Source of the DNA: Sulfurospirillum tamanense
Lineage (GTDB): Bacteria; Campylobacterota; Campylobacteria; Campylobacterales; Campylobacteraceae
Direction: 5' to 3'
Assembly: GCF_016937535.1 (NCBI RefSeq)
Contig: NZ_JAFHKK010000010.1
Span: 1 to 64,000, forward strand
Length of the DNA: 64,000 nt
This document shows, piece after piece, positions 1 through 64,000 of this stretch. Numbering within the stretch: position 1 is the first letter of the stretch; each line of letters begins with the position of its first letter. The notes beneath the pieces are model-generated. The model did not search any database and was not told the origin of the DNA. It was given only the letters and a program-made list of their open reading frames with translations. Both the position numbers and the translations under genes were made by a program.

Positions 1-173
1 TTAAGCCCGTGGGCGAGGGCGTGTCCGAAGCAAGGGTAGATCTTGGACCTGGCTATAGGCTTTATTATTTCATCAGGGGAAAGACAATTGTGATTGTGTT
101 GCATGGCGGTTCAAAAGCCCATCAACAAAAAGATATTGACAAAGCCAAGGCACTGGCAAAGGAGTTTAAATAA
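1..173 (+). CDS. HigB/RelE-type toxin, C-terminal part (cut by window edge)
   Basis: Only the last 56 residues are present, read from base 3 to the TAA at 171-173. The fragment runs KPVGEGVSEARVDLGPGYRL, then a YYF strand, IVIVLHGGSKA, and ends in a Lys-rich helix. This is the C-terminal half of the 'putative addiction module killer protein' branch of the RelE/ParE superfamily, which are mRNA-cleaving toxins. The stop overlaps the antitoxin ATG by one base, so the two are translationally coupled in toxin-antitoxin order, as in HigBA-type loci. The toxin N-terminus lies outside the window, so whether the gene is intact cannot be judged. Confidence 0.85.
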   Translation, partial: KPVGEGVSEARVDLGPGYRLYYFIRGKTIVIVLHGGSKAHQQKDIDKAKALAKEFK

Positions 174-457
174 TGAATAAGTTAACTACATTTGATATTT
201 CCGAATACCTCGATAGCCCTGAGTCAATTGCCGAATACCTCTCTCAAGTGCTCGAAGAAGGCGATCAAAACGAACTCTTAAGAGCCGTTGGACATATCGC
301 CAAAGCAAAGGGAATGAGTCAGATTTCCAAGGAGACAGGATTGGGGAGGGAGAGCCTTTACAAAACGTTTCAAGAAGGCGCAGAACCAAAATTTAGCACA
401 ATTTTAAAAGTGCTCAAATCCCTTGGCTTAACCCTTCATGCACGCACAGCAGTGTAA
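173..457 (+). CDS. HigA-type antitoxin (addiction-module antidote, HTH)
   Basis: 94 residues. The N-terminus (FDISEYLDSPESIAEYL) is typical of the 'putative addiction module antidote protein' family. A helix-turn-helix follows at about residues 47-75 (MSQISKETGLGRESLYKTF), then the FSTILKVLKSLG helix. These proteins neutralise the toxin encoded just upstream and normally repress their own operon. The ATG overlaps the toxin stop by one base. The gene converges on dtd with a 12-bp gap, so the module ends abruptly against core genes. No TTACATGTAA copy lies in the visible part of the module. Confidence 0.9.
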   Translation: MNKLTTFDISEYLDSPESIAEYLSQVLEEGDQNELLRAVGHIAKAKGMSQISKETGLGRESLYKTFQEGAEPKFSTILKVLKSLGLTLHARTAV

Positions 458-469
458 GGTGAAGCACTC

Positions 470-913
470 CTAAAGCGCCTTAGAATCCACAATGATGCTC
501 ACGGGGCCGTCGTTGTGGATTTCTACGTCCATGGTTGCGCCAAAAACGCCGCTTTGGACGTGCGTGTGGGCTTTGCATGTAAGGATAAATTCCTCATAGA
601 GTGCCTTGGCGCGTTCTGGCGGCATGGCCCCGTCGAAACTAGGGCGACGTCCTTTTTTGATGTTGGCTGTGAGGGTAAACTGAGAGATGACAAGCAGTTC
701 GCCACTCATGTCTAAAAGCGAACGGTTCATCTTGCCTTCATTGTCTTCAAAAATCCGCATCTGCAGGATTTTTGGCACCAAAAGGGCGATGTCTTTTTCA
801 TCATCGTCTTTGAAAATCCCCAAAAGCACGTTTAGTCCCACGCCAATTTCACCGACGATTTCGCCTTCCACACGCACCGCCGAGTGGCGCACCCGTTGGA
901 GCAGTGCAATCAC
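470..913 (-). CDS. dtd: D-aminoacyl-tRNA deacylase
   Basis: 147 residues, the normal Dtd length. The enzyme hydrolyses D-amino acids (and glycine mischarged on tRNA-Ala) from tRNA in the cytoplasm. Both signature motifs are visible: SQFTL at residues 77-81, followed by KKGRRPSF, and the cross-subunit Gly-cisPro motif NDGPVS at 134-139. The start is GTG; its GTGA overlaps the stop of the DedA gene upstream, so the two are translationally coupled. A one-mismatch palindrome copy (573-582) encodes the LTCK segment near residue 112. Confidence 0.95.
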
Positions 914-1512
914 GCCGCGCGCTTTTTTTGGTAAAGATAATAAACCACGCTGAGCACCGCTACAAACCCAAGGGTGATGTAGATGATGAGCTTGAGGTAC
1001 TCTTTTACTAGCGTCTCGTTACTCCCTAGAAAATACCCAAGCGTGATAAGCACGATCATCCAAATGCTTGCCCCCAAAGAGGTGTAAAGGCAAAAGCGAA
1101 AGAGATTCATGCGCGCTAGGCCTGCGGGCAAAGAGATGTACTGGCGCACACCAGGAATGAGCCGTCCATTAAAGGTGGAGATTTCGCCGTGTTTGTTAAA
1201 GAAGACTTCTAGCTTGGTCATCTTGGTTTCATCAAACCCTACGTAGCGGCCGTATTTGAGCAAGAGTTTGCGCCCAAGCTTGACGCTAAGGTAGTAGTTA
1301 AACAGCGCGCCCGCTAGTGAGCCGCCTGTGCCCGCCAAGAGTGCACCCGCGAGGCTCATTTCACCTTTGAAGGCCAAATAACCCGCGGGTATCATCACTA
1401 CTTCGCTAGGAAAAGGGAAAAAGGAACTCTCCAAAAACATGAGGCAAAAAATCCCCACGTACCCCCACGCACCGATGGTTTCCACCAGAAATGTTACGGC
1501 ATCATGCAGCAC
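910..1512 (-). CDS. DedA-family membrane protein
   Basis: 200 residues with the VTT/SNARE-associated fold: an N-terminal hydrophobic segment, the [17 protein letters not shown] re-entrant region, the conserved [20 protein letters not shown] motif near residues 114-133, and two C-terminal membrane helices ending in a Lys/Arg tail. DedA proteins act in lipid-carrier recycling and proton-motive-force homeostasis; the substrate cannot be told here. The start is GTG. Its Shine-Dalgarno (AAGG) is the right-hand end of a TTACATGTAA palindrome (1521-1530) on this strand. It lies just downstream of valS and overlaps dtd. Confidence 0.9.
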
Positions 1513-1535
1513 GAAAAGCCTTACATGTAAAGGGC

Positions 1536-4166
1536 TTAGTCACGCAAATTTCCCAACTCTTCGGTCACTTTAGCCAATTTGTCGGTGGCTTCGGCGAGGG
1601 CGGCTTTGTTTTGCACCACAACCGCTTCAGGAGCGTTGGCCACAAAACGTTCGTTGGAGAGCATACCGCTTAGCTTGTCTACTTCTTTTTGGAGTTTTCC
1701 CGCTTGCCCCTCAAGACGCGCGATGATGGGGCTAAGGTCGATGCCTGAGAGGGGGATGAGCACTTCAAGGTTGTCGCTCACGTCGCGCACGGCGTCGGGG
1801 ATTTTCTCACTCACAAACTCCACCGCGCCACATTTGGCTAAGAGTTTAATAAACGGCACCGCCGCGCTCAAATCCTGAGGCGTGTTGAGTTTTACGTACG
1901 CCAAATCAATGCGTTGATTGCCCAGTTCTATGGTCGCTTTGGCGCGTCTGATGCTCACAATCGCTTCGATGATGCGCTCAAAAAGCCCTTCCATGGCGTC
2001 GTCTTTGGTTTCGTTGGTAGGGTAGGGCAGAACCATGATGGAGGTGTTTTCTTCTAGGGTGGTGTTGCCTAGGGTTTGGTAAAGGTGTTCGGTGATGAAA
2101 GGCATGAACGGATGCAAGAGTTTCATGGCTTCTTTAAAGATGGCGCCTAGTTCTGGCACGGCTTCTCTTTGGGCTTTGCTAAGTTCAATGCCCCAGTCGC
2201 AAAACTCGTTCCACAAAAAGCGGTACAACACCGTGGCCGCGTCGTTAAAGCGGTAAGTTTCAAGGTGTTCGCGCACCTCTTTAGTGGCCCCGTGCAAGCG
2301 GCTTTGCATGTAGCGCCCCAGTTCGGTTTTGATGGTGATGGCGTCCAAATCCTCAAAGCGGTTGGCGTTTAGCAAGAGGTATTTAGAGGCGTTAAAAAGC
2401 TTGTTGGTGAAGTTGCGCATTTGGTCGAGTTTGTCGGGGCTTAGTTTGATGTCGCGCCCTTGGATGGCAAGGACAGCGAGGGTGAAACGAAGCGCGTCGG
2501 CACTGTGGCTTTGGATGGTGTCGATGGGGTCGATGACATTGCCCTTGGATTTGCTCATCTTTTGGCCGTGTTCGTCTTTGACCAAGGCGTGCAGGTAGAT
2601 GTCTTTGAAAGGCAGTTCTTTGAGGGCGTGTTCTCCTTGGAACATCATGCGTGCGACCCAGAAAAAGAGGATGTCAAAACCTGTGACCATGAGTGAGTTG
2701 GGGTAAAACTCCGCCATGTCTTCTTCAAACCACGTTTCGCCTTTGCCACACTCCTCATTTCCCCAGCCAAGCGTCGAAAACGGCCAAAGGCCAGAGCTAA
2801 ACCACGTATCAAGCACGTCGGGGTCTTGGTAGATGTCGGTGCTTTGGCATGCGGGGCACGCGGTTTGGGTCTCTTCTTCGGTTGCCCATTCGTGGTTACA
2901 TGTACGGCAGTAAAACACAGGAATCTGATGCCCCCACCACAGTTGACGGGAGATACACCAGTCGCGCAACTCTTTCATCCACGCGTTAAAGGAGTTGATC
3001 CAATGCGCTGGGTAAAACTGCGCGAGTCCCGCGTTGACCTTTTGGGTGGCTCCCTCGGCTATCTCTTTTTTCACAAACCATTGTTTGGAGATGTAGGGTT
3101 CGACCACGTTTTTGCAGCGGTAGCAGTGTCCCACTTGGTTTTCGTAGTCTTCGATTTTTTCCACAAACCCTTGCGCTTCAAGGGCGGCTACGATGCCTTC
3201 GCGCGCTTCGAGGCGTTCTTGCCCTTCAAACGCACCACACTGGTCGTTTAAAAAACCCGCTTCGTTAAAGATGGTGATGAACTCCAAATCATGCCGTTTG
3301 CCTACTTCGTAGTCGTTCACGTCGTGGGCAGGCGTGACTTTCACACAGCCTGTTCCAAAGCTACTGTCTACGTAATCATCGGCGATGATTTTGACCCGTC
3401 GGTTGATGAGGGGTAGGGTGACGTACTGGCCGATGAGGTGGGTGTAGCGTTCATCTTCGGGGTGCACCATGACCGCCGTGTCTCCAAAAAACGTTTCAGG
3501 GCGCGTGGTGGCTACGACGATGTACTCTTGGGAATTTTCTAGGAAATAGCGCAGGTGGTACAGCTTGCCTTTGTGTTGTTCGTATTCGACTTCGATGTCA
3601 CTTAGCGCGCCATCGTGGGTACACCAGTTGACCATGTAATTGCCACGGACAATCATCCCTTCGCTATAAAGCGCCAAAAAGGCTTTGCGTACGGCGCGTT
3701 TGAGGCCTTCATCCATGGTAAAGCGTTCGCGACTCCACGCGGGGGAAACGCCCATTTTGCGCATTTGACCGACGATGGTGCCGCCGCTTTTGGCTTTCCA
3801 TTCCCAGACTTTTTCCAAAAATTTCTCACGGCCTAGCTCTTCTTTGGTGATGCCTTGGGCGAGGAGTTGTTTTTCCACGACGTTTTGGGTAGCGATTCCC
3901 GCGTGGTCGGTACCTGGTTGCCACAAGGTTTTGTAGCCGTCCATGCGTTTAAAGCGCGTCATGATGTCGATGAGGGTGTGGTTAAAGGCGTGCCCGATGT
4001 GCAAACTGCCCGTGACGTTGGGTGGGGGAAGCATGATGGAAAACCGTTTGCCCTCTTTTTGGATGGCTTTGTTGCCCTCTATTTCAAAATAGCCTCTCTC
4101 TTCCCAAAGCTTGTAATAGCGTTCTTCAATAGCGTGTGGTTCGTAGGTGGTGCTTGGTTCACTCAC
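1536..4166 (-). CDS. valS: valyl-tRNA synthetase
   Basis: 876 residues, full length. Class I signatures are present: HIGH at 56-59 (within [13 protein letters not shown]) and KMSKS ([10 protein letters not shown]) near residue 530. The CP1 editing domain, the anticodon-binding domain and the C-terminal coiled-coil arm ([15 protein letters not shown]) are all recognisable. A Cys cluster (CRTCNHEW...CPACQ) looks like the zinc finger found in many bacterial ValRS. The start is GTG with AGGGG upstream. It charges tRNA-Val in the cytoplasm. A one-mismatch palindrome copy (2896-2905) sits in the zinc-finger region. Confidence 0.98.
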
Positions 4167-4496
4167 GGTGTTGCCCCTGTGTTTTTTTGTGCGGATTGTA
4201 GCAAAAAGTGCCTAATGGGGGGCTTTAATTAGGCTTTACATGTAAAGGAGAATGAAAGAGGGATAGGCGACTCTCTTTACCACAAGAAGAGGGATATTTT
4301 TAGGACTTTTTTCGGGCTCCTAAACTGACTTAAAGAAACTATCTTATATAATTTTTTATGTTTAGATTAATAAAATACTATTTAGCTTAGAGTTGATGGC
4401 TGTTTTGAAGCTTTTTAGGCGAAGTTAAGAATTGTCATTTTTCTTGCAAATATAGTAATAATAAATCAAAACATAAATTTTCTTAAAGGGTTTTTT
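4167..4496. other. 330-bp divergent intergenic region, valS / frdC
   Basis: The region separates the GTG of valS (leftward) from the ATG of frdC (rightward). It contains one exact TTACATGTAA (4236-4245) in its full CTTTACATGTAAAGG form, then a strongly AT-rich stretch (about 4320-4480) that should hold the frdC promoter. I could not pick a convincing -35/-10 pair. An AAAGGG lies just before the frdC ATG. I see no RNA gene here. Confidence 0.6.
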
Positions 4497-5261
4497 ATGG
4501 GTCATCGGGCAATGATTGAGAGTGTTATTGGCAAAACTTCCGAATGCAGAAAAAGCAGAATTCCTGCAAAACTTGACTGGTGGCAAAGCACCACGGGAGC
4601 TATTTTGGCAGGGTTTATTGTGTTTCACATGATGTTTACATCGACCATTCTTGCGGGCCCTGCGGCGTTTGATTGGGTAGTAAAACAATCTGAGGGCGCT
4701 TTTTTGTTTGGTGAGGCAGTGCCTGTTGTGACCCTCTTTGTAACACTTTTTATTTTCGTTGTATTCGTTGGCCACGCATTTTTGGCCATGCGTAAATTTC
4801 CTGCCACGTATCGCCAGATTTTAGTCTTTTGGCAGCACCGTAAAATGATGAAACACGCCGATACTTCCTTATGGGTAGTGCAGTATGTTACGGGTTTTGC
4901 ATTGTTTTTTTTGGGCGGCGCGCATTTGATTGTGATTTTATCTAGTTATGATTCTATTAATGCAGCAACTGCGGCAACGCGTTTTACACAAGGGGGCATG
5001 GGACTTTTTTATCTGATTTTACTCGTAATGATGGTTGCCCATGCTAGTGTTGGCGTATACCGTTTGGTGATTAAGTGGGTTTCTTTCGATCAGTCAACAC
5101 CGCAAGCGCGCAGGGTTGCGGTTGCGCAAGTAAAACGCACTGTACTTGGGGTTTTTATGGGGCTTGGGCTAATAGCATTTTTGGCAGATTTAGCGTACAT
5201 ACAGTACGGCAAATCTTTGGCAGAAAATAGCGCTCACCTTATCTCTTTTGAGTCAAAATAA
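4497..5261 (+). CDS. frdC: fumarate reductase/succinate dehydrogenase cytochrome b subunit, no adjacent frdA/frdB
   Basis: 254 residues, matching Wolinella-type FrdC (about 256 aa): a dihaem membrane anchor that passes electrons between menaquinol and FrdB/FrdA. KSRIPAKLDWWQ precedes helix I. The four haem histidines fall at H44, H93, H143 and H182, exactly the Wolinella numbering, which supports this start. E66, needed for menaquinol oxidation in Wolinella, is present. Position 180, the E-pathway glutamate there, is valine here (MMVAHASVG). The gene stands alone: valS is upstream and divergent, msrB downstream and convergent, and neither frdA nor frdB lies in the window. It may serve subunits encoded elsewhere or be a diverged paralogue. 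Confidence 0.92.
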   Translation: MGHRAMIESVIGKTSECRKSRIPAKLDWWQSTTGAILAGFIVFHMMFTSTILAGPAAFDWVVKQSEGAFLFGEAVPVVTLFVTLFIFVVFVGHAFLAMRKFPATYRQILVFWQHRKMMKHADTSLWVVQYVTGFALFFLGGAHLIVILSSYDSINAATAATRFTQGGMGLFYLILLVMMVAHASVGVYRLVIKWVSFDQSTPQARRVAVAQVKRTVLGVFMGLGLIAFLADLAYIQYGKSLAENSAHLISFESK

Positions 5262-5268
5262 GCACGCC

Positions 5269-5290
5269 AAGCGGGGTTAATCCCCCGCTT
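5269..5290. terminator. candidate bidirectional terminator between frdC and msrB
   Basis: A GC-rich inverted repeat, AAGCGGGG (5269-5276) and CCCCGCTT (5283-5290), with a 6-nt loop. It lies 7 bp after the frdC stop and includes the msrB stop codon. The T-run is short on both strands, so termination strength is uncertain, but the position between convergent genes fits. Confidence 0.65.
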
Positions 5291-5633
5291 TAAATGCCAA
5301 GGAAAGTGAATTGACGCAATGGCGGGTGTTTTTGGGGGTAAATCCTTCTCCATGAAACACGTGTCCAAGGTGCCCTCCACACGCGGCGCAGATAATCTCT
5401 GTGCGCCTTCCGTCTTTGTCGGTTATTTCTTTTACCGCACCTAAAAATGCCGCATCAAAGCTGGGCCAGCCTGTGCCAGAATCAAACTTTGCAGTGCTTG
5501 GAAACAAGGGCGCGTCGCATTTTTTGCAGTGAAAAACCCCTGTTTCATCAAACGCATAATATTCCCCGCTAAAGGGTGCCTCAGTGCCTTTTTCTTCTAA
5601 AATATACCGTTCTTCTGGGGTAAGTGTGTGCAT
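5277..5633 (-). CDS. msrB: peptide-methionine (R)-S-oxide reductase
   Basis: 118 residues, a stand-alone MsrB. It reduces methionine-R-sulfoxide in proteins. Zinc ligands are C36, C39, C82 and C85; the catalytic cysteine is C106 in RHCVNS. GTGWPSF and GHVFHGEGF are family signatures. It lies 58 bp downstream of metE on the same strand, so methionine synthesis and repair may share a transcript. The Shine-Dalgarno AAAGGAGG is inside one arm of a perfect 10-bp hairpin that touches the ATG (5635-5661), which suggests translational control. Confidence 0.96.
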   Translation of the reverse strand: MHTLTPEERYILEEKGTEAPFSGEYYAFDETGVFHCKKCDAPLFPSTAKFDSGTGWPSFDAAFLGAVKEITDKDGRRTEIICAACGGHLGHVFHGEGFTPKNTRHCVNSLSLAFKAGD

Positions 5634-5634
5634 A

Positions 5635-5661
5635 CAATGCCTCCTTTTAATGGAGGCATTG
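5635..5661 (-). promoter_or_regulatory. hairpin enclosing the msrB ribosome-binding site
   Basis: On the msrB strand the mRNA reads CAATGCCTCC, a 7-nt loop (ATTAAAA), then GGAGGCATTG, one base, and the ATG. The stem is 10 perfect base pairs and contains the GGAGG that should pair with 16S rRNA. No T-run follows on this strand. A T-run does follow on the opposite strand, but nothing transcribed rightward reaches it. An SD-sequestering element is the better reading. Confidence 0.6.
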
Positions 5662-5691
5662 TAGCTTTTTTTGGGTAAATGGACGTGCCCT

Positions 5692-7950
5692 TTAGCCGCG
5701 TACGGCGTTGACTGCTGTGACCATGTTTGCTAGAGAGGGTTTGACTTCTTCCCATTTGCGGGTTTTAAGGCCACAATCGGGGTTAATCCACAGCTGTTCT
5801 TTGGGAAAAACTTCCAAAAGTGCGTGAATCTGTGTCACCATCTCTTCCACACTTGGAACCCGTGGAGAGTGGATGTCGTAAATGCCTGGTCCAATCTCTT
5901 GTTCGTAGCCGATTTCTTTAAAGATTTGCAACAATTTGTTGCCAGAACGCGCCGTCTCGATGGAAATCACATCCGCGTCCATGGCTTTGATGGTGTGGAT
6001 GATGTCGCGAAACTCGCTGTAACACATGTGGGTGTGGATTTGCGTGCGAGGGTGTGCACTACTGGTGGAAAGCCTAAAACTCTCAAGCGCCCATTCTTCG
6101 TACTGCGCGTGTTTTTCTTGACGCAAAGGATACCCTTCTTTAAAAGCCGCCTCGTCCACTTGAACAATGCCGATGCCCGCTTCTTGTAAGTCGTTGATTT
6201 CATCACAAATAGCAAGGGCGATTTGCTGAGCAATCTCTTTTTTAGGCTTGTCATTGCGGACAAATGACCAGTTGAGAATGGTCACGGGGCCTGTGAGCAT
6301 CCCTTTGACGATTTTTTGGGTTTTTGACTGTGCGTAGGTAATCCACGCGACTGTCATGGGTGAGGGACGGCTGATGTCGCCGTACAGCAAAGGGGGCTTG
6401 ACGCATCTACTGCCATAACTTTGCACCCAGCCGTTTTGGGTAAACGCAAAGCCTTCAAGCTGTTCGCCAAAGTACTCTACCATGTCGTTGCGCTCAGGTT
6501 CGCCATGTACGAGCACGTCTAGGTCGATGGACTCTTGAAACGCGAGGCACTCGTCAATGTAGGCTTTAATGTGCGTTTCGTAAACCGCAGATGAGATGGT
6601 GCCGTTTTTGTACTCTCTTCGCACGTGACGCAGTGCGGGTGTTTGGGGGAAAGAACCGATGGTCGTAGTGGCTAAATCGGGGTAGTTTAGAGCCGCTTTT
6701 TGAACCACGATGCGCTTGGTATAAGGCAGGTCTCTTTTCCATTTGGTAGTGGTTTGTAGGCGTGTTTGGACCTGCTTGTTGTGGATTTTGTCAGAAGTTT
6801 TGCGCGACGCAGCGGCGGCACGGTTGGCTTCTAAGGCCTGGGTTTTGGCAGGACTTAGGGGCGCGCCATGAAAACACTGGGAGAGCAGGGTAACTTCTTC
6901 GAGTTTTTCAAGGGCAAAACTGAGCCATGTGGAGAGGGTTTTGTCCAGCTTGCTTTCGTGGGCTAGCGTGTAGGGTACGTGCAACAACGAGCACGAAGTT
7001 GAGATGCAAATGCGCTCTTTTGGTACTTGCGATGCGATGCGTTCAAGCAGTTCGAGGGTGGTACGAATGTCATTCTTCCAGACATTGCGCCCGTCTACTA
7101 CACCTGCGATGAGGTGGAGGTCTCCTAATTCTCCAAGGGCGTCAAGGTTTTCTTTTCCGTGTACAAAATCTAACCCAATGCCCCATACGCCACTTTTGGC
7201 GAGTGAAACAACCGATTCTTTAGCATGGTCAAAGTAGGTGGTGACGATGAGCTTCAACGCAGGAGAAGCGCAAGAAAGCGTTTTATACACCCCGCCCAAG
7301 CGTGCTTGCGTGAGCGGGTCAGTGCCAAGGGAGAGGATGGGTTCATCAAACTGCACATAAAGGGCGGGCGCGTGTTGCGCCAGTTGCGTAAGAAGCTGTT
7401 CGTACAGCTCTACTACGCGGTCAAGGTGTGCGAACACATCGCTGTTGTCGGTGGCTTTAGCAAGACTTAAAAAGGTGAGCGGGCCGATGAGGTTGACTTT
7501 GGGGATGATGCCAAAGGCTCTGGCTTCTTCAAGTTCACTAAGTACCTTGGTGGCGTTGAGCTTGAAGCGGGTTTGCGCGGAGAGTTCGGGCACGATGTAG
7601 TGGTAGTTAGTGTTGAACCATTTGGTCATCTCCATCGCCACGCGTTTTTCGTCGCCTCTGGCCATAGTGAAATACTGCACGGTGCTATCGCTAATGTCTG
7701 CAAAGCGCAGTGGGATGGCACCTAACATGACTGCGGTGTCAAGCATGGTGTCGTACAAACTAAAGTCGTTGCAGCTAATGAGGGCGATGCCCGCTTGTTG
7801 TTGGTAGCCCCAGTGGCGACGCTTGAGGGTGAGGGCGGTTTGCTGTACGGTTGCAAAGGCGGTTTGCCCGCTCCAGTAGGCTTCTAAAGCGTGTTTGAGT
7901 TCACGTTTTTCCCCAATGCGGGGAAAGCCGATGATGGTGTTTTTTGGCAT
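5692..7950 (-). CDS. metE: cobalamin-independent methionine synthase
   Basis: 752 residues, full length, with the duplicated barrel of MetE. It transfers a methyl group from 5-methyltetrahydropteroyl-triglutamate to homocysteine. The N-terminus (IIGFPRIGEKRELK) is typical. The C-terminal half carries the zinc ligands: His and Cys in THMCYSEF (near residue 640) and Cys in NPDCGLKTR (near 720). ATAAGGAT precedes the ATG. A probable promoter lies about 420 bp upstream (8370-8398), giving a long leader. msrB follows on the same strand. Confidence 0.98.
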   Translation of the reverse strand: MPKNTIIGFPRIGEKRELKHALEAYWSGQTAFATVQQTALTLKRRHWGYQQQAGIALISCNDFSLYDTMLDTAVMLGAIPLRFADISDSTVQYFTMARGDEKRVAMEMTKWFNTNYHYIVPELSAQTRFKLNATKVLSELEEARAFGIIPKVNLIGPLTFLSLAKATDNSDVFAHLDRVVELYEQLLTQLAQHAPALYVQFDEPILSLGTDPLTQARLGGVYKTLSCASPALKLIVTTYFDHAKESVVSLAKSGVWGIGLDFVHGKENLDALGELGDLHLIAGVVDGRNVWKNDIRTTLELLERIASQVPKERICISTSCSLLHVPYTLAHESKLDKTLSTWLSFALEKLEEVTLLSQCFHGAPLSPAKTQALEANRAAAASRKTSDKIHNKQVQTRLQTTTKWKRDLPYTKRIVVQKAALNYPDLATTTIGSFPQTPALRHVRREYKNGTISSAVYETHIKAYIDECLAFQESIDLDVLVHGEPERNDMVEYFGEQLEGFAFTQNGWVQSYGSRCVKPPLLYGDISRPSPMTVAWITYAQSKTQKIVKGMLTGPVTILNWSFVRNDKPKKEIAQQIALAICDEINDLQEAGIGIVQVDEAAFKEGYPLRQEKHAQYEEWALESFRLSTSSAHPRTQIHTHMCYSEFRDIIHTIKAMDADVISIETARSGNKLLQIFKEIGYEQEIGPGIYDIHSPRVPSVEEMVTQIHALLEVFPKEQLWINPDCGLKTRKWEEVKPSLANMVTAVNAVRG

Positions 7951-8002
7951 AGATGTATCCTTATATGTATGAAATTAAGTAACTAAACTGCGTGAAAAAT
8001 CG

Positions 8003-8278
8003 TTACATGTAAGGAGGGTGAATGCCTGTGCGGCGAAAGCTGTAAAAGAGGCAATTGCAACGGCGGTAGCTTAAGAGTTTACTGCGACGTAAGGCGCGCT
8101 TGGTGCGGCGTTTGTAAAAGCAATTGCAGTGGCAAGGCTTGGCGGTGGAGGTTTGGGGGCAGACAACTGCTTCGAGAGGTTCAGGCGGTGGGTCGTCTTC
8201 ATCGGGTGTTGTGCCGTGGCTGTATCTGTGTGTCAAGGTGTGCGTACGAGCAAACTGGGCGCATAGGGAAATCTCCAC
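8003..8278 (-). CDS. possible small Cys-rich leader protein upstream of metE
   Basis: 91 codons from GTG, ending ...PPYM then TAA, where TACATGTAA is a copy of the palindrome read in its third frame. The C-terminal half has two similar segments, CHCNCFYKRR and RRCNCLFYSFRR, encoded by repeats of TGCAATTGC. An acidic proline-rich stretch (DEDDPPPEP) lies in the middle. The frame is open upstream to about 8350, without an ATG. It lies between the probable promoter and metE. No family is recognised, and the Shine-Dalgarno is poor. It may be a real leader peptide or a chance ORF. Confidence 0.3.
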   Translation of the reverse strand: MEISLCAQFARTHTLTHRYSHGTTPDEDDPPPEPLEAVVCPQTSTAKPCHCNCFYKRRTKRALRRSKLLSYRRCNCLFYSFRRTGIHPPYM

Positions 8279-8369
8279 CGTGTGGGCTTGGATGGAAGCG
8301 AGGGTAAAATAGCGTTTGCCAAAACCTTTGGGAGTTCTCAGAAGTTTACCTTAATGTAAAATGAAAGTG

Positions 8370-8398
8370 ATTATAGCTTGTGAAGCCTTACATGTAAA
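8370..8398 (-). promoter_or_regulatory. probable promoter of the metE transcript
   Basis: On the minus strand: -35 TTTACA (8393-8398), a 17-bp spacer, -10 TATAAT (8370-8375). The -35 box lies inside a TTACATGTAA palindrome (8388-8397), so a protein bound to the palindrome would block the promoter. Confidence 0.6.
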
Positions 8399-8499
8399 GT
8401 GGTAGGGGAGTTTTTAAAACCGTGTGCGCCAACAGAAAAACTCAAAAAACGAATGGATGAATGGCTATTTTTCCTCTTTTAAACAACCTTGAAAACGGT

Positions 8500-8505
8500 T
8501 ATAAT
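8500..8505 (+). promoter_or_regulatory. -10 box of the epimerase-like gene
   Basis: TATAAT, 19 bp before the ATG at 8525. AAAAGGAG provides the ribosome-binding site. No clear -35 is seen, as is common in this phylum. Confidence 0.55.
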
Positions 8506-8524
8506 ACACCAAAAAGGAGCTTTC

Positions 8525-9379
8525 ATGCGTATTGCTATGAGTGGGGCCAACGGATTTGTTGGCAGTTATCTTTCCAAGCGTTTTGTTGAGAGTGGCCACG
8601 AGATTGTGGCGATTACCCGCCTTGCTTTGAGTGATGAAAGCGCGTTGTTGGCAACACTAAAAGGGTGTGATGGAGTAATTAATCTTGCGGGTGCAAACAT
8701 CTCTGAGCGTTGGACACCATCCCATAAAGAGGCGATGGTTAAAAGCCGTATTAACACCACACGCGCCATTGTGAGTGCGCTTAAGGCCATGCAAACTCCA
8801 CCAAAGGTACTCATTTCTACCTCAGCCGTTGGAATTTACGAAGCAGGCAAAGAGCACGATGAGACATCTAATGAATTTGACCAAGGCTTTTTAGGGGATT
8901 TGGCAAAGCGCTGGGAAAATGAAGCCTTAAGAGCCAAAGAAGCGGGTGTGCGTGTGGCGCTTTTTCGTTTTGGGGTTGTGTTTGGGCGAGGTGGTGGAGC
9001 ATTGGCAAAAATGATGCCTATTTTTAAACTTGGTCTTGGAGGGGTGATTGGTTCGGGCGAGCAGGGTTTTTCGTGGATTCATATTGAAGATTTGTTTCGG
9101 GCATATGTGTGGGTGTTGGAGGATGCAAATAAAGAGGGAATTTACAATCTCACTGCGCCTCATCCAGTAACCAATAAAGAGATGACAAAAGCCCTCGGTG
9201 CGGCATTAAACCGCCCTGCGTTTTTGCCAGTGCCAACCTTTGCACTAAAGCTTAAATTTGGGGAGGGGGCCGTGATTTTGCTAGAGGGTCAAAAAGTCTA
9301 CCCGAAACATCTGCTTGATGAGGGTTTTTCGTTTTTTTACCCGCAGATTGACCAAGCCTTTGACGCGGTGATTTCGTAG
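8525..9379 (+). CDS. TIGR01777-family (YfcH-like) NAD(P)-binding epimerase/SDR
   Basis: 284 residues. The N-terminus has the Rossmann glycine motif GANGFVG (7-13). NLAGANISERW, the STSAVGIY strand, an FRFGVVFGRGGGAL motif and the C-terminal DUF1731-like segment identify the YfcH/SULA family of short-chain dehydrogenases, whose substrate is unknown. I chose ATG 8525 over an in-frame upstream codon at 8489 because AAAAGGAG lies at the right distance and the upstream residues overlap the -10 box. The small gene at 9395 follows after 15 bp. Confidence 0.9.
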   Translation: MRIAMSGANGFVGSYLSKRFVESGHEIVAITRLALSDESALLATLKGCDGVINLAGANISERWTPSHKEAMVKSRINTTRAIVSALKAMQTPPKVLISTSAVGIYEAGKEHDETSNEFDQGFLGDLAKRWENEALRAKEAGVRVALFRFGVVFGRGGGALAKMMPIFKLGLGGVIGSGEQGFSWIHIEDLFRAYVWVLEDANKEGIYNLTAPHPVTNKEMTKALGAALNRPAFLPVPTFALKLKFGEGAVILLEGQKVYPKHLLDEGFSFFYPQIDQAFDAVIS

Positions 9380-9394
9380 AATACAGGAGGTGCT

Positions 9395-9604
9395 ATGAGC
9401 AAGGGTGGATGGAGTTGCCCGCACTGCATCAGTGATGTGTGCGACATATTAAAAAAAGCTTGCGACCCTGGAGATAAGGGCTGTGTGCTGTATGGCAAGG
9501 CGCTGTTTTCCAGTCCAGAGTCGCCCTCTAATGATGCTTTTGAAAGACGCATGGAACGCAAAATGAAGCGCTTGTTGGAAGGAAAAAACCCCGAGGGAGA
9601 TTAG
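9395..9604 (+). CDS. small Cys-rich protein of unknown function
   Basis: 69 residues. The N-terminal third has CPHC, then Cys at 16, 23 and 30 (CPHCISDVCDILKKACDPG), which could bind a metal. The rest is a basic amphipathic helix (ERRMERKMKRLLEG). A strong ribosome-binding site (AGGAGG) precedes the ATG. It sits 15 bp after the epimerase-like gene, so the two are probably co-transcribed. I do not recognise the family, but the SD and spacing make it likely to be real. Confidence 0.75.
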   Translation: MSKGGWSCPHCISDVCDILKKACDPGDKGCVLYGKALFSSPESPSNDAFERRMERKMKRLLEGKNPEGD

Positions 9605-9633
9605 CGTTAGAGCTTTTCTTTACATGTAAAGGC

Positions 9634-12204
9634 CTAATTCTCCCACGGGCAAGGCTTTCCAAAATAATACCCTTGAAAAAAATCAATACCAAGCTTCAAG
9701 CCTGTTTTAAAAATTTCCTCCGAATGGACAAATTCAGCGATGGTTTTAATCCCCATTTCTTTGGAGAAAAAGACAATCGCTTTGACCAGTTCAAGGGATT
9801 TTTTGTCGCTGTCAATGTGTTTGATAAGGGAGCCATCTATCTTGATAAAATCGGGCGAGAGCTCAAAGATGTGGGTAAAGTTTGAAAAACCAGTACCAAA
9901 ATCATCAATAGCAAAGCGCACACCCAAGGCCTTGAACTCACGGACAAATGCCTTTAAGATGTCGTAATCTTTGATGTTTTGTGATTCGACAATTTCAAAG
10001 ACAACGCGCCCTCCGATGGCATTTTTTTCAATGGTTTTTCTCAGAATTTTGTGAAGGTCTCGGTTGAGAATATCTTGATAACTAAGGTTTAAAGAGACCG
10101 TTATGTTTGCGTTGACGCAAGTGCTTAAGCTTTTAAGTAAGGTGATTTGAGAGACTTTATTGTAATGACGTGTCTTGATGGCAATGTCTAAGAATTCATG
10201 AGGAGGAATGTAGGCGGTATTTTCCTCCTCGGATTCACGAAACCGCATTAATGCTTCGTATTTGACAACGCGCTGTTGTTTGTCGACAATGGGTTGAAAA
10301 AAAGGTACAAATGCACTGCGCTGGAGTCCTAGTATAATTTTTTTCTTCCACAAGGCTCCGTAGGTAATTTCCTCATGAGAATCCATTTCCTTGCTAAAAA
10401 TAGCATAAGGAGAGTAGTGCTGTTTAGCATTATTTAGTGCGATGTTTGCCGTTTCTAGGGGGTTAATGGGTTCAAAAGAAACACCTGCACTAATGTCCAA
10501 ATACAGGTCTTCGTTGAGCAAGGAAGGAGAGATGGGTGTTTTTTTGATAAACCTAAAAAGTTCTATCAAAAAACTGTTACACAAAGAGACATTTACCTTG
10601 GCGGTATCCCTAAAAAGAACAAATTCATCGCCAGAGATGCGATAGGCTTGGTATTTTTTTAGTGTTGCAAACTCTTTTAAGTGCAAAGAAAACAATACAA
10701 GCACTTCACTGCCTACTTCCACGCCATAGAGCTCATTGATTGTTCTGAAGGAGTTGATGTCAATGAGAATAACGGCAGGGTGTGTGGATGCTTTAATCTC
10801 TTTAAGTAAAGAGGCACGGCTCCCTAGTCTGGTAAGTTCGTCAGTGTAGAGTTGGCTTTCGAGGTTTTTAGTGAGCTCCTCTTGAGCTTGACGCAACTTC
10901 TCTTCTTGGGCGTATTTTTCGGTTACGTCGCTTATGACAAGCACCACGCCAGTGATTTCGCCTTTTCGGTTGCGAATGGGGGCGGCACTGTCAGCTATTT
11001 GGTATTCGTTACCATCTTTTGCTAAAAGCACAGTGTGGTTGGCAAGGCCTACAACCTCGCCCGAGTCAAGAACTTTTCCAACGGGGTTAAGGCAGGGTTT
11101 TCGTGTGCGTGCATTGATGATAATAAAAACCTCATCAAGTGGCCTTCCTTGAGCTTCTTTAAGTGTCCAACCACAAAGCTTTTCTGCCATAGGGTTCATG
11201 CTAGAGACCAAACCCTTTTCATCAGTAGCAATCACACCATCGCCTATGGAGTGTAGCGTGGTAGCTAGTTTTTCTTCACTTTGGGCTAGTTGTGCCTTTG
11301 AGGCTTCTAGTTCTTGATTTTTTTCACCCATTTGAATGCTAATGCGACGTTGTTCTTCTAGAAGGGTTGCAAGCGTGTCGTTTTTATTTGAAATTTCTAC
11401 AAAAGAGGCTTTTAGACGACCACGCATTTGTTCAAAAGATTCTGAAAGGGCTAGTGTTTCGCCAAAACCAACGGCGTCTATTTTTTGGTCGAGATTGCCA
11501 TCAATAATCCTGCGCACAGCGACACTCAAACGCTTTAGAGGTTGAATGTTAAAATCAATAATGAGGTAAAAAAGAAAAAACAGCATTGCGATCCCCACAA
11601 AACTAAAAAGCAAGTTAAACCACAGCACTTGACGTGGTTTGGCTAGAATTTGTTTGATTGGTATGTGGTATTCGTAAATAAGCCCGCCTATGAGTTCGTT
11701 GTTGATGGGGTCAAGCAACTTAAGACTGTCTGTATGGGAAGATAATTTAAAGTCGCTTGCATCATAGGGCTTGGATGGGGTGTGTAGAAAGTTGAGGTTA
11801 ACACTCTCTTGAAATGTTGGCGTAACTTTTCCATTGACGACGCGCAAGAGTTCTTGGCCACTTTGGGAGACAACTGTAAAGTGATGGATAGCAGGAGTGT
11901 CAGGCGCGTTGAAAAACTGCTCCAAAGAGTCTTCCAGCTCCACTCGAAAAAAGGCCGCCTCTTCCTCCAGTCCTAAACGCAAATTCATAATAAATATTTT
12001 AAGTGTGGGTAAATTGGCGATAAACTTTAGCTCCATGCTGCGGTGTTCCACATAGTCTCTAAGAAGATTCTGGGCACTTTCTTTGGCAGCAAAATAATTA
12101 AACAGTACACCCGTGGCGGCTGTTAGGAGAAAAACAGGTAGCATGGAAAATAAAAGAATACGCTTTAGCCCCCACTGTCGATTTTTTAAAAGCTTATTTA
12201 GCAA
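9634..12204 (-). CDS. membrane HAMP-PAS-GGDEF-EAL c-di-GMP protein
   Basis: 856 residues. Order: membrane helix (about 17-37), periplasmic sensor (about 38-190), second helix (about 195-217), HAMP (218-272), coiled coil, PAS (about 312-420), GGDEF (about 445-600), EAL (about 610-850). The GGDEF signature is SGDEF, so cyclase activity is doubtful. The EAL domain keeps its metal and catalytic residues: YEALMRF, SLNLS, FEIVES, IDDFGTG, FIKIDGS, IAEF and FFQGYYFGKP. It is therefore probably a c-di-GMP phosphodiesterase. Its start overlaps the end of the binding-protein gene upstream by 11 bp, so periplasmic ligand sensing by that protein may control it (inference). Confidence 0.93.
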   Translation of the reverse strand: MLNKLLKNRQWGLKRILLFSMLPVFLLTAATGVLFNYFAAKESAQNLLRDYVEHRSMELKFIANLPTLKIFIMNLRLGLEEEAAFFRVELEDSLEQFFNAPDTPAIHHFTVVSQSGQELLRVVNGKVTPTFQESVNLNFLHTPSKPYDASDFKLSSHTDSLKLLDPINNELIGGLIYEYHIPIKQILAKPRQVLWFNLLFSFVGIAMLFFLFYLIIDFNIQPLKRLSVAVRRIIDGNLDQKIDAVGFGETLALSESFEQMRGRLKASFVEISNKNDTLATLLEEQRRISIQMGEKNQELEASKAQLAQSEEKLATTLHSIGDGVIATDEKGLVSSMNPMAEKLCGWTLKEAQGRPLDEVFIIINARTRKPCLNPVGKVLDSGEVVGLANHTVLLAKDGNEYQIADSAAPIRNRKGEITGVVLVISDVTEKYAQEEKLRQAQEELTKNLESQLYTDELTRLGSRASLLKEIKASTHPAVILIDINSFRTINELYGVEVGSEVLVLFSLHLKEFATLKKYQAYRISGDEFVLFRDTAKVNVSLCNSFLIELFRFIKKTPISPSLLNEDLYLDISAGVSFEPINPLETANIALNNAKQHYSPYAIFSKEMDSHEEITYGALWKKKIILGLQRSAFVPFFQPIVDKQQRVVKYEALMRFRESEEENTAYIPPHEFLDIAIKTRHYNKVSQITLLKSLSTCVNANITVSLNLSYQDILNRDLHKILRKTIEKNAIGGRVVFEIVESQNIKDYDILKAFVREFKALGVRFAIDDFGTGFSNFTHIFELSPDFIKIDGSLIKHIDSDKKSLELVKAIVFFSKEMGIKTIAEFVHSEEIFKTGLKLGIDFFQGYYFGKPCPWEN

Positions 12205-13810
12205 TGGATATCTCCTTTAAGTTAAGCAAGTATCCGCTTCCAGAAAAGGAGTTATGAGCAATGCGTTGGTGCATGGTGAAAATACTGGGCCAAATAAACA
12301 AAGGCATGGAGTAGTGTTGCTGGTAAAGGTAAAGTTCCATCTGAACAAATTTTTCCTGCGCCTTTTCCCATGACGGTGCGTGCATTGCTTCTAAAAATAA
12401 GCGGTCAGCTTCATTGTCCACTTCTATCCAGCGGTTGCCTCCCTTGCCATAAAATGCTTCAAAATGGGTGGCAACGGTGTTGGTATATAGGCCACTTTGG
12501 ACGATGGAAAGATCCCAGCGTTCACCTTCGATAGGATTGTCTGGGCCGTGGGTGTAATTTTTAATGTGTTTGTAATACTCTTGGCGTGTTGTGTATTGTT
12601 CAAACTCAACCGCTACCCCTTTGCTTTGGAGCATGGCACCAATGGCTTTGGCTAGTTTTTCTTCACTAATGTAATACCCAATTACTAAAGGTAGAGGGTT
12701 GGCTTCATTGAAACCCGCTTCGTTTAAAAGTAAAGTCGCCCTTTGCGGGTCATAAGGATAAGGTTGCAAGCCGTTGGATTCATCAAGAGGAAGAATAAAA
12801 GCTGTCATTCTGGCTGACCCTTGGGAGACAAAACGGTGTAAGGTATGGCGATCAACCAGTAGGTTGAGTGCTTCACGCACTCTGATGTCACGAAGTGGAC
12901 TATTGGGCTTGCGGGTGTTAAATAGTGTGGTAAGGTGGCTTGTGGGGTATTTTAGTGTGCGATGTAAATGCGCATGTTTTCCTAAAATGGGGAGCATGGA
13001 AGGGCTTACTGCATCAAACAGATCGGCTTTGCCTTCGATCATCCATTGATAAGCTTCTTGGGTGTTGAGCGCAGCTGGGCTGTAGATTTCAAGATTTTGA
13101 GTGCGCGGATAGCCTTTTTGCCAGTAGCGCGCGTTGGCGCGTAGCAAGGAAATAGCCCCGCCATCTTGGATTTTTGTAATCTCATAAGGGCCTGTTCCCC
13201 ACGGGCCAGCTTTAAGAATATTAGCTTGATTGCCCTGAGGGTAGCGACCATTAAAAGCCTCAAAGAAAGTTGGCGAATACATGTAAAAAGAGCGAAGGTA
13301 GACCAAAATTTGTCCCATAAAGGCGTCTACGTGAAAATACATTCGTACAGTATGGGCATCAAGGGCCTCCATGTCGCGAATCGCTAAGCGCAAATCAAGA
13401 GTAAAATAGGGGGTTTTTGTGGCCGCTGTTTCCACATACCGCTCCCAGTTTTGCAAGACCGAACTGCTGTTAAAAGGTGTGTCATCGTGAAAAACAACCC
13501 CTTGGTGCAAGTGTAGGTCGATATATTCTGGGCCAAGTGTCCACTGTTTTGCCAAATTAGGAACAAAATTGTTTTCATTGTCGACATATACCAACGGCTC
13601 TACAACCGAATTCCCCACGACCCATGAAGTGGCAATATGAGCAATGACGCGCAAGGTGTCTTGGGGTGTTTTTTTGGAGTCATTTGCGTAAGTGTTTGTT
13701 GTGAAAAAGATTGCATGTGCGCCAAAGAGTAATGTGATGCAAAAAATCCAACCTAACCCATGTCGCAGTAGTTTTAAGCGGCTCTTCTTCAGGCTTTTTT
13801 TCTTTTCCAT
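12194..13810 (-). CDS. family 5 (dipeptide/nickel-type) periplasmic binding protein, no transporter genes nearby
   Basis: 538 residues with an N-terminal basic and hydrophobic export signal (about 15-43, ending near TYANDS). The body matches SBP_bac_5: EPLVYVDNENNFVPNLAKQW, FHDDTPFNSSSVLQNW, GTGPYEI, SPLRDIRVREALNLLVDR and a C-terminal QQHYSMPLFIWP. Such proteins usually feed an ABC importer, but no permease or ATPase gene is in the window. The next gene, overlapping by 11 bp, is the HAMP-PAS-GGDEF-EAL protein. The simplest reading is a periplasmic co-sensor for that signalling protein. The ligand is unknown. AAGGAAGG precedes the ATG. Confidence 0.9.
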   Translation of the reverse strand: MEKKKSLKKSRLKLLRHGLGWIFCITLLFGAHAIFFTTNTYANDSKKTPQDTLRVIAHIATSWVVGNSVVEPLVYVDNENNFVPNLAKQWTLGPEYIDLHLHQGVVFHDDTPFNSSSVLQNWERYVETAATKTPYFTLDLRLAIRDMEALDAHTVRMYFHVDAFMGQILVYLRSFYMYSPTFFEAFNGRYPQGNQANILKAGPWGTGPYEITKIQDGGAISLLRANARYWQKGYPRTQNLEIYSPAALNTQEAYQWMIEGKADLFDAVSPSMLPILGKHAHLHRTLKYPTSHLTTLFNTRKPNSPLRDIRVREALNLLVDRHTLHRFVSQGSARMTAFILPLDESNGLQPYPYDPQRATLLLNEAGFNEANPLPLVIGYYISEEKLAKAIGAMLQSKGVAVEFEQYTTRQEYYKHIKNYTHGPDNPIEGERWDLSIVQSGLYTNTVATHFEAFYGKGGNRWIEVDNEADRLFLEAMHAPSWEKAQEKFVQMELYLYQQHYSMPLFIWPSIFTMHQRIAHNSFSGSGYLLNLKEISIAK

Positions 13811-13920
13811 GGTCCTTCCTTTGGCGTATTATTGCAAACAATAGATACTATCATAATCCGTTAGTGTTTGTGGCTACTAGATTCAAAGCAGGTAAAAAAT
13901 CTTACCATGCTATTGGGTTT

Positions 13921-15942
13921 TTACCCATCAAAGGCCTCTACGCGATTTCTTCCATTTTTCTTTGCTCTATAAAGCGCTTTATCTGCCTTTGCAATAGTCT
14001 CCATAAGAACGCTGTCATCTTTGCTAATCACTGTCAAACCAATGCTAATGGTAAGAGAGGAGATAATACCCTCAAACGGCTCTTCACTGACTTTTGCTTT
14101 TAGGGTTTGGGCAGAGGTGTATGCATCTTTTTGGGAAATATCTGGCAAAAGTACCACAAACTCTTCCCCTCCATAGCGAAAGATCAAGTCGCTTTTGCGA
14201 AAATAGGCTTTAAGGTATTGGGCTAATCTTTTTAAAACATTGTCTCCCATGAGATGCCCAGCGCAATCATTTATCTCTTTGAAGTGGTCAATGTCAATCA
14301 TCATTAAGCAAGATTCTTCTTGAGATAAACGCATTTTTTGAAGCAGGTTTAAATAGTTTACTTCGAGGGTTGATCTATTAAGAAGCCCTGTTAGGGCGTC
14401 GGTTTGGGCTGCTTCTTCAAGTAGGTCAAGGTGGATTTTCTCTTCAGTGATGTCTTCAATGATGCCTTTGTAGCCATCTACGACGCCCTCACTGTCGTGG
14501 ATGGGCATAACGGTATTTTTCATGTATTTGTCAAGAGTGTCGCAGTAAAACTCAAATGCAATGGATTCAAGGGTTCTGTCTTGGTGTAATGCCTCTAGCT
14601 GTGCGCGGAGTTCTTTTTTGTAAGAAGGCGATAAAAAAGGAAAATCATGGCTACCGATGATGTCTTGAGGCGAGAGATCAAAATACTCTTTGACTTTGGT
14701 GTTGATGTAGGTTATGTTGTATTTTGTGTCGGCAACCCAAATCAAGTAGAGAGAACTGTCTGCAACAAACCTAAAAAGTTTTTCATTTTTTTGGCTCTCT
14801 TGGGTGGCTAGTGCAATTTTTTGGTCCAGTAGGGCATTGGCTTCTTTGAGCATCTGGTTTCTTTCGTGGTTGCGAAATTCCCTGAGAAGTACACCAATGA
14901 GAAGTATTAAAAATAAAACACCAAGGGGAATAAGCACTGTTTTGTGTTGGGCGAAAAAGCCAATAGGTTTATTGATATAGCTTACATGTAAAAGACCTTT
15001 GGGAGTCTTGAGTGAAAAACGCTGCATCTCTTTGTAATCAAAAATAATTCCATCTTTGCCTATGTTTGTTTGGGTGGGGAGAGCGCTTGCCTCTTTGCCT
15101 TGCAAGACCTCCAAGGTGAGTGTTCCGGCTGTGTGCCCTTGGTTAAATCCGCTGACAATCACGCCACCTATAATCCCTTGGCCTAAAAAAAAGTCCCAAG
15201 ACCCAAATACAGGAATGGTTGGGCCAAAGAGTCTTTTGATGATAGCGATACTCTCACTGTAGCTGAAAAAATTTCCTTTTTTGTCTCGGTTAAAAGCAAG
15301 GGCATAGACGAAAATATCCTCTTTGTGCTTGTGAATAAATGCTTCTAAATCTTGGGTTTCAAAGTCCCAGAAATAGTAAAAATCTAGCTCAGGGTTAAAG
15401 CGTTTTTCCACCTCTTTTATTTCTGTGCGAATGGTGTTGGCGGTGTAGGTATTGTCTAAAACGACTACCACTTTTTTACGTTTTGGAAATAGGTCTATAG
15501 CCAAGGCGAGTGTGCCATCATAATCAACCACTTCTTTGACGCCTGTGACGTGCGGAAGGTTTGATGCCATTTGGGGGTCAAAGTTATTGATACCGCAAAA
15601 GACAACTGGAGTATTAGGGAAAAGTTCGTGTTGGTAGTCATTGAGGAAGGCCAGTGCATCATTGTCTGAGGCAATAATGGCGTCAAATGCAGTGTTGTTG
15701 TGTTTTAATAAAAAATAGCGAAAGGTTCTTTCCAGAAAAGAAGATTCAAGATTACGCTTGGAATCCAGGTATTCAAAGTAGATATTGATTTTTTCCTCAG
15801 ATGACTCAAAAGCAGCGATGATGCCTTTTGAGATGCTGTCTGTCCACTGCAATCCGTGGTGGTAAGAGTGAAGCACAAGCACGTTTTTGTCAGCAAAAAG
15901 TGTTGTGGTAAAAAAGAGTAAAAAAATCAATCTCGCAATCAT
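13921..15942 (-). CDS. periplasmic ABC_sub_bind-like sensor fused to PAS-GGDEF diguanylate cyclase
   Basis: 673 residues. A signal peptide or first helix (2-17) precedes a periplasmic domain (about 20-320) resembling ABC_sub_bind proteins (NVLVLHSYHHGLQWTDSISKG). A membrane helix follows (about 337-357), then a PAS domain (about 392-505) and GGDEF (about 515-670). The GGDEF motif is intact (RYGGEEFVVLLP) and DIDHFKEIND supplies the metal site, so it should make c-di-GMP. It lies 110 bp upstream of the binding-protein/GGDEF-EAL pair on the same strand. The Shine-Dalgarno is AGGAGGG. A palindrome copy (14982-14991) encodes LHV just before the membrane helix. Confidence 0.93.
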   Translation of the reverse strand: MIARLIFLLFFTTTLFADKNVLVLHSYHHGLQWTDSISKGIIAAFESSEEKINIYFEYLDSKRNLESSFLERTFRYFLLKHNNTAFDAIIASDNDALAFLNDYQHELFPNTPVVFCGINNFDPQMASNLPHVTGVKEVVDYDGTLALAIDLFPKRKKVVVVLDNTYTANTIRTEIKEVEKRFNPELDFYYFWDFETQDLEAFIHKHKEDIFVYALAFNRDKKGNFFSYSESIAIIKRLFGPTIPVFGSWDFFLGQGIIGGVIVSGFNQGHTAGTLTLEVLQGKEASALPTQTNIGKDGIIFDYKEMQRFSLKTPKGLLHVSYINKPIGFFAQHKTVLIPLGVLFLILLIGVLLREFRNHERNQMLKEANALLDQKIALATQESQKNEKLFRFVADSSLYLIWVADTKYNITYINTKVKEYFDLSPQDIIGSHDFPFLSPSYKKELRAQLEALHQDRTLESIAFEFYCDTLDKYMKNTVMPIHDSEGVVDGYKGIIEDITEEKIHLDLLEEAAQTDALTGLLNRSTLEVNYLNLLQKMRLSQEESCLMMIDIDHFKEINDCAGHLMGDNVLKRLAQYLKAYFRKSDLIFRYGGEEFVVLLPDISQKDAYTSAQTLKAKVSEEPFEGIISSLTISIGLTVISKDDSVLMETIAKADKALYRAKKNGRNRVEAFDG

Positions 15943-16198
15943 TTAAAACCCTCCTGCGGAGTGTTTGATTGTTTATAAATGAGTATAGCCCAAAGTGCCA
16001 ATAAAGTTCAATTTCCTTGCTGCATTTAGAAGACCGATCCGTTATTGTTATGGTATTCGCTTCGTTATGTAACAACTGTTTCAATGTGACGAAGGTATTG
16101 GGTTTTAAAACTTCGTGTGAGCGCTTACATGTAAAGGCCTTTTAACCCTGTCTGGGTATAATACCGTCCTTTAAATTTTTACCCAAAAGAGTCTGCAT
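15943..16198. other. divergent intergenic region, GGDEF gene / UvrD-like helicase
   Basis: 256 bp with one exact TTACATGTAA (16125-16134, as GCTTACATGTAAAGGCC). A -10 box TATAAT (16157-16162) points toward the helicase gene. Nothing else is recognised. Confidence 0.5.
16157..16162 (+). promoter_or_regulatory. -10 box of the helicase operon
   Basis: TATAAT, 36 bp before the helicase ATG and 23 bp after a TTACATGTAA palindrome. No good -35 is visible. Confidence 0.5.
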
Positions 16199-18226
16199 AT
16201 GCCCCTTTCTCACCTTAATCAAGAACAATACACCGCCGCTACTGCGCCTTTGGGGTATAACTTGGTTATTGCCAGTGCAGGAACTGGAAAAACTTCAACC
16301 ATTGTGGCGCGCATTGCCCACTCTATTCGTTCGGGGATGAAGCCTGAACATATTTTGCTTTTGACTTTTACCAATAAGGCCGCTGCGGAGATGGTGGAGC
16401 GTGTGGCGGGGTTTTTTGGTAAAGAGGTAGCTGGGCGTATCGAATCGGGTACCTTTCACGCGGTGAGTTACCGACTGCTAAAACGTTTGGGCAAAGCCAT
16501 CGTTCTCAAGCAGCCCAAAGATTTAAAAATGCTCCTTAAAACCATCCACGGCAGGCGGCGGTTTGATCACATCGACTCGCCCATGAGGCCTTATCAGGCA
16601 AGTTATCTTTATGACCTTTACTCTTTGTATCAAAATTCCACGGTGTCTCTTAGTTTTAGTGAATGGCTTAAAGAAAACGACAACGAACACGGGGCGTATT
16701 TTGACATTTACGAAGATATATTGGAAGAATTTAAAGAACAAAAAAAACGCTTTGGCTACGTGGATTTTAACGACCTTTTGACCCTCATGCGCGACCAACT
16801 CCTCAAAGGCGCGCCCATTGGATACAAAGAGATTTTGATTGACGAGTACCAAGACACCAATACCCTCCAAGGTGCACTCATCGAAGCCTTTCCGTGCAAG
16901 AGCGTGTTTTGCGTGGGGGATTATGACCAAAGTATTTACGCGTTTAATGGCGCAAATATCAACATTATCGGCTCCTTTGGGGAGCGTCATGAAAATGCGC
17001 GCGTGTTCACCTTGACCAAAAACTACCGTTCTACGGCCAAGATTCTCTCTTTGGCCAATCGGGTCATTGAGAAAAACGAACGGCTCTACCCCAAGCAACT
17101 GGAAGTGACGCGTACAGGGGAGTGCGAACCCCCACGGTTGCTTATTTATGATGAACTGTTTTTGCAGTACCAAGCCATTGCATCACAAATTCGCGCTTCG
17201 TCTACTCCTCATCACGATGTGGCGGTGATTTTTCGCAACAATTCCAGTGCCGATGGTATCGAGGCGTGCTTGCGAGAAGTGGGCATTGCGTGTAAGCGCA
17301 AGGGTGGAGTAAGTTTTTTTGACGCCAAGGAAGTCAAGGCGATGATAGACTTGCTCACTGTGGTAGTAAACCCACGCGATATGATGGCGTTTATTCATAT
17401 TTTTGAGTACGCCAAGGGGGTCGGCCCTGCTCTTTCTAAGGAGTTGTTTGATGGGTTGTATCTTTTGGGTGAGGGAAACATCACAAAGGGACTTTTTCAG
17501 CCCAAAGAGGGAGTGAATCCTTTTGAGCAGCGGGCTAAAAACACCCAGCTTGGGCTCTTTGATGACCATCACGAGCTTGGAAGTGTGGCGCGCTTTTACA
17601 AATTAGGGTTTGATGAAGCCTTTTTGGCTAATCCTATTTTAAAGCTGAGTAAGCTCACCGTGGATGGCGCACAGTTTTTACACAGTTTTTACATTTTTTT
17701 AAAAGAGACTAAGCGTGTTAAGCATCCTCGCACCTTAGTGGAACACGTAACAACCTCACAAGTTTTTAAAACTATCGCCGAGCAACTTGCTACTAAACGT
17801 GCTACGCAAAAAGATGGTACGGTAGATGAAAAACAAAAAGAAGAAGCCAAAGAGCGCATCGCGCGCAAAGGCATCTTGCTCAAAGATTTGGCGAAAAACT
17901 ACCACGAGAGCGAACGGTTTTTAAATGCGCTCACCCTTGGAAGTGGGGAAATGAGTGAAGGCGAGGGGGTAAATCTGCTCAGTATCCACGCGAGCAAGGG
18001 CTTGGAGTTTAATGATGTGTACATCGTAGATTTGATGGACGGACGTTTTCCTAACCGTAAACTTATGAGTATGGGTGGAAGTTTAGACGAAGAACGACGG
18101 CTTTTTTATGTGGCCACCACAAGGGCGCGCGACCGCCTCTTTCTTTCTTTTGCAAAGTACGATAAAATCAAAAAACTTGACTATATTCATTCCCCATTTT
18201 TAGTGGAAGCAGGGTTGGTTACGTAA
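16199..18226 (+). CDS. UvrD/Rep/PcrA-family superfamily I DNA helicase
   Basis: 675 residues. Motif Q (LNQEQ), Walker A ASAGTGKT (25-32), motif Ia (LTFTNKAAAEM), Walker B IDEYQDTN, motif III VGDYDQSIYAFNGA, motif IV (TKNYRST), motif V LLSIHASKGLEF and motif VI ATTRARDRLF are all present. It is an ATP-dependent 3'-5' helicase of repair or replication restart. UvrD, Rep and PcrA cannot be separated from the sequence alone. The start codon lies directly before the conserved LNQEQ. A zinc-ribbon peptide gene follows after 9 bp. Confidence 0.95.
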   Translation: MPLSHLNQEQYTAATAPLGYNLVIASAGTGKTSTIVARIAHSIRSGMKPEHILLLTFTNKAAAEMVERVAGFFGKEVAGRIESGTFHAVSYRLLKRLGKAIVLKQPKDLKMLLKTIHGRRRFDHIDSPMRPYQASYLYDLYSLYQNSTVSLSFSEWLKENDNEHGAYFDIYEDILEEFKEQKKRFGYVDFNDLLTLMRDQLLKGAPIGYKEILIDEYQDTNTLQGALIEAFPCKSVFCVGDYDQSIYAFNGANINIIGSFGERHENARVFTLTKNYRSTAKILSLANRVIEKNERLYPKQLEVTRTGECEPPRLLIYDELFLQYQAIASQIRASSTPHHDVAVIFRNNSSADGIEACLREVGIACKRKGGVSFFDAKEVKAMIDLLTVVVNPRDMMAFIHIFEYAKGVGPALSKELFDGLYLLGEGNITKGLFQPKEGVNPFEQRAKNTQLGLFDDHHELGSVARFYKLGFDEAFLANPILKLSKLTVDGAQFLHSFYIFLKETKRVKHPRTLVEHVTTSQVFKTIAEQLATKRATQKDGTVDEKQKEEAKERIARKGILLKDLAKNYHESERFLNALTLGSGEMSEGEGVNLLSIHASKGLEFNDVYIVDLMDGRFPNRKLMSMGGSLDEERRLFYVATTRARDRLFLSFAKYDKIKKLDYIHSPFLVEAGLVT

Positions 18227-18235
18227 GGAAATTGC

Positions 18236-18376
18236 ATGAAAACAATCTGTGAGCTAGGGAAGCAAGAGCGTAAGGAAATTGCCAAAACCCTTGGCAAGCA
18301 CCCTCCTTTTATATGTAAAAAGTGCGGTGCTAAGGCTGAAGCAAAAAAACAATTGTGTAAGCCCGAAAAAAAATAA
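18236..18376 (+). CDS. 46-residue zinc-ribbon-like peptide
   Basis: Sequence starts MKTICELGKQERKEIAKTL and contains ICKKCGAKAEAKKQLCKP, so a CxxC pair plus further Cys residues could form a small zinc knuckle. It is very basic (about 30% Lys/Arg). TAAGGAAA lies at the right distance from the ATG. It sits 9 bp after the helicase stop and 13 bp before the rhodanese gene, on the same strand, so it is probably translated from the same mRNA. The function is unknown; a nucleic-acid-binding role is only a guess from the composition. Confidence 0.7.
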   Translation: MKTICELGKQERKEIAKTLGKHPPFICKKCGAKAEAKKQLCKPEKK

Positions 18377-18389
18377 ATAAAAAGGAAAA

Positions 18390-18782
18390 GTGGTGATTTT
18401 ACGTCTGCTCTTTTTAACATTAGTGGCAATTATGGTAGGACAAGCCAAAGATAAGATGGCCACACCGGAGCTTGCGCGCCAGCCTATGACGATTATTGAT
18501 ATTCGGACAGAGTCGGAGTGGTTGGATACAGGGATTGTTCAAGGGGCTATTACATTAACCTTTTTTGATAACAAAGGACGGTATGACGCGCAAGCTTTTT
18601 TAAGGGAGCTTGACAAGCATGTTGACAAGAAAACTCCTTTTGCTATTATTTGCCGTACAGGTAATCGTACTACGGCGGTTGCGGAGTTTTTGGGAGAGCT
18701 TGGTTATGCGGTTATTAACTTGCAAGGGGGCATGGTAGAGCTTGTAAGGCAGGGGTATCAACCTGTGCCTTACCGCCCTTAA
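18390..18782 (+). CDS. exported rhodanese-domain protein
   Basis: 130 residues. An N-terminal hydrophobic segment (2-18, ending VGQAKD) looks like a cleavable signal. The rhodanese domain has IIDIRTESEW, a Gly/Ile-rich loop, and the active site ICRTGNRT with the persulfide cysteine at C88, then LGYAVINLQGGM. Such proteins handle sulfane sulfur; the partner is unknown. The start is GTG (a second GTG follows at once) after AAAAGG. The stop is separated by one base from the ATG of the DMT exporter. Confidence 0.9.
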   Translation: MVILRLLFLTLVAIMVGQAKDKMATPELARQPMTIIDIRTESEWLDTGIVQGAITLTFFDNKGRYDAQAFLRELDKHVDKKTPFAIICRTGNRTTAVAEFLGELGYAVINLQGGMVELVRQGYQPVPYRP

Positions 18783-18783
18783 A

Positions 18784-19725
18784 ATGGTGCGACTTTTACT
18801 CCTAGGAATTCTCTCGGGTGCTTTTTTTAGTACCACGTTTTTGCTCAATGAAGCCATGAGTTTAGGGGGCGGACACTGGGTCTGGTCGGCTTCGCTTCGG
18901 TATGGATTTATGGTGCTGTTTTTGGTCGCGGTGTTGTGGTTTAAAGGTGGCGCGGCTTTGCTTAAGGGCACATGGGCGCTTTTTTTGGCCCACTGGCGCT
19001 TTTGGGTGCTTGCGGGTGGCGTGGGCTTTGGCGGGTTTTACGCGCTCATTTGTTTTAGTGCTAAGAGTGCGCCAGGGTGGGTTATCGCCTCCACGTGGCA
19101 ATTTACCGTGGTGGCAAGTTTGTTTGTCTTAATGCTTTTTGGCCAGCGTTTTCCTAAGCGTGTATGGTTTTTTTCCGCGCTTGTTTTTGTGGGCGTCTTG
19201 CTTGTGAACCTTTCCCATACCCAATCTATCACTGCCCAGACCCTTTTGCTTGGCGCACTCCCTGTGTTTATAGCGGCCTTTTGTTACCCCTTTGGCAATC
19301 AGCTTGTATGGGAAGCTTCGCGGGGAAAACATGCCCATTTGCCTCATATTTCCTCCCCGTTACTAGCCAACGCTTTTGTGAAAGTACTGGTGATGAGCAT
19401 GGGGTCTTTTCCTTTGTGGGCGGTGCTTATTTTGAGTGTTCAGCCCCCGATGCCCAGTGGCGCGCAAGTGTTTCAAACAGCGCTAGTAGCGCTTTTTTCA
19501 GGGGTGGTGGCTACGAGTATTTTTCTTTTTGCGCGCTCTTTGGCTCACACCCCTAGTGAGCTAGCTGGGGTGGACGCTAGCCAGTCAAGTCAAGTGGTGT
19601 TTGCATTATTGGGGGGCATGGTGTTTTTGGACTCACCTTTGCCAAGCATGGTGGCTTTTGCAGGGCTTGGACTCATTGGCTTGGGGTTGTTTTGCTTTCT
19701 TTTTTTCCGTCAAAAAGTGGTTTAA
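18784..19725 (+). CDS. DMT-family exporter (multidrug resistance efflux type)
   Basis: 313 residues with about ten hydrophobic segments and almost no long loops, typical of the EamA/DMT superfamily. FFSTTFLLNEAMSLGGGHWVW at the start and a QVVFALLGG helix near the C-terminus fit the 'multidrug resistance efflux transporter' branch. The substrate cannot be predicted. It is coupled to the rhodanese gene (1-bp gap). The 3' side has a palindrome copy (19746-19755) between it and the convergent sugar dehydrogenase gene. Confidence 0.88.
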   Translation: MVRLLLLGILSGAFFSTTFLLNEAMSLGGGHWVWSASLRYGFMVLFLVAVLWFKGGAALLKGTWALFLAHWRFWVLAGGVGFGGFYALICFSAKSAPGWVIASTWQFTVVASLFVLMLFGQRFPKRVWFFSALVFVGVLLVNLSHTQSITAQTLLLGALPVFIAAFCYPFGNQLVWEASRGKHAHLPHISSPLLANAFVKVLVMSMGSFPLWAVLILSVQPPMPSGAQVFQTALVALFSGVVATSIFLFARSLAHTPSELAGVDASQSSQVVFALLGGMVFLDSPLPSMVAFAGLGLIGLGLFCFLFFRQKVV

Positions 19726-19762
19726 AACCTTTATTTTTTGTATCTTTACATGTAAAGGAGGC

Positions 19763-20878
19763 TTATTGGGGAACGATGCGCAGTATCTCTCCTGTATCAG
19801 TGGAAAGGTACAAGTGTCCTTCGTGGTTTTGAATCACTTGACGAATCCGCAAGCCCAAAGACTCCAATAAGCGCTCTTCTTTGATAACTTTACCATTCTT
19901 GTTAAGGACAATGCGGTTGAGGTGCTGAAGTTTGAGTGCCCCTAAAAACAGATTGTCTCGCCATGCAGGAAAAGCATCCCCCGTGTAAACCAGTAAAGAC
20001 CCCGGCGCAATGGAAGGGGTGTAGTGGTGTAAAGGCTGTTCTAACCCCTCTTTGTGCGTGCCCTCGCCGATGCTGATGGGAGCCCAGTACTCTTTGCCAT
20101 AACTAATCGTCGGCCAGCCGTAGTTTTTGCCTGCTTCTACAAGGTTAATCTCATCGCCACCGCGTGGGCCGTGTTCGCTAGCATAAAGACGATGAGTGGT
20201 GGGGTCAAAGGCAAGCCCTTGGGGATTTCGATGGCCATAGGAGTAGATTTCTTTGAGGGCAAAAGGGTGGTCTATAAAAGGGTTATCTTCAGGAATCGTG
20301 CCATCTTGACGAAGCCGCACAATCGTCCCCGTGTGACTACGTAACTCTTGGGCCTCATCTCGCATGCCACGGTCACCGACGCTAAAATAAACATACCCTT
20401 TTTCATCAAAAGCAATGCGACTGCCAAAATGGCGCGACGTGCCAGAAGTGGAGTGGGTGATGAGCAAATCTTTCCATTGGGTGAGGATGTGGCCCTCTAG
20501 GGTGGCCCGCGCAAGGGTGGTGGCCCCTTGAAAATTGATGGATTTGACATAGGTAAAAAAGAGGGTGCTATCTTCTTGGAAGTGGGGCGAAATGGCAACA
20601 TCCAACAAGCCTCCTTGCCCGCCATAAAGGGGCTCAAAAGGCATTCCAAACACAGGTTGCACAAGGGCGGTGCGGGTGTCTAGGAGTAGCATGTCTCCTT
20701 GGATTTGGGTGATAAAAAGGGTGTGCTCATCTACAAAAGCCATCCCCCAAGGGATGCCTTGAAGACCCGAAGCAATGCGTTCAACGCGATAGCCCATCCC
20801 CTCGCTTTGAGCGTCAAAAAGAGATGTTGCTTGCAAAAAAGAAAAAAGAAGGCAGAGTGCCAAGCATAAGCGCATCAT
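19763..20878 (-). CDS. PQQ-dependent aldose sugar dehydrogenase (YliI/GSDH family)
   Basis: 371 residues. A signal peptide (about 1-18, LCLALCLLFSFLQATSLFDA) exports it to the periplasm. The beta-propeller motifs of soluble PQQ glucose dehydrogenases are clear: GLQGIPWGMAFV, GGQGGLLDVAISPHF, RFGSRIAFDEKGYVYFSVGDRG-like segments, HRNPQGLAFDP, and EHGPRGGDEINLVEAGKNYGWP. It would oxidise aldoses with PQQ. No PQQ biosynthesis genes are in the window, so the cofactor would have to come from outside or from elsewhere in the genome. Confidence 0.92.
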   Translation of the reverse strand: MMRLCLALCLLFSFLQATSLFDAQSEGMGYRVERIASGLQGIPWGMAFVDEHTLFITQIQGDMLLLDTRTALVQPVFGMPFEPLYGGQGGLLDVAISPHFQEDSTLFFTYVKSINFQGATTLARATLEGHILTQWKDLLITHSTSGTSRHFGSRIAFDEKGYVYFSVGDRGMRDEAQELRSHTGTIVRLRQDGTIPEDNPFIDHPFALKEIYSYGHRNPQGLAFDPTTHRLYASEHGPRGGDEINLVEAGKNYGWPTISYGKEYWAPISIGEGTHKEGLEQPLHHYTPSIAPGSLLVYTGDAFPAWRDNLFLGALKLQHLNRIVLNKNGKVIKEERLLESLGLRIRQVIQNHEGHLYLSTDTGEILRIVPQ

Positions 20879-20984
20879 GGTGACTCCTTGTAAGAAACAT
20901 TATAACACGACCTTTTGCGTGGGTCAATGCAAAAGCAATCACAAGTCTATCTTGGGAGGGGTATGGATAGCTAAAGAAAAAGGA

Positions 20985-21015
20985 TTACATGTAAGGAAAA
21001 AATCCTTACATGTAA
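20985..21015 (-). terminator. htpG terminator built from two TTACATGTAA copies
   Basis: Two exact palindromes (20985-20994 and 21006-21015) are separated by GGAAAAAATCC. Together they make a perfect 13-bp stem with a 5-nt loop. It lies 8 bp after the htpG stop, and on that strand it is followed by a T-rich tract (TCCTTTTTCTTT), as expected of an intrinsic terminator. Confidence 0.7.
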
Positions 21016-21022
21016 ACGTGTG

Positions 21023-22897
21023 TTAGAGGGCTTTGGTGATGAACGTATTCATGCGCTTAGTAAAGGCACTCACGTCTTCGATTTTCATGCCTTCTTGGAG
21101 TTTGGCTTGGTCGAGCAAGAGGTGCGCGATGTCGTTTAGGTAGAGATAGTCTTTAGACTCGGCCAGTTTTTGAACGATGCCGTGATCGGGGTTGATTTCC
21201 AAAATGGGCTTGACTTTGGGTAGGTTGTCTTGGCCCATTTGTTTGAGCATTTGCTGCATTTGAAAGTCGGGGTCGTTTTTGTCGTAGATGAGGCATGAAG
21301 CCGAGTCGCTCAGACGGCTAGAGATTTTCACCTCTTTGACTTCTTCTTTGAGCACTTCTTTCATCTTGACTAAAATCTCTTGGTACTTGCCCTCATCCGC
21401 CTTGGCTTTTTCTTTGTCTTCGGTGATTTCTTCGTCCACGTCAGAGTTGTTGACGGGTTTGATGGGGGTTTTGTCGTATTCGTTGACCATCGGCATAACG
21501 ATGGCGTCCACCTCTTCATCAAGCAACAACACTTCGATGTCGTTTTTCTTGAAACTCTCGATGAGCGGCGAGTTTTTAAGCATGGCTTCGTTTTCGCCCG
21601 TGATGTAATAAATGCTTTTTTGCCCCTCTTTCATGGCCTCTTTATACTCTTTAAGGCTCACAAGACCTTCGCGTTTGCTGGATTTAAACAGCACAAGGTC
21701 TAAGATGGCATCGCGGTTAGCATAGTCAGCATACAAGCCCTCTTTGAGGACTTTGCCAAAGAGTTTGTAAAACTCAAGGTATTTGGCGTCGTCTTTGCCT
21801 TTGAGTTTTTTAAGCTCGCCTAGGATTTTTTTCACCGAGGCTTGTTTGATGGTTTCTAAGATGCGGTTTTGCTGTAGGATTTCACGGCTAACATTTAAAG
21901 GCAAGTCTTCTGCGTCGATGATACCGCGCACAAAACGCAAGTACATAGGCAAGAGTTCGCGCTCATCATCGGTGATGAACACGCGCTTGACGTACAGTTT
22001 TACGCCTGATTGAAAGTCTGCTCGAAAGAGGTCAAAAGGCGCGGTTGCAGGGACGTAAAAGAGAGTAGAGTACTCTAGGGTTCCCTCTGCTTTGGTGTGC
22101 GACCACAAGATAGGGTCGGTGCTATCATGGGAGAGTTGCTTGTAGAAATCTTTGTATTCGTCTTCTTTAATTTCATTTTTAGACAAACGCCACAGGGCGG
22201 AAGCTTTGTTGATTTGGACGTTTTTAACTTCAGTGGTGCCTTCTTCCTCTTCTTTTTCAGAAGGGGTGTACTCCTCTTTGTCCATAAAAATGCCAAAGGG
22301 AATGTGGTTGGAGTATTTTTTGACGATGCTCTCAAGGCGGTAAAACTCCAAAAACTCTTTTTCTTCTTCTTTGAGGGTCAGCGTGATGGTGGTGCCGTGG
22401 GTTTCTTTGGTGGTTGGGGTAATGTCGTAGCTGTCTCCCGCTTCACTTTCCCAGCAAAAAGCTTCTTCCGTGCCTGCTTTTTTGGAAACCACGCTAATCT
22501 TGGTGGCTACCATGAAGGCAGAGTAAAACCCAACGCCAAACTGTCCGATGAGGGTGGAGTCTTTTTTGGCATCCCCACTCAGGCGTTCTACAAAGGACTT
22601 GGTACCACTTCGGGCGATGGTGCCAAGATTCTCCACCAACTCTTCTTCGTTCATGCCGATGCCGGTGTCACTGATGGTGAGGGTGTTGGCCTCTTTGTTC
22701 GCAACGATGTCGATGCGCGGGACATAACTGAGTGTTTTGTACGACTCGTCCGTCAATGTCAAGTAGTTCAGTTTGTCAAGGGCATCGGAGGAGTTGGAGA
22801 TGAGTTCGCGGAGGAAAATCTCTTTGTTGGAGTACAAAGAATGAATCATCAGATGCAAAAGCTGACTGACCTCGGTTTGAAATTGATGTTTGGACAT
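21023..22897 (-). CDS. htpG: Hsp90 chaperone HtpG
   Basis: 624 residues, full length. N-terminal ATPase motifs include [22 protein letters not shown] and [14 protein letters not shown]; the middle domain has [15 protein letters not shown]; the dimerisation domain is complete. It folds client proteins under stress in the cytoplasm. AAAAGGAG precedes the ATG, right after an ATTTACATGTAAAAGG palindrome copy (22908-22917). A plausible sigma-70 promoter (22930-22958) lies just upstream. Confidence 0.98.
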
Positions 22898-22929
22898 AGT
22901 GCTCCTTTTACATGTAAATTTTTAGTGTA

Positions 22930-22958
22930 ATTTTATCACAATTAGTTTAATCAATCAA
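22930..22958 (-). promoter_or_regulatory. probable htpG promoter
   Basis: On the minus strand: -35 TTGATT (22953-22958), 17-bp spacer, -10 TAAAAT (22930-22935). A TTACATGTAA copy lies between the -10 box and the start codon, so it would be in the 5' UTR. Confidence 0.5.
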
Positions 22959-23007
22959 GGAAGTTTAGCTTCATTGACTAAAGAATATAGATTAATTATC
23001 GGAAAGG

Positions 23008-23397
23008 TTAGGAGGTAAACAGCAGTTCGGTCAACTTATATCCGCCTCCTGCGGCAAGAACCGTGCCTAAAAGATTGAGCCCCATATTGCTAATGCCAAG
23101 AAGTAGTGAACCTCCTTGAAAAAGCCAAAATGTTTCCATTGCAAAAGTGGAATAGGTGGTAAGAGCGCCTAAAAATCCTGTGGTGAGAAAAGATTTCAAA
23201 GGTAAAGAAAACCATGTAGTGTGCATAAAAAAAGCAAAACACGCCCCCAAAAGAAAGCTCCCCGCGAGGTTTACTCCCAAAGTTCCCAAAGGGAGAGAAT
23301 GGGGCAGGGTGTGGTTAATGAGTCCATTCAAGTAAGCCCGTGCTATGGCGCCAAGAAACCCGCCACTACCGATGGCTAGAAGGGTTTGCCAACTCAT
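23008..23397 (-). CDS. crcB: fluoride exporter CrcB/Fluc
   Basis: 129 residues, four hydrophobic segments. Signature residues: GGFLGAIARAYL, GTLGVNLAGSFLLG with the channel Asn, and GFLGALTTYSTFAMET with the Thr/Phe fluoride track. It exports fluoride across the inner membrane as a dual-topology dimer. I chose ATG 23397 (MSWQTLL): AAAGG lies about 10 nt upstream and the family begins here. This overlaps the plsC end by 32 bp. No fluoride riboswitch is visible; the gene relies on the plsC transcript. Confidence 0.93.
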   Translation of the reverse strand: MSWQTLLAIGSGGFLGAIARAYLNGLINHTLPHSLPLGTLGVNLAGSFLLGACFAFFMHTTWFSLPLKSFLTTGFLGALTTYSTFAMETFWLFQGGSLLLGISNMGLNLLGTVLAAGGGYKLTELLFTS

Positions 23398-24061
23398 CGG
23401 CGAGGGCCTTTTCCATGGCGAATCTAAGGTTTTCGTACCAGTTTGCATCGGCACTTGGGTCAATGGTTTCCAAAAAAGTAATACGCACTGTTCCGCTGCG
23501 TGCTTCAAAATGTTGAGAATCCAAAATGCGACGGGTTCCTGTGATGATGGCAGGTTGGACTTTTAAATTTAACTTTTCAGCCAAAGCTTTAGCACCCTCT
23601 TGGAATTTTAAAAGGGATTCTCCTTTTCCCCGTGTGCCTTCGGGAAAAATAGCAATAACCCGTCCTTCTTCGATGCGTTCTTTGGCTAATTTTAAAAGCT
23701 TAACCATAGAGCGACGATCGCTGCGATCAATGGAAATCATTTTTGGTGGGTGCATAATATGCCCAAAAACAGGAATGTTTTCAATCTCTTTTTTTGCCAC
23801 CCAGCAAGGATCTGCGGGATGTAAGGCTTCCATGGCAACAATGTCAAGTAAACTCTGGTGGTTCATGACAAGAAGTTTGGCCTCAGGGTCAACGGTTCCT
23901 TTTTGAATCAAAGTGTACCCCAGGAAAAAAGATTGTAATTTTGCCCATGTTTTTCGAATGCGACGATGGTGGGTGTTAAATAAATACATTAGCGCAATAG
24001 TGATGGGAATGCTGATAGAGAGTTCTACTAATGCCCAGACGGCTCTAATCTTTGCGAACAT
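23366..24061 (-). CDS. plsC: 1-acyl-sn-glycerol-3-phosphate acyltransferase
   Basis: 231 residues. N-terminal membrane segment (about 7-28), then the acyltransferase motif I NHQSLLD (67-73; catalytic H68 and D73) and motif III FPEGTRGKG near residue 138. It makes phosphatidic acid from lysophosphatidic acid at the inner membrane. It overlaps the SH3-like gene upstream by 17 bp and crcB downstream by 32 bp, so it lies within a tightly packed leftward operon. Confidence 0.95.
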   Translation of the reverse strand: MFAKIRAVWALVELSISIPITIALMYLFNTHHRRIRKTWAKLQSFFLGYTLIQKGTVDPEAKLLVMNHQSLLDIVAMEALHPADPCWVAKKEIENIPVFGHIMHPPKMISIDRSDRRSMVKLLKLAKERIEEGRVIAIFPEGTRGKGESLLKFQEGAKALAEKLNLKVQPAIITGTRRILDSQHFEARSGTVRITFLETIDPSADANWYENLRFAMEKALADELANPSSHR

Positions 24062-25217
24062 GTTCCTCCTTTACCCAGCCAATTTTGCCAGTTGGAAGCA
24101 GTATTTTAAGATATTCTTCCCGCTTTCCCAGCTGCTCTACTTGCAAGGGTGCGTCAGTGGTGAAAAAAATAGTAGATTTTTCTGTAGGGATGATGCGCAC
24201 GCGTGTGTCGGCTTTAAGGGTGATATGGCTAAAAGGAGATTGAGAATATGCATAATATCCGCAAAGAAGCAACCCCAGTATTAGATAAATTATTTTGCGG
24301 CGAAAGGCGTAGAGCAACAAAAACAGTGCCGCAATGATGAGTATCGAGGCGTTTTTGTAGATTTGAAAAGGGCTTTCTTTGGGATTGAGACCAATTTGTG
24401 TGCTTACATCCCCTTCGTCAAGAACCACAGGAAGCGTTACGCGTTCAAAACGGTTGCTTTGTGCATCAAAATAAGTAAAATCTATGGTATTTTTGTGTTC
24501 TTCAAAAATCGCAAAATAAAAAACCTTGCTTTCGGGGTAATTTTCAGAAAAGGAGTCAGCACCCCCTTTTGAGATTCCTTGAAGAGAAAAATCTTCCAAG
24601 TTTGCCAAGAGTCCTTCTAGCTCAATAACCATGATTAAATGTTGGGCATCGAATCGACTCGTTTTAAAGCGCTTTACATGTAAAGATTCGGCAACGACGC
24701 CTGAAAAAAGTGCGTTGTGGTTTAGGATTACCACGTTGAGCGCTTTGGGAAATAAAATATCTGTTTCAATGGTGATACCCTCATCCAAAAGCGAGAGAGT
24801 TGTACGCGGCAGCTGTGCATTTTGTCGGTTTGCTTTTAAGTAAAAAGTATTGCGAAAAACATTTTCACTCTCACGCACCCAAGGGGATTGGGGATTTAGT
24901 ACTACGACCGAATCGCTGTGAGAAAACTCGGTTTCAAGTTCCTTATAATCATCTCTTGCCACAATCGCTTTGAGGGTAAATGCAAAAATCTGATTACGGT
25001 AAACCCGTTCAGGTGGAGGATCATGAGAGAGAAACAAGGATTTGGCAAATCCTTGAAGTGGGATAGTGTCGGATGTGGCGGCAAGTGTGCGCACTTCGCC
25101 GGCGTTGGGATTTTGGTCATACATAGAGGGCTCAAGCCCCTCTTGCGCAACCGCACCTGTAATAAAAAACAAAATCCCAACAAGGTGGCGCAAATAACCC
25201 ATGATACTAGGCAACAA
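24045..25217 (-). CDS. membrane protein with C-terminal SH3-like domain, unknown function
   Basis: About 390 residues. An N-terminal signal (GILFFITGAVAQ) leads to a large extracytoplasmic beta-rich domain (about 25-285). Two membrane segments follow (ILIIAALFLLLYAF, IIYLILGLLLCGYYAY), then a bacterial SH3-like segment (about 325-388, ...VRIIPTEKS...GKIGWVKEEHV). The layout resembles BatD-like proteins. The start is uncertain: TTG at 25217 or 25214 has the better placed AAGGG, while ATG 25202 has none. It overlaps purQ by a few bases. This position after purQ is shared by other Campylobacterota, from memory. Confidence 0.8.
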   Translation of the reverse strand: MLPSIMGYLRHLVGILFFITGAVAQEGLEPSMYDQNPNAGEVRTLAATSDTIPLQGFAKSLFLSHDPPPERVYRNQIFAFTLKAIVARDDYKELETEFSHSDSVVVLNPQSPWVRESENVFRNTFYLKANRQNAQLPRTTLSLLDEGITIETDILFPKALNVVILNHNALFSGVVAESLHVKRFKTSRFDAQHLIMVIELEGLLANLEDFSLQGISKGGADSFSENYPESKVFYFAIFEEHKNTIDFTYFDAQSNRFERVTLPVVLDEGDVSTQIGLNPKESPFQIYKNASILIIAALFLLLYAFRRKIIYLILGLLLCGYYAYSQSPFSHITLKADTRVRIIPTEKSTIFFTTDAPLQVEQLGKREEYLKILLPTGKIGWVKEEHVRKD

Positions 25218-25878
25218 ACCCTTCTAGCATGGCCCTGCCATCTTTGGAGCCAAGAAGCGCTTCAATGGCCCGTTCCGGGTGTGGCATGAGGCCAAAAACA
25301 TTTTTGGCTTCATTACAAATTCCTGCAATGTTGGCAACAGAACCATTAGGGTTTTGCGGGTTTCCTTGAGCATCACAATAGGTCAAAAGAATTTGATTAT
25401 TCGCACGAAGAGAAGTTAGTCCTGCCTCATCAATAAAATAATTTCCCTCGCCGTGTGCGATGGGAATATTAATGATTTGACCAGAGGTGAGGTGGCGCAA
25501 AAATTGATTAGTACTGTTTTCCACTTTTAGATGGTGGTACTTTGAGACAAAATGCACATTGGCATTGCGTTTCATCGCACCTGGCAATAAGCCCATTTCC
25601 AAAAGCATTTGAAAGCCATTGCAAATACCAAGTACGTAACCGCCTTTTTTGGCATGAGATTGAACCTCTTTCATGATCGGTGAAAATTTAGCAATCGCAG
25701 CACTACGCAAATAGTCCCCATAACTAAAGCCTCCAGGAAGGACAACCAAATCAACCTCTTGGGGTAAACGCTCTTCTTTGTGCCACACAAGCTCCACTTC
25801 CTGACCTAAAGTCTCGTAAGCATGCTTGGTGTCAACCTCGCAGTTGGTACCAGGAAAGACAACAACAGCTACTTTCAT
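25207..25878 (-). CDS. purQ: phosphoribosylformylglycinamidine synthase, glutaminase subunit
   Basis: 223 residues. Class I glutamine amidotransferase: nucleophile C86 in GICNGFQML, and His-Glu in PHPERA near residue 197. It gives ammonia to PurL for the FGAM step of purine synthesis. ATG 25878 (MKVAVVVFPGTNCE) is chosen because it forms an ATGA overlap with the purS stop; the in-frame extension upstream is not family-like. The large subunit, purL, is in this window at 37830. Confidence 0.97.
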   Translation of the reverse strand: MKVAVVVFPGTNCEVDTKHAYETLGQEVELVWHKEERLPQEVDLVVLPGGFSYGDYLRSAAIAKFSPIMKEVQSHAKKGGYVLGICNGFQMLLEMGLLPGAMKRNANVHFVSKYHHLKVENSTNQFLRHLTSGQIINIPIAHGEGNYFIDEAGLTSLRANNQILLTYCDAQGNPQNPNGSVANIAGICNEAKNVFGLMPHPERAIEALLGSKDGRAMLEGFVA

Positions 25879-26114
25879 GCCAGCTCGATTGTGTAATCTT
25901 CGATAACGGTGTTGGCTAGCAGTTCCTCGCACATTTTTGTGACCTCTTCTTTGGCTGCTTCGGCATCAGTGCCAGCAACGTCTAAAAGAATCTGTTTGCC
26001 AATGCGCACATCGTTGACACTGTTAAAACCAAGCGAGCCAAGGGCGTGGTGGACTGCTTTTCCCTGAGGGTCAAGGACGCCATTTTTTAACTGTACGTTT
26101 ACGATAACTTTCAT
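25875..26114 (-). CDS. purS: phosphoribosylformylglycinamidine synthase subunit PurS
   Basis: 79 residues, normal PurS length. MKVIVNVQLKNGVLDPQGKA and LGFNSVNDVRIGKQI are diagnostic. It bridges PurQ and PurL in the three-part FGAM synthetase. It lies 11 bp after purC and overlaps purQ by 4 bp (ATGA). Confidence 0.96.
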   Translation of the reverse strand: MKVIVNVQLKNGVLDPQGKAVHHALGSLGFNSVNDVRIGKQILLDVAGTDAEAAKEEVTKMCEELLANTVIEDYTIELA

Positions 26115-26125
26115 GAATGTTTTCC

Positions 26126-26839
26126 TTATTGGGCTAAAATGCGTTTTAAAACTTCTTCGTAGGCAACTTTTACGTCACCTAGGCCTTGACGAAAGCGGTC
26201 TTTGTCTAGCTTTTCTTTGGTGGCAGTATCCCAAAATCGACAGCTATCGGGGCTAATTTCATCGGCCAATAAAATAGTCCCATCTTTGTCAATGCCAAAT
26301 TCTACTTTAAAATCAACAAGCGTAAGGTTTCGTCCAGCAAAAAAGCTTTTTAAAATCCTGTTAATTTCTCTTCCAAGGCGGCGCAACTCTTCGAGGTCGG
26401 ATTCACTTTTAACAAGACCAAGAACCAAGCAATGCTCATCATTAATCAGTGGATCACCAAGGGCATCGTCTTTGTAATAAAATTCCACTAATGGAAAAGG
26501 GAGCTCTGCTCCCTCGTTTAGGCCTAAGCGTTTTACGAGCGAACCTGTTGCCACATTGCGCACAACGACTTCAATGGGGATAATGCGACAGACTTTTACC
26601 AACTGGTGTGTGTCATCAAGGGTCTTAACAAGGTGTGTCGCGATGCCTTTTTCTTCAAGGATGCGGAAAAGTTGCGTGCTGATTTTGTTGTTTAAGGCTC
26701 CCTTGCCTGCTTCACTGCCTCTTTTTTCTGCATTAAAGGCAGTAAGGTCGTCTTTGAATTCTGCGATCAGCAACTGCTCATCAGAGGTTTTATAAAGGCG
26801 TTTTCCTTTGCCTTCATAAAGCAACGCGTGTTTTTCCAC
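26126..26839 (-). CDS. purC: SAICAR synthase
   Basis: 237 residues. YEGKGKRLY at the start, [11 protein letters not shown], and [12 protein letters not shown] near the C-terminus are the PurC signatures. It joins CAIR and aspartate in purine synthesis. It lies 9 bp after ctpA and 11 bp before purS in the leftward ctpA-purC-purS-purQ operon. Confidence 0.98.
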
Positions 26840-26848
26840 GGGGTCTCC

Positions 26849-28156
26849 TTAGTGTTTGGGTTTTGTGATTGAGAGCACTTTGACAATGTCAACAGCGCTT
26901 TTAAGTTGAATGTCTCCATAGAGCTGTTTGGCAGAGATGACGGACTCGTCCGTTTTTTTCTTTGGCGCCATTTTTTGCTCAGCCGCTAATTTTTCAAGTT
27001 CACTGGTAAGGTGAAGTTTGAGATCATTTTCTTTAATGGAGTAATCTGTTTCAGGGGCTGGTACGTTACCTGGATGAACGATAATGTCGGGCGTTACACC
27101 CACGGCTTGAATGGTGCGACCGCTGGGAAGGTAGTAGCGTGCAATGGTAAGGCGTAAAGCCTCTTCGTTTCCGACGGGCAAAATAACCTGAACGCTTCCT
27201 TTTCCAAAGGTTTTTTCACCCACAACAATGGCGCGTTTGTGGTCTTGGAGTGCCCCGCCTACAATTTCGCTTGCACTCGCACTTCCTCCATTGAGCAATA
27301 CAACCATGGGCACATTGGTGATGGTGGTGCGCTTGCTAGCGGTGTAATCTTGGTCTTCTCCCTTGACGCGGCCTTTTTGAGAGACAATAATACCCTCGCT
27401 AACAAAAAGATCCGTCAGATTAACGGCTTGGTCGAGTAAGCCACCAGGATTGTTGCGCAGGTCCATAATAATACCATTGACACTTCGGTGTTTTGAGAGG
27501 GCTTCTTTGGTTTTTTCGACAACATTCTTATCAAAGCTTGTGATGCGAAGGTAGAGAAGGTTCTCGTTTTCAAAAGTTTTAGTGTAAACAGAGTTTATTT
27601 TAATAATATCGCGGGTGATTTTGAAAGTTAAAGGCTTCGCTTCGCCTTCACGAACGATAGTTAGAACAATGTCTGTTTGAGGTTTCCCTCGCATAAGGCC
27701 TACGGCTTCGTCAATAGTCATGTTTAAGGTGGATTGTTCATCGATGCGTAGCACAATGTCGCCAGACTTTAGGCCGGCCTTGTCTGCTGGAGTGTCTTCG
27801 ATAGGAGCGATGACTGTCAGAGCTCCGTCTCGCATCCCAACGGTAATGCCCAGTCCTCCGAACTCACCATCGGTTTGAACTTTCATATCTTTGAATTTTT
27901 TTTGGTCCAAAAAGCCAGAATGGGCATCAAGGTTGCTCAAAAGCCCTTCGATAGATTTGGTGATAATTTCATTAAAAGTTATGTCGTCTACATAGTATTG
28001 TTCAACTGTTCCTAATACTTTAGTGAATTTTGCTAATGCACTCAGTCTGCTCTCTTCAGAAACACCTGTCTGGGCATTAAGATTAGTAGAAAGTGCAAAG
28101 GTTGCCCCTATGAGCGTTGCGACAAAGCCAAGTGTCATTAATCGTGTCTTTTTCAT
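26849..28156 (-). CDS. ctpA: C-terminal processing protease (S41)
   Basis: 435 residues. An N-terminal membrane anchor or signal (about 7-28) places it in the periplasm. A PDZ domain (about 95-165) precedes the protease core. The catalytic Ser is in GGSASASEI near residue 292 and the Lys in KTFGKGSVQ about 25 residues later. It cleaves C-termini of exported proteins and acts on cell-wall enzymes in other bacteria. It heads the purine operon. An inverted repeat CAGGG/CCCTG (28171-28188) lies in its leader. Confidence 0.95.
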   Translation of the reverse strand: MKKTRLMTLGFVATLIGATFALSTNLNAQTGVSEESRLSALAKFTKVLGTVEQYYVDDITFNEIITKSIEGLLSNLDAHSGFLDQKKFKDMKVQTDGEFGGLGITVGMRDGALTVIAPIEDTPADKAGLKSGDIVLRIDEQSTLNMTIDEAVGLMRGKPQTDIVLTIVREGEAKPLTFKITRDIIKINSVYTKTFENENLLYLRITSFDKNVVEKTKEALSKHRSVNGIIMDLRNNPGGLLDQAVNLTDLFVSEGIIVSQKGRVKGEDQDYTASKRTTITNVPMVVLLNGGSASASEIVGGALQDHKRAIVVGEKTFGKGSVQVILPVGNEEALRLTIARYYLPSGRTIQAVGVTPDIIVHPGNVPAPETDYSIKENDLKLHLTSELEKLAAEQKMAPKKKTDESVISAKQLYGDIQLKSAVDIVKVLSITKPKH

Positions 28157-28364
28157 CCGAATATACTCCCCAGGGTTATAAATCCCTGATTGTAGTCAAT
28201 ATTGCCTAAAAAAAGGCTAAACCAAGAGCTCTTTTCTTATTCAAAAGACCTCTTGGTTAGCGAACGCAAGGAATAATTCCTAATGATAATTTATAAAGAT
28301 AGTTGACAATACTAGACTAAAGGTTGTATACTTATTCTTATAAATACAGATAAGGAGAATAACA
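28157..28364. other. divergent regulatory region, ctpA / clpB
   Basis: 208 bp. Toward clpB there is a clean promoter (28303-28332). Upstream of it is an inverted repeat, AACCAAGAG (28220-28228) and CTCTTGGTT (28250-28258), extendable by two more pairs with a bulge; it could be an operator or a terminator. Neither CIRCE nor HAIR sequences are seen. Toward ctpA a small hairpin (28171-28188) precedes the ribosome-binding site. Confidence 0.5.
28303..28332 (+). promoter_or_regulatory. clpB promoter
   Basis: -35 TTGACA (28303-28308), 18-bp spacer, -10 TATACT (28327-28332). The hsp20 promoter in this window has the same -35, followed by AAT or ATC, and the same 18-bp spacer. Confidence 0.7.
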
Positions 28365-30938
28365 ATGAATCAGCTTTTTGAAACCCTAACACATCAAATG
28401 ACACAAGCACTTGAAAGTGCTATAAGCTTGGCCTTGCACAGCAAAAACAGTGAGGCCACACCTTTACATGTACTCTGGGGTTTGGTGACTAACTCAGAAT
28501 CCATCCTCTCGCAGGTTTTGCGAAAAATGAACGTGGATAAAGCGGCCTTAGAACTTGAGGTAAAGAGCCATGTGGACAAACTCCCTAAAAGCAGTAGCGT
28601 CACCAAGGAGAGCATCAAGCTAGGGCGCGAGCTTGTGGAGTCGTTGCAAGAGGCCCAAGGGCTCATGACAAAACAAGGTGACACGTTTTTGGCAGTGGAT
28701 ACGTGGTTGTTGTCTAATGCCAGCAAGGCTCCACTAAAGGGCATTTTAGAAAAATACCTTGACATGATGGAATTTAAAAAATCCCTCGAAGCCTTGCGTG
28801 GCGGGAAAAAAATCACCAAACAAACAGGAGATGACACGCTTGAAGCACTGGGCAAATACGGCATCGATTTAACGCAAAAAGCCAAAAACCATGAACTTGA
28901 CCCTGTGATTGGACGGGATGAAGAGATTCATCGCATGATGCAGATTTTGATTCGTAAGACGAAAAATAACCCCATTTTACTAGGCGAACCAGGCACTGGA
29001 AAAACGGCGATTGTAGAGGGCTTGGCCCAACGCATTGTGGAGGGAAATGTCCCCCTTTCGTTGCAAAACCGCCAAGTGGTGACGCTAGATATGAGCGCGC
29101 TCATTGCGGGGGCAAAGTACCGAGGTGAGTTTGAAGACCGCCTCAAAGCGGTGATTGATGAAGTCAAGCAAGATGGCAATATTATTTTGTTTATTGATGA
29201 AATCCATACCATTATTGGTGCGGGTGCGAGTGAGGGAAGCATGGACGCGGCCAACATCCTCAAACCTGCCCTTGCCAGGGGCGAACTGCACACGGTGGGG
29301 GCAACCACGCTAAAAGAGTACCGCAAATATTTTGAAAAAGATGCGGCACTGCAACGGCGTTTTCAGCCCATCCAAGTGGGTGAGCCTAGCATTAACGAAG
29401 CGTTGCAGATTTTGCGGGGCATTAAAGAACGTCTTGAAGCCCACCACAACGTGAGCATCTTAGACAGCGCTCTTGTAGCGGCCGCGCGCCTTTCGGATCG
29501 CTACATTACCGACCGTTTTTTGCCCGATAAAGCCATCGACCTCATCGACGAAGCGGCGGCGGAACTCAAGATGCAGATTGAAAGCGAACCCGCGGAACTA
29601 AGCCGTGTTAAGCGTCTTATTTCTGCTTTACATGTAGAGAAAGAAGCACTCAAGATGGAAAAGAGTGCTAAAAACGAAGAGCGCTTACGGGTGATTGAAA
29701 AAGAGTTGGCTGATGCCAATGAAAAACGCCAAGCCCTTGAGAGCCAGTTTGAAAACGAACAACAGGTATTTACGGAACTCTCTTCCATTAAAAGCGATAT
29801 TGACAGCTTGCGCAAGGAAGCGGAGCTAGCCAAGCGTAACAGCGATTTTAACAAGGCCGCGGAGATTGAGTATGGCAAAATCCCTGCTCTTTTTGAGGAT
29901 GAAAAAAACCTTAATGCCCGTTGGGCGAAGATGCAAGAAGAGGGCACGCTGCTTAAAAACTTTGTAGATGAAGAGATGATAGCGGCCATCGTAAGTAAGT
30001 GGACGGGGATTCCTGTGAGTAAAATGCTCACCACGGAAAAAGAGAAAATCTTGGCTATTGAGAGCCATTTGGAACAAACGGTGGTGGGGCAAGAAGAGGC
30101 TATTCATGCGGTGGCGCGCGCCATTAAGCGCAGTAAGGCAGGGCTTTCTGAGAGCAATAAGCCCATTGGAAGCTTTTTGTTTTTGGGGCCAACGGGCGTG
30201 GGAAAAACCCAAACCGCTAAAGCCTTGGCGAAGTTTTTGTTTGATGAAGAGCGCGCGTTGGTGCGCTTTGACATGAGCGAATACATGGAAAAACATGCTG
30301 TTAGCCGCCTAGTCGGTGCGCCTCCAGGGTATGTGGGCTACGACGAAGGTGGTCAGCTTACCGAAGCAGTACGCCGCAAACCTTACAGCGTGTTGCTCTT
30401 TGATGAGATTGAAAAAGCCCATCCGGATGTCTTTAATATCCTCCTTCAAGTCTTGGATGATGGGCGTTTGACGGACAACAAGGGTGTAACGGTGGATTTT
30501 AAAAATACCATCATTATTTTGACTTCTAACATTGCCAGCGGCAAAATCATGGAAGTGGAAAAAGAACAGCGCCGTGACGCGGTGATGGGAGAGTTGAAGT
30601 TACACTTTAAGCCCGAGTTTTTAAACCGCCTAGATGACATTGTGATTTTCAATCCTTTAGGCAAAACCCAACTGCGCGCCATTGTCTCCATCATGTTTGA
30701 AGAGGTGCGCAAGAAATTAGCCGCCATGTCCATCGAAGCGACCTTAGAAGAATCCGCCAAAGAGATGATTGGTGAAGCAGGGTTTGACCCCGTGTATGGC
30801 GCAAGACCCCTTAAACGCGCGTTGTATGAGCTGGTGGAAGATACCTTGGCACAGATGCTTTTAGAAGAGCGTATTAAAGAGGGCGACACTTTGCGCATTG
30901 GCGCCAAAGAGGGAGAAATTTTTATCGAAAAAATCTAA
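28365..30938 (+). CDS. clpB: ATP-dependent disaggregase ClpB
   Basis: 857 residues, full length. N-terminal repeat domain (1-145), first AAA+ domain with GEPGTGKT near 207, a coiled-coil middle domain (about 410-520), and a second AAA+ domain with GPTGVGKT near 608 and the [20 protein letters not shown] pore segment. It works with DnaK to dissolve aggregates. TAAGGAG precedes the ATG. Two one-mismatch palindrome copies (28464, 29628) encode LHV in the N-domain and at the base of the middle domain. Confidence 0.98.
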
Positions 30939-30996
30939 TTTTTCACGCATGACTCACGATTTTTTGTTACACTTTTTTAAAAAAAGGAGGTGGGTT

Positions 30997-31587
30997 GTGC
31001 GTGGTTTTTTTCTTTTCTTTGTGGTCTTTTTTTTGGCAGGTTGTGGACCAAAATACATGGTACAAAAAGAGTACGCCATTGGCCAAGGTCAAGAGGCTTG
31101 TGTTGCCCAGTGTCAAGTGCGTCAAGAGTCCTGCGTGTTGGGTTGTCAAGAGCGCCTTGAGGCGTGTCAAGCACATGCAAGCGAACGCGCACGAGATCGC
31201 TTTTATGAAGCTTCAAAACAATTCAAACAAGATGAAGCACACTATCAGCTTCAGTGGAGAAGCTATCGCGAAAACAGAATCGCTTACGACTATCTTGCTT
31301 CCCAGCTTCATAATGATTACCGTTTTTTCACCCTTACATGTAAAGATAAGAAAGATGCCTATGCTTGCGCCAGAGCCAAAGAGCTGGCTGTTTTTCAAAA
31401 AAACCTAGTGCGTCAAGAACCTCTCGCCCCTTTAACCCCTCTGGCCCCAAATTTAGCACAGATTCTTGAGCAAGAAGTAGCAGGGTGTGATAAGAGTTGC
31501 GGCTGTTCAGAAGGGTTTGATGGATGTTTTGTGGCGTGTGGTGGGAGTGTGGTGCTGCAGTCTATATGTGTTGAGCGGTGTAATTAG
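30997..31587 (+). CDS. Cys-rich lipoprotein, unknown function
   Basis: About 196 residues. I place the start at GTG 30997, because AAAGGAGG ends 6 nt before it and a lipoprotein signal follows at once (FFLFFVVFFLAGC). An ATG at 30949 in frame would add 16 polar residues and has no such site. After the lipobox come two Cys clusters: CVAQCQVRQESCVLGCQERL with a repeated CxxxC pattern, and a C-terminal CDKSCGCSEGFDGC...CGG...CVERC. Between them is a helical stretch. The spacing suggests paired disulfides or metal binding. A palindrome copy (31334-31343) encodes LTCK. Confidence 0.82.
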   Translation: MRGFFLFFVVFFLAGCGPKYMVQKEYAIGQGQEACVAQCQVRQESCVLGCQERLEACQAHASERARDRFYEASKQFKQDEAHYQLQWRSYRENRIAYDYLASQLHNDYRFFTLTCKDKKDAYACARAKELAVFQKNLVRQEPLAPLTPLAPNLAQILEQEVAGCDKSCGCSEGFDGCFVACGGSVVLQSICVERCN

Positions 31588-31616
31588 CAATTATACAAAT
31601 AGAGTGATGAAAAATA

Positions 31617-31654
31617 TTGACAATCATCGCTTAACTTTAGTATAATTATGTCAA
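31617..31654 (+). promoter_or_regulatory. hsp20 promoter flanked by inverted repeat
   Basis: -35 TTGACA (31617-31622), 18-bp spacer, -10 TATAAT (31641-31646). TGTCAA (31649-31654) just after the -10 is the inverse of the -35 hexamer, so TTGACA-N26-TGTCAA brackets the promoter. A regulator binding both arms would cover it. Confidence 0.65.
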
Positions 31655-31709
31655 GTTTAATAAGTAAAATTATTGAACTATACTCAAATACTTCCAAAAG
31701 GAGGAGCCT

Positions 31710-32135
31710 ATGAAGTCCATTAGTCGTTATGACCCATTTCGTGATTTAAGGGAGTTGGAAAAGCGCTTTTTTACTTTGGCGCATACTCCAGAAGAGCGAA
31801 ATAACATTTCAAGCTTTGCCCCCACTGTTAATACGCGAGAAGATGAGGATGCGTATTATGTAGAGGTGGATTTGCCTGGGGTGAAAAAGGAAGACATTCA
31901 TGTGGATGTAAATAAAGAGAGCCTTACTATTTCGGGAGAGCGAAAATGTAGTGAAGAGGTCAAAGAAGAACATTATTATAAAGTGGAAAGCTTTTTTGGT
32001 AAATTTCAACGCACGTTTACCTTGCCAGAAAATGTAGACACCGAAGCCATCGGCGCAAAATGCGAAAATGGTGTTTTGGAAGTACGAATTCCAAAAATTG
32101 CTCCCAAAGAAGCTAAAAAAATCGAAATTTTATAA
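31710..32135 (+). CDS. small heat-shock protein, Hsp20 family
   Basis: 141 residues. The alpha-crystallin domain spans about 35-141: YVEVDLPGVKKEDIHVDV, LTISGERK, FQRTFTLPENVD and the C-terminal GVLEVRIPK, though the final IxI anchor is replaced by KIEIL. ATP-independent holdase in the cytoplasm. AAAGGAGG precedes the ATG. A stem-loop with a T-rich tail follows (32142-32170). Confidence 0.95.
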   Translation: MKSISRYDPFRDLRELEKRFFTLAHTPEERNNISSFAPTVNTREDEDAYYVEVDLPGVKKEDIHVDVNKESLTISGERKCSEEVKEEHYYKVESFFGKFQRTFTLPENVDTEAIGAKCENGVLEVRIPKIAPKEAKKIEIL

Positions 32136-32141
32136 AATGTA

Positions 32142-32170
32142 ACATGAGGTGGCCTAATGCTGCCTCATGT
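32142..32170 (+). terminator. hsp20 terminator
   Basis: ACATGAGG (32142-32149) pairs with CCTCATGT (32163-32170), followed after a few bases by a T-rich tract (CTTCTTTTTCT). It begins 7 bp after the hsp20 stop. Confidence 0.65.
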
Positions 32171-32238
32171 ATCACTTCTTTTTCTCAAGTAAAGCACATT
32201 CCTTTTGCTAAGGGTTTTATACACTCTTTTTTCTGTAA

Positions 32239-32247
32239 GCCGATATT
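32239..32247 (+). promoter_or_regulatory. FliA (sigma-28) -10 element
   Basis: GCCGATATT, 28 bp before the ATG at 32275. It matches the flagellar sigma-28 -10 box (GCCGATAA; CGATAT in Campylobacterota). A TATA at about 32219 may stand for the weak -35. Confidence 0.6.
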
Positions 32248-32274
32248 GGAATCACAACAAAAAAGGAGTAACCC

Positions 32275-32799
32275 ATGAATATCAACACACTTATTGCTGG
32301 TAATTTTTTTAAATACAACCACCTTTCTGTTTCAGGAAAAGGGAATGCCGCGGGTGAAGCAGGGGCTACTAAAGGGTTTTCTTTTGAAATGTCTCGGGTA
32401 GATTTTTCATTCCAAAGCTACGTGGGTAGTTTTTCTAACAATATTCAGCCACCTCAAAGTCTGTCAGATTTTATTGATTATGATGCTATTGGTTATCAAG
32501 GGAAGCCTGTTGAGGCGTTATCGCAACAAGAAGCCAAAGAGCTTGTCTCGGATGATGGCTTTTTTGGCGTAGCGCAAACGGCTAATCGCATTGCAGGGTT
32601 TGTTATTAGCGGTGCGGGTGATGATTTAGAGAAGCTTCAAGAGGGTAGAAAGGGGGTGCTTCAAGGGTTTGAGGAAGCAGAAGCTATTTGGGGCCAAAAA
32701 CTTTTTGATATTAGCTATAACACGCTAGCTAAAGCGCTAGAAACTATTGATGCGCGCATTGCTGAACTTGGAGGTTCGGTGTTAAACACACAAGCCTAG
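32275..32799 (+). CDS. uncharacterised protein, DUF5610-like, probably flagellar regulon
   Basis: 174 residues. No signal peptide or membrane helix. The C-terminal half (about 95-170) reads GFFGVAQTANRIAGFVISGA, then AGDDLEKLQEGRKGVLQGF and an Asp-Ile-Ser helix with ALETIDARI. This resembles a family in this phylum often mislabelled 'hydrogenase-4 component G' and related to DUF5610. The FliA-type -10 box upstream suggests late flagellar expression. AAAAGGAG precedes the ATG. The function is unknown. Confidence 0.8.
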   Translation: MNINTLIAGNFFKYNHLSVSGKGNAAGEAGATKGFSFEMSRVDFSFQSYVGSFSNNIQPPQSLSDFIDYDAIGYQGKPVEALSQQEAKELVSDDGFFGVAQTANRIAGFVISGAGDDLEKLQEGRKGVLQGFEEAEAIWGQKLFDISYNTLAKALETIDARIAELGGSVLNTQA

Positions 32800-32995
32800 A
32801 GACTTAATGCCTTTTTTATTTTTACTTCTTTTGTCGCTCTTGTTTTATTAAGAGGAGACTCTCTCTTTGTAAGCTAAGAGGGTCGGGCTGCTAAATAAAG
32901 CGATTCTTCTTGGCGTATTCAAGGGTTCTTATGCCACTTTTAAGTAAATTCACAGTAAAATCCTAACCTTAAATTATCTTAAAAAAAGGAATGGC

Positions 32996-33130
32996 ATGAA
33001 ACGTACATACCAGCCACACAATACGCCACGTAAGCGAACGCACGGGTTTCTTACGCGGATGAAAACCAAAAATGGTCGTCGACTCATTAATGCGCGTCGC
33101 GCAAAAGGTAGAAAAAAATTGGCCGCCTAA
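32996..33130 (+). CDS. rpmH: 50S ribosomal protein L34
   Basis: 44 residues: [18 protein letters not shown], then [20 protein letters not shown] and RKKLAA. Full-length L34. AAAAAAGGA precedes the ATG. Its last 13 bases overlap the inferred start of rnpA, the usual neighbour. The 195 bp upstream (from 32800) hold no gene; the promoter is presumably there. Confidence 0.97.
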
Positions 33131-33456
33131 GGACTTACGACTCCCTTAGACACTCACGGGAGTTTGCCCTTGGATACAATCAGGGTAAGAAATGGCACTG
33201 TGATTGTGCCGTGATCTTTTACAAAGCATCGTCAAAGAAAAACGTAGGATTTACCGCTAGTAAAAAAGTGGGCAACGCAGTGCAGCGCAATTTTTGCAAA
33301 CGCCGTCTGCGCGCTGTTTTCTTGGAGCTTCAAGACAGCGTGGTGGATGGCAGTTATATTTTTGTAGCCAAGGCTCAGATTCATACACTTACACACGCAG
33401 AGTGTGTTCGAAGTATGCGCTGGGCGTTGCGAAAGCTTGGATGCCTTCATTCATGA
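33118..33456 (+). CDS. rnpA: ribonuclease P protein component, apparent ATT start
   Basis: About 112 residues if read from ATT 33118. The conserved core is clear: [35 protein letters not shown] and [11 protein letters not shown], the last carrying the RNR/KR signature for P RNA binding. It matures tRNA 5' ends with the RNase P RNA. Between the in-frame TAG at 33109 and the core there is no ATG, GTG or TTG; the first in-frame GTG (33211) would delete the conserved N-terminal helix. AAAGG (33103-33107) lies about 10 nt before the ATT. It overlaps rpmH by 13 bp and yidD by ATGA. Confidence 0.88.
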
Positions 33457-33797
33457 AAACATTTGCGCTGTGGTTGATTGCTTTTTATCAAAAAGTTTTA
33501 ACACTCGCTAGCTTTGGAAGTTGCAGGTATTATCCTACGTGTTCTGAATATGCCAAATGGCAGGTGATGCACAATCGTCTTTTGTTTGGTTTGGGGGCAA
33601 GTCTGTTGCGAATACTGCGCTGCAACCAACTGTTTCCTGGCGGGATTGACTACCCAGTAGTATTGAAACGGTTTCATCCGTATTCGATGATCCAACCCTT
33701 TACATGTAAAACAATTCATGTAAAATTTTGGTTCATTCCCAAAGGCCCTCACCACTATTATGTGATTAAATCATTTGCTTGCAGTAAATCTAACTAA
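33453..33797 (+). CDS. yidD: membrane protein insertion efficiency factor
   Basis: 114 residues. LWLIAFYQKVLTLASFGSC, YYPTCSEYAKWQV and RILRCNQLFPGGIDYPV are the YidD signatures, including the three conserved Cys. It assists YidC-dependent insertion. The ATG overlaps the rnpA stop as ATGA. A palindrome copy (33700-33709) encodes FTCK in the variable C-terminal tail, with a half-copy (TTCATGTAAA) shortly after. The tail is longer than in most YidD proteins. Confidence 0.93.
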   Translation: MKTFALWLIAFYQKVLTLASFGSCRYYPTCSEYAKWQVMHNRLLFGLGASLLRILRCNQLFPGGIDYPVVLKRFHPYSMIQPFTCKTIHVKFWFIPKGPHHYYVIKSFACSKSN

Positions 33798-33806
33798 GGA
33801 ATTTTT

Positions 33807-35402
33807 GTGATAGATAAATTAAGCACGCAACACCGAGTTCTCATTGCAACCGTCCTCTCCTTCGCTTTTTTTGTCGGCTACGACTACTTTTTTATCCCCA
33901 AAAATGTACCAACACAAACCGAAGCAACCACAAGCGTTACGCAAACCTCTGCGCCACAGACACCAGCTCCTTCATCTAGCGTGAGTCAAACAGCGCCTAG
34001 TCCATCAATGTCTAGCGCGTCTTTGGACTCGGAATATATTGCCACAGTCAGGGGTGAGCATTTTGAGCTAAAAATTGACCGCCTAGGGCGCATTGCAAAA
34101 TATTATCTTAATGATGCGAAATTTAAAAACGAAGACACCTCACGTCTTCAACTGATTGACGAGAGTTTTGAGCCAAAGCCTCTTGAAGTGCGCTTTAAAG
34201 AAACCTCTGTTAACAATGAGGCATTTGCAGTAGACTATACGGTCGATAATGCACAGCTTGTGGTAGAGAGTGGTCCAAAAACCCTTGTGTTGACCCAAGT
34301 GCTTGAAGCAACGACCCTTACAAAAAAACTCACCTTTTACCCCGAGGGACACTACGAAGTAGCCATCGAACTGAGTGCGCCGCAAGAGTTTTTTATTACA
34401 CCTGGTTTTCGCCCTAATGTCATTGCTGACAATTTTACATTCCACGGCGTCTTGATTAAAGAAGCAGATGAAACAATTACAGTTATTGGCGATGGGGATG
34501 CTAAGGGGGATGAGCGATTTATTGATGCCCCTATGGTGGCTGCAGTAGATCGCTACTACACAACCTTGTTGTACGATTTTAACGAGGGATTTGATGTTGT
34601 TGTTTCAACCGATAAAGACAAAAATCCCATTCTTTTCATTAAGGGTAAACCTACGATGAGCTTTAGCGGCTATGTTGGCCCTAAAGATTACGAGATTTTA
34701 AACGGTATTGATGCACGCTTAACGGATGCTATTGAGTATGGATGGTTCACGTTCATTGCTAAGCCCCTCTTTTTGTTTTTGAGCTATTTGTACGGACTTT
34801 TTGGAAACTGGGGTTGGGCGATTGTAGCCATGACAATCCTTATCCGTTTGGTGCTTTACCCACTGACGTATAAAGGCATGGTTTCCATGAACAAGCTCAA
34901 GGAGCTTGCGCCGAAAGTTAAAGAACTTCAAGCAAAATACAAAGGTGAGCCCCAAAAGCTAAATACGCACATGATGGAGTTGTATAAAAAACACGGTGCC
35001 AATCCCATGGGGGGATGTTTGCCGATTTTGATGCAAATTCCGATTTTCTTTGCTATCTACCGCGTTCTTTCAAATGCGATTGAGCTCAAAGGTGCTCCTT
35101 GGATTTTGTGGGTAGAAGATCTTGCTGTTATGGATCCTTATTTTGTTTTGCCTATTCTTATGGGTGCAACGATGTTTTTACACCAGCGGATTACCCCGAC
35201 AAACTTTACTGATCCAATGCAAGAAAAAATTATGAAATTCTTGCCACTAATCTTTACCTTTTTCTTTGTTACTTTCCCTGCAGGTTTAACGCTGTATTGG
35301 TTTGTAAATAATCTCTTTTCTATCGCACAACAGTATTATGTTAACCATTTGTTTGCGAAGAAGAAAGAAGAGCAAAAAGCACTAAAAGAAGAGAAAAAAT
35401 GA
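33807..35402 (+). CDS. yidC: membrane protein insertase
   Basis: 531 residues. N-terminal membrane helix (about 10-27), a Thr/Ser/Pro/Gln-rich linker (38-75), the periplasmic domain (about 75-300), then five C-terminal helices from about 315. FGNWGWAIVAMTILIRL with the conserved Arg, MGGCLPILMQIPIFFAIY and the PAGLTLYWFVNN helix are family motifs. The C-terminus is Lys-rich. Its stop overlaps khpB as ATGA. It inserts proteins into the inner membrane with or without Sec. Confidence 0.97.
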   Translation: MIDKLSTQHRVLIATVLSFAFFVGYDYFFIPKNVPTQTEATTSVTQTSAPQTPAPSSSVSQTAPSPSMSSASLDSEYIATVRGEHFELKIDRLGRIAKYYLNDAKFKNEDTSRLQLIDESFEPKPLEVRFKETSVNNEAFAVDYTVDNAQLVVESGPKTLVLTQVLEATTLTKKLTFYPEGHYEVAIELSAPQEFFITPGFRPNVIADNFTFHGVLIKEADETITVIGDGDAKGDERFIDAPMVAAVDRYYTTLLYDFNEGFDVVVSTDKDKNPILFIKGKPTMSFSGYVGPKDYEILNGIDARLTDAIEYGWFTFIAKPLFLFLSYLYGLFGNWGWAIVAMTILIRLVLYPLTYKGMVSMNKLKELAPKVKELQAKYKGEPQKLNTHMMELYKKHGANPMGGCLPILMQIPIFFAIYRVLSNAIELKGAPWILWVEDLAVMDPYFVLPILMGATMFLHQRITPTNFTDPMQEKIMKFLPLIFTFFFVTFPAGLTLYWFVNNLFSIAQQYYVNHLFAKKKEEQKALKEEKK

Positions 35403-36307
35403 GAGTAGAAGCCGACACCCTTCAAGAAGCGTTTTCAAAGGCTGCAGCCGAGCTTTCGTGTTCGGTAACGAAGTTAGATATTCAGGTGATTCAGCATCCG
35501 CGTGCTGGACTTTTTGGTATGTTTAAAAAACCAGCGATTATTGAGGCTTTTCGTGAAGGAGAGCTACGCCAAGAAGCTCCTGTTGCGATTAAAGAGACCG
35601 TGTCAAAAACCCAAGAGGAGAATGCACCCTCTGCTGCTTCTTGGCAAAAAAATCAAGAAGAACCAAGGCTTCGTCCAAAAAAAAGTCGCTCACGGCGTAA
35701 AAAAGAGACATCCAGCGAAGAAGTTTTGCCAGAAACTTCTGAAGAAATTCCATTGGAGCAAAAGCTCGCAGTAGTTAAAAAAGAAGAAGTCAAAGAAGAA
35801 ACGGTGCCTTATCAATCAAAACAACGCAACCATGCTGTTGTGGGTGAGGTGTTGGGTGCTATCAATGCTGGAATCTGCGAACTTGTGGAAAACAGTTGTT
35901 TTGCCATTGAGGTTGTAAAAGTTGAAGCCCATGATGACCAAACCGTCTTAATTGAAATTAACGGTGAAGACGCGGCGTTGTTGATTGGCAAAGAAGGGTA
36001 CCGCTATAAGGCATTTTCTTACTTATTGTACAACTGGATAAACATGAAATATGGCCTCGGAATTCGCTTGGAGATTGCCCAATTTTTGCACAACCAAGAA
36101 GAGATGATTGAAAATTACTTAGCCCCCGTGGTTGAGCGCATCGAATCCCAAGGGCGTGGACAAACCAAACCCCTTGATGGCGTCTTGATAAAAATCGCTT
36201 TAGAAAAACTTCGCGCCCGTTTTCCTGAGAAATACGTGGGCATTAAAACAGGCCGCGAAGGGCGAAAATTTGTCGTTGTGAACGACTTTAATCGGAAAAG
36301 CCTATAA
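35399..36307 (+). CDS. khpB: Jag/KhpB-type RNA-binding protein (Jag_N-KH-R3H)
   Basis: 302 residues. Jag_N domain (1-52, FGMFKKPAIIEAF), a long charged Glu/Lys linker (53-145), a KH domain (about 150-225, LLIGKEGYRYKAFSYLLY) and an R3H-like C-terminus. In Gram-positives KhpB binds RNA and affects division. The stop TAA overlaps the ATA that seems to start mnmE. AAGAGAAAAA precedes the ATG, itself overlapping yidC. Confidence 0.9.
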   Translation: MRVEADTLQEAFSKAAAELSCSVTKLDIQVIQHPRAGLFGMFKKPAIIEAFREGELRQEAPVAIKETVSKTQEENAPSAASWQKNQEEPRLRPKKSRSRRKKETSSEEVLPETSEEIPLEQKLAVVKKEEVKEETVPYQSKQRNHAVVGEVLGAINAGICELVENSCFAIEVVKVEAHDDQTVLIEINGEDAALLIGKEGYRYKAFSYLLYNWINMKYGLGIRLEIAQFLHNQEEMIENYLAPVVERIESQGRGQTKPLDGVLIKIALEKLRARFPEKYVGIKTGREGRKFVVVNDFNRKSL

Positions 36308-37632
36308 AAACCATTGCTGCCATTGCCACTGCCCATGGCATTGGCTCTATTGCTATTGTTCGCTTAAGCGGGCCAGAGGCGCTGCCTTTGGCTTGCTCCT
36401 TGACACGAAAATCCTCTTTTTCCCCACGCCACGCCACCCTTTCTTCCTTGTTTGATGCCACAGGAGCGCTTATTGATGAAGCACTGATTGTCTATTTCCA
36501 AGCGCCTAAGAGTTTTACGGGCGAAGAGGTGGTGGAGTTTCAATGCCATGGGGGCATGATGGTGGCAAGCATGGTGTTAGAAGCGCTTCTTGCCAAGGGT
36601 GCGCGTCTTGCGACCCCTGGGGAGTTTTCAAAACGGGCTTTTTTAAATGGCCGTATTGACCTTGCCGAAGCCGAAGCCATTGCTAAGCTCATCGAAGCTA
36701 AAAGTGAAGAAGCTGCCAAAATCCTCGCCCGTCAAATGAAAGGGGAGCTAAGCCGTTTTGTGAATGAAGCCAGAGAGTCTTTATTGGAAATCTTGGCGTA
36801 CGTGGAAGTCTCCATCGACTACGCTGAGGAAGATTTGCCTGAAGATTTGATACGCCAAATGGAAGTAAAACTCACCGCACTAGAGCAGCGCTTAGGCGAG
36901 GTTGTGGCGGTGAGCGAACAGCGCAAAGGGTTGATGCAGGGCTTCAAAGTCGCAATTGTTGGTAAGCCAAACGTGGGCAAGAGCTCTTTATTAAATGGCC
37001 TTTTGCACTACGACCGTGCGATTATTAGCGATGTTGCGGGCACCACGCGCGACACCATCGAAGAAGAGATGCGCATCGGCACCCATCTTATCAAAATCGT
37101 AGACACCGCAGGCATTCGCCATACGGAAGAAAAAGTCGAGCAAATCGGTATAGCCCGTTCCAAAAAAGCCATCGAGGAAGCCGATGTTGTGTTGGCTTTG
37201 TTTGATGCAAGCCGTCCAAAAGATACGGAAGATAGGGAAATTTTAGACCTTTTGGAAACTTATGCTTCATCAAAACATGTGATACCGCTTCTGAATAAAA
37301 CAGACCTACCAAAGGTGTTTGAGGGTTTGGAAAATGCCTTACATGTAAGCACCCTTTCGAGCCTTTCATGCGTTGTGGATACCCTTAGGGAGCACTTAGA
37401 CACAAAGCGTATGGATGAGGGAATGTTGCTCACTTCAACCCGTCAAATTGCCTCAGTGCGCAAAGCCCATGAAGCCATCACGGAGGCGAAACCGCGTCTT
37501 GAAGAGGCAGAGCTTGAACTGTTTGCCTTCCATCTCAACGAAGCCATCGGTGCACTGGGCGCTATTACACGGCCTTATGGGGTGGATGAAATGCTCGATA
37601 AGATGTTTGGCACCTTTTGCCTTGGCAAATAA
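36304..37632 (+). CDS. mnmE: tRNA modification GTPase MnmE, apparent ATA start
   Basis: 442 residues if read from ATA 36304. The N-terminus KTIAAIATAHGIGSIAIVRL is the conserved formyl-THF-binding start of MnmE, and no ATG, GTG or TTG precedes it in frame after the TAA at 36289. The first standard codon, TTG 36388, would remove 28 conserved residues. G domain: GKPNVGKSS, DVAGTTRDT, DTAG and NKTDLP. The C-terminal FCLGK carries the catalytic Cys. It modifies U34 of tRNAs with MnmG. The ATA overlaps the khpB stop as ATAA, where ATGA would be usual. A palindrome copy (37339) encodes LHV. Confidence 0.93.
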   Translation: MKTIAAIATAHGIGSIAIVRLSGPEALPLACSLTRKSSFSPRHATLSSLFDATGALIDEALIVYFQAPKSFTGEEVVEFQCHGGMMVASMVLEALLAKGARLATPGEFSKRAFLNGRIDLAEAEAIAKLIEAKSEEAAKILARQMKGELSRFVNEARESLLEILAYVEVSIDYAEEDLPEDLIRQMEVKLTALEQRLGEVVAVSEQRKGLMQGFKVAIVGKPNVGKSSLLNGLLHYDRAIISDVAGTTRDTIEEEMRIGTHLIKIVDTAGIRHTEEKVEQIGIARSKKAIEEADVVLALFDASRPKDTEDREILDLLETYASSKHVIPLLNKTDLPKVFEGLENALHVSTLSSLSCVVDTLREHLDTKRMDEGMLLTSTRQIASVRKAHEAITEAKPRLEEAELELFAFHLNEAIGALGAITRPYGVDEMLDKMFGTFCLGK

Positions 37633-37829
37633 TTAGGGTTTTGCTTCACCCTTTTTAAAGACGTGCTTATCCACAATGGGTACCCCAAAACTAACGCTTT
37701 GACCCATTGGGATAAAGTCTCTCTTGCGGGTGATTCAAAACCCTCATGATAAAATGCAAAAGCGTCCTTAACAAGTCCATAAGTGCAATTTGAGTACACT
37801 CACTAAAAAATTTCCCAAGGGTGATTCGG

Positions 37830-40031
37830 ATGGAAAATATTAACGATGTCTTAAAGTCCCATAAGTTAACGCAAGAGGATTATCAAAACATCCTCTCGAT
37901 TCTTGGAAGAGAGCCAAACTTGCTTGAGATTGGCGTGTTTTCTGCCATGTGGAGCGAACACTGCTCTTACAAATCCAGTAAAAAATACCTCAATGGTTTT
38001 CCTACTAAAGCCCCATGGGTCATCCAAGGCCCTGGCGAAAATGCTGGCGTCATCGACGTAGGTGATGGCATGGCGGCGGTCTTTAAGATGGAAAGCCATA
38101 ATCACCCCAGTTTCATTGAGCCTTACCAAGGCGCGGCAACGGGCGTGGGCGGTATTTTGCGCGACGTGTTTACCATGGGCGCGCGTCCTGTGGCCAACCT
38201 TAACGCGTTGCGATTTGGCGAAGTAGAAGGGCCTGGCGCGGTTGCCAAGCACCAACGTTACCTTGTACGTGGCGTGGTTGCGGGGATTGGGGATTATGGC
38301 AACTGCATGGGTGTGCCAACTGTGGGTGGTGAAACTTCTTTTGACAAATGTTACAACGGCAACATTTTAGTCAATGCCTTTACCTTGGGTCTTTGCAAAA
38401 CCGATGAGATTTTTTACGGACGAGCTGAGGGCATTGGCAATCCGGTGATTTACGTGGGCAGCAAAACAGGACGTGATGGCCTAGGCGGCGCGGTGATGGC
38501 AAGTGATAGCTTTACCGAAGAGAACAAATCCTTGCGCCCCACCGTGCAAGTGGGTGATCCTTTTGCGGAAAAACTTTTGCTTGAAGCGTGTATGGAACTG
38601 TTTAAACAAGACTACATCGTAGGCATTCAAGACATGGGCGCGGCAGGGCTGACGTCAAGCTCTTTTGAGATGGCAGGCCGTACCGGAAGCGGGATGAAGA
38701 TGGACCTCTCTAGGGTACCCGCACGTGAAGAGGGCATGATACCTTATGAGTTCATGCTGAGTGAATCCCAAGAACGCATGCTGATTTGTGCTAAAAAAGG
38801 GATGGAAGAGAAGGTGCTTGAGATCTTCCGCAAGTGGGATTTGGATGCAGAAGTCATCGGTGAAGTGACAGACACAGGCCATATGGAGCTGTTTTGGCAC
38901 GGGGAAAAAGTGGCTGACATCCCTGTGCAACCTGTGAGTGAACAAGCCCCTGTACTTGACCGTCCCGTGAAGCGCCCTGCGTATCTTGATGAAATCGTAG
39001 GTGTTGGGATTGATGATTATGAGCCTATCTCTAACCAAAAAGCCTTTGAATCACTCATTTCAAGCCTAGAAGTAGTAGATAAATCGTGGATTTTTGAGCA
39101 GTACGATTCCATGGTGCAAACCAATACCGCCAAGGGTCCGGGCAGTTTGGATGCGAGTGTCATTCGCATCAAAGAAAACGGCAAAGCCCTTGCCATGAGC
39201 AGTGATTGTAATCCGCGCTATAACTTCATCGACCCCAAAGGGGGTGCAGCAGCTGCAGTGATGGAGAGCGGGCGAAATGTGGCTATGAGTGGGGCGCGAC
39301 CCTTGGCGATTACCGATTGTCTAAATTATGGTAACCCTGAAAACCCAGAAGTGATGTGGCAATTTGCCCAAGGGTGCTATGGCATCAAAGAAGCGTGCGC
39401 GGCGCTTAACACGCCTGTTGTTAGTGGTAACGTCTCTCTTTACAATGAAACCAACAGCGTGGGTGTTTACCCCACCCCTTCCATTGCCATGGTGGGACTT
39501 AATGACGACGCGATGCGCATTTTGCCCTCATCGTTTGCAAAAGAGGGCAACAGCGTGTACCTTCTCGGCGAGACGGCGCATGAGTTTGGTGGCAGTTTAT
39601 ATATGAAGGTTTTGTTTGACAAGGTGCGTGGGGTGTTGCCTGCGATTGATTATGCTAAAGAACTTGCTTTGTGGGAACTTGTGATTGAAGCCAATAAAGC
39701 AGGGATGCTAGCGTGCGCAAAAGATGTCAATGTGGGTGGCGTGGCGATTGCCCTTGCTAAAATGGCGGCAGTTTCAGGGCAGGGCATCAAAGCTTCTGTG
39801 GAAGCAAAAGACCCTCGGGATATCTTTAGTGAAAGTTTTTCACGGGCTATCGTGGAAGTGGCGGATGAAAAAGGCTTTTTAGCCATGGCGGAAAAACTTG
39901 GTGTAAAAGCTGAGAAAATCGGCGTTGTGGGCGGAGAAGCCTTTACATGTAACGATGTTTCCATGGAGCTCTCGCAAGTGCAAGAGATTTATTTTAATCG
40001 CTTTAAGCAGGTGATTGAGCAAGACATCTAA
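37830..40031 (+). CDS. purL: phosphoribosylformylglycinamidine synthase, large subunit
   Basis: 733 residues, the small PurL type that needs PurS and Pur[29 protein letters not shown] (the ATP/metal site), [15 protein letters not shown] and [13 protein letters not shown]-type motifs are present. ATG 37830 has AAGG 9 nt upstream; an in-frame GTG at 37821 is less well placed. It is separated from mnmE by 197 bp that contain no other gene. A palindrome copy (39943) encodes FTCN near the C-terminus. Confidence 0.97.
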
Positions 40032-40828
40032 AAGAGTCTTGCCTCCACCATTTCCATATCGTATAAATCAAAAAAGAGTAACGCGTCATCTAACACAGGC
40101 TTCCCAAGGAGTGTTTTTAGCACCAAGGAGGCCTGTAAACACGCGCAAAATGCCGCAGTCATGGGAAGGTTTCCACTGCGTTTTTCTGCCCCTTTTTCAC
40201 CGTCTTTGTACACCTCTTCCAAATTTTTACTGGTACTGCATTGCCCCATCCAGCCCCCGATAGCACCGTGCACAAAAGCGACCTTTTCCTCGTTACATGT
40301 AAAGGCAAGCAAGGTTTTAGTAAGCGGACAATCCAGTGCATCTACCACGACCGATTTACCTTTTACAAACAATCGGGCATTTTCGGGGCCAAGGGTATCT
40401 TGGATGGCTTTTACATGTAAAGCAGGGTTGATTTCAAGTAGGCGTTTGCGCACGGTTTTTGCCTTGGAGTGCCCTAGCGTTTTTACAGAAGAGAAGATTT
40501 GGCGGTTAAGGTTATGCTCTTCGTAGACATCGGGGTCGATGAGCGTTAACGCTCCAATGCCAACACGGGCCAAAAGCTCACTAATGAGTCCACCTAACCC
40601 TCCACACCCCACTACAAAGACGTGGGCGTTAAACAGTCGGTGTTGCTCTTCTTGGGTGAGGCTTTGTTGGTTGCGACGGTAGCGCAAGGGGGTGAGACCT
40701 GCTTCAAAAATAGTTTTTTCAACAGTTCTGGCTTTACATGTAAAGGTCTTCATGGCTTCATTGATAGTAGCAATACCTACAAAGCCCTCATGGGCGCGTT
40801 CTTGAAGAAAGGAAGAAAGTGTTTTCAT
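40028..40828 (-). CDS. ThiF/MoeB-type E1-like adenylyltransferase
   Basis: 266 residues. An N-terminal extension (1-60) precedes [20 protein letters not shown] (nucleotide-binding glycines), [15 protein letters not shown] and SKAKTV, then DALDCPLTK with a candidate catalytic Cys. The paired CxxC zinc motifs of MoeB/ThiF are not evident. Such enzymes adenylate the C-terminal Gly of ubiquitin-like sulfur carriers. Neighbours are two ubiquitin-like genes and an AOR, so tungsten/molybdopterin cofactor synthesis is the likely job. Three exact palindrome copies lie within it, encoding FTCN, LHVK and FTCK. ATG 40828 follows AAAGGAT; an in-frame upstream extension has no such site. Confidence 0.88.
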
Positions 40829-40846
40829 GTTTATCCTTTTGCAAGG

Positions 40847-40852
40847 TATAAT
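40847..40852 (+). promoter_or_regulatory. -10 box of the ubiquitin-like gene
   Basis: TATAAT, 22 bp before the ATG at 40874, in the 45-bp gap between it and the divergent ThiF-like gene. Confidence 0.55.
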
Positions 40853-40873
40853 GTAGCAAAAACAGGAGATTTT

Positions 40874-41152
40874 ATGCAACTTTTTCTCAAAGCATTTTCC
40901 TCGCTGCGACCCCATTTAAAAAACCAAGGCATCGGCTATCTAGGGGAAGCCTTTACATGTAAAGAGGACCTTACTTTAAAGGAGCTTATCGTTACGCTTG
41001 GATTTAAAGAGGAGGAAGTAGAGGGGGCGTTTGTAAACCATTTGGTGGTTCCTAAAGCGACTGTCCTAAAAGAGGGGGATAAAGTCGCCCTTATCCCTCC
41101 TGGCACACCAGGGTCATACCGTCTCATTTTGGGTATTAAAGAAAACGCTTAA
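40874..41152 (+). CDS. MoaD/ThiS-like ubiquitin-fold protein without C-terminal Gly-Gly
   Basis: 92 residues. MQLFLKAFSSLRPHL starts a beta-grasp fold; LKELIVTLGF, FVNHLVVPKATVLKEGDKVA and LIPPGTPG follow, resembling the Mut7-C ubiquitin / MoaD-ThiS families. The chain continues past PGTPGSYRL to end in KENA, so the thiocarboxylate Gly-Gly is missing. It is divergent from the E1-like gene and tail-to-tail (4-bp overlap) with the MoaD gene. It may be a structural or regulatory Ubl rather than a sulfur carrier. A palindrome (40953) encodes FTCK. Confidence 0.75.
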   Translation: MQLFLKAFSSLRPHLKNQGIGYLGEAFTCKEDLTLKELIVTLGFKEEEVEGAFVNHLVVPKATVLKEGDKVALIPPGTPGSYRLILGIKENA

Positions 41153-41379
41153 CCTCCGCCCACTTTAGGAAAGAGGGAGAGAATATCCCCCTCTTCAAGC
41201 TCCACTTCCTCGGGTTGGTGGCGTCCATTTAGCATCAACACACCCAAGGGAAACCTCCCCTCGTAGATGCCAAGCTCTGTCACGACCTCTTTGGCACATG
41301 TTCCTTCGGGGTAGGCGCGTTGTTCTTCTTTGAACCTACCTTCGCGGTACTGAGCAAAGAGTTTCACTGTAATAGTCAT
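41149..41379 (-). CDS. MoaD-family sulfur carrier ending in Gly-Gly-Gly
   Basis: 76 residues. MTITVKLFAQYREGRF, LMLNGRH, LEEGDILSLFPKVGGG: a standard MoaD/ThiS protein with the C-terminal GGG that is adenylated and thiocarboxylated. It directly follows the AOR gene (stop and start adjoin), so it is co-transcribed with it. AOR-linked MoaD proteins are thought to supply the dithiolene sulfur of the tungstopterin cofactor. Confidence 0.9.
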   Translation of the reverse strand: MTITVKLFAQYREGRFKEEQRAYPEGTCAKEVVTELGIYEGRFPLGVLMLNGRHQPEEVELEEGDILSLFPKVGGG

Positions 41380-43113
41380 CTAAAAATCCCAAAACGCATC
41401 GATTTCTTCATTGGTAAAATCCCAAAGCGCATTGTGCGGGGGTAGGGCTTCGTATTTCATAAACTCAGGCAAGCGATCATCTGCGCTGGTGAGGCCCGCG
41501 CGCTGGTTGAAGGCGCGTTCAAGCTTGAGGATGTTTTTGCCAAGATTAACCACGTCATCCCCTGTAAGGCTGACGCCAAAACGGGCGTTAATCATGTCAA
41601 TAAGTGCGGGTAGACATTTGGGGTCATCGAGGGCTGGGAATGCCACAAAGATACACATGCCCGTGCTGTCCACTGCTGCAGTAGCGATTTGCAAGTTGCG
41701 TGCTAGGGCGACTTGACCTTCTTTGGTGAGTGGGTCAATGTGACCACCACTGTTGAGGATGTTGGTGGCTACCGCGTAGCCGGCGGTATGATCTGCACCC
41801 ATAGTTGAGGTGGCGTAGGTGACGCCTTGGCCTTTGATGGCGCGTGGGTCGTAAGCAGGGATGCTTTGGTTTTTAACTACAGGAACACGAACCATGCCAT
41901 AAAGTTTAGCAAAGTTGCCCACACCGCCACCTAGGATGCGTCCCAAAAAGGTGCCCTTGGCGATGTCATTGGCAATGAGTTCGTAGGCTTTTGCACCATC
42001 GCCATACGCCAAAATACCTGCATCCACAGCCATAGCAAGGGTGTTGCCTGTTTCAATGGCATCCACGCCAAGATCATCCATGAGTGCGTCAATTTTAGCA
42101 ATGACATCCAAATCTTTAATGCCTAGATTGGCGCCATAAGCCCAAATCATTTCATACTCAAAGCCAGAGGTGAGGTAGTTACCCTCTTTGTCATTATAGG
42201 TTTGAGAGCACTGGATGACGCAACCTGCATGACAACCGTGCGTGGTGTCGCCGCCACGGGCTTTGATGTTTTCTGCCATGGTTTCACCGCAAATATTTTC
42301 GGCAAATTCAAACTGTCCTTCGCGGAAGTTACGCGTTGGAAGTCCGCCCGCTTCGTTGATGATATTTACAAGAACGTTGGTGCCAAATGCAGGTAAGCCT
42401 TCACCACTGATAGGGTTGTCTTTGAGGGCTTGCGTGAAAACCTTGCTTGCTTCTTTAAATTTTTCAGGGTCTGCCAAGGTGGTTTCTTTGTAGCTCTCAG
42501 CATCCACGGTGATGCATTTGATGCCTTTAGAGCCCATTACCGCGCCCATGCCACCGCGCCCATGGCTACGGAGTTTGCCTTTGGGGTCTTTGACGGAGAT
42601 ATTGGAAAGCAACATGCGCATTTCACCTGGACGACCAATGCTCATCACGGCAACTTTTTTGTCGTATTTTTCGAGCATGGCATCCAAAACTTCGTAATTA
42701 TCTTTGCCTACAAGTTCAGGAGCTTCGACAATTTCTACCTTTTCTTTGCTTACATGTAAATGGTAAAATTTTCCCTCGGTTGGTTGCCCCTCGATAATGA
42801 GAGCTTTAACGCCCAATTTTGCCATGATGCCCGCACTTGTGCCACCCACATTACTCTCTTTGATGCCACCAGTGAGTGGGCTTTTGGCACCACAGGAGTT
42901 TCTGCCGCTATTTGCTGCAGCGGTGCCTGAGAGCAAGCCTGGAGCAAAGACAAGCTTATTATTGGGCCCAAGAGGGTGGCACTCTGGGTCAACTTCAGCT
43001 GCGACGATAGTAGAAGTAAGGCCGCGCCCACCTAGCCCCATCCAAGCCGTGGGAACTTCTTCGACGGTAAAGGTGAGGGTGGACATGTTAACGCGGTAAA
43101 TTTGGTCTGCCAT
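41380..43113 (-). CDS. aor: aldehyde:ferredoxin oxidoreductase (tungsten enzyme family)
   Basis: 577 residues, full AOR length. YRVNMSTLTF, MGLGGRGLTSTIV, GTAAANSGRNSCGAKSPLTG, and an SHGRGGMGAVMGSKGIK-type pterin-binding segment are present. The 4Fe-4S ligands appear as HGCHAGCVIQCSQ with a further Cys near the C-terminus. It oxidises aldehydes to acids (or reduces acids) with ferredoxin or another small carrier; the physiological substrate is unknown. A 19-bp palindrome upstream (43194-43212) may regulate it. A palindrome copy (42750) encodes LHV. Confidence 0.93.
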   Translation of the reverse strand: MADQIYRVNMSTLTFTVEEVPTAWMGLGGRGLTSTIVAAEVDPECHPLGPNNKLVFAPGLLSGTAAANSGRNSCGAKSPLTGGIKESNVGGTSAGIMAKLGVKALIIEGQPTEGKFYHLHVSKEKVEIVEAPELVGKDNYEVLDAMLEKYDKKVAVMSIGRPGEMRMLLSNISVKDPKGKLRSHGRGGMGAVMGSKGIKCITVDAESYKETTLADPEKFKEASKVFTQALKDNPISGEGLPAFGTNVLVNIINEAGGLPTRNFREGQFEFAENICGETMAENIKARGGDTTHGCHAGCVIQCSQTYNDKEGNYLTSGFEYEMIWAYGANLGIKDLDVIAKIDALMDDLGVDAIETGNTLAMAVDAGILAYGDGAKAYELIANDIAKGTFLGRILGGGVGNFAKLYGMVRVPVVKNQSIPAYDPRAIKGQGVTYATSTMGADHTAGYAVATNILNSGGHIDPLTKEGQVALARNLQIATAAVDSTGMCIFVAFPALDDPKCLPALIDMINARFGVSLTGDDVVNLGKNILKLERAFNQRAGLTSADDRLPEFMKYEALPPHNALWDFTNEEIDAFWDF

Positions 43114-43193
43114 GAAAACTCCTTTGTAATCAGATTTACATCTATCTTAACGCAAAGGAGCTTTAACAAAGAATAAAATATCACAAAAAAATA

Positions 43194-43212
43194 ATATGCA
43201 AAATTTGCATAT
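43194..43212. promoter_or_regulatory. 19-bp palindromic operator candidate upstream of aor
   Basis: ATATGCAAA, one base, TTTGCATAT: a perfect 9-bp inverted repeat about 80 bp before the aor ATG and 17 bp after the patB stop. On the aor strand its right arm supplies TTGCAT, which could be the -35 of a promoter in the AT-rich stretch that follows. Confidence 0.55.
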
Positions 43213-43229
43213 CTTCTTTTACACATCTC

Positions 43230-44363
43230 TTATGCGAACGAAGTAAGCGCGCAATCCATACGGTGTAATATTGTTTCAAGAGTGGTGCGTGGACATCCAA
43301 AATTAAGCCGCACAAACCCTTCTCCTAAGAAATCCTTTCCATCGCTCAGTCCCACGCCATGCTCAAGAAAGAGTGCATGGGGGTTGGCATTAAGGGCACG
43401 GCAATCAATCCACGCTAAAAAAGTCGCTTGATGGTCTAAGAGTTTTAGCTTAGGGTGTTTAGCTACAAATTCTTGCACCAGTAAAAGGTTTTCATTAAGG
43501 TATAAACGCAGCTCTTTTAACCACGCTTCACCCCCTTCGTAAGCCGCTTTGGCTGCCGTGAGACCAAGCAAATTCACACCACCGTTTAATCCACCTATGG
43601 AAGCTTGAAAGCGTCGTTTTAGGGTTTCGTTGGGGATGATAGCAAAAGAGCAGTTGAGGCCTGCGATGTTGAAGGTCTTGGAAGGTGCCATGAGCGTGAT
43701 GGTACGGTTGGCAAGGTCTTCATCAAGAGAGGCGATAGGAATGTGCCTCGCCTTAGGGTCTAGGAGCAAATCGGCATGGATTTCATCAGAACAAATCAAT
43801 AAGTCATGGGTTTTGACTATTTCTCCAAGGCGCGTTAACTCTTCTTTGGTAAACACGGTGCCACCTGGGTTGTAAGGATTGCACAGTAAAAAGAGTTTAC
43901 ATGTAGGGGAAATAGCGCGTTCGAGTGCTTCAAAATCAAAGGTCCAGCGCCCCTCTTTTTCCACCAAAGGGACAGTGGCAACTTCTTTGTTCATCATCTT
44001 GGGTGCTTTAAAAAAGTGCGGATAAATGGGCGTAGTGGTGAGTACGCTTTGGTTGGGTTCTAGCATCTTACATGTAACGTTCATGCTAGGTACAACACCA
44101 GACACAAAGACAAACCATTCGGGCTTAACGTCCCAGTTGTACTGTTTTTTGATAAAAGTACACGCGGTGTCTAGCAAGTCTTGACTAACGCCCGTGTAGC
44201 CAAAAACACCGTGTTCGACGCGTTTGTGCAAGGCGTCGATGACACACTGGGGTGCTTTAAAATCCATGTCCGCCACCCAAGCAGGAAGGACATCGTGGGG
44301 GTAGCGTGACCATTTTTCATTGGGGATGCGGGTTCGGTCAATGGGGGTGTCAAACATGGGCAA
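43230..44363 (-). CDS. PatB/MalY-type cystathionine beta-lyase / aminotransferase
   Basis: 377 residues, fold-type I PLP enzyme. PIDRTRIPNEKWSRY at the start, HKRVEHGVFGYTG-like, CNPYNPGG, SDEIHADLLL and the Schiff-base Lys in APSKTFNIAGL are the PatB/C-S lyase signatures. It cleaves cystathionine to homocysteine, which MetE would methylate. It overlaps the KefB-like gene upstream by 14 bp. Palindrome copies encode TCK at 43897 (one mismatch) and VTCK at 44068. Confidence 0.92.
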   Translation of the reverse strand: MPMFDTPIDRTRIPNEKWSRYPHDVLPAWVADMDFKAPQCVIDALHKRVEHGVFGYTGVSQDLLDTACTFIKKQYNWDVKPEWFVFVSGVVPSMNVTCKMLEPNQSVLTTTPIYPHFFKAPKMMNKEVATVPLVEKEGRWTFDFEALERAISPTCKLFLLCNPYNPGGTVFTKEELTRLGEIVKTHDLLICSDEIHADLLLDPKARHIPIASLDEDLANRTITLMAPSKTFNIAGLNCSFAIIPNETLKRRFQASIGGLNGGVNLLGLTAAKAAYEGGEAWLKELRLYLNENLLLVQEFVAKHPKLKLLDHQATFLAWIDCRALNANPHALFLEHGVGLSDGKDFLGEGFVRLNFGCPRTTLETILHRMDCALTSFA

Positions 44364-45972
44364 CCTTTTGTTCAGGATGAATGCACGCCACTAGGGCAGC
44401 ATGGCTAGTGACCGCGTTTTCGACGATGATGGTTTCGATGTGCAAGGACTCAAGGGCTTGTTTTTCGCGGTAGCTGTGAACTTTGACGATGAGTTTGTTA
44501 CTAGGGACGCTTTCTAGGAGCATTTCACACACTTCAAAGAGTTTTTTGGGATTGTCGATGGCGACGATGATGCGTCTGGCGTCTTTATAGTAGGTGCTCT
44601 TTAGCACCTCTTTTTTCAGAGCGTTTCCAAAGATAATAGGGTCGCCGTTGGCCAAGCCTTTGTGGTAGGAGTTGATGTCGCGTTCAACCACTACATAAAG
44701 CTCGCCTTCTTCGCGAAAGGCGCGTGCCACGCTTTGACCAAACTCTCCATAGCCTAAAATGACCACGTGGTTTTTGATGCCTTTAGAGATGTAGTCTGGG
44801 ATGATGGCCTCATCGTCGGTAGTGGGGATGACCTTGTCTGTAATGGCAGTGAGGTTTTTAAGCAAAATAGGGGTGATGACCATGGAGATTACGATGCACA
44901 CTACCATGATTTGATTGTACGGCGCTTCAATGAGCGAATAAGAGCGCGCAAGCTCTAAAATAGCAAGGGAAAATTCTCCCACTTGCACAAGGGTCAGGGC
45001 GGTTTTAAAGGCGGTTTTCTTGTGTTCACTCAAACGAACAATGCCATAGATGATGATAAATTTCAAGGCTAAAATAGCGGCCAAAACAAGCAAAACAATG
45101 TGTAAGTATTGGGCGATAATGTCAAATTTTATTTGCATGCCAACGGTGACAAAAAAGACCCCAAGAAGTAAGTCGCGAAAAGGAATGAGGTCGGCTTCTG
45201 CTTGGTGTTTGAACTTGGTCTCGGCAATCAACATTCCCGCGATAAACGCACCCAAAGAGTATGAAAATCCCATTTCATGGGCAAAATACGAAGCTCCGAT
45301 AGCGAGAAAAAGGATGGAGCCTACAAAGAGTTCGTCAGAGTTTGTTTTAGTGATAGAGACAAAAAAACGTTCTAGTAAAAATTTACTTATGAGGTAAAGT
45401 ACCACAAGCAAGAGGGCGCCGTTGATGAGTGTTTTGAGAAGAATGCCCATTACATCTCCATCATGGGAGCCCAAAAAACCTAAAAGAAGCAAGATGGGAA
45501 TCACAGCGATGTCTTGCATAATCAAAATACCAAGAGCGCGTTGCCCGTGGCGTTTGTTGATTTCGCCCGATTCGTTGAAAGTCTTAAGGACGATGGCAGT
45601 GGAAGAGAGGGCGATGGCAAGGGAAAGAACGATGCTAATGATTTGGGCAATACCAAGCATATAATGGCTCACGCCATACACCACAAGTGCAGTGAGGCCA
45701 ATTTGCAGGGAGCCTGCCACAAAGACTTCGTAGCGCATTTTTTTAAGATGCGAGATGGAAAATTCAAGCCCGATAGTGAACATTAAAAAGACAATCCCAA
45801 ACTCAGCAATCTCTTGAAGGGTGTGGTTGTTGGCAACATCGTGTAAGTTGAACCCGTAGGCAATAATCGTGCCTGTAAAGATGTACCCAATGATGGTGGG
45901 AAGATTAAGGCGTTTTAAAAGGACATTGGAGCCAATAGCAACAAAAAGCGTTGTAACGATGATACCTAACAT
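44350..45972 (-). CDS. KefB-like cation:proton antiporter with TrkA-N domain
   Basis: 540 residues. About 12 membrane helices (1-370) of the CPA2 family (LPTIIGYIFTGTIIAYG, AEFGIVFLMFTIGLEFS, SLGAFIAGMLIAET), then a cytoplasmic Rossmann RCK domain (about 385-520, HVVILGYGEFGQSVARAF). It exchanges K+ or Na+ for protons. I chose ATG 45972 (MLGIIVTT); the in-frame TTG at 45993 has no ribosome-binding site. Its 3' end overlaps the PatB-like gene. Confidence 0.9.
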   Translation of the reverse strand: MLGIIVTTLFVAIGSNVLLKRLNLPTIIGYIFTGTIIAYGFNLHDVANNHTLQEIAEFGIVFLMFTIGLEFSISHLKKMRYEVFVAGSLQIGLTALVVYGVSHYMLGIAQIISIVLSLAIALSSTAIVLKTFNESGEINKRHGQRALGILIMQDIAVIPILLLLGFLGSHDGDVMGILLKTLINGALLLVVLYLISKFLLERFFVSITKTNSDELFVGSILFLAIGASYFAHEMGFSYSLGAFIAGMLIAETKFKHQAEADLIPFRDLLLGVFFVTVGMQIKFDIIAQYLHIVLLVLAAILALKFIIIYGIVRLSEHKKTAFKTALTLVQVGEFSLAILELARSYSLIEAPYNQIMVVCIVISMVITPILLKNLTAITDKVIPTTDDEAIIPDYISKGIKNHVVILGYGEFGQSVARAFREEGELYVVVERDINSYHKGLANGDPIIFGNALKKEVLKSTYYKDARRIIVAIDNPKKLFEVCEMLLESVPSNKLIVKVHSYREKQALESLHIETIIVENAVTSHAALVACIHPEQKVAHV

Positions 45973-46070
45973 GCAAAACCCACTTTGTGACAAAATTGGG
46001 GGGATTTTAACATAGGTTGTCTAAAAGTGCCATTTTGTGTAGAATTCTCCATTTACATGTAAGGATACTG

Positions 46071-46829
46071 ATGAATTCCCTTCTTTTTCTCGTGCTTGTG
46101 ATTGCGCTGTATTATTTTTTAACCAAAAATTATAAAACAAGTAACTATCAACACATTCGGCCTGGACGCAAACAACAACTTCAGGGTGCGCTCAAAGACC
46201 ATGAAGCGGGCTTGTTGGTCGCATTGATGGCCAAGGTAGCCAAGGCTGACGGCAAAGTGAGTGAACTTGAGGCGCAGCTTATCGGCCTTACTCTTACGGA
46301 CATTGCCAACACTTTTGAAGAGGCTACGCATATTCGTGAAGAGCTTAAAGCCATCTATAATCGTGAAAAAGAAACCTTTGAAAATACCCTTATGATAGCC
46401 AAACAATACGTGCAGCTCTCGCGAAGTAACTACCCCAAGCGCTTGGGACTCATTGAGTATTTGCTTAATCTCGCGTTTATTGATGGGGAGTTTTCTGCGG
46501 CCGAACGGATGATTACTGAGGATATTGCCAGGGCACTTGAAGTGTGTTCACAAGATTTTGAGCGACTTGTGGCGCGTTTTCAGGCCTTTTACGCGCAAAA
46601 AAACACCCAGAAAGCCATGACACTAGCCAATGCGTACGCTTTGTTAGGCGTCTCGCAAAGTGCTTCTTTTGATGAGGTAAAAAAGCGCTACCGCGCTTTG
46701 GTGCGCGAACACCATCCTGACGTGCTTATGGGGCAAGGTGCGGGGCAAGACATCATTGACCAAGCCACTGAAAAACTACAAGAGATTAACGAAGCATATG
46801 AGCTTATTAAAAAACACAAAGGCACTTAA
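46071..46829 (+). CDS. DjlA-like co-chaperone (TerB-DnaJ)
   Basis: 252 residues. One N-terminal membrane helix (about 2-18), a TerB/DjlA domain (about 45-170, VALMAKVAKADGKVSELE... AFIDGEFSAAER) and a C-terminal J domain (about 185-250) with the HPD motif in REHHPDVL. It would stimulate DnaK at the membrane. ATG 46071 follows TTTACATGTAAGGAT, so the palindrome (46053-46062) runs into the ribosome-binding site. Its end overlaps the convergent gene by 4 bp. Confidence 0.92.
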   Translation: MNSLLFLVLVIALYYFLTKNYKTSNYQHIRPGRKQQLQGALKDHEAGLLVALMAKVAKADGKVSELEAQLIGLTLTDIANTFEEATHIREELKAIYNREKETFENTLMIAKQYVQLSRSNYPKRLGLIEYLLNLAFIDGEFSAAERMITEDIARALEVCSQDFERLVARFQAFYAQKNTQKAMTLANAYALLGVSQSASFDEVKKRYRALVREHHPDVLMGQGAGQDIIDQATEKLQEINEAYELIKKHKGT

Positions 46830-48820
46830 GCAGTAGGTTTTTTTGTTTCATCCTCGGGTTTGGATGGCCAAAAAAGCTCCAAAGGACGCGCAGAGGCTTC
46901 TTGAAAAAGAAGTTTCAAAAAACCAGAAAAACTTCCAAAATGTGCATCGCGGGCGCGCAAAGAAACACGAAGTGCAAGAGCGAAACTCACCGTGAGATTT
47001 ACCAGTCCAATCAATAATACAAAACACAAGACTAGCAAAAACTCCCATACAGAAGCACTCAGGTGAAGTTGCGCATAGCCAAGATTAGCAGTGGAAAAGG
47101 CAACATGGCGAATGTCTAAAGGAACCCCCATGAGATGACCAAAATAGGGGGTGATGCCCAGTAAAATTCCAAAGAAAAAATTCCCCGCGATGGCACCATG
47201 GTTCTCATGAAGAAACGTTGCCAAACGTTCTCGGAAGACCTTGGAAGTGATCTTGATAAGTAAAGGATGGTACATGTAACGGTATTTTAAATCTAAATAA
47301 TCCGCACGATTATCAAAATACCCCGCAATAATTCCCGAACAAAACAACCACACCCCAGCAATAGCTGCATATAAAAGCGCAGGAAAGGGGTCGGAACTGT
47401 GAAAATAATAATAAGCTTCTTCGGGTGTCAAAAACGCGCCATAGTAAGAAACAACCACAACACCAAACCCAAATGCAACCAGTAGCGCGAGGCTCACGTT
47501 GCCCGCAACAGCCGCAAACTGCGAGCGGCTTACCTGAAAGACAAGCTTGACAAGTTTGAGCTGGTTGGTTTTGTTGTTTTTTCCTTTTTCGACAGCTTTT
47601 GCGAAGGTGGAGGCGGTCATGGCGGGTTGTTTGGTGGCGATGGTGAAGCCAAGAAGGTGAATAAAAACAAAACCAAGTCCATAATTAAGGCTTGCTAAAA
47701 CAGTTTGAATACCAAGGCTAAGCTCTGTTTGGCCGATAAAAATCTTTATAAGTGCCATAAGTGCGATGATAATCCCCGCTCCAGCGGCACTAAAAAACAT
47801 GCCAATGTACTCTTTTTTGGTCTCGGTGATGTAGTGGTCGCCGTGTTCACTGGTGTTGTTGGTGATGCTTTTAGCGAGGATTTTAATGCTGCGGTTGCTT
47901 ATTTCTCTAAGGGAATTGCGAGAACTGTTTTTTTCTACCGCTTCTTTAAAAAGTTCTACCAAAGCAGTGTAAAAATCCTCAGAACCAAAGGTTTGAACTA
48001 GGGCAAGCACTTCTGCAGTGCGGTCGATGATTTGATCAAGGCGCTCAAGCTCGTAAGTTAGTGAAACAGAAATACCCTTGTTAATAGATTTTTTCTTTAA
48101 AGACGTGACAAGGTCGCGGCACTGCTCTAGCAGTACTTCAATGTGCCCAAAATCCTCAGTCACGGCTTCAAGCTTGATGGTGTTGTCCTGAAGTGTGCGC
48201 GTGAGGTTTGAGACATCTCGCTGAAGCGCGATGAAAGCAGAGTCTTTTTTAAGTAGCGAATGGTCAAGGCGGATAAAATTTTCATCAAATTCTTCCGAAG
48301 CAATCCAGATAGAAAGAATTTCTACTCCGTAAAGGATCTCATAAAAAAGATGGTCTTTAGTTTTAGCAACAAGGGTGTCGTGGCGCAAAAGAGCCCCAAT
48401 AAAAGCGATCCAAATCTCAGTGTCGATGGCACGTACCCATAGGTGGTCGGTGTTTTTGTGAAAAAGGGTGGCAAAAAGATATTTAAAATCATTGCCTTTG
48501 GGTGGGGCAGGGAGAAATTTGTTGTAGAAACGTTTGGCAAATTCGCCTCCAAAGCCATCATCAGAAAGGATGCCAAGAGAGGCGAGATTGGTAGAGATAC
48601 GTGAGTTTAAAATCCATGTGTGAAAGGCTCCAGAAAGGGCGAGTGTGAGGTTTTGGTCTGTGATGAGGTGGTCGGCAACTTGGCGCATAGCAAAACGCAC
48701 GCCATCGATGTCTTCTAAATCTTGAGGACGAATATAAGTGATTAGCGCGCTGAGTTTTTCTACAGCCGAACTGTTTTTGTCGAGAATAATAGCGCGGGTT
48801 TTTTCAAAATTTTTAGGCAC
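46826..48820 (-). CDS. 'SpecificRecomb' (PF10136-like) multi-pass membrane protein
   Basis: 664 residues. The N-terminal half (1-330) is helical and soluble, starting NFEKTRAI and ITYIRPQDLEDI. The C-terminal half has about eight membrane segments (from about 335). This is the family named 'site-specific recombinase' (Gcr of Neisseria) in databases, a name that does not fit the membrane topology. The function is unknown. The start is GTG after AAAGGACA. One near-palindrome (47270) is read in frame as YMY. Confidence 0.85.
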   Translation of the reverse strand: MPKNFEKTRAIILDKNSSAVEKLSALITYIRPQDLEDIDGVRFAMRQVADHLITDQNLTLALSGAFHTWILNSRISTNLASLGILSDDGFGGEFAKRFYNKFLPAPPKGNDFKYLFATLFHKNTDHLWVRAIDTEIWIAFIGALLRHDTLVAKTKDHLFYEILYGVEILSIWIASEEFDENFIRLDHSLLKKDSAFIALQRDVSNLTRTLQDNTIKLEAVTEDFGHIEVLLEQCRDLVTSLKKKSINKGISVSLTYELERLDQIIDRTAEVLALVQTFGSEDFYTALVELFKEAVEKNSSRNSLREISNRSIKILAKSITNNTSEHGDHYITETKKEYIGMFFSAAGAGIIIALMALIKIFIGQTELSLGIQTVLASLNYGLGFVFIHLLGFTIATKQPAMTASTFAKAVEKGKNNKTNQLKLVKLVFQVSRSQFAAVAGNVSLALLVAFGFGVVVVSYYGAFLTPEEAYYYFHSSDPFPALLYAAIAGVWLFCSGIIAGYFDNRADYLDLKYRYMYHPLLIKITSKVFRERLATFLHENHGAIAGNFFFGILLGITPYFGHLMGVPLDIRHVAFSTANLGYAQLHLSASVWEFLLVLCFVLLIGLVNLTVSFALALRVSLRARDAHFGSFSGFLKLLFQEASARPLELFWPSKPEDETKKPTA

Positions 48821-48996
48821 AAATGTCCTTTGTTGAGGAAAATAAATAGAAAAGATTTTAGCGAAAGTTACCCTTAGGTTTGTTTGAAGGGTTTTACATG
48901 TAAAGGATTTGTATTTTGTCGGGGTTTTATTGAGAGAGAGTGCGGATCATTTAAAAAGTAGTGTTAGAATGAGCAAGCAAAATAAAAGAGAAAAAT

Positions 48997-49368
48997 ATGG
49001 ATTTACACTATTTTTTTGAAAACAATACAGGTACAGGAGTCCTCTCAACTGCCAACCAAAAAGGCGAAGTAAACAGCGCTCTCTTTGCACGCCCACACGT
49101 GGAGCATGACCTTGCGATGTTTATTTGTTTGAAGCGAAAAAACCTAGAAAACCTACAGCAAAACCCATACGCCTCTTACCTTTTTCGGGTTGATGGAAAG
49201 GGCTACGAAGGGGTGCGACTGACATTGTTGCTTCAAGAGATAAAAGATGATGATATTCTTGCGGAAAAACTCCGAAGACGCCACACTAAAACAGAAGAGA
49301 AGGCGTATATTTTGGTGTTTAAAATCCTTAAAGTATTGCCTCTTGTTGGCGGACAAGAAGAAGGATGA
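48997..49368 (+). CDS. pyridoxamine-5'-phosphate-oxidase-like FMN-binding protein
   Basis: 123 residues. LSTANQKGEVNSALFARPHV and MFICLKRKNLENLQQNPYAS are the split-barrel flavin-binding motifs of the PNPOx-like superfamily. It is shorter than true PdxH, so the reaction is unknown; general stress or haem-related roles occur in the family. AAGAGAAAAAT precedes the ATG. A full palindrome (48894-48903) lies 94 bp upstream. Confidence 0.85.
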   Translation: MDLHYFFENNTGTGVLSTANQKGEVNSALFARPHVEHDLAMFICLKRKNLENLQQNPYASYLFRVDGKGYEGVRLTLLLQEIKDDDILAEKLRRRHTKTEEKAYILVFKILKVLPLVGGQEEG

Positions 49369-49526
49369 AAAAGGGAAAAACCATAGCCTCGGGGTAAAAG
49401 TTCTTTAGTTTGGGAAAATTTTGCCTTTTGCTTTTTAAGTTCCATCCTTTTTTGCTACAATCCTTTCGGTCAATTTTTGACTAGCAGTAAAATACGATTG
49501 CCTTGGGCAATAAGGAAGGATGGTAT

Positions 49527-50738
49527 ATGGAGGCAAAGGGTGGTTTAATCCCTAGACTTGCCAATGGAAACTTGGTGTTTCAGATTATGGTGGGTATTGT
49601 TTTAGGTGTGGTGGTGGCTTCGGTTTCAAGCCAAGCTGCGGAGGCTGTTTCGATTTTTGGATCTTTGTTTGTGGGTGCGCTTAAGGCGATTGCGCCTATT
49701 TTGGTGTTTGTGTTGGTTTCGACGGCGATTGCGACCAAAGAAGTGGGCGCGGGAGCAAACATGAAGCCCATTGTTGTGCTGTACCTTGTCGGCACGTTTT
49801 TAGCTTCACTTATCGCGGTGCTTGCTAGCTTTTTGTTTCCTGTGCATTTGGTGCTCATTGACGCGGCAAATGGTAGTTTTAATCCACCCGATAGCGTTAT
49901 TGGCGTGTTAAAAGGTGTGTTGTTTAACATGGTGGATAATCCTGTAAATGCCCTAGCTACAGGCAACTTTATAGGTATTTTGGTGTGGGCCATTGCCCTT
50001 GGTGTTGCCATGCACTACAGTTCACAGGAAACAAAAAACGTCTCCCATGACATCGCCCAAGGGGTGACGAAAATCGTTCGTTTTATCATCCGCTTGGCAC
50101 CTCTTGGGATTTTTGGTTTGGTTGCAGAAACCTTTTCACAAACGGGATTTGGCGCCTTGCTAAGCTATGGAAAACTCTTGTTAGTCCTTGTGGGAACGAT
50201 GCTGTTTATCGCGTTTGTGGTTAATCCGCTCATCGTGTTTATCAAACGCAAGAAAAATCCTTATCCGCTCATTTTTACCTGCCTCAAAGAGAGTGGCATT
50301 ACGGCGTTTTTTACCCGAAGTTCGGCGGCGAACATCCCTGTAAACCTTAATCTGTGTAAAAAAATGGGCTTAAACGAAGACACCTATTCTATCTCTATTC
50401 CGCTTGGGGCGACAACCAATATGGCGGGTGCGGCGGTGACCATTACGGTGTTGACATTGGCTACGGTGCATACCTTGGGGATTTCTGTGGATTTGCCAAC
50501 GGCACTTTTGCTCAGCGTGGTTTCAGCCCTTGCCGCGTGCGGTGCCAGTGGCGTGGCGGGCGGGTCATTGTTGCTCATCCCTTTGGCGTGTAGCCTTTTT
50601 GGGATTAGCAATGACATCGCCTTGCAGGTGGTGGCCATTGGCTTTGTGATTGGGGTGATTCAAGATTCCATGGAAACAGCGCTCAATAGCTCCACAGACG
50701 TTGTATTTACCGCCGCGTGCGACGAAAAAGAGATTTGA
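49527..50738 (+). CDS. sstT: Na+/serine-threonine symporter
   Basis: 403 residues. Dicarboxylate/amino acid:cation symporter family: the [16 protein letters not shown] re-entrant loop, [16 protein letters not shown] and [18 protein letters not shown] are characteristic of SstT. It imports serine and threonine with sodium. ATG 49527 has AAGGAAGGA upstream at the right spacing; an in-frame TTG at 49503 would put the ribosome-binding site inside the gene. Confidence 0.95.
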
Positions 50739-50757
50739 TAACGCTTTACATGTAAGG

Positions 50758-50787
50758 AAACCTTGGGCATTTTTTTGTCCAAGGTTT
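50758..50787. terminator. bidirectional terminator between sstT and the cupin gene
   Basis: AAACCTTGG (50758-50766) and CCAAGGTTT (50779-50787) form a 9-bp stem with a T-rich loop, between two convergent genes and right after a palindrome copy (50746-50755). A-rich and T-rich flanks allow function in both directions. Confidence 0.6.
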
Positions 50788-51187
50788 ATTTGCTAATGCT
50801 ATAAACGCTCTCTTTTGTTCCTGCGTAAACTACTACTATCTCTACGGGTTCGTCGCTTTCGTTGACGCCGTAGTGCCATTTTTCTACTACTTCAATAATC
50901 GCATCGCCCGCGCTTAAGTGTAAAACTTCGCCTTCTTCCGTTACAACTTTTAGTGTGCCTTTAACCATGTAGCCTACGTTGATGATAGGATGTTTGTGCA
51001 GAGGAAGGGTGGTGTGGGGCGGGATGGTAATCTTTAGCACGGAAATCTCCGGCGCTTCTTTGGGGTAAGCGGGCAAGGGTGAACCCTCCCAGCTTTGGGA
51101 AGATTTTGCCAAGACGACCACTTGGGTTTGCGCCGAGGCAAAAACAGAGCTAGCAAGAAGTAAAAATAAGAACAACAACCTTTTCAT
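50786..51187 (-). CDS. exported cupin-domain protein
   Basis: 133 residues. Signal peptide about 1-18 (LLFLFLLLASSVFASA). The small beta-barrel has the cupin metal motifs: HTTLPLHKHPIINVGYMVKG with the paired His, and a second His in WHYGVNESDEP. It probably binds a metal in the periplasm; the ligand or reaction is unknown. It stands alone on this strand. Confidence 0.88.
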   Translation of the reverse strand: MKRLLFLFLLLASSVFASAQTQVVVLAKSSQSWEGSPLPAYPKEAPEISVLKITIPPHTTLPLHKHPIINVGYMVKGTLKVVTEEGEVLHLSAGDAIIEVVEKWHYGVNESDEPVEIVVVYAGTKESVYSISK

Positions 51188-51260
51188 GAAACGCCTTTTG
51201 GGGAAGATGGGAAGAGTATTTTAGCCTATTTAGGGGGATTTTACGGGTACATGTAAAGGT

Positions 51261-51289
51261 TTGTGGATACAAGAAAAACTGACTATAAT
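51261..51289 (+). promoter_or_regulatory. slyD promoter
   Basis: -35 TTGTGG (51261-51266), 17-bp spacer, -10 TATAAT (51284-51289), 23 bp before the ATG. A one-mismatch palindrome (51247-51256) lies just before the -35. Confidence 0.55.
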
Positions 51290-51312
51290 TTCGCTAAAAA
51301 ATAGGAAGTAGA

Positions 51313-51771
51313 ATGCACATCAAAAAAGACGCACTGGTTTCCATAGCCCTAGAATTGCAAGATGAAAACGGAAATGTCATAGAGGAAAACGACCAAGAGG
51401 TGATTTACCTCCACGGCGGATACGGACACCTTTTTCAAAAGCTAGAAGAAGCACTTGAGGGCAAAAAAGTGGGCGATACGTTTTGTGTGAAACTTACCGC
51501 CTCTGAAGCTTTTGGGGAGTTTGACGAGGCACTGGTGTTGCGCGAATCTTTGGAAGATTTGCCTCCTGAGGTTGCCCTTGGCATGGAGCTAGACGGCGAA
51601 GAAGAGGGGGTCGTGTTCCGCGTGGTCGAACTAGACGCCACCCACGCCCTAGTGGACGGCAATCACCCTTACGCCGGTGTCTCCATGATAGCCAAAGGCA
51701 AGGTGCGCGAGATAGAGTATTTGTCCCCCGAGGCGATTGAGGAGATACTTAAAGAGGAGCATGGGCATTGA
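51313..51771 (+). CDS. slyD: SlyD-type FKBP peptidyl-prolyl isomerase
   Basis: 152 residues. LELQDENGNVIEE, YLHGGYGHLFQKLEEALEGKKVGD and an insert-in-flap chaperone domain (about 70-125), then FRVVELDATHALVDGNHPYAG are SlyD signatures. The His-rich metal-binding tail of E. coli SlyD is reduced to a terminal HGH. It catalyses proline isomerisation and acts as a chaperone. Confidence 0.93.
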   Translation: MHIKKDALVSIALELQDENGNVIEENDQEVIYLHGGYGHLFQKLEEALEGKKVGDTFCVKLTASEAFGEFDEALVLRESLEDLPPEVALGMELDGEEEGVVFRVVELDATHALVDGNHPYAGVSMIAKGKVREIEYLSPEAIEEILKEEHGH

Positions 51772-51816
51772 GCGGGCAAGCGCATTGTGTTTGGTTTTTA
51801 CATGTAAGGATAAAAA

Positions 51817-52092
51817 ATGAATCAGATTTTAAACGCCGAAGAAAAAGAGATTGTAGAGTATATTGAAAGTGGGAAGGCGCAAAGCATTGCTAACTTGAGT
51901 GATGAAAAAAATAGGTTTCAGAATTTGGCCAAAGCTTATTCTTTAAAGAAAAAAGCAATAAATATAAGATTGCCAGAGAGTGATATTTATGCCTTAAAGC
52001 AAAAATCACTTGAAAGCGGACTTAGCTACCAAAATATCATACAATCCCTTGTCCATCAATACATTCAAGGAAAAATCAAAGCAAGCTTTTAG
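51817..52092 (+). CDS. CopG-family antitoxin without a toxin partner
   Basis: 91 residues. The N-terminus (LNAEEKEIVEYIESGK) and the ribbon-helix-helix segment (KKKAINIRLPESDIYALKQK and LSYQNIIQSLVHQYI) match the 'CopG antitoxin of type II TA system' family (BrnA-like). No RelE/BrnT-type toxin gene is adjacent: slyD is upstream and an AT-rich unknown gene is downstream. It may be an orphan or pair with that unknown gene. Palindrome copies flank it on both sides (51798-51807 and 52106-52115), the first supplying the AAGGA ribosome-binding site. Confidence 0.85.
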   Translation: MNQILNAEEKEIVEYIESGKAQSIANLSDEKNRFQNLAKAYSLKKKAINIRLPESDIYALKQKSLESGLSYQNIIQSLVHQYIQGKIKASF

Positions 52093-52248
52093 GCGGTTTG
52101 TAGCCTTACATGTAAAGATATTTGAAGTGGCTTATTGAATGCAATGCTGATGGATAGATATGTGGTATTTTTGAAGAGCTCAATTTCAACTATTTATACT
52201 CTTAATAGGATTTAGCATTATGGTATCGTATTTACAAAAAGGAATAAA

Positions 52249-52857
52249 ATGACGATAGATAATCTTCAAAACTACATAGATGAAATTGCAATAGAAGCTT
52301 TTAATAAATATAGAATTATAAGAAATGAGGCAGTTTTTGAATTAGCAGAAATTGAAATCTACCTCAAGGATGCTAAAAAAGGTATTGACGATATTTATCG
52401 CCATGATAGAAATGAACACTTAGAAAGTTTAAAAGAATATCAACACTATAGTGGTTTTGATATTTGCAATGGAAATAAAGATAAAGATATCTATTGTGGC
52501 ATTTTGGTACGTGGGTTGATGAATGAATCTGAAGCAATCTATGGGCCAAGAAGGGTTAAGTATGGAGGCAGAGAAAAAAGTCCAATAAAAATAGAAATAA
52601 TAACTAATGAATCATCGGAAAATCGTTTTCAATTCTACTCTTCCGAGATTAATTCAAATGTAATATTTAAACTTCCGAGAGTCAATTTGAGCAACAAAAT
52701 AAGCCAAAAATATTTTTGTGAACCTCAAAAATTGCAAAAATATCTAAATCTGAAAGCCCGATATTTGAGAATAAAAGATGAAAATTTTTCTTCCAATAAA
52801 TATCTAGCGGAATCCAGAGAAATATGGAATGCAATTTTAAAAAAGCTAAACAGCTAA
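52249..52857 (+). CDS. AT-rich unknown gene, likely acquired
   Basis: 202 residues with no signal or membrane segment. It is much more AT-rich than its neighbours and uses codons such as ATA and AAA heavily, unlike purH next to it. The part ELAEIEIYLKDAKKG... GFDICNGNKDKDIYCGILVR, with AIYGPRRV later, vaguely resembles a family of hypothetical proteins related to 3-methyladenine glycosylase folds; this is weak. AAAAAGGAA precedes the ATG. No palindrome lies within 50-odd bp on either side of the gene. Confidence 0.7.
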   Translation: MTIDNLQNYIDEIAIEAFNKYRIIRNEAVFELAEIEIYLKDAKKGIDDIYRHDRNEHLESLKEYQHYSGFDICNGNKDKDIYCGILVRGLMNESEAIYGPRRVKYGGREKSPIKIEIITNESSENRFQFYSSEINSNVIFKLPRVNLSNKISQKYFCEPQKLQKYLNLKARYLRIKDENFSSNKYLAESREIWNAILKKLNS

Positions 52858-52989
52858 TTTATTTTCAAAAGATTGGAAATAAAATGCAGACAACGCCCAT
52901 CCTTCTCTGTATCTAACCCCATTTAACCCTCCTTAAAAGAAGCTTTAGGTACAATCGCGGTTTTAAACCTTTACATGTAAGGATGCGTT

Positions 52990-54522
52990 GTGAGAGCATT
53001 GATAAGCGTAAGTGACAAGACGGGCATTGTGGAGTTTGCCCAAGGATTAGTAGCACTTGGATGGGAGATCGTCTCTACAGGCGGCACTTTTAAGCAACTC
53101 CAAGAAGCGGGCGTTAGCGCCGTTGAGATTAGCGAAGTGACCAAGTTTCCTGAAATGTTTGATGGCAGGGTCAAGACCCTCAACCCCTACATTCACGGGG
53201 GGATTTTGCACCGTAGGGATGAACCCTTACATGTAAAGACCGCCCACGAACACGGCATCAGAGGCATCGACCTTGTGTGCGTGAACCTCTACCCCTTCAA
53301 AGAAACCATCGCCAAAACGGACGATTTTGATACCATCATCGAAAACATCGACATCGGCGGCCCTGCCATGGTGCGCAGTGCGGCCAAAAACTTCCAAGAT
53401 GTCCTCATCGTCACCGACGTTTTGGACTACGACGCGGTGCTTGAAGCTCTAAAAGAAGGTGCCGATAGCCTAGCGTTTCGCCGTGGTTTGATGATTAAGG
53501 CGTTCGAGCACACGGGCGCGTATGATGCGATGATTGCCAACTACATGAATGAGCGTTTCAACGGCGGTTTTGGAGCCAAGCAGTTCATCGTCGGCACCAA
53601 AGCATTCGACACGCGTTATGGCGAAAACCCTCACCAAAAGGGCGCGTTGTACGAGTTTGACTACTTTTTTTCCAACAACTTCAAAGCCCTCAAAGGCGAA
53701 GCTAGTTTTAACAACATGACCGACATCCACGGCGCGGTCAAAATCGCCGCGGCCTTTGGCGAAGCCCCCGCAGTGTCCATCATCAAGCACGCAAATCCCT
53801 GCGGTTTTGCTATCAAAAACACGCTTTTAGAAAGCTACACCGAAGCCCTCAAATGCGACCCTGTGTCGGCCTTTGGTGGCGTGGTCGCTATCAACGGCAA
53901 GCTAGACAAAGCCCTAGCCGAGAAAATCAACGAAATCTTCATCGAAGTCATCATCGCGGCTAATGTGGACGAAGACGCCCTAGCGGTCTTTGAGAGCAAA
54001 AAACGCATCAAAATCTTTACCCAAGAAAGCCCCTATTTGGTGCTGAGCAACGACGCGTACGACTTTAAACACATCGATGGCGGGTTTGTTTACCAAGAAG
54101 CCGACGCGGTGGGCGAAGACGAAGTTACAAATGCCGAGCAAAAAAGTGCCCGCAAAGCCTCAGTCCAAGAGTTCGCCGACCTTGAAATCGCCTACAAAGT
54201 CGCCAGCCTCACTAAATCTAACTGCGTCGTGTACGTCAAGGACAGCATGATGGTAGGTATTGGCATGGGGATGACGAGTCGTGTGGACGCGGGCAAATGC
54301 GCCCTGTTAAAAGCCAAAGAGATGGGGCTAGAAGTAGCAGGATGTGCCATGGCCAGCGAAGCGTTTTTCCCTTTCCGCGACAGCGTGGACGCCGCGGCCA
54401 AAGCGGGCGTCAAAGCCATCATCCAACCCGGCGGCAGTATCCGTGATAATGAAGTCATCGCCGCGGCCGATGAGCACGGCATGGCACTGTACTTTACAGG
54501 GATTCGTCACTTTTTACATTAA
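52990..54522 (+). CDS. purH: bifunctional AICAR transformylase / IMP cyclohydrolase
   Basis: 510 residues, full length. IMP cyclohydrolase part: [36 protein letters not shown]; transformylase part: [21 protein letters not shown] and the C-terminal [14 protein letters not shown]. It performs the last two steps of purine synthesis. The start is GTG after TTTACATGTAAGGATGCGTT, so the palindrome (52971-52980) again merges with the ribosome-binding site. A further copy (53227) encodes LHV. Confidence 0.98.
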
Positions 54523-54530
54523 CATTTTTT

Positions 54531-54553
54531 GGGGTGGTGCGCGCCATCACCCC
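54531..54553 (+). terminator. stem-loop after purH
   Basis: GGGGTGGTG and CATCACCCC pair (one G-T) around a 5-nt loop, 8 bp after the purH stop. There is no T-run after it, although a TTTTTT lies just before, so it may act on the opposite strand or simply stabilise the 3' end. Confidence 0.4.
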
Positions 54554-54564
54554 GCGCCTCTTGA

Positions 54565-54578
54565 TTGATATCTATCAA
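54565..54578 (+). promoter_or_regulatory. perfect FNR/CRP-family binding site
   Basis: TTGAT-ATCT-ATCAA, the exact FNR-type consensus TTGAT-N4-ATCAA. Its centre is about 43 bp upstream of the start point expected from the -10 box at 54603-54608, the place of a class II activator. It controls the operon 54633-56519. Confidence 0.75.
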
Positions 54579-54602
54579 TGACATTCATTCTCAATTTCCC
54601 CT

Positions 54603-54608
54603 ATAATC
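54603..54608 (+). promoter_or_regulatory. -10 box of the FNR-box operon
   Basis: TATAAT, 24 bp before the ATG at 54633. No good -35 hexamer is present, as expected where a class II activator overlaps that position. Confidence 0.7.
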
Positions 54609-54632
54609 CTCCCAAAAAAAGAGGATAATTTC

Positions 54633-54983
54633 ATGAAAACATTATGGCCTAGCGATGCGATTGCGTTTCAAGAAGAGGGCGCCACCGTTCCCTTTGTAAA
54701 GTACACCAAGGAGGGCATCCACTTCATCGGGTTTGATTCCCGCGCGTGTGTGCCGCCCGAGCCCATGGTCAACGCCATGCTGGCCCTCGTGCACATCAAA
54801 ACCCCACAAACCAAAGTAGTGATGATTAACCACCGAAGCCCCGTGGGCTTGCTTGCCAAGATTGGCGAATGCTACAGTATTGACCAAGAAGAGCTTGAAA
54901 ACGGTGCCGTGCGTCTCACCTTTAGCTACAAAGAAGGCGCGACACAACACGCTGACCTCTCCTCTTTCCACTGCGCGGGCTAA
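54633..54983 (+). CDS. DUF2249-like protein
   Basis: 116 residues. FDSRACVPPEPMVNAMLALV, a beta strand KVVMINHRSPVGLL and LTFSYKEG fit the DUF2249 / TusA-like fold, where the D-R-x-x-x-PPEPM motif is characteristic. Function unknown; these genes are common next to nitric-oxide and denitrification functions. It is the first gene after the FNR-type box. AGAGGAT precedes the ATG. The next gene starts 3 bp after its stop. Confidence 0.8.
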   Translation: MKTLWPSDAIAFQEEGATVPFVKYTKEGIHFIGFDSRACVPPEPMVNAMLALVHIKTPQTKVVMINHRSPVGLLAKIGECYSIDQEELENGAVRLTFSYKEGATQHADLSSFHCAG

Positions 54984-54986
54984 GTC

Positions 54987-55883
54987 ATGATGCTTTCTCA
55001 AAGTGCTATTTCGATGGCTCCGCCGTTTTCATTGGTGTCGAAGTTTTTTATGGCGGCAAGCGTGTTGCTCTTGGTGAGCCTCAACGCCCTCCCATTTGTA
55101 GCAACCCAAACGCCTCTTTTGGCTTTTGGGGCGGCAGGGTTTATCCACCTGTACTTGCTTGGGTTTGTGATGATGGTCATCTTGGGTGCGCTGTATCAAC
55201 TCGTGCCTGTGGTGCTTGAAGCACCGTTTTTTACCCTCAAAGGGAGTTCGGTGCTGTTTTATGCCTATCTTTTAGGCACTCTCGCCCTAAGCGGGGGAAT
55301 GGTGCTGGGCAACAACCCGCTCATGCACGCAGGAGGCACGGCGGTATACGCTAGTTTGACGGCTTTTTCGGTGCTGTTTTTGCTCAGTTTTAAGGGTGTC
55401 ACGCGTTGGAATCTCATCACCTATTTTTTGCTCGCTTCGGGCGTGTGCTTGGTGCTTGGCATTAGCCTTGGGCTTGGGTTGCTCATCGCCATGAGTACAG
55501 GCGGCATAGCGCTAGATGTCACAGCGACGCTCATTCGCCACGGGGTGCTGAGCCTTGGTGGATTTGTGATGTTTATCGTGATGGGGGTTTCGCTGGTGCT
55601 TTTGCCTATGTTTGCCCTAGCGCACGGCGTAAGCACGTGGTACTCCAAGGTCGCCTTTGGGGCGATGCTGTTGGCTTTTGGATGTGCCTTTATCAACGCT
55701 TTTGCGCTTATGGCGTGGCTTTTGGGGCTTGGGCTTGTGCTTTATGTGGCGCAATCTGCACACATTTTGGCAAAGCGGATGCGCCGAAAGAAAGATTACT
55801 GGTTTTATAATGTTGCTTTTGCGCTTGCGTGCATTGTCGTGGCAGTTGGGCTTGGGCTTTGGGGGGGGGTTGGGCGGCGATGA
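54987..55883 (+). CDS. polytopic membrane protein, N-terminal part, frameshifted at G9
   Basis: 298 residues as it stands, with eight or nine membrane helices. GAAGFIHLYLLGFVMMVILGALYQLVPVV and later His-containing helices (IRHGVLSLGGF, LAHGVSTWYSK) resemble NnrS/COX1-like haem-copper-type membrane proteins. The frame ends at a TGA (55881) a few bases after a run of nine G (55861-55869). The +1 frame then continues with more helices of the same kind to 56232. With 8 or 11 G the two parts join into one protein of about 414 residues. It lies between the DUF2249-like and DUF59 genes of the FNR-box operon. Confidence 0.85.
   Translation: MMLSQSAISMAPPFSLVSKFFMAASVLLLVSLNALPFVATQTPLLAFGAAGFIHLYLLGFVMMVILGALYQLVPVVLEAPFFTLKGSSVLFYAYLLGTLALSGGMVLGNNPLMHAGGTAVYASLTAFSVLFLLSFKGVTRWNLITYFLLASGVCLVLGISLGLGLLIAMSTGGIALDVTATLIRHGVLSLGGFVMFIVMGVSLVLLPMFALAHGVSTWYSKVAFGAMLLAFGCAFINAFALMAWLLGLGLVLYVAQSAHILAKRMRRKKDYWFYNVAFALACIVVAVGLGLWGGVGRR
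55861..55869 (+). repeat. homopolymeric G9 tract, candidate phase-variation switch
   Basis: Nine consecutive G within the membrane-protein gene. It is the exact point where the open frame changes. Poly-G tracts of about this length switch genes on and off by slippage in Campylobacter and Helicobacter. Confidence 0.8.
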
Positions 55884-56232
55884 AAACGCGCTAAAAGTTG
55901 CTATGTTTGTGTTTTTGGTGGGCTTTGGACTCCACTTTGTGGCAGGGCATTTGTACAAAATCTTGCCCTTTTTGGTGTGGTATGAGTTCATTGCGCCACT
56001 AGTTGGCAAGCAAAAAGTCCCTATGTTGCACGAGATGATTGTGGAGCGTTATGCCTACGCGCAACTTATTTTAGGCGTTCTTGGCACAACGCTTTTTGCT
56101 CTGGGGATGACTTTACATGTAAGGGTTGTGGAGTTTGGTGGCGCGGTGCTTTTGGCACTGAGCGGCTGGGCGCTTATGGTGGTGCTTTACCGCGCTTATG
56201 GGTTTTCAAAATGGAAGGAAAAAACATGCTAA
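55870..56232 (+). CDS. membrane protein, C-terminal part in the shifted frame
   Basis: About 120 residues that continue the preceding gene after the G9 tract: LGGDENALKVAMFVFLVGFG, then VAGHLYKILPFLVWYEF, a motif with His, Lys and Pro seen in related membrane proteins, then two more helices. No ribosome-binding site or start codon suits separate translation. It therefore belongs to the upstream gene in the alternate tract length. Palindrome 56113-56122 encodes LHV here. The stop overlaps the start region of the DUF59 gene. Confidence 0.75.
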   Translation: MGGDENALKVAMFVFLVGFGLHFVAGHLYKILPFLVWYEFIAPLVGKQKVPMLHEMIVERYAYAQLILGVLGTTLFALGMTLHVRVVEFGGAVLLALSGWALMVVLYRAYGFSKWKEKTC

Positions 56233-56519
56233 CAAAAGAGACAATTTACGAAGCGTTAAAAACAGTCATCGACCCCGAGGTGGGGTTTGACATCGTTAAT
56301 CTTGGACTCATTTATGATGCGCGTATCGAAGGGACGCACGTGGAGGTGGACATGACCCTTTCCACACGCGGATGTCCGCTTCATGAACTGCTTAAACAAT
56401 GGGCTAAAGAAGCAGTAGAGAAGCTTCCCGAAGTTCTTACATGTAACATTAATATCGTATGGGAACCTGCGTGGAACATTACCATGGCAAGCAAAGAAGT
56501 TAAAAAAGCATTGGCATAA
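56226..56519 (+). CDS. DUF59/MIP18-family metal-sulfur cluster assembly factor
   Basis: 97 residues. VIDPEVGFDIVNLGLIYDA, then VDMTLSTRGCPLHELL with the conserved Cys, and the C-terminal WEPAWNITMAS are the PaaD/SufT-like signatures. Such proteins help deliver Fe-S clusters. ATG 56226 follows GGAAGGAAAA; an in-frame ATG five codons upstream is less well placed. Palindrome 56437-56446 encodes LTCN. It closes the FNR-box operon. Confidence 0.9.
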   Translation: MLTKETIYEALKTVIDPEVGFDIVNLGLIYDARIEGTHVEVDMTLSTRGCPLHELLKQWAKEAVEKLPEVLTCNINIVWEPAWNITMASKEVKKALA

Positions 56520-56657
56520 TTATTTCAAAATTATCACTAAAGTCAATTGTAATTATAGATACACTACAATCCTTAATAACAAACATGTGACAGATAAAGG
56601 ATGTGTGGTGGATGTGTGTACAAAAAAAGACTTGGGTTTCAAAGTGGGGGTGTTTTC

Positions 56658-58247
56658 ATGAAGCGCTCCATGGGGATAAAGATCATCGCTATGCTTGCAG
56701 GTGTGTTGTTGGTGAGTTTTGGGGTGATGCAATTTGTGTTCATCAGTGAGTTTAAAAACTCTTCATTGCAGCAGAGCGAGAATAATCTCAACATGCTAGG
56801 CAAATCGGTGTTTCAAACCATTCGCAATGCGATGAATTTTGGCGACCCTGTCATCATCCAAAAGGCTATTGAGGATGTGGCTGAGATTGAAGGGATTGCA
56901 TCCATTACAATCCACAAATCTCAAGAGGTTATTAATGCTTTTGGTTTGAACGCGATTATCTCAACAGACCCGTTGATTGTAGAGCAATTTAACGCTCCAC
57001 GAAGCTTTAATCTTGAAGTTAAGACTGATGAGGGTCATTTTTTGCGCCTTGTACAGCCTATGATAGCCCAAGAGGATTGCTTGGCCTGTCATGGCACCTC
57101 CAAGCACGGAGAGGTGCTTGGGGTGATGGATATGCGGTACTCTTTTGCCTTGGTGGATGAGGATATTCGCCAGCGAAGTATGAAATTTATCTTCATTTTT
57201 AGTTTCTTTTTCGTTGCTATTACACTTCTTTTGCTTTACGCTTTGAGGCAGATGGTAGGGAAGCCTCTTAGAGAGCTTTTGGTGCGCTCTTGTGATTTGG
57301 CTAGTGGCAACGGTGATTTGACCGCGCGCGTTGTGGTAAAAAGTGAAGATGAGATCGGGCAAGTGGGGCAACATGTAAATGTTTTTATTGAAAAAATTCA
57401 CCACACTGTTACAGAGGCCCAAGGAGTGGCGCACCGCGTGGAGGCCACTAGCAGCACCTTAAATCAAAATGCTTCAGGGTTGCTTCAGAGTGCCAAAACT
57501 CAAAACATACAAGTGCAAGCATCATATGCACTGACTAAAGAAGTAGAAGAAGAATTAGGGGTGTCAGAAAAACTGGCATTAAAAACCGTTGAGGATAGCA
57601 TGGCCTCTTATGAGGTTTTGACAGATATGGTTAATGCGTTAGAAATTGTGGTGGAACACATTGCAAGTTCTAGCAGCAAAGAGCAAGAGATGGCCCATAA
57701 AATCACTGCTGTCGTAACCCAGACCGAACAGATTAAAGGGGTGCTAGGCATGATTAAGGACATTGCTGATCAAACCAATCTTTTGGCTCTTAATGCCGCT
57801 ATCGAAGCGGCGCGCGCGGGTGAGCATGGGCGGGGGTTTGCGGTCGTGGCTGATGAGGTGCGAAAATTGGCTGAGCGCACTCAAAAATCTTTAGCCGAAA
57901 TCGACGTCACTATAGGTGTCATCGTCCAAGGCGTGATGGATTTGAGTGAAAATATGCAATACAATGCTGGGCAGATTGAGGAGATTGCTTCTAGTGCCCA
58001 TGGTGTTATGAATAAAGCGACACAAACAAAAGACCGCACCAAGGAGACTATTAATGTTTCTCAAAAATCCTCCCAAAAGGCCGTAGAGATATCAGCAACC
58101 ACCAAGACGCTCATGGAAAAAATGCACACAACTTTGCAAGCTTCGCAGGATAATGAAAGCGTAGCAAAAGTGTTGCTGGAGATGTCAAAAGAATTGCAAG
58201 AGGCCTCTGCAAAACTCGAAAAAGACCTCTCAAGCTTCAAGGTTTAA
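56658..58247 (+). CDS. methyl-accepting chemotaxis protein with periplasmic haem-c motif
   Basis: 529 residues. Membrane helix (about 6-29), periplasmic sensor (about 30-174), second helix (176-196), HAMP (about 198-250) and the signalling domain with [20 protein letters not shown] and [16 protein letters not shown]. Within the sensor, C141-L-A-C144-H145 is a canonical c-haem attachment site. The fold around it ([15 protein letters not shown]) is like known haem-c sensor domains. It should respond to redox state, oxygen or NO. ATG 56658 is chosen because the signal helix starts here. Confidence 0.93.
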
Positions 58248-60172
58248 AGCCCTAAAGACTCCCGCTTTTCTTCGATTTCCAAGAACCTCTCAATGAGGGG
58301 CTCGAGGGCTTCTTCCTTTACATGTAAGCGTTCAGTGAGGGTGGTGATGCCCTCTTTTTGGTAACATTCAGGGTTGCCAAGACACGCTTTGATGGACGCT
58401 ATTTCTTCTTCGAGGGTTTGGATTTTGGAGGGCAGGGTTTCGTGTTCTTGTTGTTCTTTGTAGCTAAGTTTCGCGCCCCCTGTTTTTTGTTTTTTAGTTG
58501 CCTGAGGCGAGGCGGGCGAGGGAGTGCTAGCCTCGGCCACATCTTGTTCAAATTCCAAAAATTCCGTGTAGCTTTGGTAACTCTCTTCAATTGCGCCATT
58601 GCCCGTAAAAATCAGTAATTTTTTAGCAATTTTATCGACAAAATAGCGGTCATGGCTCACCACTAAAACGGCCCCTTGAAACGATTCGATGAACGATTCA
58701 AGCACGTTAATGGTAGGAATATCGAGGTCATTGGTGGGCTCATCTAAAATGAGACAATCCACAGGCTGCGCAAACAGTAACGCAAGCGCTACGCGGTTTT
58801 TTTCTCCACCGCTTAAAAGACCGATTTTTTTGTCTAGATATTCTTTAGGAAATAAAAACTGTTTTAAATAGCCGTATACATGTAAGTTGCTTCCGCGCAC
58901 TTCTACGCGGTCGCCCCCGTTGAGGCAAAAGGTTTCTAGGAGGTTTTTTTCATCATCGAGCATGACGCGTTGTTGGTCAAAATAACCCACGCTAAATTCT
59001 CCTCGTTTAAGGACGCCCTCATCGGGCAAAAGTGTCCCAAGAAAAAGGCGCAAGAGCGTGGATTTTCCCGCGCCGTTTTTACCCACAATGGCGATGCGGT
59101 CGTTTTGTAAAATGCGCGTTGTAAAATCATCGATGAGCCGTTTGTCACCCAAGGTTTTGCCTACACCTTGAAGTTCAAAAAGCATCTTTTGGCGGTTGGT
59201 GGATTTGTCTTGATTAAAAGCATGTTTGGCGCGTTCGAGTTCTAGGTAGATTTTGCGCAGTTGGCCAGGATTTTTTTTGGCAGCCTCGCGCATCTCCATG
59301 ACCCGTTGCTTGCGTCCTTCGTTGCGTTTTAGTCTGGCCTTTACACCCCGACGCAACCACGCTTCTTCACCTTTGAGGTGTTTAAGAAGTACATCGTGCT
59401 GTTTTTTCATGGCGTGCAAAAGCAGTTCTTTGGCGGTTAAATAAGCTTCGTATCCACCCTCAAAACTGCGCAATTTGCATTCATCGATCTCCACACTTCG
59501 TGTGGCAATGCGCTCGATGAAATAACGGTCGTGAGAGATAAACACAAGCGTGACATTCTCTTTAAGAAGCATCTCTTCCAAAAAAGCCACCATGTACACA
59601 TCAAGGTGGTTGGTAGGCTCATCAAGGAGTAAAATATCGGGTTTTTTAAGAATGAGCCCTGCTAGTGCCACGCGACGCTGTTCACCGCCACTTAGAAGCG
59701 AAACAGGGGTGTGTTCAAAGCTTTTAAGGGCAAATTCTTGCATCACGCGCTCGATTTTATCGTCCAAATTCCACGCATTGTGCAAATCTAAGTAGCTTGC
59801 TAACTTGCTTTGGCGCTCCAAAAGAACGGCATCTTGAGGCGAAATAGCAAGGGCTTCGTTGATAGCTTCAAAGGATTTTCTGGCACTATAAAGGCGCTCT
59901 AGCTCTTTTTCGATAGCATCACGCACGGTGTCTTTTGGGTCAAATACGGGGACTTGGGCGAGCATTTCAACGCTAAGACCGCTTTGGAGAATCCGCCGCC
60001 CTGCGTCAGCTTCGAGAGTGCCGTTGATGATTTTCATGAGGGTAGACTTGCCTCCACCATTTTTTCCGATGATGGCAATGCGTTCGCCTTGGTTGATAAA
60101 CAGGCTCACCTCTTCAAGGATTTTTTGGGTTTCGTAACTTTTGCTAATCTCTAATAAATCCAGTAAGGCCAC
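58244..60172 (-). CDS. ABC-F family ATPase (Uup-like)
   Basis: 642 residues, two ABC domains without membrane parts. First domain: [36 protein letters not shown]; second: [38 protein letters not shown] Lys/Arg-rich inter-domain linker and a C-terminal coiled coil (about 560-640) are present. ABC-F proteins act on the ribosome or, for Uup, in genome stability. The start is GTG after GAAGGAAG. Palindromes encode LHV at 58318 and 58876 (one mismatch). Confidence 0.95.
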
Positions 60173-60283
60173 GCCGCTTCCTTCGCAATAGGGTTTTGGG
60201 AAGTCTAACCAAAATGGGCTGTAGGAGCGATGAAAAAACCACAGATGTGGTAAGATAACGCCCAGAAAACCAAAGGAAACAGT

Positions 60284-61591
60284 GTGAAAACAACCCTTTC
60301 AGCCAAACGCTACAAAAGCCAAGGGCGGTACGAAGCGCAAGAGGCTCAAGAAAACCGCACGCCATTTTTGACCGATTATGACCGGATTATTTTTTCTAAC
60401 CCTTTTCGCAGGCTTTCTAAAAAAACCCAAGTGCACCCCCTTTCTAAAAACGACCACGTGCACAACCGTCTGACCCATTCGCTAGAGGTGGCAAGCGTGG
60501 GACGGACACTGGGGCTTGGAGTAGGGCGATATTTGGAAGCGCAAGAGGGGTTTGGTCACTCTCCTTATGAAGTTGCGGCGATTGTGCAAAGTGCGTGCTT
60601 GGCCCACGACATTGGCAATCCGCCCTTTGGGCATGCGGGCGAAGAAATCATCAAAGAGTGGTTTGCCACCCATCAAAATACGCCATTAATGGAAGAAATT
60701 AATCCAGAACAAAGGGCGGATTTTTTGTGTTTTGATGGTAATGCACAGAGTTTACGCATTGTCACTCAGCTTGAAAACCACGCCTATGCAGGAGGAATGC
60801 GCCTGACGCTTTCAACCCAAGCGGCTATGATTAAATATCCGTGGGAAGCGTGCGATGCGCGCTCAAAAGGAAAGAAATTTAGTTATTTTCAAAGCGAAAA
60901 GAGCATTGCTAGGACGATTTTTGAAGAGTTTGATTTGGTGCAAGAGGGTGTTTTTGTACGTCACCCTTTCTCGTACCTTATGGAGGCTGCGGATGATATT
61001 TGCTATGCCCTTTTAGACATTAAAGATGCGGTTGAGCTAAACATGCTTGAAGTGGCTAATTTGGAACATATATTTTTGCCTTTGTGCGGAAAAAAGGCTT
61101 ACGAAGAGACGCTAGGTAGCAGCGCCATGAGTGATTTTCAAAAGGTTTCAAGGTTGTGCGCCTTTGCCATTGGGCGATTGAGCGAACATGCGATTGAGAC
61201 GTTTGTGGACCATAAGCTTTTTGTGCCAAGAACGGATGTGAAAGACCTCATCTCACTCTTTTCACACAAAGCGCTGCAGGAGGGTTTGGCGGCAGCTAAG
61301 GAGCTAGGCCATAATCATATCTTTAATGAGCCACGCAAGATTGAGCTAGAACTTGGGGCGTATCGGACTATTGGGATTTTGTTGGAAGATTTGATAAATG
61401 CGGCGTATGCTTTACATGTAAACCAAAAAACCTTCAAAACCGAACGCGCATTGACGCTCATGGGTAACGACGCGCCAAGGACTTCTCAGAGTTTGTATGA
61501 AAAATACCAAGCGGTGTTAGATTACATTGTAGGGATGACAGACAACTACGCCACCCGCTTGGCCGGACAGTTAGCAGGGCTTGGTCGCTAG
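60284..61591 (+). CDS. dgt: deoxyguanosinetriphosphate triphosphohydrolase
   Basis: 435 residues. NRLTHSLEVASVGRTLG and CLAHDIGNPPFGHAGE give the HD-domain metal ligands; HPFSYLMEAADDICYALLDI supplies another. It hydrolyses dGTP to deoxyguanosine and triphosphate, and is probably dimeric or hexameric. The start is GTG after AAAGGAAA. It diverges from the ABC-F gene by 111 bp. Palindrome 61412 encodes LHV. Confidence 0.95.
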   Translation: MKTTLSAKRYKSQGRYEAQEAQENRTPFLTDYDRIIFSNPFRRLSKKTQVHPLSKNDHVHNRLTHSLEVASVGRTLGLGVGRYLEAQEGFGHSPYEVAAIVQSACLAHDIGNPPFGHAGEEIIKEWFATHQNTPLMEEINPEQRADFLCFDGNAQSLRIVTQLENHAYAGGMRLTLSTQAAMIKYPWEACDARSKGKKFSYFQSEKSIARTIFEEFDLVQEGVFVRHPFSYLMEAADDICYALLDIKDAVELNMLEVANLEHIFLPLCGKKAYEETLGSSAMSDFQKVSRLCAFAIGRLSEHAIETFVDHKLFVPRTDVKDLISLFSHKALQEGLAAAKELGHNHIFNEPRKIELELGAYRTIGILLEDLINAAYALHVNQKTFKTERALTLMGNDAPRTSQSLYEKYQAVLDYIVGMTDNYATRLAGQLAGLGR

Positions 61592-61651
61592 ATAAAATTT
61601 ATTATTTAGGAAGTTTTGATAAAATAACTTCTTTTACATGTAAGGAAAAAA

Positions 61652-62842
61652 ATGCTGAGTATATTAGGAACGTTGTATTTTGTTTATGTGCTGATAAAGC
61701 TTTATATCGCTACCCAAGAGATAGGTTTTGTGGCAAAAGCACAACATCAAAACGCGGTGATTCTCTCCCCATCAAGCTTTCTTAAAGCCGCGCGCTACAA
61801 GATTGCCTCAGAGCGTTTTGGTATGGTGAGTACACTAGTGGATTATGGGCTGTTTTTGTTTTGGATTGGGTACGGGTTGCGCACCCTTGAGGGCTGGCTT
61901 ATCACCAATGGTGGCGTGTGGGAGAGCGTGGTGTTTGTGTATGCGTTTATTGGGGTTAATTACCTTGTGGGGCTTCCGCTGGATATTTACAGCACTTTTT
62001 TTAAAGACAAAGCCTTTGGGTTTAGCACCATTGATGCCAAAACGTACGCTCTTGATCAGTTAAAGGCTATGGCACTTTTTGTGGTAGCAGGTGGCGCTAT
62101 TGTAGCGCTTGTGGCATGGATTATCCTCTCTTTTGCTTCGTGGTGGTTGTGGGGATTTGGGGCTATTTTTGCGGTGGTGTTGTTTATTAACATGATTTAT
62201 CCCACGCTCATTGCGCCCATCTTTAACCGTTTTACACCCCTAGAAAATCCTGAGCTTTCTGCGTCCATCGAAAGCCTTTTGCAAAAAGCAGGGCTCAAAA
62301 GTAGCGGCGTGTTTATGATAGATGCCAGCAAGCGGGACAAGCGGCTTAATGCGTACTTTGGGGGGCTGGGAAAATCAAAACGGGTAGTGCTCTTTGACAC
62401 CTTGGTGGAAAAACTAAGCAAATCTGAACTTTTGGCGGTGCTTGGGCATGAGCTGGGGCACTTTAAACACAAAGACATGCTCAAAAATGTAGCCATGAGT
62501 GCGTTTATGCTTTTGGTTATGTTTGGCCTTTTTGGAAACTTGCCTGCATCGGTTTACGAAGCCTTACATGTAAGCATGAGCCCGCACAGTACCATCGCGC
62601 TTTTTTTGTTACTCTCGCCGTTGGTTTCATTTGTGATGATGCCGCTTTTTGGGGCCATGAGTCGCCATAACGAATATGCCGCAGATGCGTACGGGAGCGC
62701 GTGCGAAAGCAAAGAGGCTCTTAAAAATGCGTTGATGAAACTAGCCGATGAAAACAAGAGTTTCCCTATGTCACACCCATTGCAAATTGCTTTTTACCAT
62801 ACCCATCCGCCCTTGGTTGAGCGTTTAAAAAGGCTAGAATAG
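61652..62842 (+). CDS. M48 family metalloprotease (Ste24-like)
   Basis: 396 residues. Four N-terminal membrane helices (about 1-190), an ADAYGSACESKEAL segment with the third zinc ligand, and the active site HELGH in VLGHELGHFKHKD near residue 270. This is a membrane zinc protease of the CAAX-protease Ste24 type; its substrates here are unknown. TTTACATGTAAGGAAAAAA precedes the ATG, so palindrome 61634-61643 again supplies the ribosome-binding site. Its stop overlaps prmC by one base. Confidence 0.93.
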   Translation: MLSILGTLYFVYVLIKLYIATQEIGFVAKAQHQNAVILSPSSFLKAARYKIASERFGMVSTLVDYGLFLFWIGYGLRTLEGWLITNGGVWESVVFVYAFIGVNYLVGLPLDIYSTFFKDKAFGFSTIDAKTYALDQLKAMALFVVAGGAIVALVAWIILSFASWWLWGFGAIFAVVLFINMIYPTLIAPIFNRFTPLENPELSASIESLLQKAGLKSSGVFMIDASKRDKRLNAYFGGLGKSKRVVLFDTLVEKLSKSELLAVLGHELGHFKHKDMLKNVAMSAFMLLVMFGLFGNLPASVYEALHVSMSPHSTIALFLLLSPLVSFVMMPLFGAMSRHNEYAADAYGSACESKEALKNALMKLADENKSFPMSHPLQIAFYHTHPPLVERLKRLE

Positions 62843-63675
62843 TGCAGATTAAAGAGGCATTGCGCACCGCAGCCCAAATGCTTTCATGGGTTGAAAACCC
62901 CCAAAAAGAAGCTGCGTTGTTGTTGTGCGCACATTTACATGTAGAGCGTACGTGGCTTTTGCTTCATGATGCTGATAGCCTAAAAGATGCGGAGGGCTAT
63001 TTTGCGCTGATAAAACGCCGTCATGCGCGCGAACCTCTAGAGTACATCACCGGAACAGCTTCGTTTTATTCGCGTACGTTTTTAGTAGACGAGGGCGTAT
63101 TGGTGCCAAGACCCGAGACGGAACTACTGGTGGACGTGGTAGCTGGCTTGCTCAAAAAAGACGAAACACCTCGGATTCTTGAGGTGGGTGTGGGAAGCGG
63201 GATTATTTCAGTGATGTTGGCGGTGTTGTTTCCTAGAGCCACCTTTGTTGCTACGGATATTTCTTCCAAAGCCTTGGCTAACGCACAAAAAAACGCGCAC
63301 CTGTTCGGTGTGGCATCGCGCATTGAATTTGTGCAAACGTCTTATTTTGAAGGAGTGGAGGGGGCTTTTGATGTGTTGGTCTCCAACCCTCCTTACATAA
63401 CAAGAGAAGAAATTTTAGACGCCCACGTGCTAAAAGAACCCCATGGGGCACTTTTTGGCGGAGAAAAGGGCGATGAAATGCTAAAAGTGCTTTTAGAAAA
63501 AGCCTCTTGCGCGCCAATAAAACATGTAGCTTGCGAAATGGGCTGGGATCAAAAGGCGTCTATGGAAGAGACACTAAACACCCTTGGCGCCCAAGAGATT
63601 AACTTTTACCAAGACCTTGCGGGGTTGGACCGAGGGTTTAGTGCAACATTAAAGGAGAAAACATGCACGCGATGA
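62842..63675 (+). CDS. prmC: release factor glutamine methyltransferase
   Basis: 277 residues. The SAM site LEVGVGSGIISVMLA and the catalytic VSNPPYITREE are diagnostic. It methylates the GGQ glutamine of RF1 and RF2. The start is GTG, overlapping the protease stop (TAGTG). A one-mismatch palindrome (62935) encodes LHV. It overlaps the next gene by 13 bp. Confidence 0.96.
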   Translation: MQIKEALRTAAQMLSWVENPQKEAALLLCAHLHVERTWLLLHDADSLKDAEGYFALIKRRHAREPLEYITGTASFYSRTFLVDEGVLVPRPETELLVDVVAGLLKKDETPRILEVGVGSGIISVMLAVLFPRATFVATDISSKALANAQKNAHLFGVASRIEFVQTSYFEGVEGAFDVLVSNPPYITREEILDAHVLKEPHGALFGGEKGDEMLKVLLEKASCAPIKHVACEMGWDQKASMEETLNTLGAQEINFYQDLAGLDRGFSATLKEKTCTR

Positions 63676-64000
63676 GAGTCGTATACCTGCTTGGCCTTGG
63701 CGCCATGATAGGGATAGAAATAGGCGTGGGGATTCTGATGGCCCCTGTTATTTTTTACCCCGCTTCTTTTTTAGGTGAAGGGGTGTTGAGTCATTATCAA
63801 AGTGGTATTTTGATGACCCAGGTCTTTTTGCGTTTTAATATGGTGTTGTTTGTTGTGACTCTTTTTGGATTGATGTATGAAGCACTTTTGTTTAAGCAAG
63901 GAAATGGCGACCGATGGGCACTTGGCCTTACGCTGGTGATGGTGTATACAGCGGGAATGTTTATCTTTTACTATACGCCATTTATTGTTGAGGCGCAGGC
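63663..64000 (+). CDS. DUF4149-like membrane protein (cut by window edge)
   Basis: 113 residues visible, no stop. Three hydrophobic segments. MRVVYLLGLGAMIGIEIGVG and MAPVIFYPASFLGEGVLS resemble DUF4149/TMEM205-like proteins. The frame overlaps the prmC end by 13 bp and ATG 63663 follows AAAGGAG, inside prmC. A second ATG at 63672 is possible. Function unknown. Confidence 0.8.
   Translation, partial: MHAMRVVYLLGLGAMIGIEIGVGILMAPVIFYPASFLGEGVLSHYQSGILMTQVFLRFNMVLFVVTLFGLMYEALLFKQGNGDRWALGLTLVMVYTAGMFIFYYTPFIVEAQ

Follow-up and report, generated by a model that had tools for sequence, protein, structure and literature searches.

The 64,000-nt stretch of Sulfurospirillum tamanense DNA analysed here (the window) is densely marked by a ten-base palindrome, TTACATGTAA, built on the eight-base core TACATGTA, and by analogy with known systems we see about an even chance that this palindrome acts as an uptake or self-recognition signal, perhaps tagged by methylation. 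The window contains 35 exact copies of TTACATGTAA versus 0.03 expected, a number reached by none of 100 dinucleotide shuffles and in agreement with the count and the excess of several hundred fold given in the initial annotation, while the core is found 44 times (88 when both strands are counted). Across the 2.46-Mb genome, TTACATGTAA is present in 1,059 copies and a reversed control word in one, and TACATGTA in 1,480 copies compared with 27 for its control. Genome-wide exact copies are thus as numerous as those of the uptake sequences DUS and USS (hundreds to thousands) and as dense as those of a HIP1-type palindrome. Over 432 kb of the genome, the ten-base form exceeds a second-order Markov model about 300-fold (192 seen versus 0.64 expected), and for the core 255 occurrences are seen versus 4.8 expected; chance and base composition are ruled out as the source of the excess by the shuffles and by this model. 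No earlier report of the palindrome was found in the open-access literature searched.

Copies in the window lie both within and between genes, with no strand assigned to any site, and the gene names initially given to several of them (mnmE, purL, purH, dgt, PatB and AOR) are all confirmed. Exact copies are found within a diguanylate cyclase-like gene (14982-14991), an open reading frame (24674-24683), mnmE (37339-37348), purL (39943-39952), a ThiF/MoeB-like gene (40293-40302, 40411-40420 and 40734-40743), an aldehyde ferredoxin oxidoreductase-like gene (42750-42759; the assignment is a match under the family cut-off), a PatB-family gene (44068-44077), purH (53227-53236), an ABC-F (Uup-like) gene (58318-58327), dgt (61412-61421) and an HtpX-like gene (62564-62573). 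At 22908-22917 htpG lies close downstream, at 52971-52980 purH lies downstream, and at 51798-51807 and 61634-61643 a likely ribosome-binding site follows immediately. Two copies 21 bp apart (20985-21015), 8 bp beyond the 3' end of htpG, are predicted by folding to form a joint terminator-like hairpin with a 13-bp stem. Further exact copies are located at 1521-1530, 4236-4245, 8003-8012, 8388-8397, 9620-9629, 16125-16134, 19746-19755, 31334-31343, 33700-33709, 40953-40962, 46053-46062, 48894-48903, 50746-50755, 52106-52115, 56113-56122 and 56437-56446.

Allowing one mismatch raises the number of matches in the window to 46, adding 11 where about ten had been noted before. Nine of these 11 deviate at the outermost base only and leave TACATGTA intact (2896-2905, 13277-13286, 28464-28473, 29628-29637, 43897-43906, 47270-47279, 51247-51256, 58876-58885 and 62935-62944), and two deviate inside (573 and 18309). 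Inner single-mismatch forms of the ten-base palindrome are unenriched over 432 kb (8 seen versus 15.3 expected), so that recognition of the core looks all-or-none; here, as in Sulfurospirillum, the 8-mer TACATGTA is the stretch in which no change is tolerated. The strict core differs between lineages, since in six f20/f16 genomes taken together forms with a relaxed end base of the 8-mer are more frequent than expected (34 versus 14), a point against the uptake reading. Beyond the core, the symmetrical extension described in the initial annotation dissolves into a graded consensus: the exact 16-mer CCTTTACATGTAAAGG does not occur in the window, and it represents half-site preferences that, counted from the 8-mer core in G000, amount to C at -3 in 64%, T at -2 in 57% and T at -1 in 86%. 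These flanks vary from lineage to lineage, and the information around the sites drops to background within about 10 bp, with the exception of a phasing of A and T.

The palindromes are strongly kept in place. Among aligned orthologous cores, 475 of 673 are identical at a nucleotide identity of 70-75%, compared with 10.8% of 36,465 composition-matched words, which answers in the affirmative the initially raised question of conservation at orthologous sites. The conservation extends to synonymous choices, because where the amino acid is conserved the codon GTA is kept in 269 of 324 cases inside the motif versus 26% elsewhere, and TAC in 76 of 76 versus 54%. Motif density is 3.8-fold higher in non-coding DNA, with a peak between convergent genes, and five close intergenic pairs lie 4-10 bp off the 3' end of a gene (one of these pairs was folded). 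Close pairs as such are not clearly more frequent than chance predicts (12 gaps of at most 60 bp versus 8.9 expected), which counts against an uptake role.

The abundance of copies between genes and the hairpins formed by some pairs might also come from a mobile repeat of the MITE or REP type scattered over the genome, and a by-product of mutation bias is a related explanation; both are extremely improbable and, at this resolution, already refuted. Of about 32,000 site pairs, just 12 have flanking sequence in common (E 1e-3), and the copies are therefore not a MITE; they share no longer consensus, as MITE or REP elements would, and are not part of a longer mobile repeat. Gaps are found in 94 of the 445 aligned cores that are not identical, so that most non-conserved orthologues are ungapped, with no sign of inserted repeats. 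A mutation bias, for its part, should raise the one-mismatch neighbours too, yet these are not raised in G000 or in Sulfurospirillum.

The motif marks the genus of the window as well as 40 of 44 Sulfurospirillaceae and some scattered other genomes, and the replacement motifs CTACATGTAG and TATCATGATA occur inside the same family, so that dialects differ by clade as they do for DUS and USS. The palindrome is absent from Campylobacter, which over-represents TAAATTTA, one form of RAATTY. Two components of a transformation machine, ComEC and a T2SSF-type protein, are each present in 77 of 80 genomes; as genomes with low motif counts are included, the machinery does not predict motif number, and both are ruled out as discriminating genes.

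If the palindrome is an uptake signal, it would serve self-recognition in natural transformation much as the sequences of Neisseria and Pasteurellaceae do, but in palindromic form: alleles with the core would enter cells and recombine more frequently than alleles that have lost it, and biased conversion would maintain about one core per 1.7 kb. We know of no uptake experiment for any motif bearer, and the uptake sequences known to us are non-palindromic, whereas the core found here is a perfect palindrome and not a strand-oriented word. The likeness to DUS and USS lies in about 1,000-2,000 copies per genome, a strict core, clade dialects and conservation in place; the terminator-like pairs recall DUS, and the AT-rich segments, here about 11-12 bp apart and on either side of the core, recall those of USS, spaced by about one helical turn. 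For DUS, 71% of copies are exactly conserved, single-mismatch forms are reported without gain in transformation and inverted pairs serve as terminators (PMC2397512), and USS have cores that differ by subclade and AT-rich segments whose centres lie 12 bp from each other (PMC1626085). The palindrome differs from both in its symmetry, in A/T phasing on both sides, in an unrelated core sequence and in belonging to another phylum, and its uptake role is putative. Aliarcobacter butzleri, which is not an established motif bearer, transforms with a preference for its own DNA, and does so with PCR fragments of 344 bp as well (PMC8308473), which means that methylation is not always required there.

A closer precedent within the order is provided by Campylobacter jejuni, in which RAATTY methylation by CtsM is required at the first uptake step (PMC8468864). 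The initial statement that no such element is known in Campylobacterota is matched by the literature searched as regards the palindrome itself, but a methylated palindrome required for uptake is known in this relative. The two systems share an over-represented palindrome, a D12-class methyltransferase and an uptake machine of the same type, and they differ in that the C. jejuni site is a degenerate six-base site versus an exact eight-base core here. CtsM itself we take to be a D12-class methyltransferase. In three Campylobacter-like genomes, D12 proteins that are presumably CtsM-like (a label taken from size and Pfam) form a clade apart from the 330-aa D12 proteins, with only 25-31% identity to those of G000 and G055. 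Besides the 330-aa protein used in this comparison, G000 encodes a second PF02086 protein, C36.

Methylation is also central to the proposal, which we consider rather unlikely, that an adenine methyltransferase marks and maintains TACATGTA and that the sites serve replication, repair, recombination or expression and not uptake. The model for this is HIP1, a palindrome of similar density, the abundance of which tracks cognate orphan methyltransferases and the deviations of which fall on outer bases (PMC4390886). Similarities to HIP1 are one palindrome copy per 1-2 kb, the outer-base position of the deviations seen here, other palindromes in some relatives and a possible orphan methyltransferase, a D12-class protein of about 330 aa that is encoded in G000, G001, G012 and 31 of 44 Sulfurospirillaceae (one as a split match), with no obvious restriction partner at seven loci in which the open reading frames were inspected by eye. 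A related gene is found on two plasmids of S. diekertiae (annotated in pieces on one of them), in both cases with the same four cores inside. Autoregulation of the methyltransferase by cores in or near its gene was considered and rejected, because 27 genes show no consistent pattern, with four cores in the plasmid gene and at most two in its chromosomal counterparts, some of which have none. A search for a solved structural relative of the D12 protein gave none at E 1e-3, and N6_N4_Mtase (PF01555) is rejected as the writer, being missing in 10 of 18 high-count genomes searched.

The D12 gene partly co-varies with motif copy number. In Sulfurospirillum genomes with a completeness of 90% or more, those with D12 (n=14) contain 657-1727 copies and those without (n=5) 109-1201 (p 0.0006), and in the genus g27 presence of the gene also goes with more copies (p 0.02), both values ignoring kinship; no such relation is found in g39 (p 0.5) or g57 (p 0.73). 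Furthermore, the high-count genomes G121, G152, G204 and G283 are without an intact gene, and G068, G342 and G071 possess one yet have few copies. Of the seven Sulfurospirillum genomes without D12, five have double the number of T2SSF matches seen in nearly all the rest, so the loss of D12 may be a single event. In sampled sequence of D12-lacking G204, G121 and G152 one-mismatch forms are not in excess, and this persistence of the motif without decay weighs against a methylation-dependent uptake signal as well; in D12-lacking G109 and G355 a slight and equivocal excess of transitions is seen (23 versus 19.3 and 5 versus 3.1, respectively). The HIP1 sequence is unrelated, the link to a methyltransferase is partial in the present case, and HIP1 on two cyanobacterial plasmids lacks the helically phased flanks of the present palindrome. 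The assignment originally made, to an uptake-sequence-like or HIP-like element, stands as the best fit, with the genome-wide excess and the lack of a longer repeat behind it, but of the co-occurring genes envisaged the universal competence gene ComEC is present without being discriminating, and for the candidate methyltransferase the association is partial.

In addition to their exact cores, the palindromes are phase-locked to an A/T wave with a period of 11-11.5 bp (about 11.2), which is symmetric about the dyad and detectable about 100 bp away from it. The wave amplitude at palindromes is 0.048 in G000 and 0.057 in Sulfurospirillum, whereas words matched for AT pattern give 0.002-0.022 and one-mismatch cores 0.006-0.015 (one further control set held too few sites, 0 and 4), and the pattern-matched controls exclude a general 11-bp wave without phase-locking. 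Amphipathic protein helices are excluded as the source of the wave, since within genes third codon positions show it most strongly and it occurs around intergenic sites as well. To our knowledge, rotational phase-locking has not been described for any such element, the literature consulted being that on USS and on DNA bending, and as a physical feature it bears directly on the identity of the reader. Relaxed DNA has about 10.5 bp per turn; the period and the reach of the wave suit supercoiled DNA in the cell better than relaxed fragments, which counts against the uptake reading.

Such a wave is what would be anticipated if the palindrome were a dyad on which an architectural protein or a topoisomerase docks, with about 100-200 bp of chromosome wrapped around that protein, an explanation that we likewise regard as improbable, though no more so than the HIP-like one. 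Its dyad symmetry, its presence around intergenic sites and the even distribution of cores along the G194 chromosome (8-16 in each of eight 20-kb samples) are in line with this, as is the comparable symmetric pattern of E. coli gyrase sites, which is 130 bp long with a 10.75-bp period (PMC6379681). Both the gyrase binding pattern and BIMEs resemble the palindrome in having A/T periodicity symmetric about a centre. However, to a large extent the long wave belongs to the genome as a whole, and the palindromes are locked onto it: at more than 300 bp from any site it has lost little of its strength (17.4 versus 23.2 in G000 and 12.9 versus 15.8 in Sulfurospirillum; in G121 the vicinity of sites has a 2.7-fold stronger wave), it occurs in motif-free Campylobacter, and around intergenic sites it fades past 50 bp (12 of 200 controls reach the same level). 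The gyrase pattern, moreover, is degenerate and without an exact core, and a universal enzyme fits poorly with a lineage-limited motif having dialects and changing flanks; no candidate protein was found, and diffuse, redundant sites are unlikely to be under such strong site-by-site selection. Of the other motifs, TATCATGATA with its 22 sites shows no wave, and TAAATTTA in Campylobacter has a weak one at best (period 10.5 and z 2.8, compared with z 3.7 for a control word in Campylobacter).

A wider reading, speculative and itself rather improbable, would have Campylobacterota using a palindromic self-code read both in the cell and at uptake, with TACATGTA at a fixed rotational setting of the 11.2-bp wave, tag and nucleoid path being co-designed, and order-wide dialects (CTACATGTAG, TATCATGATA and the CtsM site in Campylobacter) the writers and readers of which change. 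As far as we know, only two bacterial families have well-documented true uptake sequences, and iterated palindromes are mainly cyanobacterial. Another phylum in which a thousand palindromes are kept exactly, lineages have their own dialects and uptake in a relative is proven to depend on methylation would offer a natural series for the origin, change and loss of a code. In practical terms, transformation of Sulfurospirillum, some strains of which dehalogenate pollutants, may require tag-bearing DNA. The motif is also found in viruses: a 14-base form occurs in at least 120 stretches of viral contigs, and among the matches listed 3 of 80 viral loci have 3-6 copies of TTACATGTAA in 4-12 kb.

The over-representation of the palindromic 10-mer TTACATGTAA claimed in the initial annotation is borne out, with 35 copies in the 64-kb window against a mean of 0.03 and a maximum of 1 in 100 dinucleotide shuffles, and it extends to the genome as a whole (G000; 2,456,696 bases), which contains 1,059 copies and a single copy of the reversed word. 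In 432 kb of this genome, 192 copies are seen where a second-order Markov model expects 0.64, and the next palindromic 10-mer reaches 13 copies. The inner 8-mer core, TACATGTA, occurs 1,480 times in G000, compared with 27 times for its reverse, and is a unit without tolerance of change in this genome. In the same 432 kb, single-mismatch forms of TTACATGTAA exceed expectation at the outermost base alone (56 seen versus 2.6 expected), with no enrichment at inner positions (8 versus 15.3), and one-mismatch forms of the 8-mer lie at 0.53-0.96 of expectation in G000, G194 and a pool of named Sulfurospirillum-type loci, where the core itself is enriched about 39-53-fold. Given this excess of core and 10-mer, the scaled advantage would be about 4-6 per site, all-or-none, if the count represents a balance of mutation and selection (or drive). 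Six pooled genomes of families f20 and f16 show a looser requirement at the end base of the 8-mer (34 seen, 14 expected), as does G019 (6 against 1), so that ACATGT may be the kernel common to the lineages. Bases outside the core are preferred to varying degrees, with T at -1 in 86% of sites, T or C at -2, and C at -3 in 64%, and the exact 16-mer named by the initial annotation is absent from the window.

A longer mobile repeat such as a MITE is rejected as the source of the copies, as no common sequence is found in the flanks past the few graded bases; among 255 sampled sites, flanks are similar in 12 of about 32,000 pairs (E 1e-3), several of which join sites no more than 2.5 kb apart. The copies are, moreover, conserved at orthologous positions. 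In a set of 28 sequences (the window, 20 named loci and 7 loci of the related genome G001), in which alignments overlap and pairs are not independent, 475 of 673 cores are exact at 70-75% identity, compared with 10.8% of 36,465 composition-matched words, as are 208 of 245 at 80-85% identity, compared with 24% of such words; over all identity bins, 1,105 of 1,550 aligned cores match exactly and 94 of the other 445 are gapped. Codons inside the motif were also compared with those elsewhere in genes at conserved amino acids: CAT is retained in 293 of 296 cases (70% elsewhere), GTA in 269 of 324 (26%), TAC in 76 of 76 (54%), ACA in 49 of 65 (43%) and TGT in 78 of 87 (68%). Because synonymous codons are kept, the constraint on the motif acts on the DNA.

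With simple longest-ORF gene calls, 183 of the 255 cores sampled in G000 are genic and 72 fall in the non-coding 9%, a 3.8-fold higher density, with 3.8 cores per kb between convergent genes, 2.2 between divergent and 1.9 between co-directional genes, and 0.47 within genes. Cores in this sample are spaced a little more regularly than by chance (mean gap 1.6 kb, coefficient of variation 0.88). An excess of close pairs as such is not clear, since 12 neighbouring pairs lie no more than 60 bp apart where 8.9 are expected. Seven of these are in genes; the five intergenic pairs have a spacing of 17-23 bp, and each ends 4-10 bp from a gene's 3' end. The palindrome pair at 20985-21015 of the window is predicted to form a hairpin with a 13-bp stem (-17.3 kcal/mol, z -6.3), and a terminator role is also described for inverted pairs of the neisserial uptake sequence DUS (PMC2397512).

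The window's genome falls in an uncultured genus placed near Campylobacter and Sulfurospirillum, its closest named locus being the MAG Kmv14 (HtpG fragment 96% identical). In a survey of 416 genomes of the order, TTACATGTAA is high in this genus (1,059 and 1,084 copies) and in genus g12 (804), while G019 (78) and G007 (54), the latter an incomplete genome, have remnant numbers. At least 150 cores occur in 40 of 44 genomes of f20, the Sulfurospirillaceae (reversed controls 16-74), with fewer in G109, G313, G367 and G071, and f16, probably the Arcobacteraceae, has scattered members with 99-848 cores. Core counts are at background in the remaining genera of the window's family f1, probably Campylobacter, and three named Campylobacter loci contain no cores. 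The flanks of the motif are lineage dialects: genus g39 has the form CTACATGTAG, and G202 has 848 cores and only 96 copies of TTACATGTAA. G071 has 28 cores but 166 copies of TATCATGATA instead, a second, separate over-represented palindrome that is 161-fold enriched in two named Campylobacterales loci (L049 and L050; 17 copies in 44 kb), occurs 1-39 times in each of 79 other genomes searched and shows no phased flanks in 22 sites. TAAATTTA, a form of the motif RAATTY of the C. jejuni methyltransferase CtsM, shows 10-16-fold enrichment in C. concisus and G004 and 2-5-fold enrichment in C. majalis, G002, G005 and G006, and lies outside the top words of G008. Three viral contigs (L327, L318 and L329) carry 3-6 copies of TTACATGTAA each in 4-12 kb; they may represent phages or proviruses whose hosts bear the motif, or contain host DNA. 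In the open-access literature, TTACATGTAA was not found, TACATGTA with 'methyl' returned only papers unrelated by title and start of abstract, and the matches listed for iterated palindromes, uptake sequences, Sulfurospirillum and Arcobacter included no such element.

Around the core runs a symmetric A/T wave of period 11-11.5 bp that has its maxima roughly 7, 19, 30 and 41 bp from the core edge. None of 400 codon-phase-preserving shifts reaches it in any of four sets (z 11.9, 18.7, 5.8 and 4.6), and it is detectable 95-128 bp out (z 4.3, 556 pooled sites). In the 50 bp next to 180 intergenic sites the wave has an amplitude of 0.06; farther out it weakens, to a level that 12 of 200 controls reach. 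In genes (378 sites) it is stronger at third codon positions, with amplitudes of 0.076 near the core and 0.054 more than 50 bp away, than at first and second positions (0.037 and 0.014), which speaks against protein helices as its cause. An A/T wave of 11.2-11.3 bp is found genome-wide, also far from sites, and in Campylobacter without the motif; in G000 and Sulfurospirillum, therefore, the palindromes are mostly not the source of the wave and are placed at a fixed phase of it. The amplitude at the motif is 0.048 in G000 and 0.057 in Sulfurospirillum, versus 0.002-0.022 for AT-pattern-matched words, same-pattern palindromes and one-mismatch cores. On two cyanobacterial plasmids (125 and 30 sites), the iterated palindrome HIP1 shows no such phased flanks. 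The 11.2-bp pitch points to DNA inside cells. A nucleoid or topology role for the palindrome seems rather improbable to us.

By analogy, the most likely reading of the palindrome is an uptake sequence, because a strict core per 1-2 kb is combined with lineage dialects, strong conservation at orthologous positions, pairs that resemble terminators and A/T segments in helical register, a combination also found in the Pasteurellaceae USS (PMC1626085) and in DUS (PMC2397512). Other studies describe DNA kinking at the uptake of uptake sequences (PMC7811141), uptake in C. jejuni limited to DNA with the CtsM-methylated motif (PMC8468864; PMC8627207), and transformation of Aliarcobacter butzleri with its own DNA favoured (PMC8308473). 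ComEC and a T2SSF protein are each present in 77 of 80 genomes, the three misses for each being assemblies 66-90% complete. Counting against uptake are the palindromic form, the 11.2-bp pitch and an imperfect link to a methyltransferase.

That enzyme, an adenine methyltransferase of the D12 class with about 330 aa, is found in G000 (contig C40, 8010-8987), G001, G012 and 31 of 44 Sulfurospirillaceae, and no obvious restriction partner lies beside it in seven loci whose open reading frames were read by eye. Its gene lies near trmA in the window's genus and in g57 of f20, and adjoins, in four f16 genomes, a gene that we take from its sequence to be tsaD; these neighbourhoods suggest old vertical inheritance. 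In Sulfurospirillum genomes of 90% or higher completeness, carriers of the gene have 657-1,727 cores (n=14), more than the 109-1,201 of non-carriers (n=5; p 0.0006, ignoring descent). Presence is related to core number in g27 (p 0.02, ignoring descent), with no relation in g39 and g57; when 69 genomes are divided at 150 cores, the odds ratio is 6 (p 0.0015, ignoring descent). G121, G152, G204 and G283 have many cores and no intact D12 gene; C-terminal remnants in G283 (C10, 84221-84487; 887 cores) and G095 (C60, 11410-11616; 8 cores) are consistent with gene loss. The D12 enzyme is a lead as candidate writer of the motif. A HIP-like methylation role for the palindrome is in our view unlikely. 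PF01555 enzymes were rejected as writer, being absent from 10 of 18 high-count genomes.

A plasmid of S. diekertiae (L292/L293; G055, C2) and pSDIE1 (L432) each carry a D12 gene that contains the same four TACATGTA cores, the pSDIE1 copy being annotated in pieces; of the 14 cores on the 39.9-kb plasmid, only 4 are flanked by the chromosomal TT..AA. Four T2SSF matches are found in the D12-lacking Sulfurospirillum genomes G144, G204, G259, G355 and G384, possibly marking one subclade, versus two in most D12-bearing ones; G319 has six. Two frames beside the D12 gene of G085 (L133, 533-4637) resemble Cas1 and Cas9. GATC (272 seen versus 1,283 expected), CCGG (160 versus 631) and CCCGGG (2 versus 40) are strongly avoided in 432 kb of G000, as is typical of past or present restriction systems. 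An unrelated repeat family, the 9-mer AACCGACAC, has 19 copies in 31 kb of G036 (L184/L136) versus 0.12 expected. Finally, window positions 57733-57900, in a 548-aa gene, have some 30 matches in G001, with 76-84% identity, a large paralogous set that we assume to be the signalling domain of chemotaxis receptors.
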